From positions 5,345,600 to 5,409,599 of the forward strand of contig NC_134036.1 of NCBI RefSeq assembly GCF_964204645.1: 64,000 nt of DNA, given 5' to 3'. The notes under the pieces were generated by a model. The model saw nothing but the letters and a program-made list of their open reading frames with translations, was not told the DNA's origin and did not search any database. The DNA comes from Tubulanus polymorphus (taxonomy: Eukaryota; Nemertea; Palaeonemertea; Tubulaniformes; Tubulanidae). Shown piece after piece: positions 1 through 64,000 of the stretch; position 1 is the stretch's first letter, and each line of letters opens with the position of its first letter. A program made the translations under genes and the position numbers.

Positions 1-386
1 CGACTGTCAGGTGACTACGTCAAACATATCACATCTTTACGCTTTATGTGACGAAGATATAAAGCTTTCGGGTCGGGTGGTGGTAAGTGTAGAATCGCAA
101 AAATTCGAAGTACATCAAAGTGTCCCATAAACTCCTTTAACTCACTTCTTGTGACAGTGGCAATAATGCACTTTCCGAAAAATGTGCTTACTTTTTGCTT
201 TTTGAAAGTGAGTTTTTAGAGCGTCTGTATCTCGATACTGCGCTACAAGAACAATGACCAACGGGTAGACACCCAAGGAGCAACTATTGCTCGTATGGAC
301 TCAACACACGATAGAGTCACTGTGTCAGGAACCCTTATCGCTCCCGTGCGGAGAGTGGGGATGCCCGACACGGTAACAAGTATCTC
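1..386. repeat. Array-unit repeat, left-edge copy
   Basis: This block is repeated without gaps at 63615-64000; I counted two substitutions by eye. A more diverged version lies downstream of copy 4, around 43192-43640. Copies 4 and 6 both carry it about 0.6 kb after their stop codons. Its presence at base 1 therefore implies that another receptor gene ends about 0.6 kb before the window. It encodes no recognisable protein; short open frames in it are not maintained between its copies. Confidence 0.85.
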
Positions 387-1830
387 ACTAAATTGATTGT
401 ACCTACGGCGCAGTAACGAAACACGGGCAAACTCTCTTTCACAAAGTGTGAAAAGCATCTTTAGAAAGTGTATTATTCATCGTCATTACCGCTGGACGTA
501 TCGGCCCCACTCCGCGCGGTTGCGCCACCGCGCAGGATTTACGCGAAGCAGCAGAACACAAACATGGCCACTCTTCCAATTTTCAATGATAGAAATCGTG
601 TGTGCATTTCAATTATTTCGGCTGTTAGGGTTTTAAGGCACAATATAAGTTGATGATGCGATATGGCGATGTTAATTAATGATAATTCCGCAGTGAAGCT
701 AGTCACGAACGGTGCCGATTGAGTGTACAGCTGCCAAAACACTGAAACGTGCATAGTTGCGTAACTATTTGCAGTGAATTGCAGACAAAACATGAAGCCT
801 TAACGGACATTTAAAAAAAAATTATACCAATCGCAATTGTAAAATAAAATGAGATAGAACCTAAGTTAAAATTCTGGCCATTTCTAAAATATTATTACTA
901 ATTTTTAGTCAGGGCCGAAGGTTTAGTTTTCCAACAATAATGAGGCGTGGTAGGTAGTCATGCAATTCAAGTCATCATTTATTACACGTTACTTCCGTGT
1001 TGTTGAAAATCTCGCGAGTCCTGGACCAAACCCCAATGAACAATGTGATCTGTGTGCTGGCCACAAATGCACACAGATCACACTACACTACCCATTAAAC
1101 ACTCCAGTACCCACAGCTTTTATATATCCATCCAAATATTTAGAGTGGATGATAGATAACAAGTGCACACGAATTGATTGTATGACATATCACATAATAT
1201 CGTCACGCTTTATGCGACAAAGACGTAAAGCTTTCGGCCGGGTGGTAGTAACGGCTAGTTTAGTTTGAGCTCTTTTTTGAAGAATCTAATCTATAAAAGA
1301 TCGGGACCAGTTGCTCAGAAGTTGGATAAAGATAAAGTGTATTATTCATGAATAGCATAGTTAAAATGAACTTTTAATTTTCACCATGTCAAGTGTCCAC
1401 TGGTTAACTCTTACCAAATTCTGAGCGACTGGTCCTTGAATGGTGACAAAGAGGACCGAGGAACAGGGGTTCCCTTGCTGGAAACGAAACTATGTCTTTC
1501 GAAACAACATCATCGAATCGAATCGAAAACTTCAAATTCTCATTCCAAGCAGACAATCGTTGCTGACTATAGCCATATAAGATTTCCACGCTATGAATAA
1601 AGCGTTACAGTCTTCAAAAACATTTTCTAATCTACTAATCAAGGTTTTCTTAGATGAAAAGATATCAATATTAGGTTTATAATGATATCATGGTGTATAT
1701 ACATTGACTATTCTCGGGTTTTCAAAAGACCGTGGCGCACGAAACCATCGTGAGTATATTTGATATAGAGGAATGCATGATACATTGTACTGAAATCCGC
1801 TGTCATGTACAGAAATGTTGAGACCGTTTT

Positions 1831-1854
1831 TACAGTAACTGCCTCCAGGCATTT
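1831..1854 (+). promoter_or_regulatory. Conserved upstream box, copy 1
   Basis: This is a variant (CTCCAGGCATTT in place of CTCGAGGCGTTT) of a box found about 1.0-1.3 kb before every receptor gene. The core is ACAGTAACTGCC followed by a GCCTCGAGGC palindrome. Conservation between diverged A- and B-type spacers is visible. A regulatory role is inference. Confidence 0.35.
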
Positions 1855-2290
1855 CACAATATATAAGCATTGCCGCAATATCTCTTCAGTGTCTCACTCA
1901 GTTGGATTCTAGAAAACGTTGGGATATGCAACAAATTTCAAATACGAATGGATTTAAACTATCCTTATCACCGATGTAGCTTTAAATTCAGCGCAATACT
2001 CAAATTTTGATGGGAAAGCTTTTATTATTAAACAAAATTGTTCAATTTGTTTTAATCCATTATAATTAGGCGTGAGAAAATACAGGTTATACAGATATTC
2101 CTATTCGATCGGACGTATTTATCAAAACGAAAAATCTACTTATCGCGAATATCCCAATTCGGGATCTATAATCATATACTGTTCAGACAATGTGACTCGA
2201 ACTATTGTTTTTAGAGAATTCCTATTCGGTCGAGGCACACGACAGAAGATGCCAAAATAAACGTTGAGCTAAATCGCTGCATTCATATAC

Positions 2291-2324
2291 CTTGGAGTAA
2301 TCATTTTCAAATGATTACTCCAAG
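2291..2324. repeat. Perfect 16-bp inverted repeat (palindrome)
   Basis: The arm CTTGGAGTAATCATTT is followed by a two-base spacer (TC) and its exact reverse complement. The same palindrome occurs unchanged at 44857-44890 before copy 5, about 0.7 kb upstream of the start codon in both cases. It could form a cruciform or hairpin, bind a dimeric factor, or be a mobile-element remnant. Confidence 0.8.
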
Positions 2325-2910
2325 CATATACAATGTCTATTTCGTTTGAATATGACGCGCTGGAATTCCTGTGGCCTCTTCGAGACTCGATCGGACTTAT
2401 ATCCCAGATTTGTGTCAAAAGATCAGATTGAGTTTGATTTACGTTTCTTATTCTAAATATTAATAAAATCAACAGCGATTTCGATGATAATGAGTTTTTA
2501 TACAACGTCCTGCTATACGCGGTTATAGAAACGAAGTCGATTCGAATTTTACGTTTCTAAAGCAAAATTAAATCTCATTTCTAATAATCTCGTAACGGTA
2601 ACTTTTGATGACATGCATAACTTACGCGTTTCATATGAAGGAAAAAAATCGATACCTTATTTATATATTTGTTATTAAATGTATAATGAATCGGAAATTC
2701 GGATCGACGGATGTTTTGAGTATATATATGTAGTAATTATATGAACATTAACATATAGCGATGAATGAACGAAATAAAACTAGAATAAGTGAGAAAATCA
2801 AGGATCTCCTTATTCTGTTGCGTCATTATTTTTTCTTCGGTTGAATTTACGAAATATGTATTTTTTACTGAACACATACTATGATTTTCGACTCGCCGGA
2901 TCGAATTTTC

Positions 2911-2991
2911 TGATTGGATGAAATCGGATCGTGATCCGACCAATGACAGATTCTGTGAAACTTGATGAATTTCGTTCATTCTGTCGCAGTG
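2911..2991 (+). promoter_or_regulatory. Inverted CCAAT pair and start region, copy 1
   Basis: ATTGG at 2913-2917 faces CCAAT at 2940-2944, an inverted CCAAT-box pair. It is followed by TCATTC at 2976-2981, which fits an initiator, and by a pyrimidine-rich stretch ending in GCAG just before the ATG. The arrangement is kept in the other copies. Either this is a compact core promoter with a very short 5' UTR, or GCAG is the acceptor of a 5'-UTR intron. The sequence alone does not decide. Confidence 0.5.
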
Positions 2992-5900
2992 ATGTTGTTC
3001 GGTGTGGAGCAGCGCCTGAGAGCGCTGTTTATTTCGTCGCTGATCGTCTGTCAAATTCGCATCGCGCGCGCTGATCGCGCAGACTCTATCGAGGAATCGT
3101 CTGTGACGGTAAGTTCGTCTTGTAACAATACGTGGTACCCGCTAGATTTTACGTCCGGTTACATCGTTTCACCGAATTACCCGTCGTTCACGCGCGGTGT
3201 TGAATGTCGTTGGTTCATCAACAGTTCTTTACCAGGAACTTTCTTCATCCAAACGAAATTCGATATCGAGCCGTCAATATTCTGTAGTGATAATTACTTC
3301 CTCGTCTACGAGTCTGATAACAGATTCTGTGGTGATGGAAAACATGAAATTCGCCGTAACGAATCGATCTCGTTGATGTTTAAGAGTAACGTCGATGGCG
3401 CACGAGGTAGTCGGGTTTATGTCATATATCGTTATGATCGAAGTCGATTGAGAATCAGCCACGGATGCGGGATCTGGAATTTTAAAGTGCACGAATTGGA
3501 AACATCGACCGGATACAAATTCACGATGTTCTTTCATCGCGGATGTCAGCTGTTCGTCGAATGGAACGGCATCCCGGATGGTTTTGCTATGAATTTCACA
3601 TTCGTTGATCTGGACCTTAAACTATATTATTTCGGTGGCGTCGATCCAGCGGTGAATTTTCGTATCTATGAAGGCTGGAACATCAGCAGTGAGCCGATAG
3701 CGCTTATAGGTGCACAGAGCGGACAACAGCCGTCATCGTTTTATACCAAAACAAACAAGGCATTGCTTTATGTGTTAAATCAACGCAAAACAACGACTGA
3801 ACTTTTAGTACAAATTTATAAAATATCAGATTGGAACGTATCTAATCCGTTGGTTCAGATCTCTAATAACAAGTCGGGAGTGCTCATTCCCGATGACAAC
3901 AGTTTACACGTAATAACTCGATCGAAACACCTACACTGCTGGTCTATCACAGTGCAGGTGTTACAGTACGTCGTCTTCAACTGGACACGTGATCTCGTCA
4001 TATCCAGTGACGTCATCGGTGTATATAAGTTAGAAGCGTTGCGCGTTGTAGGAACTGATATTTTACTCGGTTACAACTACCTGGAATCACTGAGTGTTAA
4101 ATCTGACGGCTTTCTCGTCATACTGTGTGTTTTAACGAGACCGAACATCACGGAATCGATTCTAAGGATAGACTTCAGAATGAAATCAATATCGATGTCT
4201 AAATTGCGCATCATTCTACCCAGAGTAGGTATCAGATCATTGATGCACTCATATTTACACTCCATCGACGGAGATTCGCAGCTATGATTTCTAATGAAAT
4301 GAATTATTCTTTTGCTCAAATATATAGATAGACAACAGATTAAAACTGTCTACGAAGTCGATGGCATTTTTTTCGCTGCTTCCATTTCCGACAAGGAAGT
4401 TGAATTATCGCGTCAACCTGTACAGATTCAAATGGAAAGTCGAAATCTACGACAGCGATCTACAATTGAAAATGGTGTCTGTGAATTGTGAAAATACCGG
4501 ATACTACATATACGACGGTGGTAATTTCACGGCTAGACGATACGGTCCGTATTGTCCTGGTTCATCGGGTTATCGACGAAGTGTCGTCAGTCTGATTACA
4601 TCAGGCGGCCCGGTCATCGTAGTAGGCTATATTTATAACAGTCGAAGCAAGCAACGGATGGCCAGCGGATCTTTAAAGTTACGTCCGACCGACTGTGACG
4701 GTTATACTCTGCGCGAAGGAGAAAACCGGGTAACAATGCCGCAGACGCCACGCTGTTTCAGGATTACACCAGAAAACCGAGCAGTTTTACTACATAAAAT
4801 TCACATATTATCACAGCGCGAATTTGAGATCAGCGGATGCAGGCGCGATAACAGAACATCGCGCACAGCATGTAGATATCAAATGGTTCTCAGTATTCAG
4901 CGTCTTAACAACAGTCTCGTACTGCACACTGTCGCATTTCGGAGGGCGGATTTCTTCTGGATAAGACCGTACTTCGTCGAATTGCGGCGCATTTGCCAAA
5001 CATTGAGAAAACATGCAGTAATATCTGACTGGTGGGAGCGAACTGAAGGCGATTGCGGAATCGTGCAGTCACCAAACTACCCAGGGTCATCTAACCCGTT
5101 ATCCGTTACGTTGGAATACTGGATCGAATTCCAAAATGTTCTGACCCGAATTCACTTTTACCGATTCGTCATCAAAACAATGGAAAAGACGTCTTGTATT
5201 AAAGAATCCAGATACAAACTGGAGTCCGTCGCGTTCGTCCAGGAAGTAAGTTACCAGAGCCGCACAGCCCGACACGTAATCAAACTGTGCGAAACGTTTG
5301 CCGAACCGGGAGTTACGTTTTACAGTTATATGAATATTAAGATGCGCATCGAGGTGAAAAACCGAGTACCCAAATTTCGCATACAGTACGTACTAGAGGA
5401 ACAGTTACCAATAAAACAGATTGAAAATGTCTGTAAAACGGGATATATTGATACGGGAATCACTTGCGTAAAACACATCAGCGATAAACGTCTAAATTGG
5501 GAGAATGCTGAATTGTATTGTAGACACAAATACGCGGGACATCTACTCAGTATAAACTCACAACAGGAAATAATGTCTATTAAAATATTATTCTCTACAA
5601 GGCCGCTCATCTTAGATGTGTATTCGCAGAAAGCGTTCATAATGATGATTGGGTTAAAACTGCAGGTACAGTACTGTATTCTAGCCCATAACCTAAACTG
5701 TACATAGAACACATTCGTAAATGTCCGAGGGTTACATTTTCAGCTTGTAAATGGTTATTACACGTGGACTGATGGAAAACCATTGAGCTACACAGAGTGG
5801 TATCAACCTACAAATAACGACACGATACCAGAAGTAATTCAAGGATTGATATCTCCTCTCAGAAAACAACCGATAAATGACGTCAATATGCCGTGTACGG

Positions 5901-8900
5901 CGATGATATTGAATAATCCACGAGGATCAGCGAACTGGGTTCGATTCCCCTGCGGAATCGAAGAGGTTCACACGAGTTTCATTTGCGAATCGGACAGAAT
6001 AAGTGTCAAAAATTTAACTGAGAGAGAAAGCAACTCAACCAATAAGGCGTCATCCGAAACTAATAAACAACACATTTTTAATTATAATACAGTAAATGCA
6101 ACTTGTACAATGGGTTGGTTAGGTATAGCTGGGAAATGTTACCAAATACTGACAGATTGGAACAAAAACCGAAGTTTAGATATTGGGAAATCAAGAAAAC
6201 TGTGTCATGGAATCCGCGGTGAAGTCGGTTTGATACAGGATCTGATGCACCTTCAAATATTGATTGGTAGATTTAATTATCGGCACCACTATGGCGCTAT
6301 TCTAACTATCGGTTTTTGGAATCAATGGTTGAAAATAAAACCGTTTGTTACCAGGGATGAAATTACTTATAATCATTCGACTAATTGGGCATTGATACCG
6401 TGGCATAATCAATCAGATACAGTGCATTCTGTTTTGTGTTCATACAATGTAACTGATGAAGAGTTAGCTTCTATAAGCGGTTGTAAATCGTGGCAGTTTA
6501 AATGTAACGATCAAAGATGTATCAGTGACCATCGCGTATGTGATACCAGACACGACTGTCGACACGGTGAAGATGAACTTAATTGTACAGATATTAATTT
6601 ACACAGTCAGTTTCAATGCAATTATGGACAGATTATATCAGTTAGTGGTTTCTGTGATTTCATACAGGATTGTGTGGATGGTTCTGATGAAAACGCATGT
6701 TTTCATCCTCCGTGTTTGTCCGAACAATTTCGCTGCCAAAATGGTCAATGTATCAGTATTTCTAAGAGATGCGATGGATTCACTGATTGTAAAGACGGCT
6801 CCGATGAAATTGGATGCACTTCTCAAATGTGTCAAGGATTCCTGTGTAACAGTGGAGACTGTATCAGTTCTCAGTTGTATCAGGATGGTGTCGTAGATTG
6901 CAGTGGAAGCCTCGAAGAAGATGAATTAGTAACAGCTACTAATGTTTCAGTGAATCCTACTGTTTATTGCAACAATAGGAACCACTGTACGACTAACTTC
7001 ACTAATTACTGCATTGAATCTGATGAACAAAGATGTTCTTTCAATTCTCCTCATTGTTATTCAAGACGTCACAGATGTATTCTAGAAAGAATGACGAATG
7101 GTTACCCAGTTTGTCGAAATCTCGAGCACGTGTTAAGATGTGAAGATTTTGAATGTCCAGCTGGTACTGTAAAATGTCCAGCATCGTACTGTATACCGAT
7201 CAGACAGGTGTGCGATGGTCAATCAGATTGTCCTAATTCAGAAGATGAACAAAACTGCGAGACGTTTTCATGTCCGGGAATGTTTAAATGTGGCCACGAA
7301 AATCGATGTATCCCACAATTTGAAGTTTGCGATGGTGTCATAACTTGTAAACATAAAACTGATGACGAGGCTTTCTGTAACGTAACCTGCCGTGAAGGTT
7401 GTGTGTGTCAAGGTTATTTGATCGATTGCCGAAATGCTGGTTTAACAAATATTACTGATCTTTTCTCGGCATCAACTCGAGTTTTAGTTTTGTCGAATAA
7501 CGAAATTACCTTAGACATGTCGACATTCCTTTCATATAACTATTTGCGCATGCTCAACATCTCTTCCAATGAATTGTCTAATATTTTACCTAAATCGTTC
7601 TCAAACCTGCATAATCTACAGACATTAGATCTTACACGCAACGACATCACATCATTATCTGCAAATACATTCATCGGGTTGAATAATTTGAAAGAGTTAT
7701 TGATTACTGAAAATCCAATACGTCATTTGGAGGACGAAACCTTCCAAGATTTGAAGTCACTTAAAGTTCTCGACCTCCACGAACTTTCGTTGTTGGTGCT
7801 TGGTAGAAACGTATTTCGAGGTTTATCTACATTACAGTCGTTGAATATCAGCTATAACAGAATCCATCATATTTCGCTTTACGCATTTTCTGGATTAACT
7901 TCACTTGAAATTCTTGATATAACCAACAACTTAAAAGTTATTTCTGTCGACAGAAATGTTTTCCACAATCTGACAGCATTGGTCTCCGTAAAGTCTGATG
8001 CTTACAAATTTTGCTGCATGGCTCCGAATGTTGACCAGTGCCTTCCGGAAGCTGACCAATTTTCCTCCTGTTCCGATCTGATGGGTAACACAGTCCTCAG
8101 AGCTATCATTTGGGTCATCGCTTCATTCAGTTTTATCGCTAACGGAATTGTCATTTCTCTTCGCATTCGAGCGATTCGATTCTCCTCCTCAAATCCTTCT
8201 TCAGACATCATCATCATTAATATCGCTGTGTGTGATTTTATGATGTCTATATATTTATTTGTGATCGCTGGGGCTGATTATACTTATAAAGGTATCTACT
8301 TTCTCAATTCAGAATCATGGACGGACAGTGCATTTTGTCGTCTAGCTGGAGTCGTGGTCACTATTTCTTGTGAAGGTTCGTTAATATTTTTGCTCATCAT
8401 GACACGTCATAGATTCTCAATTATAGTTAATCCATTTTCTGGGAGCCCGATTACATCTCCGAGATATGTGTGCATCATTTGTTGCACATGTTGGATCGTT
8501 TTGTGTGTTATTGCATCGCTACCTCTTACATCTATCTCTTACTTTGGGGACAATTTCTATGGCAGAACTGGAGTTTGTTTACCAATGAATTTAATTTCAA
8601 TTGACGTCAACGCCTGGCAATATTCATTCGCTATTTTTTCATTATCCAACTCATTCATACTCGCTACGATAATGGCGACTTATACGCAATTGTACCGACT
8701 CGTATCTGGAAGTAGGTCTGGCTCGGGTCGAATTGACCCTACAGAACTAGTTTTGGCACGCAGGAGTTTGGTGATAAATCTTTGCAATTTATTTTGCTGG
8801 CTGCCGTTAATTATCGTTCAGTTTTGCGTGGTATTTCGGGTAGAAATACCGAATCAGGTGGCGGCTTGGCTGGCGGTTCTTTTCTTACCGATCAACTCGT

Positions 8901-8992
8901 CCCTCAATCCCCTTCTTTACACAATACTGACTATCGATATGAAATCCATACGAGCAAAAACTAAACGCAGGCAACAACGAACGGATAAATGA
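2992..8992 (+). CDS. CUB/C-type lectin/LDLa/LRR 7TM receptor, copy 1 (A type)
   Basis: Exons are 2992-4224, 4328-5665 and 5744-8992. Donors are AGA|GTAGGT and CAG|GTACAG, acceptors ATAG|ATA and TCAG|CTT, both introns phase 0; the protein is 1,939 aa. In order: signal peptide (1-27, ending ARA); CUB with Cys44/72/98/113; CUB-like beta-sandwich sequence to about 650; CUB beginning CGIVQSPNYPG; CTLD (about 780-940) split by intron 2; degenerate CTLD (978-1089); LDLa modules 1104-1402, the fourth degenerate; LRR N-cap about 1406-1420; about seven LRRs to 1605; Cys hinge 1614-1633; 7TM about 1641-1920. GPCR landmarks are N1657, D1688, Cys1722/Cys1802, CWLP 1875-1878 and NPLLY. The DRY position reads HRF (1746-1748). 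The hinge and 7TM resemble GRL101/relaxin-type LGRs. The expected role is a plasma-membrane receptor; ligand and G protein are unknown. ATG 2992 is the only usable start, since the second conserved Met codon is GTG here. Confidence 0.88.
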
Positions 8993-9142
8993 AATAGCAC
9001 AGAGTGGTTGGTATATATCGCCAGTCAAAACCATGCTTCGATTTTATTTTCTGTCGGGGATATTTTATACTAAATCATCATTCTATACTCTATACACCCC
9101 CTTATTTTTGCATTGTTCTCTTTTCGTCGTTTTTTCGCATGC

Positions 9143-9148
9143 AATAAA
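9143..9148 (+). terminator. Poly(A) signal, copy 1
   Basis: AATAAA lies 151 bp after the stop codon, in the context GCATGCAATAAATT. The same context is kept after copies 2 and 5. Further AATAAA motifs occur near 9415-9426. Confidence 0.5.
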
Positions 9149-12100
9149 TTTTTTACATTTATTCAATTACTGGATATCATTAACGTGTCAGTATATGCAA
9201 TGGATGTATGAAGTATTAATCATAACATCCGGGTTACAGCTTTCAATTCGGGTCGCTGTATCTCCTATACACTCAACACTCAATTGAAACACTCCTGGTT
9301 GAAGGTATTTCAGTACTGACCATACCCACAGTACCGTACCCACAGTAGGGCACTATAGCAGGTAACAAAAAATATATGTTCATGCTTATTATATGGGCAC
9401 CTGGGTGACCTAAATAATAAATAATAAAATGAGAATATCCTACCAATTGCTATACATAGCCTGTTATTCTTTTCTGCAGTGTGTTCTGATGATTATCTGA
9501 GAATTTGATGGTAAAATTTCCCGTTTGGCGAAAACATTATGGCTGATTTAATGTAGCAAGGTAGTCATTGCAATTAGAGAAATATACCAATTAATATTGA
9601 TCGAAACGTCTGTAGGTGCATAGTAGCTGAAATACTCAAGGTTTTGCGATAGATGGCGCATAGATGTCAAGTAGATCCTCTACGAAAATGCGAGTCACCG
9701 GTGACCGCGTACCACGTTACGAAAGGGTTGAATGTATCTTTCATCATTATCGTTGAAGATAGACTAAACAGTTCGATAAAAGTACGAAGGCATATTTTGA
9801 TAGACTGAATATATTTGATGTCGTTTTCGAGAAGTGTGCACCCGGACACTGGTTTAATCCCGTTAGTTATGATCAATCGATCCGATTCTTACGCAGGATA
9901 TTTTAAATTTCTGGTTCGGTTCGAAATCCTGGCTCGGTAGATACGTCCAACCTGGTCCTCGATACCACAGTTCGAAACCCGCCTTTGTATAAAGTGCGCG
10001 CAGCTATTAGTTTATATCCGAAACGTTGTTTGAATTCATGAAATAAAAGCAAATCTCAATTTGTGTTTAATGTTGTTGTATTTACTGCGTGTTTTATTGG
10101 ACATTTTTTCCCGTCCAATCAGTTTCTTTTTCTCTATTATTTAAAGTCATTAACGCGAACAAAACGATTTCACTAAGCGGTAACCGTTTGATTTGATCCA
10201 TCGCCGTTCACAAAGACAATTAACACGAAACTATTATGAATACATCCAAATATGAAAGTAAATTCGTAATAACAGATTTTTACAAAATAGCTCTATCGGT
10301 TAAACTGCAGCATCGATAATGTAATGCGTCGCGATTATCAAGGTTTAAGAGTACATTCAATATAGAAATAGTTTAAATCTGCACAAATCAACTACTTAAC
10401 CGGGTATTAATGGGGTATTAGTTGCGTTCTAAGATGAAAAGTTCCCGATCAGTAAGGCACATTGTGTGTTACGTGTATTATGAAAGTGTTCTTTTGTCGG
10501 AATATTATGTCCACCCGTTTCTATAAGGAGACTTTATGATTGCTATGTCATTGAATATGTCTGATTCTTACAAATTTTGAAATTATCAAATATGCTTTTA
10601 TCTGTTAAAAAAGGGCGACCTTACGACCGACAGGCTTTCGTTATTTAACATGATATTGTGTGTATTGTAAGCCTTTAGGCTGGCTTTACTAAAGATGATA
10701 ATATGATAAACTACACCGAAACTCACTAAGGTTTAGGTTCCAGCAATAAAAATACATGAAGCGGGATAAGATTTTCTAGTGAAAATTTTTGTTTGATTTC
10801 AAGGAATCCTAGTGATTTTACCCGCTATTGAATGAAACACTAGACATATTTCAGACCACGACTTCAGGGGCCGGTTCCTTAGTTAAGATAGACCACAGAC
10901 CTGTTTAAGTTAACATTAATTCTATAGTCAATCGAAAGACTTTAGAATAAAATACATATTTAATTGCAAATGCTGTTAAGACAACTTTCGGACTTAAGTC
11001 TCGCCTTTAGAACCGGCGCCGTGAAAATAATATCAATTCATGATCAAATGTATCAGAATTTGTATGCTCACCTTTTCGTGCGCTATCCACGCGGCACTAG
11101 TCGACTCAAGCTATCACCGCAACAAACCGCTTGATGTTCATATCGTTGTTCATATTTTCTGGCAAAAACGTTATTTGCCTTCCTCGCATTATGCATATGA
11201 AATCCATCCTGGAAAATGACGTCTTTCTCAAATTACTAACGAGATTTCAATTCGGAAAACGTAATAAAACAGTTCGCTTTGAGTGATACAATTTTGCTAA
11301 AGCCTACGATAACTTGGTCTTTTTTCGAAGCGCTAGTATTTCTTAAAAGTACTGGAGACGATATCCATTGGCTCTAATACAGAATTGACTCTCCATATAG
11401 ATTTGTTCACAATTTTTCAATAGCGATAATGAAGCTCAAGAAATCTCAGGATAAAAAATGAATCTACCCATACAGGTGCAAAAAGTGTTTAATATTGTTA
11501 CCTAGAATAAATCATCTGTTGATTTCAATACACTTCAGAAGCTAGCGGAGAAAAAGGAAAATCAAGTCTTTTATATCGGAAACGGAGTCGGGAGTAAAAT
11601 AATAAATTCTTCTTTAGCTATTTTCTCTACTGACCCTAGAACATTAAGGAATCTTATTCCAATGCAAATAGGCTCGGCAGCTATACCTACAAATTATTAA
11701 TCATATTCTATGAACTCAGTAAGCATTCCTTATATGTTACATATTTAGACATACTGTACATTTTACCATGTATTTGTAAACAGTTGTTGTTAGAAAAGGA
11801 TAAATAAAGTTGTTGATATATTTTGGTTTAAGCTTCCCAGGTGGTTTTTCAAATACTATCACCGTTGAAACACGCATCTGACCATTATACGAATCCATTG
11901 ACATGAATGGATCAATTGAACATATATGTCAGCAAATTTCATTGAAAGTACTGTGAAATTTCTCTTCATGACTGCATTTATTTCGTTATAACTTTTGAAA
12001 CGAACTACATTGTCAGGCGGCTATATTATGCGGACGTTCCTTACTAAGGCACCTGATTTTTTACACGCTCTCAACGGGCAAAGTTTCAGATTTTAAAAAA

Positions 12101-12699
12101 ATCTATTTGCTTTAAGATGCACTAGTTCGTATCCCGTTAGCAACAACGCTTGATTTTTCTTCCCCGAATAAAGTACGAGTCACGTTTTCCATGCACACAT
12201 GCACACACTGATATAGTTTTAGAAATCTGAATAAATCAACTAATTTGACCACTCATCAACCGAATTCTGACACGCAAGTCCCACGCGCTGTTTCCCCTCC
12301 AAGAGCAAAACGTTACTTTAAAAAAAAATAGTTCAATCAAATTGGATTCTATTTTTCTGATTGTTTATTTCAAGGGGTTAACGGTATTGTCCATCCAAAC
12401 ATTTTTTTTTGCAATTTGCTAAAAACGTAAATGAATCAAATTGAAATCTAGTTTTCTAATTGTTATATCAAGGATTTTGTGGTAGCGTCCATCCAAAACA
12501 TTTGCAATCTGCTAATTAAAGTCATCTTCGTTTAAAAGATGTGAATTAGACAGTTTAATGATAGTGTAATGTATGCATTAACTAGACTCGGGTTTACAAA
12601 AGAACTGCAGCGCACGAAACCAGTGAATGCATGTCATGTTGAGGGATACATGATACATAGTGATAACTGCTGTCGTGTTCAGAAAGCTAGACCGATTTT

Positions 12700-12722
12700 A
12701 CAGTAACTGCCTCGAGGCGTTT
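12700..12722 (+). promoter_or_regulatory. Conserved upstream box, copy 2
   Basis: ACAGTAACTGCC plus the GCCTCGAGGC palindrome lies about 1.28 kb before the start codon of copy 2. The flank (GTCGTGTTCAGAAAGCTAGA) is shared with copies 4 and 6. The function is not known. Confidence 0.35.
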
Positions 12723-13905
12723 AACACCACGCGCCTTGTTGCAATATCTATTTTGTATCTAACCCATACATTCGATTCTAGAAAATGCTGAGATATGCAG
12801 AATATTTCAAATACGCGTGATCTATATATGTAGTTAAGCTAACCTTATCTGCGAGGTAGCCTTAAAGTTAGCGAAATATTCATATTTGGGATATCTTTGA
12901 AAGTAAAGACACTTTCTTTTGTGTTTCAATCAATCACAAGGTAAGGCATGGAATTCTCTAGAAAATACCTAATGCAGATATTTTGATTCGACCGAATATA
13001 ATTCTTTTTCATCGCGAAATCGAAAATGTACCGTTAATTCAGTCCTTTTCAAATTATACAAATCAGGATTGGTGTACCTAGATCCAACTTGTTAAAAGAA
13101 AATTCCTACGCAATGAATGTGGAAATAAACAGACGTTCCCAACATTTCGTGAAATTTCGTCCGAATTCGTTTCGCCCACATAAAATGTCACATGCATTAA
13201 AGATGCGCATATATTTCTGAGTCCTCTCTACGAAACTATATGGGCCTCATATTAGACATCAGTGTTCAATCATATTGCGTTTGCTTCACGTTTCATATTC
13301 TGAATATTAATCAAATCGATACCAATATGATATTGAAAAATTCAATCTCTTGCGCTATGACCGATGAGGGAAAATGTAACTCCCGAAACGTTTGCTATAG
13401 AATAAATTCATATACTCATTAGAAAATCAAGATTTGTACTGTTTTTGCTTCCATTGATGTTTGACAATTTCAACTCTCCACCCAAGATCAGAATCAACAG
13501 CGCTTTCAATGAAAATGAATTTTCGGACAACGTTGCAATATACGCAGTTATAGATTCAACATTGACTAGAATTTTATCTTTCTAAATATTCAATGATCTT
13601 TTCCATCTGGTTTCGTTCGACAATACGAATTTTGAATATCGCCTACGATCCACATGAAGAACGAAATCAAAATCATTTGTAAATTGTATCAGGAATAAGG
13701 ATTAGAATATTTCTGGTCGGGTAAAGTTTGGTCGTTTTGAATGAATGGGGTTTAATGATTGTATGAATACAACATATAGTAATGAATGAACAAACCAAAA
13801 CTAGAATAATTGCGAAAACCAAGAATGTCTTTATCTTGTTGTGTTTTCATGGCTTGAATTTGCAACGTACGCATTTTTACGGATTTCGACGGAGCGAATT
13901 TTCTG

Positions 13906-13984
13906 ATTGGACGAGATTGGATCGAGCTCCAACCAATAAACGAATCCGTCAAACTTGACAGATTTCATTCATTCCGTCGCAGTG
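13906..13984 (+). promoter_or_regulatory. Inverted CCAAT pair and start region, copy 2
   Basis: ATTGG occurs twice (13906-13910 and 13916-13920) and faces CCAAT at 13933-13937. Overlapping TCATTC motifs lie at 13965-13974, and GCAG directly precedes the ATG. The doubled ATTGG is shared with copy 3 only. Confidence 0.5.
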
Positions 13985-16900
13985 ATGTTGTTCGGTATGG
14001 AGCAGCGACTGAGAGCGCTGTTTATAGCGTCGCTGATCGTCTGTCAAGTTCGCATCGCGCGCGCTGATCGCGTAGACTCTATCGAGGAATCGTCTGTGAC
14101 GGTAAGTTCGTCTTGTAACAACACGTGGTACCCCGTAGATTCCACGTCCGGTTACATCATTTCACCGAATTACCCGTCGTTAACGCGCGGTGTTGAATGT
14201 CGTTGGTTCATCAACAGCTCTTTACCTAAGACTTTCAACGTCCAAGTTTACTACGACATCGAGCCGTCAATATTCGGTAGTGATAACTACCTTCTCGTCT
14301 ACGAGTCTGATTACAGATTGTGCGGTGATGGAAAACATGAAATCCGCCGTAACGATTCGATCTCGTTGATTTTTAGGAGTCATGTCGATGGTGCGCGAGG
14401 TAGTAGGGTTTATATCACATATCGTTATGAACGAAGCCGATTGAGAATCAGTCATAACTGCAGGAAATATAATTGCGATTTGAATAAATTGCAAACGTCG
14501 AAGGGATACAAATACAAAATAAAAAGGCTAGTGGGTTGTCGGTTGTACCTGGAATGGATCGGGATGCCCGATGGTTGTGCTCTTAACTTGACTTTTACAA
14601 AATTAGATTACAGAATATCCTCTCTTATTGCACCAATAACAGTCAACGATGGATGGAACATCAGCAGTGAACCTATTCGTATTATACGAGAACAAAGCGG
14701 ATATCCAGCTTTTTCATTTTATACTAAAACAAATAAAGCCATAATCTCGTCGCTACATCGCCCAAGGGTGTTTCGATCACAGCTTTTAGTTCAGAAGTAC
14801 AAAATATCAGATTGGAACGTCTCTAATCCGTTGATTCAGATCTCTAATAACGAGTCGGGAGTGCTCATTCCCGATGCCAACAGTTTACACGTAATAACTA
14901 TATCAAAACACTTACACTGCTGGTCTATCACAGTGCAGGTGTTACAGTACGTCGTTTTCAACTGGACACGTGATCTCGTCACATCCGGTGACGTCATCGG
15001 TGTATATAAACAAGAAGGGTTACGCGTTGTGGAAACTGATATTTTACTCGGATACAACTACCTGGAATCACTGAGTCTCAAATCTGACGGTTTTCTTGTT
15101 GTACTATGCGCTCTGAAAGCAAAACTTCACGATAATGAAACATTTGAAATAAACTATGAAATCGAATTTATTTCGATGGAGAATATCAAGGTCTACAACC
15201 CTCGGGTGAGTTAAATTCGTGAAATTATTTAACTCCGTATGAAAATAATTTAAGTCAACAAATATGTATGATGCACTTAAAATGGGCTTTTTTATAACTA
15301 GGTACCGGGGAACGCAATGTGGTCTATGACGCCGTCCATGCTGTTTCCAAGAAGAACAAAGCTCCATTTAAATTATCGCATCACTAGATACGAGTTTAAT
15401 GGGAAAGTTGATATTTATGAAGAGAATATGGAACTAACAGTTTTATCAGAGAACTGCGAGCGAGCTGGATTTTACATATTCGACGGTGGTAATTTCACGG
15501 CTAGACGATACGGTCCATATTGTCCTCGTTTATGGAGATACGGCCGTAACGTCGTCAGTCTGATTACATCAGGTGGATCGGTTACTGTAGTAGGATACGC
15601 TTATAACTGGGATGATCAGTTAACAGTCGATAAGGATTCGCGCCTAGGATTTCGTGCTACCGACTGTGACGGGTATGTTCTAAAGGAAGGAGAACGTCAG
15701 ATCAATGTGACGTCTGACTGCATCTCGATAACACCTGAAAACCGACGCCTCCCGTTAAAAAACATTTACATTTGGTCCAAACACGAATATCGAGTTGATT
15801 CTTGTATTATCGATAAAAGATTCGCGACCGATAGATGCATGTTTCGACTGAACCTCCAGTTTACCAATAACGGACTTGTTTTACAAACGGTGGATTTTAG
15901 GCTCGTAAGACCCTTCCGCGTGGAGCCGTTGTTTGTGAAACTACGCCGTAAATGTATGGCATTGAAAAAGCCCGATAAGCTTACAGATACTACCTGGCAA
16001 ACACCGGAATGCGGGTTAGTGCAGTCAATGAACTATCCCGGATCAGCGCCATACCAGTCAGAACGTAAAACATACAATTTAGAATTCAGACCTAATCCGT
16101 TGCAGATTCGATTTTACAGATTCGTTTTCAAATACATTCAGGTAATACCCTGCGAGAAATCATCCTTGGGGGACAAAGATCATATTTTGTTTATACAGAT
16201 AATGCATTATTTCATAACAACCGGGCGAATTGTAGAGACTCAATACACGACAACAATATGCGGTAAAATGGCCATATTGGGAACTGTTTTTTATAGCCTG
16301 TCCAATTCGAGGCTGAGTTTTCAGGTGGAAAATAATATACCAACCTTTCAAATACAATACACGGTTATTCATTCATTATTAGAGAAACAGATGAAAAATG
16401 TCTGTAAATCGGGATTTCTAGATTCGGGAATTTCATGCGTAAAATACATCAGAGATAAACGTCTGAATTGGGAGAATGCAGAATTGTATTGTAGACAGAA
16501 GTACTCGGGACATCTACTCAGTATCAACTCAGAACGGAAAATGATTAATATAAAAACATTATTCGCAACAAAGTTTCTTCAACAGGCATATTCACAAAAA
16601 GCGCTCATAGTGATGATTGGGTTAAAACTGCAGGTAAGTTTGAAACACCGTTCGTAAGTTCTAAGTTTGTAAATATAATGTTAGTTCCGGAAGTTTATTC
16701 TTTCTTTGTTTCGTAGCCCAATACCGGTTATTACACGTGGTCTGATGGGAAACCATTGAGCTTCACAGAGTGGTATAAACCTACAAATAACGACACGATA
16801 CCAGAAGTTATTCGAGGATTGATATCTCCTCTCAGAAAACAACCCATAAATGACGTCAATATGCTGTGTACGGCGATGATACTGAATAATCCACGAGGAT

Positions 16901-19900
16901 CAGCGAACTGGGTTCGATTCCCCTGCAAAATCGAAGAGGTTCACACGAGTTTCATCTGTGAAACAGAAAGAACCGATATCGAAAATAGAACATTTAGAAC
17001 GATGAGTTCAACAAAAAATAACAAATCTTTGATACGGGAAAACATGTCAAAAGATAATAGTTGCACGGTTGGATGGTTACGTATGAATAAACAATGCTAT
17101 CAAATACTGACAGACTGGAAAAATCATCGAGGTTTGGATATAAAAATTGCAACTGAGATGTGTCGAGACATCCGAGGTGAAATAGGCGAGATATTAACTG
17201 GTTACACAGAAAAGAAAACTTCGAACTTGATAAGAACATTTCAATATCAACATCAATATAGCTCTATCCTAACGATGGCATCTAATGACCGACTGCAAGT
17301 TATAAACCCAATAATCACTAGAGATGAAATTACTTATATTAAATCAGTCAAATGGACGACGAAACAGTTCGATAATGCGACAGATACAGCGCATTCTGTT
17401 TTGTGTTCCTACAATGTAACTGTTGAAGAGTTAGCTTCTGTAAGCGGTTGTAAATCGTGGCAGTTTAAATGTAACGATCAAAGGTGTATCAGCGACCAAC
17501 GCGTATGTGATACCAGACACGACTGTCAACACGGTGAAGATGAACTCAATTGTACGGATATCAATTTACACAGTCAGTTTCAATGCAAAGATAGTCAGAT
17601 TATATCAATAAGTGGATTCTGTGATTTCATACAAGATTGTGCGGATGGTTCCGACGAGAAATCGTGTTTTCATCCCCCGTGTTTGTCCGGAGAATTCCGC
17701 TGTATCAGTGGTCAATGCGTCATCAGGTCAAACAGATGTGACGGTGTTGCTAATTGTAAAGACGGATCAGATGAAATCGAATGCATTGCTGAAATGTGTC
17801 AGGGGTTTCTGTGTAACAGTGGAGACTGTCTTAGTTCTCAGTTGTATCAGGATGGTGTCGTGGATTGTAGTGGAAGCCTTGAAGAAGATGAATTAGTAAC
17901 AACTATTAATTTTACAGTGAATCCTACTGTTCTTTGTAATACTGAAAACGACTGTACGACTAACTTCACAAATCTCTGTACAGAATCTGATGAACAAAGA
18001 TGTTCTTTCGATTCTCCTCACTGTTATTCTAGACGTCACAGATGTATTCTAGAAAGAATGACGAATACTTTCCCAGTTTGTAGAAATCTTGAGCACGTAT
18101 TGAGATGTGAAGAATTCGAATGTCCAGCTGGTACTGTAAAATGCCCAGCATCGTACTGTATCCCGATCAGACAGGTGTGCGATGGTCAGTCGGATTGTCC
18201 TAATTCAGAAGATGAGCAAAACTGCGAGACATTTTCATGTCCAGGAATGTTTAAATGTGGCAACGAAAATAGATGTATTACACAATCTGAAGTTTGCGAT
18301 GGTGTCGTAAATTGTAAATATACAACTGATGACGAGGCTTTCTGTAACGTCACCTGTCTGAGAGGTTGTAAGTGTCAAGGTCATCTGACCGAGTGTAGAA
18401 ATACTGGTTTAACAAACATTACCGGTCTTTTCTCGGCATCAACTCGAGTTTTAATTTTGTCGAATAACGAAATTACCTTAGACATGTCGACATTCCTTTC
18501 ATATATCTATTTGCGCATGCTCAACATCTCCGCCAATGAATTGTCTTATATTTCACCTAAATCGTTCTCAAACCTGCATAATCTACATACATTAGATCTT
18601 ACACACAACAACATAACATCATTACCTGCAAAAACATTCATCGGTTTGTATAGTTTGAAAGAGTTATTGATTACTGAAAATCCAATACGTCATTTACACG
18701 ATGATACCTTCCAAGATTTGAAGTCACTTAAAGTTCTCGACCTTCACGAACTTTCGTTGTTGGTGCTTGGTAGAAACGTATTTCGAGGTTTATCTACATT
18801 ACAGTCGTTGAATATCAGCAATAACAGAATCCATCATATTTCGCTTTACGCATTTTCTGGATTAACTTCACTTGAAATTCTTGATATAACCAACAACTAC
18901 AAAGTTATTTCTGTCGACAGAAATGTTTTCAACAATCTGACATCATTGGTCTCCTTAAAGTCTGATGCTCACAAATTTTGCTGCATGTCTCCGAATGTTG
19001 ACCAGTGCCTACCGGAAGCTGATCAATTTTCCTCCTGTTCTGATCTGATGGGTAACACAGTCCTCAGAGCTATCATTTGGGTCATTGCTTCATTCAGTTC
19101 CATCGCTAACGGAATTGTCATTTCACTTCGCTTTCGAGCGATTCGATATTCCTTCTCAAATCCATCTTCAGATATCATCATCATTAATGTTGCTGTTTGT
19201 GATTTCATGATGTCTATATATTTGTTTCTGATCGCTGGAGCCGATTACATTTATTCTGGCATTTACTTTCTAAATTCGGAATTATGGATGGATAGTCCAT
19301 TTTGTCGTCTTGCTGGGATCACGGTGTCTATCTCTTGTGAAGGTTCATTGATATTTTTGCTCATCATGACACGTCATAGGTTCACAAATATCGTTAATCC
19401 ATTTTCAGGAAGTGCAATTACATCTCCTAGATATGTGTGCGCTATTTGCTGCACATCTTGGATTATTTTGTGTGCTATTGCATTGCTACCTCTAACACCT
19501 ATCCCTTACTTCGGAAACAATTTTTACGGTACAACCGGAGTTTGTTTACCTATGAATCTAATTTCAATCGATGTCAATGCCTGGCAATATTCATTCGCTA
19601 TTTTTTCATTATCCAACTCCTTCATACTTACTACGATAATGGCGACTTATGCGCAAATGTACCGACTCGTTTCAGGAAGCAGGTCTGGTTCTGGTAGAAT
19701 TGACCCTACAGAACTGATTTTGGCACGTCGGAGTTTGGTGATTAATCTTTGTAATTTATTTTGCTGGCTGCCGTTAATTATCGTTCAGTTTTGCGCGGTA
19801 TTTCGGGTTGAAATACCGAATCAGGTGGCGGCTTGGCTGGCGGTTCTTTTTTTACCGATCAACTCGTCCCTCAATCCCCTTCTTTACACAATACTGACTA

Positions 19901-19959
19901 TCGATATGAAATCCATACGAGCAAAAACTAAACGCAGGCAACATCGAACGAATAAATGA
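13985..19959 (+). CDS. CUB/C-type lectin/LDLa/LRR 7TM receptor, copy 2 (B type)
   Basis: Exons are 13985-15205, 15302-16633 and 16717-19959. Donors are CGG|GTGAGT and CAG|GTAAGT, acceptors CTAG|GTA and GTAG|CCC, phase 0; the protein is 1,931 aa. Domain order is that of copy 1. Exon 1 is B type (VQVYYDIEP, KLQTSKGYKY), and exon 2 starts VPGNAMWSMTP rather than the A-type IDNRLK. Oddity: the third CUB1 cysteine (residue 98, codon 14276-14278) is Gly. The protein also has two cysteines at NCRKYNC shortly after CUB1, so disulfide pairing may be rearranged. The LRR-to-TM5 region is nearly the same as in copy 5, which points to gene conversion or recent common origin. The TM3 motif is HRF (19375-19383). 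The tail ends RRQHRTNK. All frames are open and the gene looks intact. Confidence 0.88.
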
Positions 19960-20117
19960 AATAGCGCAGAGTGGTTGGTATATATCGCCAGTCAAAACGA
20001 TCTTTCGATTTAATTTTCTGTCGGGGATATTTTATGATAAATCATCATTCTATACACTATACACCCCCTCCCTCTCATTTTTGCGTTGTTCACTTTTCAC
20101 AGTTTTTTTTCGCATGC

Positions 20118-20123
20118 AATAAA
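20118..20123 (+). terminator. Poly(A) signal, copy 2
   Basis: AATAAA lies about 160 bp after the stop codon, in the same GCATGCAATAAATT context as copy 1. Confidence 0.5.
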
Positions 20124-23100
20124 TTTGTTACATGTATTCAATTACTGGATATCATTAACGTGTCAATACGTGCAATGGATGTATGGAGTATTAAGCGTTA
20201 CACACGGGTTACAGCTTTCAATTCGGGTCGCTGTATCTCCTATACACTCAACACTCAATTGAAACACTCCTGGTTGAAAGTATTTCAGTACTGACCATAC
20301 CCACAGTACCGTACCCACAGTAGGGCACTATAGCAGGTAACAAAAAATATATGTTCATGCTTAATATATGGGCACCTGGGTGACCTACATAATAAATAAT
20401 AAAATGCGAATATCCTACCAATTGCTATACATAGCCTGTTATTCTTTTCTGCAGTGTGTTCTGATGATTATCTGAGAATTTGATGGTAAAATTTCCCGTT
20501 TGGCGAAAACATTATGGCTGATTTAATGTAGCAAGGTAGTCATTGCAATTAGAGAAATATACCAAATAATATTGATCGAAACGTCTGTAGGTGCATAGTA
20601 GCTGAAATACTCAAGGTTTTGCGATAGATGGCGCATTGGTATCAAGTAGATCCTCTACGAAAATGCGAGTCACCGGTGACCGCGTACCATGTTACGAAAG
20701 GGTTGAATGTATCTTTCATCATTATCGTTGAAGATAGACTAAACAGTTCGATAAAAGTACGAAGGCATATTTTGAAAGACTGAATATATTTGATGTCATT
20801 TTCGAGAAGTGCGCTCCCGGACACTGGTTTAATCCCGATAGTTATGATCAATCGATCCGATTCTTACGCAGGATATTTTAAATTTCTGGTTCGGTTCGAA
20901 ATCCTGGCTCAGTAGATACGTCAAACCTGGTACTCGATACCACAGTTCGAAACCCGTCTTTGTATAAAGTGCGCACATAGTTTATATCCGAAACGTTGTT
21001 TGAATTCATGAAATAAAAGCAAATCTCAATTTGTGTTTAATGTTGTTGTATTTACTGCGTGTTTTATTGGACAGTTTTTCCCTACCAATCAGTTCTTTTT
21101 CTCTATTATTTAAAGTCATTAACGCGAATTTAGACGATTTCACTAAGTGGTAACCGTTTGATTTGATCCATCGCTGGTCACAGAGACAATTAAGACGAAA
21201 CTATTATGAATACATCCAAATATGAAATTAAATGCGTAATAACAGATTTTTACAAAATAGCTCTATCGGTTAAACTGCAGCGTCGATAATGTAATGCGTC
21301 GCGATTATCAAGGTTTAAGAGTACATTCAATATAGAAATAGTTTAAATCTGCACAAATCAACTACTTAACCGGGTATTAATGGGGTATTAGTTGCGTTCT
21401 AAGATGAAAAGTTCCCGATCAGTGAGGCACATTGTGTGTTACGTGTATTATGAAAGTGTTCTTTTGTCGGAATATTACGTCCACCCGTTTCTATAAGGAG
21501 ACTATATGATTGCTATGTCATTGAATATGTCTCATTCTTACAAATTTTGAAATTATCAAATATGCTTTTATCTGTTAAAAAAGGGCGTCCTTACGACCGT
21601 CAGGGGCTCGTACTTTAACATGATATCGTGTGTATTGTAAGCCTTTAGGCGGGTTTTACTAAAGATGATAATATGAAAAACTACTCCGAAACTCACTAAG
21701 TAACGGTTTAGGTTCCAGCAATAAAAATACATGAAGCGGGATAAGATTTTCTAGTGAAAATTTTGTTTGATTTCAAGGAATCCTAGTGATTTTACCCGCT
21801 ATTGAATGAAACGCTAGACATATTTCAGACCACGACTTCAGGGGCCGGTTCCTTAGTTAAAATAGACCACAGACCTGTTTAAGTTAACATTAATTCTATA
21901 GTCAATCAAACGACTTTAGAATAAAATACATATTTAATTGCAAATGCTGTTAAGACAACTTTCGGACTTAAGTCTCGCCTTTGGAACCGGCACCGTGAAA
22001 ATAAAATCAATTCATGATCAAATGTATCAGAATTTGTATGCTCACCTTTTCGTGCGCTATCCACGCGGCACTAGTCGACTCAAGCTATCACCGCAACAAA
22101 CCGCTAGATGTTCATATCGTTGTTCATATTTTCTGGCAAAAACGTTATTTGCCTTCCTCGCATTATGCATATGAAATCCATCCTGGAAAATGACGTCTTT
22201 CTCAAATTGCTAACGAGATTTCAATTCTGAAAACGTAATAAAACAGTTCGCTTTGAGTGATACAATTTTGCTAAAGCCTACGATGCCGTGGTCTTTTTTC
22301 GAAGCGCTAGTATTTCTTAAAAGTACTGGAGACGATTTCCTTTAGCTCTAATACAGAATTGACTCTCCATATAGATTTGTTCGCCATAAGAAAATTGACT
22401 GACAGAGCTTTAGAGTGTAGACGGTTTTTTATTGTTTCGAGTCTGTTGAGTGTTGACCAATGGGAAGAGCGACTACTCATGTAAAGTAGTAGTACACTTC
22501 TTGCCAGCCTAATAAGGCTCGGGTGTTCCCCGAAATATTTTCCTTTACCTTTTCCTATCCCATTAAGGCTAGCTTAAAATTTTCGCAATTTTTCAATAGC
22601 GATAATGAAGCTCAAGAAATCTCAGGATAAAAAATGAATCTACCCATACAGGTGCAAAAAGTGTTTAATATTGTTACCTAGAATAAATCATCTGTTGATT
22701 TCAATACACTTCAGAAGCTAGCGGAGAAAAAGGAAAATCAAATCTTCTATATCGGAAACTGAGTCGGGAGTAAAATAATAAATTCTTCTTTAGCTATTTT
22801 CTCTACTGACCCTAGAACATTAAGGAATCTTATTCCAATGCAAATAGGCTCGGCAGCTTTACCTACAAATTATTAATCATATTCTATGAACTCAGTAAGC
22901 ATTCCTTATATGTTACATATTTAGACATACTGTACATTTTACCATGTATTTGTAAACAGTTGTTGTTAGAAAAGGATAAATAAAGTTGTTGATATATTTT
23001 GGTTTAAGCTTCCCAGGTGGTTTTTCAAATACTATCACCGTTGAAACACGCATCTGACCATTATACGAATCCATTGACATGAATGGATCAATTGAACATA

Positions 23101-24083
23101 TATGTCAGCAAGTTTCATTGAAAGTACTGTGAAATTTCTCTTCATGACTGCATTTATTTCGTTATAACTTTTGAAACGAACTACACAGTCAGGAGGCTAT
23201 ATTATGCGGACGTTCCGCACTAAGGCACCTGATTTTTTACATGCTCTCAACGGGCAAAGTTTCAAATTTTAAAAAATCTATTTACTTTAAGATGCACTAG
23301 TTCGAAACTTTATTTTGTGTTCCAATCACAAGGTAAGGCATGGAATTCTCTAGAAAATACCTAATGCAGATAATTTAATTTGACCGAATACAATTCTTTT
23401 TCATCGCGAAATCGAAAATGTACCGTTAATTCAGTCGTTTTGAAAAGAAAGGAACTTTCTTTTGTTTTCATCACAAGGTAAGGCATGGAATTCTCTAGAA
23501 TATAACTAATGCAGCAGATATTTAGATTTGACCGAATACAATTCTTTTCATCGAGAAATCGAACATGTGCTGTTAATTCAGTCCTTTTCAAATTATACAA
23601 CTCAGGATTGGTGAATCTAGATCCAATTTGTTGAAAGAAAATTCCTACGCAATAAATGTGGAAAAAATAGACGTTGCTCAACATTTCGTGAAACTTCATC
23701 CGAATTCGTTTCACCCCCGCATAAGATGCCACATGCATAAAATCTGCGAAAATATTTCGTGTGTCCTCTACGGAAATCCATGGACCTAATATTACAGATT
23801 GTGTTAAACGATATTGAGTTTGATTCACGTTTCATATTTTAGATATTGATCAAATCATTAACCAGCAATATATATGAAAATGTAATTACTTGCGCTATCC
23901 CCGAAGAGGGGAAAATGTAACTCCTCAAAACGTTTGCTAGAATAAATTCATATACTCATTAGAAATTGAGATTTTTACGGTTTTTGCTTCTATGGATTTT
24001 CGACTATTTGATCTCTCTACCCAAGATCTATATCAACAGCGGTTTCGATGTTAATAAGTTTTAACGTTGCTATATACGTAGGT

Positions 24084-24088
<5 letters not shown>

Positions 24089-24170
<82 letters not shown>
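24089..24170. repeat. (TA)n microsatellite
   Basis: About 40 uninterrupted TA units. The left flank (GCTATATACGTA) is the same as that of the (TA)n before copy 6, and the right flank (TTGTGTTGAGGGATACATGA) belongs to the start of the B-type upstream region. The tract therefore marks a duplication joint. Confidence 0.95.
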
Positions 24171-24174
<4 letters not shown>

Positions 24175-24240
24175 GTTGAGGGATACATGATACACAGTGA
24201 GAACTGCTGTCGTGTTCAGAAAGCTAGTTTTACAGTTTTT

Positions 24241-24263
24241 ACAGTAACTGCCTCGAGGCGTTT
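24241..24263 (+). promoter_or_regulatory. Conserved upstream box, copy 3
   Basis: ACAGTAACTGCC plus GCCTCGAGGC lies about 0.95 kb before the copy 3 start codon. The preceding bases carry a small local duplication (TTTTACAG repeated). Confidence 0.35.
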
Positions 24264-25115
24264 TACATCACGCGCCTTGCTGAAATATCTATTCAGCATC
24301 TAAGTCATACATTCGATTCTAGAAAATGTCGAGATATGCACAACATTTGAAATACGCGTGACCTATATATGTAGTTAAGCTAGCCATATCTGCTATATAG
24401 CTTTAGATCTAGCGCAATAATCAGATTAAGGATATCTTTGAAAGTAAAGAAACTTTCTTTTGTGTTCCAATAACAAGGTAAGGCATGGAATGCTCTAGAC
24501 AAAACATAATGCAGATATTTTGATTTGACCGAATACAATTCTTTTTCATCGCGAAATCGAAAATGTACCGTTAATTCAGTCCTTTTGAAATTACACAACT
24601 CAGGATTGGTGTACCTACATCCAACTCGTCGAAGAAAATTCCTACGTAATTAATGTGGAAAAAATAGCCGTTGCTCAACATTTCGTGAAATTTCGTCCGA
24701 ATTCGTTTCGCCCACAAAAAATGTCACATGCATTCAAGATGCGCATATATTTTGTGTCCTCTCTACGAAACTATATGGGCCTCATATTAGACATTAGTGT
24801 TCAAACATACTGCGTTTGCTTCACGTTTCATATTCTAAATATTAATCAAATCGATACCAATATGATATTAAAAAATTCAATCCCTCGCGCTATGACCGAT
24901 GAGGGAAAATGTAACTCCCGAAACGTTTGCTATAGAATAAATTCATATACTCATTAGAAAATCAAGATTTGTACTGTTTTTGCTTCCATTGATTTTTGAC
25001 AATTTCAACTCTCCACCCAAGATCAGAATCAACTTTCTAAACATTCAATCATCTCTTCCATCTGGTTTCGTTCGACGGTACGAATTTTACGGATTTCGAC
25101 GGAGCGAATTTTCTG

Positions 25116-25194
25116 ATTGGACGAGATTGGATCGTGCTCCAACCAATAAACGATTCCGTCAAACTTGACGGATTTCATTCATTCTGTCGCAGTG
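25116..25194 (+). promoter_or_regulatory. Inverted CCAAT pair and start region, copy 3
   Basis: ATTGG occurs at 25116-25120 and 25126-25130, with CCAAT at 25143-25147. It is followed by the TCATTC initiator-like motif and CTGTCGCAG before the ATG. It is nearly identical to the copy 2 region. Confidence 0.5.
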
Positions 25195-28100
25195 ATGTTG
25201 TTCGGTATGGAGCAGCGACTGAGAGCGCTGTTTATAGCGACGCTGATCGTCTGTCAAGTTCACATCGCGCGCACCGATCGAGCCGACTCTATCGAGGAAT
25301 CGTCTGTGACGGTAAGTTCGTCTTGTAACAACACGTGGTACCCGCTAGATTCTACGTCCGGTTACATCGTTTCACCGAATTACCCGGCGTTAACGCGCGG
25401 TGTTGAATGTCGTTGGTTCATCAACAGCTCTTTACCTAAGACTTTCAACGTCCAAGTTTACTACAACATCGAACCGTCAATATTCTGTAGTGATAACTAC
25501 TTTCTCGTCTACGAGTATGATAACAGATTGTGCGGCGATGGAAAATATGAAATCCGCCGTAACGATTCGATCTCGTTGATGTTTAGGAGTAACGTCGATG
25601 GTGCGCGAGGTAGTCTGGTTTATATCACATATCGTTATGAACGAAGCCGATTGAGAATCAGTCATAACGGCAGGAAATATAATTGCGATTTGAATAAATT
25701 GCAAACGTCGGAGGGATACAAATACAAAATAAAAAGGCTAGTGGGTTGCCGGTTGTACCTGGAATGGATCGGGATGCCTGATGGTTTTGCTCTTAACTTG
25801 ACTTTTACAAAATTAGATTACAGAATATCCTCTCTCATTGCACCAATAACAGTCAACGACGGATCGAACATCAGCAGTGAACCTATAGGTATTATACGAG
25901 AACAAACCGGATATCCACCTTCGTCATTTTATACTAAAACAAATAAAGCCATAATCTCGTCGCTACATCGCCCAAGGGTGTTTCGATCGCAGCTTTTAGT
26001 TCAGAAGTACAAAATATCAGATTGGAACGTTTCTAATCCGTTGATTCAGATCTCTAATAACGAGTCGGGAGTGCTTATACCCGATGACAACAGTTTACAC
26101 GTGATAACTCGATCAAAACACTTACACTGCTGGTCCATCACAGTGCAGGTGTTACAGTACGTCGTCTTCAACTGGACACGTGATCTAGTCTCGTCCGGTG
26201 ACGTCATCGGTGTATATATACAAGAAGGGCTACGCTTTGTGGGAACTGATATCTTACTCGGATACAACTACATGGAATCACTGAGTGTCAAATCTGACGG
26301 CTTTCTTGTTGTACTATGCGCTCTGAAAGCTACACTTCACGATAATGTAACATTTGAAATAAACTATAAAAAAGAATTTATTTCGATGGAGAACATAAAG
26401 GTCTTCAACCCTCGGGTGAGTTAAATGCGTGAAATTATTTTACTCCGTATCAAAATAATTGAAGTAAACAAATATTTATGATGCACTTAAAATGGGCTTT
26501 TTATGTCTAGGTATCGGTGAACGCAATGTGGTCCATGACGCCGTTCATGCTGTTTCCAACACGAGCAAAGCTCTATTTGAATTATCGCATCAATAGATGC
26601 GAGTTTAAATGGAAAACTGAGATTTATGAACAGAATATGGAACTAACAGTTTTATCAGAGAACTGCGAGCGAGCTGGATTTTACATATTCGACGGTGGTA
26701 ATTTCACGGCTAGACGATACGGTCCGTATTGTCCTCGTTTATGGAGATACGGCCGTAACGTCGTCAGTCTGATTACATCAGGTGGATCGGTTACTGTAGT
26801 GGGATACGCTTATAACTGGGATGATCAATTAACAGTTGATAAGAAATCACGCCTCACATTTCGTACTACCGACTGTGATGGGTATGTCTTAAAGGAGGGA
26901 GAACGTCGGATCAACACGTCGTCTGACTGCGTTTCGATAACACCTGAAAACCGACGCCTTCCGTTAAAAAACATTTACATTTGGTCCAAACACGAATATC
27001 TACTTGATTCTTGTATTGTCGATGAAAGGTTCCACACCAGTAGGTGCATGTTTCGACTCAACTTCCATTCTACCAATAACGGACTTGTTTTACAAACGGT
27101 GGATTTTAGGTATGTAAGACCCTTCCGCGTGGAGCCGTTGTTTGTGAAACTACGCCGTAAATGTATGACATTGAAAACGCCCGATAAGCTCACAGATATA
27201 ACATGGCACACACCGGAATGCGGGTTAGTGCAGTCAATGAACTATCCCGGACCAGAATTCGACGAATCAGTCCGTAGAAAATACACTTTAGAATTCAGAC
27301 CTAATCTGTTACAGATTCGATTTTACAGATTCGTTTTCAAATACATTCAGGTAATACCCTGCGAGAAATCGTCCCGGAGAGATAGGGATCCTATTTTGTT
27401 TATACAAAATATATATCATTACATAACTACCGGGCGTGTAGAGACTCAATACACAACAACAATATGCGGTAAAATGGCCGTATTGGGAACTGTATTTTAT
27501 AGCTTGCATCACAAGATGCACTGGTTTCAGGTGGAAAATAATATACCCACATTTCAAATACAATACACCGTTATACGGTCTTTACAAGCGACACAGTTTG
27601 AAAATGTCTGTAAATCAGGATTTCTAGATTCGGGACTTTCCTGCGTAAAATACATCAGAGATGAACGTTTGAATTGGGAGAATGCTGAATTGTATTGTAG
27701 ACAGAAGTACGCGGGACATCTACTCAGTATCAACTCGGAACAGGAAATGATTCACATTAAAATATTATTCGCTACAAAGTTTCTTCAAAAGGCGTATTCA
27801 CAAAAAGCGCTCATAATGATGATTGGATTAAAACTGCAGGTAAATTTCAAAACCGTTGTTAAGTTCTATTTTTGTAAATATATTGTTCCAGAAGTTTATG
27901 CTTTTTTGTTTCGTAGCCCAATACCGGTTATTACACGTGGTCAGATGGGAAACCATTAAGCTACACAGAGTGGTATAAACCTACAAATAACGACACGATA
28001 CCAGAAGTTATTCAAGGATTGATATCTCCTCTCAGAAAACAACCGATCAATGACGTCAATATGCCGTGCACAGCGATGATACTGAATAATCCACGAGGAT

Positions 28101-31100
28101 CAGCGAACTGGGTTCGATTCCCCTGCAAAATCGAAGAGGTTCACACGAGTTTCATCTGTGAAACAGAAATAATCGATATCGAAAATAGAACATCTAGCAC
28201 GATAAATTCAACAAACAATGGCAAATCTTTGATACGGGAAAACATGTCGAAAGAAAGTAGTTGCACGGTTGGATGGTTAGGTATGAATAAACAATGCTAT
28301 CAAATACTGACAGACTGGAAAAAACATCGAGGTTTGGATATAAAAACTGCGACAGAGATGTGTCGAGACATCCGAGGTGAAATAGGCGCGATAACTGGTT
28401 ACACAGAAAAGAAAACATTGAACTTGATAAGAACATTTCAATATCAACATCAATATGGTTCTATACTAACGATGACTCCTGATGACAGACTGCATGTTAT
28501 AAACCCAATAATCACTAGAGATGAAATTACTTATATTCAATCAGTCAAATGGACGATGAAACAGTTTGATAATGCAACAGATACAGCGCATTCTGTTTTG
28601 TGTTCTTACAATGTAACTGATGAAGAGTTAGCTTCTATAAGCGGTTGTAAATCGTGGCAGTTTAAATGTAACGATCAAAGGTGTATCAGCGACCATCACG
28701 TATGTGATACCAGACACGACTGTCAACACGGGGAAGATGAACTCAATTGTACGGATATCGATTTACACAGTCAGTTTCAATGCAAAGATGGTCAGATTAT
28801 ATCAATAAGTGGATTCTGTGATTTCATACAAGATTGTGCGGATGGTTCCGATGAGAACTCGTGTTTTCATCCCCCGTGTTTGTCCGGAGAATTCCGCTGT
28901 ATCAGTGGTCAATGCGTCATCAGGTCAAAGAGATGTGACGGTGTTGCTAATTGTAAAGACGGATCAGATGAAATCGATTGCACTGCTGAAATGTGTCAGG
29001 GGTTTCTGTGTAACAGTGGAGACTGTATCAGTTCTCAATTGTATCAGGATGGTGTCGTGGATTGTAGTGGAAACCTCGAAGAAGATGAATTAGTAACAAC
29101 TACTAATGTTACAGTGAATCCTACTGTTCGTTGTAATAATGAAAACGACTGTGCGACTAACTTCACAAATCTCTGTACAGAATCAGATGATCAAAGGTGT
29201 TCTTTCGATTCTCCTCATTGTTATTCGAGACGTCACAGATGTATTCTAGAAAGAATGACGAATGGTTTCCCAGTTTGTAGAAATCTTGAGCACGTGTTGA
29301 GATGTGAAGAATTTGAATGTCCAGCTGGCACTGTCAAATGTCCAGCATCATACTGTATACCAATCAGAAAGGTGTGCGATGGTCGATCAGATTGTCTCAA
29401 TTCAGAAGATGAACAAAACTGTGAGACTCTTTCATGTTCGGGAATGTTTAAATGCGTCCACGAAAACCGATGTATTCCACAATCTGAAGTTTGCGATGGC
29501 GTCATACATTGTAAACATTCAACTGATGACGAGGCTTTCTGTAACGTGAAATGTCGTGAAGGTTGTTACTGTCAAGGTCATATGATCGATTGTAGAAATA
29601 CCGGTTTAACGAACATTACCGGTCTTTTCTCAGCCTCAACTCGAGTTTTGATTTTATCAAATAATGAATTAACCTTAGAAACGTCGACATTCTTTTCATA
29701 TGTATATTTGCGCATGATCAACATCTCCTTTACCAGATTGTCTTATTTATTACCAAACTCGTTCTCAAACTTGCATAATCTTCATACATTGGACCTGACA
29801 TACAACAACATAACATCATTAACCGCAAATACATTCACTGGTCTGTATAGTTTGAGAGAGTTATTCATAACTGAAAATCCGTTGCGTCAATTAGAGGATG
29901 ATACATTCCGAGATTTGAAGTCCCTGAAAAATCTCGACCTACACGGACTTAGGTTGTTGGTGCTTGATAGAAATGTATTTCGCGGTTTATCTACATTACA
30001 GTCGTTGAATATCAGCGGTAACAGAATCCATCATATTTCGCTTTACGCATTTTCTGGATTAACTTCACTTGAAATTCTTGATATTACCAACAACTACAAA
30101 GTTATTTCTGTCGACCGAAATATTTTAATTAATCTTAATTCATTGGTCTCCCTAATTTCTGACGATTACAAATTTTGCTGCATGGCTCCAAACATTGACT
30201 ACTGCCTTCCTGAAGCTGATCAATTTTCCTCGTGTTCTGATCTGATGGGTAACACAGTCCTCAGAGCTATCATTTGGGTCATCGCTTCATTCAGTTTTAT
30301 CGCTAACGGAATTGTCATTTCTCTTCGTATTCAAGCGATACGATTTTCCCCCTCAAATCTCTCTTCAGACATCATCATCATTAATGTTGCTTTGTGTGAT
30401 TTTATGATGTCTATTTATTTGTTTCTGATCGCTGGAGCCGATTATCTTTATAAAGATGATTACTTTCTCTATTCCGAATCATGGACAGACAGTTTGTTTT
30501 GTCGTCTTGCTGGGATCACGGTGTCTATTTCATGTGAAGGTTCATTGATGTTTTTGCTCATCATGACACGTCATAGGTTCACGAATATCTTAAATCCATT
30601 TTCAGGAAGTGCAATTACATCTACGAAATATGTGTGTATTATTTGTTGTACATGTTGGATTGTCTTGTGTGTCATTGTATTAGTACCTCTCACACCTTTC
30701 CCTTACTTTGGAGACAATTTCTACGGCACGACCGGAGTTTGTTTACCGATGAATTTGATTTCAATCGATGTGAATGCCTGGCAATATTCTTTCGCTATTT
30801 TTGCTATGTTTAACTCTGGCATACTTGCAACGATAATGGCGACTTATGCGCAAATGTACAGACTCGTATCTGGAAGCAGGTCTGTTTCTGGTAGAGTTGA
30901 TCCTACCGAACTGATTCTGGCGCGCAGGAGTTTGGTGATAAATCTGTGTAATCTATTTTGCTGGCTGCCGTTAATAACCGTTCAGTTTTGCGCGGTATTT
31001 CGGGTGGAAATACCGAATCAGGTGGCGGCTTGGCTGGCGGTTCTTTTCTTACCGATCAACTCGTCCCTCAATCCCCTTCTTTACACAATACTGACTATCG

Positions 31101-31156
31101 ATATGAAGTCCATACGAGCAAAAACAAAACGCAGGCAACATCGAACGAATAAATGA
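25195..31156 (+). CDS. CUB/C-type lectin/LDLa/LRR 7TM receptor, copy 3 (B type)
   Basis: Exons are 25195-26415, 26511-27839 and 27917-31156, with donors CGG|GTGAGT and CAG|GTAAAT, acceptors CTAG|GTA and GTAG|CCC, phase 0; the protein is 1,929 aa. Exon 2 begins VSVNAMWSMTPFM. The domains are those of copy 1. The four CUB1 cysteines are kept, but the first cysteine just after CUB1 is Gly (codon 25669-25671: SHNGRKYNC where copy 2 has SHNCRKYNC). The LRR block (ELTLETSTFFSYVYLRM) is shared with copy 4 and differs from copies 1, 2, 5 and 6. The 7TM extracellular loop YLYKDDYFLYSESW is of the copy 4/6 kind, yet the tail ends RRQHRTNK like copies 1, 2 and 5, so this gene is a mosaic. The TM3 motif is HRF (30572-30580). 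No disruption was seen. Confidence 0.88.
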
Positions 31157-31675
31157 AATAGCGCAGAGTGTTTGGTATATATCGCCAGTCAAAACGATGT
31201 TTCGATCTTATTTCCTGTCGGGGATATTTCATGATAAATCATCATTATATACACTAGACTCCCCCCCCCTTATTTTTGCGTTGTTCACCTCTCACCGTTT
31301 TTTTTTCACATGCAATGAATTCGTTACATTTATTACATTCGTTACAATTACTGGATATCATTAACGTGTCAATATATGCAATGGATATATGGGGTATTTA
31401 TCGTTACACACGGGTCACAGCTTTCAATTCCGGTCGCTGTATCTCCTATACACTCAACACTCAATTGAAGCACTCCTGGTTAAAACTATTTCAGTACTGA
31501 CCATAAACCCACCGACCGTACTCAGACAGAAATTCTCCGGGTGATTAAACAAAACCGCCGGTAAAGAGATACTGTAAGTGTTACTAAAGGGGTACTGTAC
31601 CCACAGTAGGGCACTATAGCTGGTTACAAAAATATATGTTCATGCTTATTATATGGGCACCTTGGTGACCTAAAT

Positions 31676-31681
31676 AATAAA
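31676..31681 (+). terminator. Candidate poly(A) signal, copy 3
   Basis: The proximal signal used in copies 1, 2 and 5 is changed here (GCAATGAATT). This is the next AATAAA, 520 bp after the stop codon, so copy 3 may have a longer 3' UTR. Confidence 0.3.
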
Positions 31682-31746
31682 TGATAAAATGCGAATATCC
31701 AACCTATTGCTATACATAGCCTGCTTTTCTTTTCTGCAGTGTGTTC

Positions 31747-31858
31747 AGGACCCAGTTCCACAGTCGTGAGTTAGAGTTAACCCTGATTTAAAGTTAGTTC
31801 ATTTTCAATGAGTTAAACCAGAGTCAAATCTTAACTCAGAATTGTGGAACTGGGGCCT
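31747..31858. mobile_element. 112-bp MITE-like element
   Basis: The ends are terminal inverted repeats of about 27 bp: AGGACCCAGTTCCACA on the left and AGGCCCCAGTTCCACA read from the right, with a few mismatches further in. The empty site is preserved after copies 1 and 2 (GTGTTC|TGATGATT), so insertion is directly visible. No coding capacity. The target duplication is too short or ambiguous to name a transposon superfamily. The same insertion is at 52148-52259. Confidence 0.75.
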
Positions 31859-34800
31859 GATGATTATCTGAGAATTTGATGGTAAAATTTCCCATACATC
31901 AAAACATTATGGCTGATTTATTCAGTAAGGTAGTGATCGCAATTAGAGAAATATACCAATTAATATTGATCCGCTAAAATATGTTTCGAAACGACCGTAG
32001 GTGCATAGTAGCTGAAATACTTAAGGTTTTGCGATAGATGGCGCATTGGTATCAAGTAGATCCTCAACAAAAATGCGAGTAACAGGTGACCGCGTACCGC
32101 GTTACGAAAGGGTTGAATGTACCTTTCATCATTATCGTTGAAGATAGACTAAACAGCTAGATAAAAGTACAAAGGCATATTTTGAAAGACTGAATATATT
32201 TGATGTCGTTTTCAAGAAGTGTGCCCCCGGACACTGGTTTAATCCTGATAGTTATGATATCTGGATCCGATATTTTGAATTTCTGGTTCGGTTCGAAACA
32301 CTGGCTCAGTAGATACGTACGTCCAACCTGTCCCAGTAGGGAGCCGAATTTAATGGTACTCGATACCACAGTTCGAAACCCGCCTCAGTATAAAGTGCGC
32401 ACAGCTATTAGTTTATATCCGAAACTTTGTTTGAATTCATGAAATAAAAGCAAATCTCAATTTATCTTTATTGTTGTTGTATTTACTGCGTGTTTCATCG
32501 GACATTTTTTTCCCATCCAATCAGTTTCTTTTTCTCTATTCATTAAAATCGTTAACGCGAACAAGACGATTTCACTAAGCGGTAACCGTTTGATTTGATC
32601 CATCGCTGTTCACAAAGACAATTAACACGAAACTATTATGAATACATCCAAATATGAAATTAAATGGGCAATAAAAAATAACAGATTTTTACAAAACAGC
32701 TCAATGGGTTAAACTGCAGCATCGATATGGAAGCCGTCGCGATCAACGTGGTTTAGGAGTGCATTCAATATAGAAATAGTTGATATCTGCACAAATCAAC
32801 TAGTTAACCGGTAATTCACGGGGTATAAGTTGCGTTCTAACATGAAAAGTTCCCGATCAATAAGGCACATTGTGTGTTACGTGTATTATGAACGTGTTCT
32901 TTTGTCGGAATATTACGTCCACCCGTTTCTATAAGGAGACTATGTCATTGAATATGCCTCATTCTTATAAATTTTGAAATCATCAAATATGCTTTCATCT
33001 GTTTAAAAAGGGCGTCCTTACGACCGTCAGGGTCTCGTTATTTAACACGATATTGTGTGTATTGTAATCCTTTATATAGGCTGACTTTACTTGTAAAGAT
33101 GGCAATATGGTAAACTACATACTTATACCTATACCGAAACTAGTAACACATTAGGTTCCAGCAATAAAAAGACATGTAGCGGGTTTAAATTTTCTGGTGA
33201 AATTTTTTGTTCGATTTCGCGGAATCCGCGTGATATAATACGATATCGAAAAAAATCACTAGACTTATTTCAGAAATCTGCAGCGATGGCGACTAATTTA
33301 GGTAGTTATTCCAGGTAAAAAGACACAACTTCGGGGGCCTTTTCCATAGTTAAAGCGCAGTCTACACACCATTTAAGGTTAACATTAGTTCTATAGTCAA
33401 TGGAAAGATTTAGAAAAATACACATCTAATTGTCAATGCTGTTAAGAAAACTTTCGGACTTAATTCTCGACACTGGAACCGGCGCCGTGAGAATATCAGC
33501 GATGCGTGATCAAATGTATCAGAAATCGTATGCTCACCTTTGCGTGCGCAATCCACGCGGCACTAGTCGTCTCAAGCTACATCATCGTAACATCAGCCCC
33601 GTGGGTGAAAATATTCTGCCATAAACATAAGTTTCCTTTATTTCCGTATTATGCATTTGAAGTCCATCCTCGAAAATATCGTCTTTCTCAAATTCTAACG
33701 AGAATTCAATTCTGAAAATGTGATAAAACGGTTCGCTTTGAGTGAAACATTTGCTTAAAGCCTACGATGCCGTGGTGTTTTATTTCAATGCGTTAGTATT
33801 TCTTAGAATCAAAGGACGATTTCTTTTAGCTCTAGTACAGAATTAACTTTCTGTTCACAACTCTCTAATCAGTCCTTGTACTACTATACTCGTGTGGTCG
33901 GTAGTTAGTAGAGGTCGTTTTAATGGATAATTATATGAGATAAGTCAACCAAAAGGACTGTATTTTTTCTCAAAATTCCGACATTACCCGGATGATAGCT
34001 TTGTTCGACATCAAAAATTGATTGACAGAGCTTTAGAGTGTGGAAGGTATTTTCTATTGTTTTGAGTCTGATGAGTGTTGACCAATGGAAAGCGACTACT
34101 CACGTCCAGAAGAAAACAATCTTTGCAAACCCAATGAGGCTCGAGGGTTTTCCAAAATATTTTCCTTAACGTTTTCTCTTCCCATAAGGCTAACCTAAAA
34201 GTTTTGATATTTTTTGATAGCGATCATGTTATCTTATGAATTATAAGTGAATTTACTCATTTAGGTTCAAAAAGTGTTTAATATTGTTACCTAGAATAAA
34301 TAATCTATTAATTTCAATACACTTCAGAAGCTAGCGCAGCAAAGGGAAATTGAATCGTTTTTCATCGGAAATGGGTTTGGAAGTAAAACAATGAAATTCA
34401 TTATCACGTGTTTTCTCTTCTCAATAGCCGACTTGAAAGCATAAACAAATCTGATTCCAATACAAATAGGCTCGGCTATACCTAAAGACTAGAGATTATT
34501 AATCATTTTCTTTCATCTCAATGAGCATTCCTTATATGTTACATGTTTAGACATAATGTACAATACACCATGTTTTTGTAAACAGTTGTAGTCAAAAAAG
34601 ATAAATAAATTTGATATAATAATGTAATTTGGGTTTAAGCTTCGCAGGAGGTTTTTCAAATACTCTCACCGTTGGAACACGCATCCGACCCATATACATT
34701 ATGAGTTATTGACATATTAGATCTATTAGATATATAAATCACAAAGTTTTATTAAAAGAACTGTCAAATGTCTCCTCATCGCTGCAGATGTTGGTATAAC

Positions 34801-35407
34801 TTTTGAAACGAACTACACAGTTAGGCGGCTATATTGTGAGGACGTTTCAGGCTAAAGCACCTGATTTGTTTACATGCTCTCAACGGTCAAAGTTTACAAT
34901 TTTCAAAATTCTTTTGACTTTAAGGTGCACTAGTTCGTACTATCCCGTTAGCAACATCGCTTGTTTTTTCTTACCCCAAAGAAAGTACGAGTCACTTTTT
35001 CCAACACACACTCTGACCTCATTTAGAACCCGAACAAATCAAAGAATCTGGTCATTAATCAACTGAATTCTGACACGCAAATCCTAGGAGAGTTTAACCC
35101 GCTAAAACAAAAACGTTATCTTGGAAAAAAACATAATTGAAACAAATTGAAATCCTGAATTGCTAATTGTTATTTCAATGAGATAATGGTAGCGTCAATC
35201 CTAAATATTTGCAATCTGCTAATTAAGGTCGTCTTCGTTTAAAAGATATGAATCGAAAGTTTAATGATATTGTTATGTATATATAGTAACTAAACTCTGG
35301 TTTACAAAAGAAACGCAGCGCACGAAACCAGTGAATATATGTCATGTTGAGGGATACATGATACATAGTGAAAACTGCTGTCGTGTTCAGAAAGCTAGAG
35401 CGTTTTT

Positions 35408-35430
35408 ACAGTAACTGCCTCGAGGCGTTT
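35408..35430 (+). promoter_or_regulatory. Conserved upstream box, copy 4
   Basis: ACAGTAACTGCC plus GCCTCGAGGC lies about 1.29 kb before the copy 4 start codon. Confidence 0.35.
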
Positions 35431-36607
35431 AACGCCTTGCTGCAATATCTATTCAGTATCGAAGTCATACATTCGATTCTAGAAAATGCTGAGATATGCA
35501 GAATATTTCAAATACGCGCGACCTAGTATATATGTAGTTAAGCTAACCTTATCTGTTATATAGCTTTAGATCTAGCGCAATATTCAGATTTGGGATATCT
35601 TTGAAAGTAAAGAAACGTTCTTTTGTTTTTATCACAAGGTAAGGCGTGGAATTCTCTAATGCACAATACCTAATGTAGATATTTTAATTTAACCAAAATT
35701 TGTTCTTTTTCATTGCGAAATCGACCATGTACCGTTAATTCAGTCTTTTTCAAATCATACAACTCAGGATTGTTGTACCTAGATCCAACTTGTTGAAAGA
35801 AAATTCCTACGCAAACAATGTGGATAAAATAGTCGTTGCCCAACATTTCGTGAAATTTCGTCCGAATTCGTTTCGCCCACATAAAATGTCACATGCGCAA
35901 AACATTTTTGTACTTTCTACGAAACTCTATTGGCCTCATATCGGAGATTTGTGTTCAATGAGATTGAGTTTGATTTTCATATTCTAGATATTAATCAAAT
36001 CGATACCAGTATGATATGAAAATTCAATCTCTTGCGCTGTCCCAAAAGAGGGGAAAATGTTACACTCGAAAACGTTTGCTAGAATAAATTCATATATTCA
36101 TTAGAAAATCAAGATTTGTACTGTTTTTGCTTCCATTGATTTTTGACAATTTCAACTCTCAAACCAAGATCAGAATCAACAGCGTTTTCGATGATAATGA
36201 GTTTTTATAAAAGGCTGATATATACGCAGTTATAGATTCAACATTGACTTGAATTTCATCTTTCTAAATATTCGATCACCTTTTTCCATCTTGTTTCATT
36301 CGACGGTACGAATTTTGAATATCGTCTACAATCCACATGAAGAACGAAATCAAAATCATTTGTATATTGAATCAGAAATAATGAGAAGAATATTTCTGGT
36401 CGGGTAAGGTCTAGTCGTTTTGAGTGGATGGGGTTTAATGATTGTATGGATAGAACATATAGTAATGAGTGAATAAACCAAAACTGGAATAAATGCAAAA
36501 AATAAGAACGTCTTTATCCTGTTGCGTTTTCATGGGTTGAATTTGCAACGTACGCATTTATGCTGAAATATTTGAAGCATTTTGGACTCGACGGAGCGAA
36601 TTTTCTG

Positions 36608-36697
36608 ATTGGATGAAATCGGATGGTAATCCGACCAATAAACGATCACGTGAAACTTGACGAATTTCGTTCATTCTATCGCAGTGACGTGTTCGGA
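36608..36697 (+). promoter_or_regulatory. Inverted CCAAT pair and start region, copy 4
   Basis: ATTGG at 36608-36612 faces CCAAT at 36635-36639. The following start region carries a T deletion and a T-to-C change relative to other copies (GTGACGTGTTCGG for GTGATGTTGTTCGG). These remove the upstream in-frame ATG, leaving the ATG of MEQRLRAL at 36698. Confidence 0.5.
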
Positions 36698-39600
36698 ATG
36701 GAGCAGCGACTGAGAGCGTTGTTTATAGCGTCGCTAATCGTCTGTCAAGTTCGCATCGCGCGCGCTGATCGCGCAGACTCTATCGAGGAATCGTCTGTGA
36801 CGGTAAGTTCGTCTTGTAACAACACGTGGTACCCCGTAGATTCTACGTCCGGTTACATCGTTTCACCGAATTACCCGTCGTTAACGCACGATGTTGAATG
36901 TAGTTGGTTCATGAACAGCTCATTACCGGGAACTTTTCACGTCCAAGTTTACTACGATTTCGAGCCGTCAATATTCTGTAGTGATAACTACCTTCTCGTC
37001 TACGAGTCTGATAACAGATTGTGCGGCGATGGAAAATATGAAATCCGCCGTGACGATTCGATCTCGTTGATGTTAAGGAGTAACGTCGATGGTACGCGAG
37101 GTAGTCGGGTTTATGTTATATATCGTTATGAACGAAGCCGATTGAGAATACGTCACAACTGCAGGGAAAGAAATTACAATTTGAATGAATTGCAAACGTC
37201 GAAGGGATACAAATACAGTATAGGATATCTAGCGCAATGTCGGTTGTACCTAACATGGAAGGGGATGCCCGATTATTTCGCTTTTAACTTGACTTTCCAG
37301 AAGTTAGACTACAGAACATCCTCTATTTTTCCAGCTATAACAGTCCACGATGGATGGAACATCAGCAGTGAACCTATAGGTATTATACGAGAACAAACCG
37401 GATATCCACCTTCCTCATTTTATACTAATACAAATAAAGCCGTAATATCATCGCTTCGTCGCCCACTGATCTTTCGATCACAGCTTTTAGTTCAGATGTA
37501 TAAAGTATCAGATTGGAACGTCTCTAATCCGTTGATTCAAATCGCTAAAAACGAGTCGGGAGTGCTCATACCCGATGACAACAGTTTACACGTAATAACT
37601 CGATCAAAACACTTACACTGCTGGTCTATCACAGCGCAGGTGTTACAGTACGTCGTCTTCAACTGGACACGTGATCTAGTCTCGTCCGGTGACGTCATCG
37701 GTGTATATAAACAAGAAGGGTTACGCGTTGTGGGAACAGATATCTTACTCGGGTACAACTACCTGGAATCACTGAGTGTCAAATCTGACGGCTTTCTTGT
37801 TGTACTATGCGCTCTGAAAGCTACACTTCACGATAATGAAACATTTGAAATAAACTATAAAAACGAATTTATTTCGATGGAGAATATAAAGGTCTACAAC
37901 CGGGTGAGTTAAAATGCGTGAAATTATTTTACTCCGTATCAAAATAATTGAAGTAAAAAAATATTTATGATGCACTTAAAATGGGCTTTTTATGTCTAGG
38001 TACCGGTGAACGCAATGTGGTCCATGAGGCCGTTCATGCTGTTTCCAACACGAGCAAAGCTCTATTTGAATTATCGCGTCACTAGATACGAGTTGAAAAG
38101 GAAAACTGAGATTTATGAAGAGAATATGGAACTAACAGTTTTATCAGAGAACTGCGAGCGAGCTGGATTTTACATATTCGACGGTGGTAATTTCACGGCT
38201 AGACGATACGGTCCGTATTGTCCTCGTTTAAAGAAATATGACCGTCACGTCGTCAGTCTGATTACATCAGGTGGGCCGGTTACTGTAGTAGGATACGCTT
38301 ATAACTGGGAGGGTCAGTTAGCAGTCGATTCGCGCCTGACATTTCGTACTACCGACTGTGACGGGTATGTTTTAAAGGAAGGAGAACGACAGATCAACAT
38401 GACGTCACACTGTCTCGTGATTACACCCGAAAACCGACGCCTTCCGTTAAAAAACATTTACATTTGGTCCAAACACGGATATGTACTTGATTCTTGTATT
38501 ATCGACAAAAGATTCCCGATCGATAGATGCATGTTTCGACTGAAACTCCAGTCTACCAATAACGGTCTTGTTTTACAAACGGTGGATTTTAAGCTAGTAA
38601 GACCCTTCCGCGTGGAGCCGTTGTTTGTGAAACTACGCCGTAAATGTATGGCCATGAAAAAGCCCGATAAGCTCACAGATATGACCTGGCAAACACCGGA
38701 ATGCGGGTTAGTGCAGTCAATGAACTACCCCGGACCAGAATACTACGAATCAGTCCGTAGAAAATACACTTTAGAATTCAGGACTAATCAGTTACAGATT
38801 CGATTTTACAGATTCGTTTTCAAATACATTCAGGTAATACCCTGCGAGAAATCGTCCTGGAGGGATAATGATCCTATTTTGTTCATACAGAATCCATATT
38901 ATTTCATAACAACCGGGCGACGTGTAGAGACTCGACACACGACCAAAATATGTGGTAAAATGGCCGTTTTGGGAACTGTTTTTTATAGCTTGCATCACGA
39001 GATGCACTGGTTTCAGGTGGAAAATAATATACCAACCTTTCAAATACAATACACGGTTATTCAGTCATTATTAGAGAAACAGATGAAAAATGTCTGTAAA
39101 TCAGGATTTCTAGATTCGGGAATTTCATGCGTAAAATACATCAGAGATGAACGTCTGACTTGGGAGAATGCTGAATTGTATTGTAGACAGAAGTACGCGG
39201 GACATCTACTCAGTATCAACTCACAACAGGAAATGATTTCTATTAAAAGATTATTCGCTACAAAGCTTCTTCTAAAGGCATATTCACAGAAAGCGCTCAT
39301 AATGATGATTGGATTACAACTGCAGGTAAATTTGAAACACCGTTCGTAAGTTCTATGTTTGTAAATATAATGTTAATTCTTTTTTTGTTTCGTAGCCCAA
39401 TACCGGTTATTACACGTGGTCAGATGGGAAACCATTAAGCTACACAGAGTGGTATAAACCTACAAATAACGACACGATACCAGAAGTTATTCAAGGATTG
39501 ATATCTCCTCCCAGGAAACAACCGATCAATGACGTCAATATGCCGTGTACGGCGATGATGCTGAATAATCCACGAGGATCAGCGAACTGGGTTCGATTTC

Positions 39601-42600
39601 CCTGCGAAATCGATGAGGTTCACACGAGTTTCATTTGTGAAACAGAAAGAACCAATATCGGAAATAGAACATTTAGAAAGGTGAATTCAACAAAAAATGA
39701 CGAATCCATGATAAGGGAGAACATGTCGAAAGAAAATAGTTGCACGGTTGGATGGTTAGGTATGAATAAACAATGCTATCAAATACTGACAGACTGGAAA
39801 AAACGTCGAGGTTTGGATATAAAAACTGCGACGGAGATGTGTCACGGCATCCGTGCAGAAATAGGCGCGATAACTGGTTACACAGAAAAAGAAACACTGA
39901 AATTAACAAGAACATTTCAATATCGACATCAATATAACTCTATACTAACGATGACATATAATGACGGACTGCTAATTATAAACCCAATTATCACAAGAGA
40001 TGAAATTACTTATATTCAATCAGTTAAATGGATGATGAGACAGTTTGATTATGAGACAGATACAGCGCATTCTGTTTTGTGTTCGTACAATGTAACTGAT
40101 GAAGAGTTAGCTTCTATAAGCGGTTGTAAATCGTGGCAGTTTAAATGTAACGATCAAAGGTGTATCAGCGACCATCGCGTATGTGATACCAGACAAGACT
40201 GTCAACACGGTGAAGATGAATTCGATTGTACGGATATCAATTTACACAGTCAGTTTCAATGCAAAGATGGTCAGATTATATCAATAAGCGGTTTCTGTGA
40301 TTTCATACAAGATTGTGTGGATGGTTCCGATGAGAACTCGTGTTTTCATCACCCGTGTTTGTTCGGAGAATTCCGCTGTATCAGTGGTCAATGCGTCATC
40401 AGGTCAAACAGATGTGACGGTGTTACTAATTGTAAAGATGGATCAGATGAAATCGAATGCACTGCTGAAATGTGTCAGGGGTTTCTGTGTAACAGTGGAG
40501 ACTGTATTAGCTCTCAGTTGTATCAAGATGGTGTCGTGGATTGTAGTGGAAGCCTTGAAGAAGATGAATTAGTAACGGCGACTAATGTTACAGTGAATCC
40601 TACTGTTCAGTGCAATAATGAAAACCAATGCACAACTAACTTCACAAATCTCTGTACTGAATCTGATGAACAAAGATGTTCTTTCAATTCTCCTCATTGT
40701 TATTCAAGACGTCACAGATGTATTCTAGAAAAAATGACGAATGGTTTCCCAGTTTGTAGAAATCTTGAGCACGTATTGAGATGTGAAGAATTCGAATGTC
40801 CAGCTGGTACTGTAAAATGTCCAGCATCGTACTGTATACCGATTAGGCAGGTTTGCGATGGTCAATCAGATTGTCCTAATTCAGAAGATGAACAAAACTG
40901 CGAGATATTTTCATGCCCAGGAATGTTTAAATGTGGCCACGAAAATCGATGTATTCCACAATTCGATGTCTGCGATGGCGTCATACATTGTAAACATACA
41001 ACTGATGACGAGGCTTTCTGTAACGTTAAATGTCGTGAAGGTTGTTACTGTCAAGGTCTAATGATCGATTGTAGAAATACCGGTTTAAAGAACATTACCG
41101 GTCTTTTCTCGGCATCAACTCGAGTTTTAATTTTATCAAATAACGAATTAACCTTAGAAACGTCGACATTCTTTTCTTATGTATATTTGCGCATGCTCAA
41201 CATCTCCATTACCAGATTGTCTTATATTTTACCAAACTCGTTCTCAAACCTGCAAAATCTTCATACATTAGACCTTACGTATAACAACCTCACATCCCTA
41301 TCCGCAAATACGTTCACCGGTTTGTATAGCTTGAACGAGTTATTCATAACTGAAAATCCGTTGCGTCAATTAGAGGATGATACATTCCGAGATTTGAAGT
41401 CCCTGAAAAATCTTGACCTACACGGACTCAGGTTGTTGGTGCTTGATAGAAATGTATTTCGAGGGTTATCTTCATTACGATTGATGAATATCAGCAGTAA
41501 CAGAATACATCATATTTCACGATACGCATTTTCTGGATTAAGCTCACTTGAAATTCTTGATATAACCAACAATTACGAAGTTATTTCTGCCGACAGAAAT
41601 GTTTTCAACAATCTGACATCATTAGTCTCCCTTATGTCTGACCATTACAAATTTTGCTGCATGGCTCCGAATATTGACCAGTGCCTTCCGGAAGCTGATC
41701 AATTTTCCTCCTGTTCTGATCTGATGGGTAACACAGTCCTCAGAGCTATCATTTGGGTCATCGCTTCATTCAGTCTTATCGCGAACAGTATGGTCATTTC
41801 TCTGCGCGTTCGTGCGATTCGATTATCCCCTTCAAATCCATCTTCAGATATCATCATCATTAATGTCGCTGTGTGTGATTTTATGATGTCTATATATTTG
41901 TTTCTGATCGCTGGAGCCGATTATCTTTATAAAGATAATTACTTTCTCTATTCCGAATCGTGGACGGACAGTTTGTTTTGTCGTCTTGCTGGAATCACGG
42001 TGTCTATTTCTTGTGAAGGTTCATTGATATTTTTGCTCATGGTGACGAGTTATAGGTTCTCAAATATCGTTAATCCATTTTCAGGAAGCGCAATAACATC
42101 TCCGAAATATGTGTGCATTATTTGTTGCACATGTTGGATTGTCTTGTGTGTCATTGTATTACTACCTCTTACACCTTTCCCTTACTTTGGAGACAATTTC
42201 TACGGCACAACTGGAGTTTGTTTACCGATGAATTTGATTTCAATCGATGTGAATGCCTGGCAATATTCATTCGCTATTTTTGCTTTGTTTAACTCTGCAA
42301 TACTTGCAACGATAATAGCGACTTATGCGCGAATGTTCAGACTCGTATCTGGAAGCAGGTCCGGTTCGGGTAGAGCTGATCCTACGGAACTGATTCTGGC
42401 GCGCAGGAGTTTAGTGATAAATCTTTGTAATTTATTTTGCTGGCTGCCGTTAATTATCGTTCAGTTTTGCGCGGTATTACGGGTAGAAATACCGAATCAG
42501 GTGGCGGCTTGGCTGGCTGTTCTTTTCTTACCGATCAACTCGTCCCTCAATCCCCTTCTTTACACAATTCTGACTATCGATATGAAATCCATACGAGCAA

Positions 42601-42632
42601 AAACTAAACGCAGGCTTCATCGAAAAGATTGA
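36698..42632 (+). CDS. CUB/C-type lectin/LDLa/LRR 7TM receptor, copy 4 (B type)
   Basis: Exons are 36698-37903, 38000-39325 and 39396-42632, with donors CGG|GTGAGT and CAG|GTAAAT, acceptors CTAG|GTA and GTAG|CCC, phase 0; the protein is 1,922 aa, the shortest copy. The start is the second conserved Met (MEQRLRALFIASLIVCQ), because the upstream one is lost; the signal peptide remains complete. CUB1 keeps its four cysteines. The LRR block is that of copy 3. The TM3 sequence is MVTSYRF, so the DRY position is YRF (42051-42059) and the usual preceding Arg-His is gone. The C-terminus is RRLHRKD and the 3' flank is the alternative kind shared only with copy 6. Domain order is otherwise as in copy 1 and the frames are open. 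Confidence 0.87.
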
Positions 42633-42975
42633 CAAGATAGTTTTAGACTCACCAAAAGCAGCTTTCGGGTGGTACAATTCAGTCGATACGATTTTTCGAT
42701 TTCGTTGTTTGGTCGGGATAATATCGTTTTAGAACATCATCCTGAACGTTAGACAACAATTTGAAAAATATATAGATAATCTTTCACAGTTTTATTTCAC
42801 GTGAAATATTTCTAATTTTCTGAATTTACTCGATCACTTGATATCGTCAACTTCTCAATATTAACAATGGATGTATGGACGGTAAGACCCAGGTTTTAAC
42901 CCTTTCCCTGGGGCATATTTTGTTGCTTACGATTTCTATGTGGGATTGAATCCTCTTTTTTGTATTGACTTAATG

Positions 42976-42981
42976 AATAAA
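42976..42981 (+). terminator. Poly(A) signal, copy 4
   Basis: AATAAA in TTAATGAATAAAGACC, 344 bp after the stop codon. The homologous site after copy 6 is mutated to GAAAAA. Confidence 0.4.
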
Positions 42982-43191
42982 GACCCACATATGATATATC
43001 CAATCTGAACCTAAGTTAATAAAAGCTACCGGAAATCTGGGTAAGCAGTGACCTAGATCTAGAGGTCAAATTTAGGTCACGCCTTTGTATACATGAATTA
43101 GTTTGCTAATAGAAAACATCGCTAGCTAGCTGATGAGGTTTGAGCAGCCGGTTGGACTAGTTTAATATCTAGTGGAAATTAGGTTAGTCTG

Positions 43192-43640
43192 ACATATCAC
43201 ATCGTTACGCTTTATGTGACGAAGATATAAATATAGCTTTCGGTTCGGGTGGTGGTAAGTGTAGGATCGCAAAAATTCGAAGTCTATCAAAGTGTCCCAT
43301 AAACACCTTTATCTCACTTCTTACGACAGTAGTAATAATGAATACACTTTCCGAAAAATGTGCTTACTTTTTGCTTTTTGAAAGCGAGTTTTTAGAGCGT
43401 CTGTATCTCGATACTGCGCTACAAGAACAATGACCAACGGACAACATCACCGGGTAGACACGCCAGGAGCAACTATTGCTCTTATGGACTCAACACAAGA
43501 TGGAATCACTGTGTTAGGTACCCTTATTGCTCGTGTGCGGAGAGCGGGGATGCCAAAGTTCCGACACGGTAACGAGCATCTCGCTACTGATTGTACCTAC
43601 AGCGCAGTATCGAAGCACATGCCAACTCACTTCCACAAAG
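43192..43640. repeat. Array-unit repeat downstream of copy 4
   Basis: Diverged homologue of 1-386 and 63615-64000, recognisable by TCACATCGTTACGCTTTATG, the CCGAAAAATGTGCTTAC segment and the ACAAGAACAATGACCAACGG segment. It contains small indels relative to the other two. Confidence 0.8.
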
Positions 43641-44374
43641 TATGAACAGCATCTTTAGAAAGCGTGTTCATCGTCATTACCGCTGTAAGATAGAATATAT
43701 AGTGAGATACAAGTGCGCACGCATTGATTGTATTCGATGAATTACTCGAACAGTGCGCCTCCGATCAGAGGTATAATCCCGAACTGTACGATGCATCGAA
43801 CCATCTTTTACAGATACGGAAATTCTATGAATTGTGAAACAGTCCCTGTCCGGAAAAAGCATCGGCGCTAGTATGATTAGTACGATGTGCGCGCAGCGGT
43901 TACTAGTTTATATTCTAAAAGTTGTTCAAGCTTCAGAAAAGATTGTATCTATAGTACTGGGCCATGAAATTTACCCGTTTGTTATCAGGATTACAAAGCT
44001 TAAGCGCCTATAGCGAGTGAGAATTGTGAATATAGGTCAAATACAGAAACGAACTTAAGAGTTTAAGAGTTCGAAAACTTATTTTCAAATTCTCATTCCA
44101 AGGAGACAGTTGCTGACTATACTCATGTAAGTTTTCCACGCAAGGAATAAAGCGTTATCATCTTCAAAAACATTTTCTAAACTACTGATTAAGGTTTTCC
44201 TAGGTTGAAAGATATTAACATTCGGTTGCGAATGATATCTTGGTGTATATAAATTAACTATTCTCGGGTTCTCAAAAGAGTGCGAAAACAGTGTGAATAC
44301 ATTTGATATAGAAGCATGCATGATACATATATATTGAAAACCGCTGTCGAGCGCAGAAATGTTTAGACGTTTTT

Positions 44375-44397
44375 ACAGTAACTGCCTCGAGGCGTTT
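44375..44397 (+). promoter_or_regulatory. Conserved upstream box, copy 5
   Basis: ACAGTAACTGCC plus GCCTCGAGGC lies about 1.19 kb before the copy 5 start codon. The core is identical to that in B-type spacers although the surrounding sequence has diverged. Confidence 0.35.
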
Positions 44398-44856
44398 TAC
44401 AATATATAACCATTGCTGCAATACGTATTCAGCATCTCACTTAGTTGGGTTCTTGAAAATGCTGAGATAAGCAGGATGTTTCAAATACGAACACATTTGT
44501 TAAGCTATCCTTATCCTTATCTGCGATGAGGCTTTGAGTCCAATGCGATATCAAAATGTTTTCGATGGGGAATCATTATTTTCAAACAAAATGTCGATTT
44601 TTTTTTTAAATCATGAAGTAAGGCACAAGATTCTTTAGATTAAAAAACAAACTATGCAGCTATCTTTAATCGATCAAACGTATTCATCAAAACTAAATAT
44701 CTATTCATCGTACATTTTCTCTATTCGGGATCGATAATCGTAGTCTGTTCAGACCATGTGATTCGAACTAAAGTTTTAGGGAATCCCTATTCGGTCGAAG
44801 CACACGACAGAAGATGCTAAAAATACACGTTGAGCTAAATCGCTGCATGCATATAC

Positions 44857-44890
44857 CTTGGAGTAATCATTTTCAAATGATTACTCCAAG
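44857..44890. repeat. Perfect 16-bp inverted repeat (palindrome)
   Basis: Identical to the palindrome at 2291-2324, at the same relative place upstream of an A-type receptor gene. Surrounding bases differ at several positions, while the 34-bp palindrome is unchanged. Confidence 0.8.
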
Positions 44891-45482
44891 CATATACAAT
44901 GTCTATTTCCTTTGAATATGACGCGCATGAATTCCTGTGGCCTCTTCGAGACTCGATCGGACTTATATCCCAGATTTGTGTCAAAGATCAGATTGAGTTT
45001 GATTTACGTTTCTTATTCTAAATATTAATAAAATCAACAGCGATTTCGATGATAATGAGTTTTTATTCAACGTCCTGCTATACGCGGTTATAGAAACGAA
45101 GTCGATTCGAATTTTACGTTTCTAAAGCAAAATTAAATCTCATTTCTAATAATCTCGTAACGGTAACTTTTGATGAGAAGCATAACTTACGCGTTTCATA
45201 TGCAGGGAAAAATCGATACCTCATTTATATATTGGTTATTAAATGTATAATGAATCGGAAATTCGGTCCGGAATATTTCTGCTCGGATGTTTTGAGTATA
45301 TTATATATAGTAATTATATGAACATTAACATATAGCGATGAACTGAAACTAGAATAACTGAGAAAATCAAGGATCTCCTTATTGTGTTGCGTTATTATTT
45401 TTTCTTCGGTTGAATTTGCGAAATACGTATTTTTTACTGAACATATACGATGACTTCTCGACACGTCGGATCGAATTTTCTG

Positions 45483-45561
45483 ATTGGATGAAATCGGATC
45501 GTGATGCGACCAATAAACGATTATGTGAAACTTGACGAATTTCGTTCATTCTGTCGCAGTG
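45483..45561 (+). promoter_or_regulatory. Inverted CCAAT pair and start region, copy 5
   Basis: ATTGG at 45483-45487 and CCAAT at 45510-45514, then TCATTC and CTGTCGCAG just before the ATG. The order and spacing match copy 1. Confidence 0.5.
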
Positions 45562-48500
45562 ATGTTGTTCGGCATGGAGCAGCGACTGAGAGCGCTGTTT
45601 ATAGCGTCGCTGATCGTCTGTCAAGTTCGCATCGCGCGCGCTCATCGCGCAGATTCTATCGAAGAATCGTCTGTGACGGTAAGTTCGTCTTGTAACAACA
45701 CGTGGTACCCGCTAGATTCTACGTCCGGTTACATCGTTTCGCCAAATTACCCTTCGTTCACGCGCGGTGTTGAATGTCGTTGGTTCATCAACAGTTCTTT
45801 ACCGGGAACTTTTCACGTCCAAACGAAATTCGATATTGAACTGGCAGTATTCTGTAGTGATAACTACCTTCTCGTCTACGAGTCTGATAATAGATTCTGC
45901 GGTGATGGAAAACATGAAATCCGCCGTAACGATTCGATCTCGTTTATGTTCAAGAGTAACGTCGATGGCGCACGAGGAAGTCGAGTTTATGTCGTATATC
46001 GTTACGAACGAAACCGATTAAGGATCAGTCCGATAGGAAATTTTAAGGTGCACGAATTGAAAACATCGACCGGATACAAATTTACGATGTTCTTCTACCG
46101 AGGATGTCAGCTGTTCGTCGAATGGAACGGCATCCCGGATGGTTTGGCGATGAATTTGACCTTCGTAGAGTTGAACGTTAGGCTTTTCTCTGGTTCTAGC
46201 ATCGATCCAGCCTCAAGTTTTCGAATCTATGATGGCTGGAACAGTAGCAGTGAACCGATAACGCTTATAGGCGTACAGAGCGGACAACAGCCGTCATCGT
46301 TTTATACCAAAACTAACAAGGCAATGATTTCTGTAACGAATCAACGCGACACTACGACGAAACTTTTAATCCAGACGTACAGAATATCAGATTGGAACGT
46401 CCCTAATCCGTTGATTCAGATCTCTAATAACGAATCGGGAGTGCTCATTCCCGATGACAACAGTTTATACGTAATAACTCGATCGAAACACTTACACTGC
46501 TGGTCTATCACAGTGCAGGTGTTACAGTACGTCGTCTTCAATTGGACACGTGATCTCGTCATATCCGGTGACGTCATCGGTGTTTATAAACAAGAAGGGT
46601 TACGAGTTGTAGGAACTGATATTTTACTCGGTTACAACTACCTGCAATCACTGAGTGTTAAATCTGACGGATTTCTCGTCATACTGTGCGTTCTAACGAG
46701 GTTGAATATAACACAATCGAATGTGAGAATACACTTCATAAGGATATCAACATCGATGTCAGAATTGCGCATCTTTAAACGCAGGGTAAGTGTCAAATTA
46801 TGGATGCTCTTTAAGTCAAACCTGAACGGATGAGCTTCGCACCTATAGCAGTCAATTGATAAAATGAATTAATATTGCCCACAAATCGCATGTATATTTA
46901 GATAGATGACAAACTGAACACGATGTCGCTGGCACATTACTTGCTGCTTCCACGTCCAACGAGGAACTTGAGGTATCATGTATTTCTGTTTGAATTCAAA
47001 TGGAAAGTTGAAGTCTATGAGAAGAAACTGGAATTAACGGTGCTGTCTGTGAATTGTGAAAATTCTGGATTCTACATATACGACGGTGGTAATTTCACGG
47101 CTAGACGATACGGTCCGTATTGTCCCGGTTCATTAGGTTATCTGCGAAGTGTCGTCAGTCTGATAACATCAGGTGGACCAGTTATCGTAGTAGGATATAT
47201 TTATAACTGTCAGAGAAAGCGGATAGCAAGTGGCTCTTTAGATTTACGTGCGACTGAATGTGACGGTTTTACTCTTAGGGAAGGAGAACACCGGGTGACA
47301 GTGCAGACGTCGAACTGTTTCAGGATTACACCCGAAAACCGAGTTCGATTACGTAGAGTTTACGTATTTTCAAAGAACGAATATGAAATTGGTGGGTGCA
47401 CGCCGGATTATACGGAACCTCTCAGGAGATGTAGATTTTTGATGCCTCTTAGTATTCAGCGTCTCAATAGCAGTCTCATACTGCACACTGTCACAATCAG
47501 ACCGACTTATTTGTTCTGGTTACACCCGTTTATCGTTGAATTGCGGCGTGTCTGCCAAACATTAAAAAGGCCTAATACATTCTTCTACGGCGGGTCGCAG
47601 ATGCGAAGAGAAGTTCACTGCGGAATCGTGCAGTCACTGAATTATCCAAGATCTGCCCCAACTTTAACTGTTACATTGAAATACAGAGTCCAGGTCTTTT
47701 CATTTCAAAGCCGAATTCAGTTTTTCCGATTCATCATCAAAACAATGGAAAAGACGTCGTGCATCAAGGATTCCCAGAACGAACTAGAATCCGTCACGTA
47801 CATCCAGGAAGTTATTTATTCATCCACTGCCCAACACAGAATAAAACTATGCGACAAGTTTGCTGAACCGGGAGATACATTTTACAGTTTACTTGAAATA
47901 GGAATGTGGTTCGAGGTGAAAAACCGAATTCCCAAATTTAAGATACAATACGTCTTACAGAATCAGTTACCGGTGAAAACTTTAAGTAATGTTTGCAAAT
48001 CGGGATTCCTAGATTCGGGGAATTCATGCGTAAAATACATCAGAGATGAACGTCTGAATTGGGAGAATGCTGAATTGTACTGTAGACAGAAGTACGCGGG
48101 ACATCTACTCAGTATCAACTCAGAACAGGAAATGATTGCTATTAAACGATTATTCGCCACAAGACATCTGTTATTCAAAGCATACACGCAGAAAGCGCTG
48201 ATAATGATGATTGGACTAAAGAAACAGGTAATGTAGAACTGTACGTCACCCCGAATTTTGATGGCTCTTTTTTCAAAGTTAAGATTTTCAAGTATTTATT
48301 TACAGTCGAGAGCGGGTTTTTACACGTGGACTGATGGAAAACCATTGAGCTACACAGAGTGGTATAAACCTACAAATAACGACACGATACCAGAAGTTAT
48401 TCAAGGATTGATATCTCCTCTTAGAAAACAACCGATAAATGACGTCAATATGCCGTGCACGGCGATGATACTGAATAATCCACGAGGATCAGCGAACTGG

Positions 48501-51500
48501 GTTCGATTCCCATGTGAAATCGAAGAGGTTCACACGAGTTTCATTTGCGAAACGGAAAGAGATGATTTCGAAAATACAACAGTTAAAACGTTAAATATAA
48601 CGAAAAACAACACAATTCTGATACGTAAAAAATCGTTTCATGAAACCGGTTTCAATGAGGCGAGCTGTGTGTTTGGTTGGGTAAGCATAAATAAACAATG
48701 CTATCAAATACTGACGGACTGGAACAAACATCGAGGTTTAGATATGATAACGGCGACGGAGATGTGTGACGAAATCCGAGGCAAAATAGCCAACGTTATA
48801 ACCAGTTGCAAAGAAAACGAAACAATGAACTTGATATCGAAATTTAACTTTCAACATCAATATAGCTCCATACTTTTTATGACATATAATGACCCACCAC
48901 TAGTTTTAAAACCAATAACCACTAGAGATGAAATTACTTATGTCAAATCAGTTAAATGGATGATGAAACAGTTTGATAATGCGACAGATACAGCGCATTC
49001 TGTTTTGTGTTCATACAATGTAACTGATGAAGAGTTAGCTTCTATAAGCGGTTGTAAATGGTGGCATTTTAAATGTAACGATCAAAGATGTATCAGCGAC
49101 CATCGCGTATGTGATACCAGACACGACTGTCAACATGGTGAAGATGAACTCAATTGTACGGATATCAATTTACACAGCCAGTTTCAATGCGATACAGGTC
49201 AGGTTATATCAATAAGTGGTTTCTGTGATTTCATACAAGATTGTGCAGATGGTTCTGATGAGAACTCGTGTTTTTACCCCCCGTGTTTGTCCGAACAATT
49301 TCGGTGCGTAAGTGGTCAATGTGTCAGTAGGTCTTACAGATGCGATGGAGTCACTAATTGTAAAGACGGCTCCGACGAAATCGGTTGCACTTCTGAGCAA
49401 TGTCAAGGGTTCCTGTGTAAGAGTGGAGATTGCATCAGTTCTCAGTTGTATCATGATGGTGTTGTGGATTGTAGTGGAAGCCTTGAAGAAGATGAATTAG
49501 TAACAACTACTAATATTACAGTGAATCCTACGATCCATTGTAATGACGAAAACCATTGTACCACTAACTTTACAAATCTCTGTACGGAATCTGATGAACA
49601 AAGATGTTCTTTTAATTCTCCTCATTGTTATTCAAGACGTCACAGATGTATTCTAGAAAGAATGGCAAATGGTTTCCCAGTTTGTAGAAATCTTGAGCAC
49701 GTATTGAGATGTGAAGAATTTGAATGTCCAGCTGGTACTGTAAAATGTCCAGCATCGTACTGTATACCGATCAGACAGGTGTGCGATGGTCAATCAGATT
49801 GTCCTAATTCAGAAGATGAGCAAAACTGCGAGACATTTTCATGTCCAGGAATGTTTAAATGTGGCCACGAAAATAGATGTATTATACAATCTGAAGTTTG
49901 CGATGGTGTCGTAAATTGTAAATATACAACTGATGACGAGGCTTTCTGTAACGTCGACTGTCTGAGAGGTTGTAAGTGTCAAGGTCATCTGACCGAGTGT
50001 AGAAATACTGGTTTAACAAACATTACCGGTCTTTTCTCGGCATCAACTCGAGTTTTAATCTTGTCGAATAACGAAATTACATTAGACATGTCGACATTCC
50101 TTTCATATATCTATTTGCGCATGCTCAACATCTCCGCCAATGAATTGTCTTATATTTTACCTAAATCGTTCTCAAACCTGCATAATCTACATACATTAGA
50201 TCTAACACACAACAACATAACATCATTATCTGCAAAAACATTCATCGGTTTGTATAGTTTGAAAGAGTTATTGATTACTGAAAATCCGATACGTCATTTA
50301 CAGGACGATACCTTCCAAGATTTGAAGTCACTTAAAGTTCTCGACCTTCACAAACTTTCGATGTTGGTGCTTGGTAGAAACGTATTTCGAGGTTTATCAA
50401 CATTACAGTCGTTGAATATCAGCTATAACAGAATCCATCATATTTCGCTTTACGCATTTTCTGGATTAACTTCACTTGAAATTCTTGATATAACCAACAA
50501 CTACAAAGTTATTTCTGTCGACAGAAATGTTTTCAACAATCTGACATCATTGGTCTCCTTAAAGTCTGATGCTTACAAATTTTGCTGCATGGCTCCGAAC
50601 GTTTACCAGTGCCTTCCGGAAGCTGATCAATTTTCCTCCTGTTCTGATCTGATGGGTAACACAGTCCTCAGAGCAATCATTTGGGTTATTGCTTCATTCA
50701 GTTCCATCGCTAACGGAATTGTCATTTCACTTCGCATTCGATCGATTCGATTTTCCTCCTCAAATCCATCTTCAGATATCATCATCATTAATGTTGCTGT
50801 GTGTGATTTCATGATGTCTATATATTTGTTTCTGATCGCTGGAGCCGATTACATTTATTCTGGCATTTACTTTCTCAATTCGGAATTATGGATGGATAGT
50901 CCATTTTGTCGTCTTGCTGGGATCACGGTGTCTATCTCTTGTGAAGGTTCATTGATATTTTTGCTCATCATGACACGTCATAGGTTCACAAATATCGTTA
51001 ATCCATTTTCAGGAAGTGCAATTACATCTCCTAGATATGTGTGCGCTATTTGTTGCACATCTTGGATTATTTTGTGTGCTATTGCATTGCTACCTCTAAC
51101 ACCTCTCCCTTACTTCGGAGACAATTTTTACGGTACAACCGGAGTTTGTTTACCGATGAATTTAATTTCAATTGAAGTCAATGCCTGGCAATATTCATTA
51201 GCTATTTTTTCATTATCCAACTCATTCATACTCACTACGATAATGGCAACGTATGTACAAATGTACAGACTCGTATCTGGAAGTAGGTCTGGTTCGGGTA
51301 GAAGTGACCCTACAGAATTAGTTTTGGCACGCAGGAGTTTGGTGATAAATCTGTGTAATCTATTTTGCTGGCTGCCGTTAATTACCGTTCAGATTTGTGC
51401 GGTATTACGGGTGGAAATACCGAATCAGGTGGCTGCTTGGCTGGCGGTTCTTTTCTTACCGATCAACTCGTCCCTCAATCCCCTTCTTTACACAATACTG

Positions 51501-51563
51501 ACTATCGATATGAAATCCATACGAGCAAAAACTAAACGCAGGCAACATCGAACAGATAAATGA
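45562..51563 (+). CDS. CUB/C-type lectin/LDLa/LRR 7TM receptor, copy 5 (A type, mosaic)
   Basis: Exons are 45562-46785, 46902-48227 and 48306-51563, with donors AGG|GTAAGT and CAG|GTAATG, acceptors TTAG|ATA and ACAG|TCG, phase 0; the protein is 1,935 aa. Exons 1 and 2 are A type but diverged from copies 1 and 6. A three-residue deletion near 46026-46041 removes the cysteine following CUB1 (SPIGNFK against SHGCGIWNFK). The linker and degenerate second CTLD are a third variant, distinct from copies 1/6 and 2/3/4. From LDLa6 to about TM5 the protein follows copy 2 (CDGVVNCKYTTDDEAFC, LRGCKCQGHL), and the last stretch (TVQICAVLRVEIP) follows copy 6. The TM3 motif is HRF (50979-50987). Domain order is as in copy 1 and the gene is intact. 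Confidence 0.88.
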
Positions 51564-51722
51564 AATAGCGCAGAGTGTTTGGTATATATCGCCAGTCAAA
51601 ACGATCTTTCAATTTCATTTTCTGTCGGGGATATTTAATGATAAATCATCATTATATACACTAGACTCCCCCCTCCCACTTATTTTTGCGTTGTTCACTT
51701 TTCACCGTTTTTTTTCGCATGC

Positions 51723-51728
51723 AATAAA
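51723..51728 (+). terminator. Poly(A) signal, copy 5
   Basis: AATAAA in GCATGCAATAAATT, 160 bp after the stop codon, as in copies 1 and 2. Confidence 0.5.
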
Positions 51729-52147
51729 TTTGTTACATTCATTCAATTACTAGATATCATTAACGTGTCAATATCTGCAATGGATGTATGGAGTATTGAT
51801 CGTTACACACGGGTTACAGCTTTCAATTCGGGTCGCTGTATCTCCTATACACTCAACACTCAATTGAAGCACTCCTGGTTAAAACTATTTCAGTACTGAC
51901 CATAAACCCTCCGACCGTACTCAGCCAGAAATTCTCCGGGTGATTAAACAAAACCCCCGGTAAAGAGATACTGTTAGTGTTACTAAAGAGGTACCGTACC
52001 CACAGTAGGGCACTATAGCAGGTCACAAAAAAATATATGTTCATGCTTATTATATGGGCACCTTGGTGACCTAAATAATAAATAATAAAATGCGAATATC
52101 CAACCAATTGCTATACATAGCCTGCTTTTCTTTTCTGCAGTGTGTTC

Positions 52148-52259
52148 AGGACCCAGTTCCACAGTCGTGAGTTAGAGTTAACCCTGATTTAAAGTTAGTT
52201 CGTTTTCAATGAGTTAACCCAGAGTAAAATCTTAACTCACAATTGTGGAACTGGGGCCT
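52148..52259. mobile_element. 112-bp MITE-like element
   Basis: Same element, same length and same insertion site as 31747-31858, with a few substitutions. Shared presence shows that the spacers after copies 3 and 5 descend from one ancestral spacer by duplication after insertion. Confidence 0.75.
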
Positions 52260-55200
52260 GATGATTATCTAAGAATTTGATGGTAAAATTTTCCATACAT
52301 CAAAACATTATGGCTGATTTATTCAGTAAGGTAGTGATCGCAATTAGAGGAATATACCAATTAATATTGATCTGCAAAATATCTTTCGAAACGACCGTAG
52401 GCGCATAGTAGCTGAAATACTTAAGGTTTTGCGATAGATGGCGCATTGGTATCAAGTAGATCCTCAACAAAAATGCGTGTAACAGGTGACCGCGTACCAC
52501 GTTACGAAAGGGTTGAATGTACCTTTCATCATTATCATTGAAGATAGACTAAACAGCTAGATATAAGTACAAAGGCGAATTTTGAAAGACTGAATATATT
52601 TGATGTCGTTTTCAAGAAGTGCGCCCCCGGACACTGGTTTAATCCTGATAGTTATGATATATCGATCCGATATTTTGAATTTCTGGTTCGGTTCGAAACA
52701 CCGGCTCAGTAGATACGTACGTCCAACCTGTCCCAGTAGGGAGCCGAATTTAATGGTACTCGATACCACAGTTCGAAACCTGCCTTAGTATAAAGTGCGC
52801 ACAGCTATTAGTTTATACCCGAAACTTTGTTTGAATTCATGAAATAAAAGCAAATCTCAATTTATCTTTATTGTTGTTGTATTTACTGCGTGTTTCATTG
52901 GACATTTTTTCCCCATCCAATCAGTTCTTTTTCTCTATTCATTAAAATCATTAACGCGAACAAGACGATTTCACTAAGTGGTAACCGTTTGATTTGATCC
53001 ATCGCTGTTCACAAAGACAATTAACACAAAACAATTATGAATACATCCAAATATGAAATTAAATGCGCAATAACAGATTTTTACAAAATAGGTTAAACTG
53101 CAGCGTCGATATGGAAACCGTCGCGATCAACGTGGTTCAGGAGTACAATCAATATTGAAATAGTTGAAATTTGCACAAATCAACTACTTAACCGGGTATA
53201 AACGGGGTTGCGTTCTAAAATGAAAAGTTCTCCCTCAGCAAGGCACTCGTGTGTTACGTGTATTATGAACTTGTTCTTCTGTCGGAATATTACGTCAATC
53301 TGTTTCAATTTGGAGACTATATGATTGATCATTAAATATGTCTCATTCTTACAAATTTCTCAATTATCAAATATATTTTTATCTGGTTAAAAAGGGCGTC
53401 CTAACGACCGACAGGCTCTCGTTATTCAACATCATATTGTGTGTATTGTAAGCCTTTATATAGGCGGGTTTTACTAAAGATGATAATATGATAACCTACA
53501 CCGAAACTCACTAAGTAACGGTTTAGGTTCCAGCAATAAAAAATACATGAAGCGGGCTAAAATTTTTCTAGTAAAAATTTGTGTTCGATTTCGTGGAATC
53601 CACGTGGATATTACGCTATCAAATAAAACACTAGATATATCTCAGACATCTGCAGCGATGTCGACTAATATGGGTGGTCATTCCAAATAAAAAGACACGA
53701 CTTCAGGGGCCGGTTCCTTAGTTAAATCAGAATACAGACCAGTCTAAGTTAAAATTGTTTCTATAGTCAATCGAAAGACTTTAGAATAAAATGCACATTT
53801 AATTGTAAATGCTGTTAAGACAAATTTCGGACTTAAGTCTCGACTTTGGAACCGGCGCCGTGAGAATAAACTCGTGCGTGATCAAAATATATCAGAAATC
53901 GTATGCTCACCTTTGCGTGCGCTATCCACGCGGCACTAGTCGTTTCAAGCTATATAACCACAACAAACCGCTAGTACTTCATATCGCGGGTGAAAATATT
54001 CAGCCAAAAACATCATTTTCCTTCCTCGCATTATGCGTATCAAATCCAGCCTCGAAAATGTCTTCTTTCTCCAATTTCTAACGAGAATTCAACTCTGAAA
54101 ACGTAATAAAACACTTCGCTTTGAGTGATACAATTGATAAAGCTTACAATGCCGATGGTCATTTTTCGAAGGGTTAGTATTTCCTCGAATCAAAGAGACG
54201 ATTTCTTTTAACTCCAGTACAACAAGAATGATCCGTTTAAAACTATCTAAACAGTCCCTGTACTACTATAATCGTTCGCCGTCGGTAGTTAGTAGAGGTA
54301 TTTAAATGGATAATTACGTAAGACAAGTTAACCAAAAGAACAGTTCTCTCACAATTTTGACATCACCCGAATGATGACTTTGTTCGACTTCAAAAATTGA
54401 CTGTCATTAGTATTGTTACCTAGAATAAATCATCTATTGATTTCAATACACCTCAGAAGCTAGCGCAGCAAATGGAAAATCGAGTCTTTCATATCGGAAA
54501 TGGGTTTTGTTTGTAAAACAATGAAACTCCTCTTCACGTACTTTCTATTCTCAATAGGCGACTTTAGAGCAGTAAAAGATTTTTTTTCCAATGCAAATAT
54601 GTTCGGCTATAGCTACAAATTATCAATCATATTCCCACGTCTCAATAAGCATTCCTTATCTATTACATGTTTAAACATAATGTAAAATATATAACGTATT
54701 TGTAAACAGTTGTGGTTAAAAAAAGATAAATAAATTTCATATAATGATATATTTTGGTTTAAGCTTCCCAGGAAGTTTTTCAAAACACTCTCGCCGTTGA
54801 AATACGCATCCGACCATATTCATTATGAGTTCATGGACATATTGGATCAATTGAATATGTTAATCAGCACGTTTTATTAAAAGAACTGGCTAATATCTCC
54901 TCGTGAATTCAGATATCGGTATGTAACTTTTGAAAAGAACTACGTAGTCAGACAGCTTAGCTATATAATGCGGACGTTCCGGGCTAAATCACCAGATTTT
55001 TACTTGCTCTCCACGGGCCAAGCTTCAAATTTTCCAAGATGTATTTACTTCAATGTGCGTTAGTTTGCATCGGGTAAAACAACGCTTGGTTTTTCTTACC
55101 CCAAACAAAGTACGAGTCACGTTTTCCATACATGCACACACTGATCTCGTTTTAGAAATCTGAATGAATCAACTAACCCCTATTATGGAATACTCTATCT

Positions 55201-55968
55201 GAATCGATTCAAACTATTCAAAGCGAACCTGCCTTTAAGCGTACCTACAATAAATCATTATTCAACACTTTGTAAATTTTCATTCTATACAAACCTATGT
55301 TTATGTGTAATATGTGCAACTTTGTTGTTTCTTTTCGCCTGTTAATTACTTGTGTGCATGATGTGTGAGTGTGATGAATGTGGTGTGGATGCTTCTGGGT
55401 GATACGGCTTAGATAGACTGTTTCAGTCTCTCTGCACAGCCCCATTATCCTGTTACATTTTTCTTCGTCTAATCATACTTATTATATCGTTCAATAATGT
55501 AACATCGTAATGAAAATAAATTTCAATTTCAATAAGTTGACCACTCATCAACCGAATTCTGACACGCAAATCCCACGCGCTGTTTCCCTTCCTTGAAGCA
55601 AAACACAGTTGAATCAAATTGGATTCTATTTTTCTAACTGTTATTTCAAGGAGTTAGCGGTATTGTCCATCCAAAACATTTTTTGCAATATGCTGAAAAC
55701 AAAATTGAATCAAATTCAAATCTATTTTTCTAATTGTTATTTCGCGGATTTAATGGTGGGGTCCATCCAAAAAATTTGCAATCTGCTAATTAAAGTCATC
55801 TTCGTTTAAAAGATGTGAATTTGCAAGTTTAATGATAATGTAATGTATGCATTAACTAAACTCGGGTTTACAAAAGAACCGCAGCGCACGAAACCAGTGA
55901 AGACATATATATGGTTACATGATACATAGTGAAAACTGCCGTCGTGTTCAGAAAGCTAGACCGATTTT

Positions 55969-55991
55969 ACAGTAACTGCCTCGAGGCGTTT
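55969..55991 (+). promoter_or_regulatory. Conserved upstream box, copy 6
   Basis: ACAGTAACTGCC plus GCCTCGAGGC lies about 1.06 kb before the start codon, here in a B-type spacer although the gene downstream is A type. Confidence 0.35.
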
Positions 55992-56796
55992 AACATCACG
56001 CGCCTTGCTGCAATATCTATTTCTGTATCTAACCCATACATTCGATTCTAGAAAATGCTGAGATATGCACGACATTTCAAATAAGCATGACCTATATTTG
56101 TAGTTAAGCTAACCTTATCTGCTATATAACTTTAGATCTAGCGCAATATTCAGATTTGGGATATCTTTGAAAGTAAAGAAACTTTCTTTTGTTTTCATCA
56201 CAAGGTAAGGCATGGAATTCTCTAGAAAATACCTAATGCAGATATTTTAATTTGACCGAATACAATTCTTTTTCATCGAGAAATCGAACATGTGCCGTTA
56301 ATTCAGTCCTTTTCAAATAATACAACTCAGGATTGGTGAATCTGGATCCAACTTGTTGAAAGAAAATTCCTACGCAATAAATGTGGAAAAAATAGACGTT
56401 GCCTAACATTTCGGAAAATTTCGTCCGAATTTCACCCACATAAGATGCCACATGCATAAAATCTGCGAAAATATTTCGTGTGTCCTCTACGAAAATCCAT
56501 GGACCTAATATTATAGATTATGTTAAACGATATTGAGTTTGATTCATGTTTCATATTTTAGATATTGGTCAAATTATTAACCAGTTAGATATATGAAAAT
56601 GTTATTACTTGCGCTATCCCTGAAGAGGGGAAAATGTAACTCTTCAAAACGTTGCCAGAATAAATTTATATACTCATTAGAAATTGAGATTTTTACGGTT
56701 TTTGCTTCTATGGATTTTTGACTATTTGATCTCTCTACCCAAGATCTATATCAACAGCGGTTTCGATGTTAATAAGTTTTAACGTTGCTATATACG

Positions 56797-56917
<121 letters not shown>

Positions 56918-56940
56918 TTAGTTATATGTACTCGGTTAAG

Positions 56941-57030
56941 CGAATTTTCTGATAGGATGAAATCGGATCATGATCCGACCAATGACGGATTCTGTGAAAC
57001 TTGACGAATTTCGTTCATTCTGTCGCAGTG
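56941..57030 (+). promoter_or_regulatory. Promoter/start region, copy 6, with damaged ATTGG
   Basis: CCAAT is kept at 56979-56983, but the upstream partner reads GATAGG instead of GATTGG (about 56951). Together with the adjacent (TA)n this makes copy 6 the one receptor whose core upstream region departs from the shared pattern. TCATTC and CTGTCGCAG before the ATG are unchanged. Confidence 0.45.
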
Positions 57031-60000
57031 ATGTTGTTCGGTATGGAGCAGCGACTGAGAGCGCTGTTTATATCGTCGCTGATCGTCTGTCGAGTTCGCA
57101 TCGCGCGCGCTCATCGCGCAGACTCTATCGAGGAATCGTCTGTGACGGTAAGTTCGTCTTGTAACAATACGTGGTACCCGCTAGATTCTACGTCCGGTTA
57201 CATCGTTTCACCGAATTACCCGTCGTTAACGCGCGGTGTTGAATGTCGTTGGTTCATCAACAGTTCCTTACCGGGAACTTTCTTCATCCAAACGAAATTC
57301 GATATTGAGCTGTCGGTATTCTGTAGTGATAACTACTTTCTCGTCTACGAGTCTGATACCAGATTCTGTGGTGATGGAAAACATGAAATTCGCCGTAACG
57401 AATCGATCTCGTTGATGTTTAAGAGTAACGTCGATGGCACGCGAGGCAGTCGGGTTTATGTCATATATCGTTATGATCGAAGTCGATTGAGAATCAGCCA
57501 CGGATGCGAGATCCGGAATTTTAAAGTGCATGAATTGAAAACATCGACCGGATACAAATTCACGATGTTCTTTCATCACCGATGTCAGCTGTTCTTCGAA
57601 TGGAACGGCATCCCGGATGGTTTTGCTATGAATTTCACATTCGTTGATCTGGACCTTAAACTATATTATTTCGATGTCGTCGATCCAGCGGTGAATTTTC
57701 GTATCTATGATGGCTGGAACATCAGCAGTGAGCCGATAGCGCTCATGGGTGCACAGAGCGGACAACAGCCGTCATCGTTTTATACCAAAACAAACAAGGC
57801 ATTGATTTATGTGTTAAATCAACGCAAAACAAGGACTGAACTTTTAGTACAAATTTATAAAATATCAGATTGGAACGTCTCTAATCCGTTGGTTCAGATC
57901 TCTAATAACGAGTCGGGAGTGCTCATTCCCGATGATAACAGTTTACACGTAGTAACTCGATCGAAACACCTACACTGCTGGTCTATCACAGTGCAGGTGT
58001 TACAGTACGTCGTCTTCAACTGGACACGTGATCTCGTCATATCCGGTGACGTCATCGGTGTATATAAGTTAGAAGCGTTGCGCGTTGTGGGAACTGATAT
58101 TTTACTCGGTTACAACTACCTGGAATCACTGAGTGTTAAATCTGACGGCTTTCTCGTCATGCTGTGTGTTTTAACGAGACCGAACATCACGGAATCGATT
58201 CTAAGGATAGACTTCAGAATGAAATCAATATCGATGTCTAAATTGCGCATCATTCTACCCAGAGTAGGTATCAGATCATTGATGCACTCATATTTACACT
58301 CCATCGACGGAGATTCGCAGCTATGATTACTAACGAAATGAATTATTCTTTTGCTCAAATATATAGATAGACAACAGATTCAAACTGTCTACGAAGTCGA
58401 TGGGATTTTTTTCGCTGCTTCCATTTCCAACAAGGAAGTTGAATTATCGCGTCAGCCTGTACAGATTCAAATGGAAAGTTGAAATCTACGACAGCGATCT
58501 ACAATTGAAAATGGTGTCTGTGAATTGTGAAAATACCGGATACTACATATACGACGGTGGTAATTTCACGGCTAGACGATACGGTCCGTATTGTCCTGGT
58601 TCATCGGGTTATCGACGAAGTGTCGTCAGTCTGATTACATCAGGCGGCTCGGTCATCGTAGTAGGCTATATTTATAACAGTCGAAGCAAGCAACGGATGG
58701 CCAGCGGATCTTTAAAGTTACGTCCGACCGACTGTGACGGTTATACTCTGCGCGAAGGAGAAAACCGGGTAACAATGCAGAAGCCACGCTGTTTCAGAAT
58801 TACACCAGAAAACCGAGCAGTTTTACTACATAAAATTCACATATTATCACAGCGCGAATATGAGATCAGCGGATGCAGGCGCGATAACATAACATCGCGC
58901 ACAACATGTAGATATGAAATGCGTCTCAGTATTCAGCGTCTCAATAACAGTCTCGTACTGCACACTGTCACATTCCGGAAGGCGAATTTTATCTGGATAG
59001 GACCGTACTTCGTCGAATTGCGGCGCATTTGCCAAACATTGAGAAAACATGACGAAAAATTTAACTGGAGGGAAGGAACTGAAGGCGATTGCGGAATCGT
59101 GCAGTCACCAAACTACCCAGGGTCATCTAACCCGTTATCCGTTACGTTGGAATACTGGATCAAATTCCAAAATGTTCTGACCCGAATTCACTTTTACCGA
59201 TTCGTCATCAAAACAATGGAAAAGACGTCTTGTATTAAAGAATCCAGATACAAACTGGAGTCCGTCGCGTTCGTCCAGGAAGTAAGTTACCAGAGCCGCA
59301 CTGCCCGACACGTAATCAAAATATGCGAAACGTTTGCTGAACCGGGAGTTACGTTTTACAGTTATATCAATATTAAGATGCGCATCGAGGTGAAAAACCG
59401 AGTACCCAAATTTCGCATACAGTACGTACTAGAGGAACAGTTACCAATAAAACAGATTGAAAATGTCTGTAAAACAGGATTTATTGATACGGGAATCACT
59501 TGCGTAAAATACATCAGCGATAAACGTCTGAATTGGGAGAATGCTGAATTGTACTGTAGACAGAAGTACGCGGGACATCTACTCAGTATCAACTCACAAC
59601 AGGAAATAATGTCTATTAAAACATTATTCTCTACAAGGCCGCTCATCTCAGATGTGTATTCGCGGAAAGCGTTCATAATGATGATTGGGTTAAAACTGCA
59701 GGTACAGTTCTGTATTCTAGGTCAAAACCTTAACTGTATATAGAACACATTCGTAAATATATCAGGGTTACATTTTCAGCTTGTAAATAGTTATTACACG
59801 TGGACTGATGGAAAACCATTGAGCTACACAGAGTGGTATGAACCTACAAATAACGACACGATACCAGAAGTTATTCGTGGATTGATATCTCCTCTCAGAA
59901 AACAACCCATAAATGACGTCAATATGCTGTGTACGGCGATGATACTGAATAATCCACGCGGATCAGCGAACTGGGTTCGATTCCCCTGCGGAATCGAAGA

Positions 60001-63000
60001 GGTTCACACGAGTTTCATTTGCGAATCGGACAGAATAAGTGTCAAAAATTTAGCTGAGAGAGAAAGCAACTCAACCAATAAGGCGTCATCAGAAACTAAT
60101 AAACAACACATTTTTAATTATGATACAGTAAATGCAACTTGTACAATGGGTTGGTTAGGTATAGATGGGCAATGTTACCAAATACTGACAGATTGGAACA
60201 AAAACCGAAGTTTAGATATAGGGAAATCAAGAAAACTGTGTCATGGAATCCGCGGTGAAGTCGGTTTGATACAGGATCTGATGCACCTTCAAATATTGAT
60301 TGGTCGATTTAATTATCGGCACCACTATGGCGCTATTCTAACTAAGGGTTTTTGGAATCAGTGGTTGAAAATAAAACCATTTGTTACCAGGGATGAAATT
60401 ACTTATAATCATTCGATTAATTGGGCATTGATACCGTGGCATAATCAATCAGATACAGCGCATTCCGTTCTGTGTTCATACAATGTAACTGACGAAGAGT
60501 TAACTTCTATAAGCGGTTGTAAATCGTGGCAGTTTGAATGTAACGATCAAAGATGTATCAGTGACCATCGCGTATGTGACACCAGACACGACTGTCGACA
60601 CGGTGAAGATGAAATTAATTGTACGGATATAAATTTACACAGTCAGTTTCAATGTAATGATGGACAGATTATATCAGTAAGTGGTTTCTGTGATTTCATA
60701 CAGGATTGTGTGGATGGTTCTGATGAAAACGCATGTTTTCATCCTCCGTGTTTGTCCGAACAATTTCGCTGCCAAAGTGGTAAATGTATCAGTATTTCTA
60801 ACAGATGCGATGGATTCACTAATTGTAAAGACGGCTCCGATGAAATTGGATGCACTTCTCAAATGTGTCAAGGATTCCTGTGTAACAGTGGAGACTGTAT
60901 CAATTCTCAATTGTATCAGGATGGTGTCGTAGATTGCAGTGGAAGCCTCGAAGAAGATGAATTAGTAACAGCTACTAATGTTACAGTGAATCCTACTGTT
61001 TATTGCAACAATGAGAACCACTGTACCACTAACTTCACTAATTTCTGCATTGAATCTGACGAACAAAGATGTTCTTTCAATTCTCCTCATTGTTATTCAA
61101 GACGTCACAGATGTATTCTAGAAAGAATGACAAATGGTTACCCAGTTTGTAGAAATCTTGAGCACGTATTGAGATGTGAAGAATTTGAATGTCCAGCTGG
61201 TACTGTAAAATGCCCAGCATCGTATTGTATACCGATCAGACAGCTGTGCGATGGTCAGTCAGATTGTCCTAACTCAGAAGATGAACAAAACTGCGAGACG
61301 TTTTCATGTCCGGGAATGTTTAAATGCGGCCACGAAAATCGATGTATCCCACAATTTGAAGTTTGCGATGGTGTCATAAGTTGTAAACATAAAACTGATG
61401 ACGAGGCTTTCTGTAACGTAACCTGCCGTGAAGGTTGTATGTGTCAAGGTTATTTGTTCGATTGCCGAAATGCTGGTTTAACAAATATTACCGATCTTTT
61501 TTCGGCATCAACTCGTGTCTTAATTTTGTCGAATAACGAAATTACATTAGACATGTCGACATTCCTTTCATATATCTATTTGCGCATGCTCAACATCTCT
61601 TCCAATGAATTGTCTAATATTTTACCTAAATCGTTCTCAAACCTGCATAATCTACATACATTAGATCTTACACACAACAACATAACATCATTATCTGCAA
61701 AAACATTCATCGGTTTGTATAGTTTGAAAGAGTTATTGATTACTGAAAATCCAATACGTCATTTACAGGACGATACCTTCCAAGATTTGAAGTCACTTAA
61801 AGTTCTCGACCTTCACGAACTTTCGTTGTTGGTGCTTGGTAGAAACGTATTTCGAGGTTTATCTACATTACAGTCGTTGAATATCAGCAATAACAGAATC
61901 CATCATATTTCGCTTTACGCATTTTCTGGATTAACTTCACTTGAAATTCTTGATATAACCAACAACCACAAAGTTATTTCTGTCGACAGAAATGTTTTCA
62001 ACAATCTGACATCATTAGTCTCCCTTATGTCTGACCATTACAAATTTTGCTGCATGGCTCCGAATAATGACCAGTGCCTTCCCAAAGCTGATGAATTTTC
62101 CTCCTGTTCTGATCTGATGGGTAACACAGTCCTCAGAGCTATCATTTGGGTCATCGCGTCATTCAGTCTTATCGCGAACAGTATTGTCATTTCTCTGCGC
62201 GTTCGTGCGATTCGATCATCCCCTTCAAATCCATCTTCCGATATCATCATCATTAATGTCGCTGTGTGTGATTTTATGATGTCTATATATTTGTTTCTGA
62301 TCGCTGGAGCCGATTATCTTTATAAAGATAATTACTTTCTCTATTCCGAATCGTGGACGGACAGTTTGTTTTGTCGTCTTGCTGGGATCACGGTGTCTGT
62401 TTCTTGTGAAGGTTCATTGATATTTTTGCTTATCATGACACGTTATAGGTTCACAAATATCTTAAATCCATTTTCAGGAAGTGCAATTACATCTCCCAAA
62501 TATGTGTGCATTATTTGTTGCACATGTTGGATTGTCTTGTGTGTCATTGTATTAGTACCTCTTACACCTTTCCCTTACTTTGGAGACAATTTCTACGGCA
62601 GTACAGGAGTTTGTTTACCGATGAATTTGATTTCAATCGATGTGAATGCCTGGCAATATTCATTCGCTATTTTTGCTGTGTTTAACTCTGGCATACTTGC
62701 AACGATAATGGCGACTTATGCGCAAATGTTCAGACTCGTATCAGGAAGCAGGTCTGGTTCTGGTAGAGCTGATCCTACCGAATTGGTTTTGGCACGCAGG
62801 AGTTTGGTGATAAATCTTAGTAATCTATTTTGCTGGCTGCCGTTAATAACCGTTCAGATTTGCGCGGTATTACGGGTAGAAATACCGAATCAGGTGGCGG
62901 CTTGGCTGGCGGTTCTTTTCTTACCGATCAACTCGTCCCTCAATCCCCTTCTTTACACAATACTGACTATCGATATGAAATCCATACGAGCAAAAACTAA

Positions 63001-63025
63001 ACGCAGGCTTCATCGAAAAGATTGA
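57031..63025 (+). CDS. CUB/C-type lectin/LDLa/LRR 7TM receptor, copy 6 (A type N-terminus, copy-4-like C-terminus)
   Basis: Exons are 57031-58263, 58367-59701 and 59780-63025, with donors AGA|GTAGGT and CAG|GTACAG, acceptors ATAG|ATA and TCAG|CTT, phase 0; the protein is 1,937 aa. Exons 1-2 and the first two thirds of exon 3 closely follow copy 1, including the copy-1-specific linker (ERESNSTNKASSETNKQHIF). From about 62020 (SLMSDHYKFCCMAPN) the hinge, 7TM, tail (RRLHRKD) and 3' flank follow copy 4. The TM3 motif is YRF (62444-62452). One Cys before TM6 is Ser (INLSNLFCWLP against INLCNLFCWLP). The 5' region joins a B-type spacer at the (TA)n tract. This is a clear recombinant gene with all frames open. 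Confidence 0.88.
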
Positions 63026-63614
63026 CAAGATAGTTTTAGACTCACCCAAAACAGCTTCCTAGTAGTACAATTCAGTCAGTACGATTTTTCGATTTCGTTG
63101 CCTGGTCGGGATATATCGTTTTAGAACATCATCCTTAACGTAAGACAACAATCTGAAAAATATATAGATAATCTTTCACAGTTTTATTTTTCACGTGTAA
63201 TTTTTCTAATTTTCTGAATTTACTCGATCACTTTATATCGACAACTTCTCGATATTTACAATGGATGTATGGACGATAAGACCCAGGTTTTAACCCTTTC
63301 GTTGGGGCATATTTATATTGCTTACGATTTCTATGTGGGAATGAATCCTCTTTTTTTGTTTTGACTTAAGCGTTTTGTATTGACTTAATGAAAAAAGACC
63401 CCGAAATGATATATCCATTCTGAAGCTAAGTTAGTAGAAACAACCGGAAATCTGGGTAAGCAGTGACCTAGATCTTGAGGTCAAATTTAGGTCACGCCTT
63501 TGTTTACATGAATTAGTTTGCTAATAGAAAACATTGCTAGCTCGCCGATGAGGTTTGAGCAGCCGGTTGGACTAGTTTAATATCTAGTGGAAATTAGGTT
63601 AGTAGGCCAAGTGT
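63026..63614. other. 3' flank of copy 6
   Basis: Homologous to the sequence after copy 4 (42633-43190), starting GACAAGATAGTTTTAGACTC. The poly(A) signal homologous to 42976-42981 is changed (ATGAAAAAAGACC), and I see no good replacement before the window ends. No gene is present. Confidence 0.7.
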
Positions 63615-64000
63615 CGACTGTCAGGTGACTACGTCAAACATATCACATCTTTACGCTTTATGTGACGAAGATATAAAGCTTTCGGGTCGGGTGGTGGTAA
63701 GTGTAGAATCGCAAAAATTCGAAGTATATCAAAGTGTCCCATAAACTCCTTTAACTCACTTCTTGTGACAGTGGCAATAATGCACTTTCCGAAAAATGTG
63801 CTTACTTTTTGCTTTTTGAAAGTGAGTTTTTAGAGCGTCTGTATCTCGATACTGCGCTACAAGAACAATGACCAACGGGTAGACACCCAAGGAGCAACTA
63901 TTGCTCGTATGGACTCGACACACGATAGAGTCACTGTGTCAGGAACCCTTATCGCTCCCGTGCGGAGAGTGGGGATGCCCGACACGGTAACAAGTATCTC
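63615..64000. repeat. Array-unit repeat, right-edge copy
   Basis: Colinear and almost identical to bases 1-386. It continues to the last base of the window, so the next unit, with an A-type upstream region, is expected to follow. Confidence 0.85.

Follow-up and report, generated by a model that had tools for sequence, protein, structure and literature searches.

Leucine-rich-repeat G-protein-coupled receptors (LGRs) are usually regarded as a handful of hormone receptors, and the relaxin receptors RXFP1 and RXFP2, which are encoded by few genes, are not known to have a CUB/lectin half. Each of the two carries one LDLa module (PMC4561518). The nearest published cluster is SudRes2 of Biomphalaria sudanica, described in 2025 as 12 GRL101-like receptor genes in a 440-kb region; ten of the 12 have C-type lectin (CTL), LDL and LRR modules, and the cluster is genetically linked to schistosome resistance (PMC12297450). 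Here we describe a family of ~300 loci in the ribbon worm Tubulanus polymorphus, in which such modules are joined to a CUB domain and a class A seven-transmembrane (7TM) domain in a single gene.

The window, the whole 64,000-nucleotide stretch of DNA that was analysed, contains six intact tandem receptor genes between positions 2992 and 63025, in agreement with the original prediction. Every gene has three open coding exons with no internal stop and two GT-AG introns of 70-116 bp, both in phase 0. The proteins are 1,922-1,939 aa long with pairwise identities of 70-92%, and copy 2 serves as the reference for residue numbering.

2992..8992, + strand: copy 1, exons 2992-4224, 4328-5665 and 5744-8992, 1,939 aa; open exons with GT-AG phase-0 junctions, Pfam matches to CUB, LDLa, LRR and 7tm_1
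13997..19959, + strand: copy 2, exons 13997-15205, 15302-16633 and 16717-19959, 1,927 aa; open exons, GT-AG, Pfam matches
25207..31156, + strand: copy 3, exons 25207-26415, 26511-27839 and 27917-31156, 1,925 aa; open exons, GT-AG
36698..42632, + strand: copy 4, exons 36698-37903, 38000-39325 and 39396-42632, 1,922 aa; open exons, GT-AG
45574..51563, + strand: copy 5, exons 45574-46785, 46902-48227 and 48306-51563, 1,931 aa; open exons, GT-AG
57043..63025, + strand: copy 6, exons 57043-58263, 58367-59701 and 59780-63025, 1,933 aa; open exons, GT-AG

The array continues past both window edges, with copies starting at C12:5339052 (broken) and C12:5412230. The spacers are related to one another and contain shorter ORFs of 90-156 aa. 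Outside the exons of the window they hold no stop-to-stop ORF of at least 200 aa, and Rfam gave no match at its gathering cut-offs; no other genes or RNAs were found between the copies.

With one DNA signature per exon, the T. polymorphus genome gives 311, 306 and 311 matches, against 0 for the reversed-pattern controls, and by this count the family comprises ~300 loci. The six-copy set of the original prediction is thus present and intact, but grossly undercounts the family, being ~2% of its loci. Twenty further copies, picked by their exon-1 match in a sampling that favours well-kept copies, lie on eight contigs, and every one of them keeps exons 1, 2 and 3 in that sequence; 16 are intact and four broken. 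The 16 intact copies and the six of the window form the 22-gene set used below, with identities of 64-94% (median 71%), which disfavours haplotype duplication in the assembly. The conserved exon order in 20/20 further copies, together with a lectin domain that is split at the exon 2/3 junction, supports the prediction that the three exons belong to one gene and disfavours exons 1-2 and exon 3 as separate genes. Protein database searches returned a single short family model from the same species (P0103, 689 aa), a warning that annotation can miss large recent families. These observations suggest a large, poorly annotated recognition repertoire.

By Pfam and PDB profiles, the gene encodes, in this order, one CUB and one C-type lectin-like domain, then LDLa repeats, LRRs and a class A 7TM domain, which supports the claim that all these modules share one protein of ~1,930 residues. 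The features of copy 2 are as follows.

14114..14446, + strand: CUB domain, residues 40-150 (Pfam, cubilin profile match)
15803..16402, + strand: hypervariable segment of exon 2, residues 571-770 (entropy; median pN 0.41, pS 0.69)
16403..16959, + strand: C-type lectin-like domain, residues 771-928, split by intron 2 (exon 2 to 16633, exon 3 from 16717)
16960..17325, + strand: hypervariable segment, residues 929-1050 (entropy; by eye alone, a Cys pattern resembling a second CTLD)
17431..17895, + strand: LDLa repeats 1-4, the fourth degenerate (Pfam Ldl_recept_a, four stretches passing in exon 3)
18181..18420, + strand: LDLa repeats 5-6 (Pfam and Cys pattern)
18421..19005, + strand: leucine-rich repeats (LRR_8 in 22/22)
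19108..19887, + strand: class A seven-transmembrane domain (7tm_1 in 22/22; RXFP1 match)
19375..19383, + strand: HRF at the E/DRY position, residues 1734-1736

The original prediction had proposed domain prediction and structure modelling as checks. In the first of these, 7tm_1, LDLa and LRR_8 were matched by Pfam in exon 3 of all 22 genes, CUB in exon 1 of 21 (E <= 0.1, best 4e-8) and Lectin_C at the end of exon 2 of 21 (E <= 0.1, best 2e-4). Copy 2's own CUB match falls short of the curated cut-off. Against cubilin (3kq4), the exon-1 profile reaches E 1.2e-14. Lectin_C spans the junction in spliced copy 2 (E 7e-7, residues 790-872), while the exon-3 piece of the domain alone is below cut-off (E 0.12). 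The total of six LDLa repeats is a count by Cys pattern. The AlphaFold models built from the six copies were unusable for exon 1 (pLDDT 33) and exon 2 (pLDDT 31).

The CUB domain, the lectin-like domain and the hypervariable segments lie in a membrane-distal half of ~1,080 residues. Pfam and PDB profiles match nothing convincingly in ~620 residues of exons 1-2 or in ~160 residues where exon 3 begins, and exon 2 outside the lectin-like domain has no Pfam or PDB match. For the N-terminal half, no protein-database relative was found at E<=10 among 3139 candidates of similar length sharing exact words. Additional CUB domains in exons 1-2, seen as candidates by eye, gained no support from Pfam or PDB profiles, nor did Pfam support a second CTLD in residues 929-1050 in three copies tested; an hhalign test for extra domains failed to find even the known CUB that served as positive control, and so speaks neither for nor against them. 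Weak Pfam matches in exon 1 to a HigB-like toxin (3/22, best E 0.038), to DUF3876 and to an integron cassette family were taken as chance, as was a CagA_N match in the copy 2 segment that follows the lectin domain (E 0.019). EPN or QPD and WND are the calcium/sugar motifs of sugar-binding C-type lectins. The sites taken as equivalent here have none of these. One reads EWYKPTNND in 9/22, with variants of it in the other genes, and the second reads ANWVRFPC in 18/22.

Divergence is unevenly spread along the 22 genes. Entropy is low in the CUB domain, residues 271-360, the lectin-like domain (CTLD1), LDLa and TM6-7, and high in residues 151-270, 361-450, 571-750 and parts of 931-1050; LDLa and 7TM are conserved and parts of the outer half are hypervariable. 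The median synonymous difference ranges from 0.16 to 0.69 between segments. Copies 2 and 5 are 96-99% identical in DNA over residues 1354-1773 and 47-52% over 584-759. The 7TM tree contradicts 7/12 strong exon-1 splits, the LDLa tree 1/12 and the CTLD1 tree, which has just two strong splits, 0/12. Because the domain trees conflict, the copies look mosaic, and the sequence comparisons support diversity and segmental exchange among them.

The original prediction also saw in the uninterrupted copies selection for a diversified receptor set, and this finds no backing: pooled pN/pS in the 22 genes is 0.23-0.62 across all segments, below 1 everywhere, and there is therefore no direct sign of diversifying selection. 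The intact reading frames of 16/20 sampled and 6/6 window copies over ~1,930 codons, together with the low pN/pS, point to sustained constraint. They also bear on the idea that the expansion is largely inert, spread by unequal crossing-over, mostly unexpressed and open only because it is young. Such an expansion would fit the four broken copies in a sample that favoured well-kept ones, as well as the lone P0103 model; we consider it very improbable given so many intact genes at a median identity of 71% and pN/pS of 0.23 for 7TM and 0.24 for LDLa.

In the signalling half, extracellular LRRs and a class A 7TM domain share one polypeptide, as in LGRs, with LRR_8 and 7tm_1 in one exon in 22/22. 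The type C arrangement, in which LDLa lies N-terminal to the LRRs and a short hinge follows, is also found (LDLa in 22/22; copy 2 aligns with RXFP1 in the hinge). All 22 genes have NPLLY at the NPxxY position and CWLPL, CWMPL or CWLPI at CWxP. The canonical class A E/DRY at the end of TM3 is found in none of them, the position reading HRF in 17, YRF in three and QRF/QRY in two; an acidic residue is missing in 22/22, and G-protein coupling may therefore differ. Aligned homologues have D or E at position 3.49 in 21/21. The chain ends ~20-30 residues after the start of NPLLY. Both the lost acidic residue and this short tail would suit receptors that act as decoys or modulators, with ligand binding but no G-protein coupling. 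We regard that reading as improbable, since the family retains R3.50, the CWxP region and NPLLY, with TM6-TM7 among the most conserved stretches, although residues 1741-1770, just past the DRY site, are less so.

On balance, we lean towards a lineage-specific family of type-C LGR-like receptors (LDLa, LRR and class A 7TM) with a variable distal half for recognition and a uniform 7TM half for signalling. The distal half would bind ligands from outside, for instance surface molecules of microbes, prey or conspecifics. The LDLa/LRR/hinge unit would relay this binding to the 7TM domain, much as in RXFP1, and the 7TM domain would couple to G proteins. Tandem duplication with segmental exchange may have kept the signalling half uniform and varied the recognition half, which would yield a recognition repertoire of immune or chemosensory use. 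We infer recognition of non-self or of chemical cues, and the original suggestion of a pattern-recognition or chemosensory role with G-protein signalling is plausible. The locus number, the conserved exon order and domains, the match to RXFP1, the uneven entropy and synonymous difference, the conflict between exon-1 and 7TM trees, and the comparable snail cluster tied to parasite resistance (PMC12297450) count in favour of this explanation; the loss of the E/DRY acid, pN/pS below 1, the partly concordant trees and the unusable exon 1/2 models count against it.

A purely chemosensory family, with receptors on sensory cells for dissolved or contact cues of prey or mates and one or few expressed per cell, is a possibility that we hold to be rather unlikely. 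The family size resembles chemoreceptor expansions, but small-molecule receptors seldom have CUB/lectin-like ectodomains of ~1,000 residues. In a starfish, sensory tentacles are enriched in a GRL101-like receptor relative to tube feet (PMC6267866), whereas the nearest published cluster is the one tied to parasite resistance (PMC12297450). More tentatively still, the family might be a GPCR recognition repertoire with a uniform chassis and exchangeable hypervariable CUB/lectin-type heads. Gene conversion would then be the source of its diversity, each cell or individual might express a selection of copies, and the family would be the G-protein equivalent of the large TLR, SRCR or VLR repertoires of other animals. 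The ~300 multi-domain LGR-like loci would make an LRR-GPCR-based non-self or chemosensory repertoire directly testable in an animal.

Among solved structures, RXFP1 (7tmw) is the best relative of the LRR and 7TM parts of copy 2 (E 4e-73), and RXFP1/RXFP2, type C1 LGRs, share LDLa, LRR, a short hinge and 7TM with the nemertean family; their ligands are hormones. Lymnaea GRL101 likewise has LDLa, LRR and 7TM in common with it, and Veenstra proposes IGF as the GRL101 ligand (PMC8286064). Receptors for insulin/relaxin-like peptides are the reading that we consider least probable of all, as ~300 loci are far above hormone-receptor numbers and a separate GRL101-like model of T. polymorphus, P0017, clusters with the GRL101 sequences P0012, P0015 and P0106 (100/100), leaving the nemertean family outside. 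On this tree, from which Lymnaea GRL101 itself is absent, the family would not be a strict GRL101 ortholog. P0017 has no CUB/CTLD among its precomputed Pfam domains, and its DRY site reads IDR.

The view that the architecture was uncharacterised fails in part. The same linear order, by best Pfam stretch, occurs in public predicted proteins of abalone (Haliotis rufescens P0001), scallop (Ylistrum balloti P0006) and sea urchin (Lytechinus pictus P0007), and also in P0008, and a CTL-LDL-LRR-GPCR cluster has been published; judged from these predicted proteins of other phyla, the order is not new. P0001, P0006 and P0007 are 35-38% identical to the nemertean protein over 32-43% of its length. The two mollusc proteins add ApeC and F5/8C, the urchin protein F5/8C, kringle and EGF, and unlike the nemertean family all three have longer tails and D/E at 3.49. 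SudRes2, compared by its published description, matches the family as clustered, mutually paralogous LRR-GPCRs with C-type lectin and LDL, poorly annotated and with a proposed recognition role; the term "CUB" is absent from its main text, and its 12 genes lie in one region, in contrast to ~300 nemertean loci on many contigs (PMC12297450). The nemertean family would give context to a snail cluster tied to schistosome resistance.

The six tandem copies predicted for the window are present and intact. Each has three open coding exons (~1.2, 1.3 and 3.2 kb) separated by two GT-AG, phase 0 introns of 70-116 bp, and encodes a protein of 1,922-1,939 residues without a stop (6/6).

2992-63025, + strand: six receptor genes, head-to-tail (copies 1-6)
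2992-3003: start of copy 1, with V in place of the MEQ start of the other copies
24083-24171: long TA dinucleotide run in an intergenic spacer
56789-56914: long TA dinucleotide run in a second spacer

The start codon assigned to copy 1 is instead the in-frame ATG four codons before that site (MLFG). The copies share 70-92% pairwise identity, with copies 1 and 6 as the closest pair; copies 2-4 make up another group (84-87%), and copy 5 is the outlier (72-78%). The spacers are related to one another, so the duplication unit includes them. The TA run of spacer 5 gives a self-complementary stretch.

We surveyed domains by Pfam in these six genes and in 16 intact family members at other genomic sites (n=22). 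Exon 3 contains LDLa, LRR_8 and 7tm_1 in 22/22 (E <= 0.01), and RXFP1 is the nearest solved structure to the LRR-7TM part of copy 2 (E 4e-73). CUB was called in exon 1 of 21 of the 22 (E <= 0.1, best 4e-8), with copy 1 passing and copy 2 failing the curated cut-off; profile matches to this exon include cubilin (E 1.2e-14) and MASP-1. At the end of exon 2, again in 21/22, Pfam calls the N-terminal part of Lectin_C (E <= 0.1, best 2e-4), and in spliced copy 2, the reference for residue numbering, the domain spans the exon 2/3 junction (residues 790-872, E 7e-7). The predicted CUB, C-type lectin, LDLa, LRR and class A 7TM modules are supported in 21-22 of 22 genes. The remainder of exons 1 and 2 gave weak profile matches only, which we judged to be chance.

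Exon order and strand are kept in all 20 further copies inspected, on eight contigs, and gene models are intact for 16 of these and interrupted by a frameshift or stop in four; neither fraction is a random estimate, since the copies were chosen from exon-1 protein matches, which favours copy-2-like genes with a well-kept exon 1. Because the order is the same in 20/20, the lectin domain is split by intron 2 and the phases match, a single transcript of exons 1-3 is by far the likeliest prediction, and at the sequence level the proposed single-protein architecture is supported.

The window array is a small part of a much larger family. Conserved DNA signatures, built from 26 copies including four broken ones, were counted across the assembly (267.8 Mb, 77 contigs) at <=3 mismatches, with the reversed pattern as control. 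Exons 1, 2 and 3 gave 311 (185+126), 306 (186+120) and 311 (189+122) sites, respectively, and every reversed control gave 0. Among the matches listed, about 100 per signature, at least 67 of 77 perfect exon-1 sites on contigs C4, C5, C6 and C8 are followed on their own strand, at 1-4.5 kb, by a perfect match to the exon-2 signature. A family of ~300 loci is therefore well supported, as a number of loci whose intactness is known from samples. An exon-1 protein search of the genome returned at least 103 scored matches among 372 first-look candidates, and 102 of the 103 listed are stop-free. For worms named Tubulanus polymorphus, a palaeonemertean, PMC8468679 gives flow-cytometric sizes of 313 Mb (Pacific) and 358 Mb (Atlantic).

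Among the matches listed, many copies lie in arrays on C6, C9, C10, C11 and C12 (the contig of the window), with further copies on C3, C4, C5 and C8. Some of these listed arrays are towards contig ends and others are not: C6, 17.6-22.1 Mb of 23.0; C9, 2.2-4.8 and 15.7-16.3 Mb of 16.5; C10, 0.6-3.6 Mb of 14.3; C11, 1.0-1.2 Mb of 14.0; and C12, 3.7-8.5 Mb of 11.5, away from the ends, as are listed single copies on C9 (13.2 Mb) and C8 (9-11 Mb). In the protein database, clustered at 90% and searched by methods dependent on word and length, the only same-species member found was P0103, an 'uncharacterized protein' of 689 residues; the N-terminal half, searched under the same limits, retrieved no family member at E<=10 among 3139 candidates.

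Entropy across the 22 proteins shows a sharp alternation of conserved segments (CUB, 271-360, lectin domain, LDLa and TM6-7) with hypervariable ones (151-270, 361-450, 571-750 and parts of 931-1050). Segment medians of synonymous difference range from 0.16 to 0.69, a spread that plain descent does not predict, and alignment error may supply part of the high signal in the variable segments. Strong splits of the 7TM tree contradict seven of the 12 strong splits in the exon-1 tree; the corresponding count is six for the LRR tree, four for the 929-1090 tree, two for the exon 2 tree, only one for the LDLa tree and none for the CTLD1 (lectin domain) tree, which has just two strong splits. The mosaicism is visible in single genes: copies 2 and 5 share 96-99% DNA identity over residues 1354-1773 but only 47-52% in the stretch 584-759, in which the match of copy 2 is to copy 3 (84-92%). 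Exchange of segments or gene conversion explains these identity switches, the conflicting trees and the uneven synonymous difference. Pooled pN/pS is 0.23 for 7TM, 0.24 for LDLa and 0.47-0.62 for the four variable segments. Individual pairs rise above 1 in 1/231 comparisons (151-270), in 2/231 (361-450) and, for the window copies taken by themselves, in 1/15, in the signal segment. This is a pattern of constraint, weaker in the variable parts, and positive selection is not demonstrated. Of the suggested selection for a diversified receptor set, the diversity and mosaicism are supported, with no direct indication of diversifying selection (pooled pN/pS <= 0.62).

The 7TM part retains R3.50, a CWxP-like TM6 motif and NPLLY, followed by a very short tail. 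The acidic residue of E/DRY (3.49) is replaced by H, Y or Q in 22/22, whereas 21/21 aligned homologues have D or E; in one of these, P0009, the Arg of the site is Cys. The family receptors are likely to couple to G proteins, perhaps atypically. PMC4561518 describes the LDLa module of RXFP1 as necessary for activation and as a possible tethered agonist. By analogy, the distal half would capture ligands, conceivably foreign or environmental, and thereby alter the LDLa/LRR unit, which would in turn activate the 7TM domain.

The architecture is not confined to T. polymorphus, since predicted proteins of Haliotis rufescens (P0001), Ylistrum balloti (P0006), P0008 and Lytechinus pictus have the same linear order of CUB, CTLD, LDLa, LRR and 7TM. 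The domain combination, originally taken to be undescribed, is thus already known in predicted proteins from molluscs and L. pictus. In P0022 of the sea anemone Actinia these modules are arranged differently, and a kinase-like tail is present. Such a cytoplasmic tail, found in several relatives, is absent from the nemertean family; by eye, long tails resembling a degenerate protein kinase occur in P0001 (after ~2113), P0006 (after ~2256) and P0022 (3095-3207), and Pfam calls Pkinase in P0022 and makes no call in the P0001 or P0006 tails. Two ENA proteins, P0104 and P0014, begin by eye near the start of the family's exon 3, with LDLa, LRR and 7TM following; the start of P0104 resembles the C-terminal half of a lectin domain, with no Lectin_C call by Pfam. 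Both keep D at 3.49, and they may be relatives that share this intron position and whose models miss the first exons.

In the open PubMed Central literature, which excludes most subscription journals and preprints, we recognised no description of an LGR family of ~300 loci, of this receptor family or of its architecture in nemerteans. As far as could be found, a ~300-locus family whose signalling parts are uniform and whose outer parts are mosaic and hypervariable is undescribed; the finding is real and more interesting than first claimed, for its scale and mosaicism rather than for its domain combination. PMC12297450 associates schistosome resistance in Biomphalaria sudanica with a region of 440 kb that contains 12 GRL101-like genes, ten of them with LRR, LDL and CTL domains; a neighbouring Zn-RING-IAP gene holds the validated variant. 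In our trees, the nemertean family forms a separate, long-branched clade outside the GRL101 group, which includes a GRL101-like model from T. polymorphus itself.
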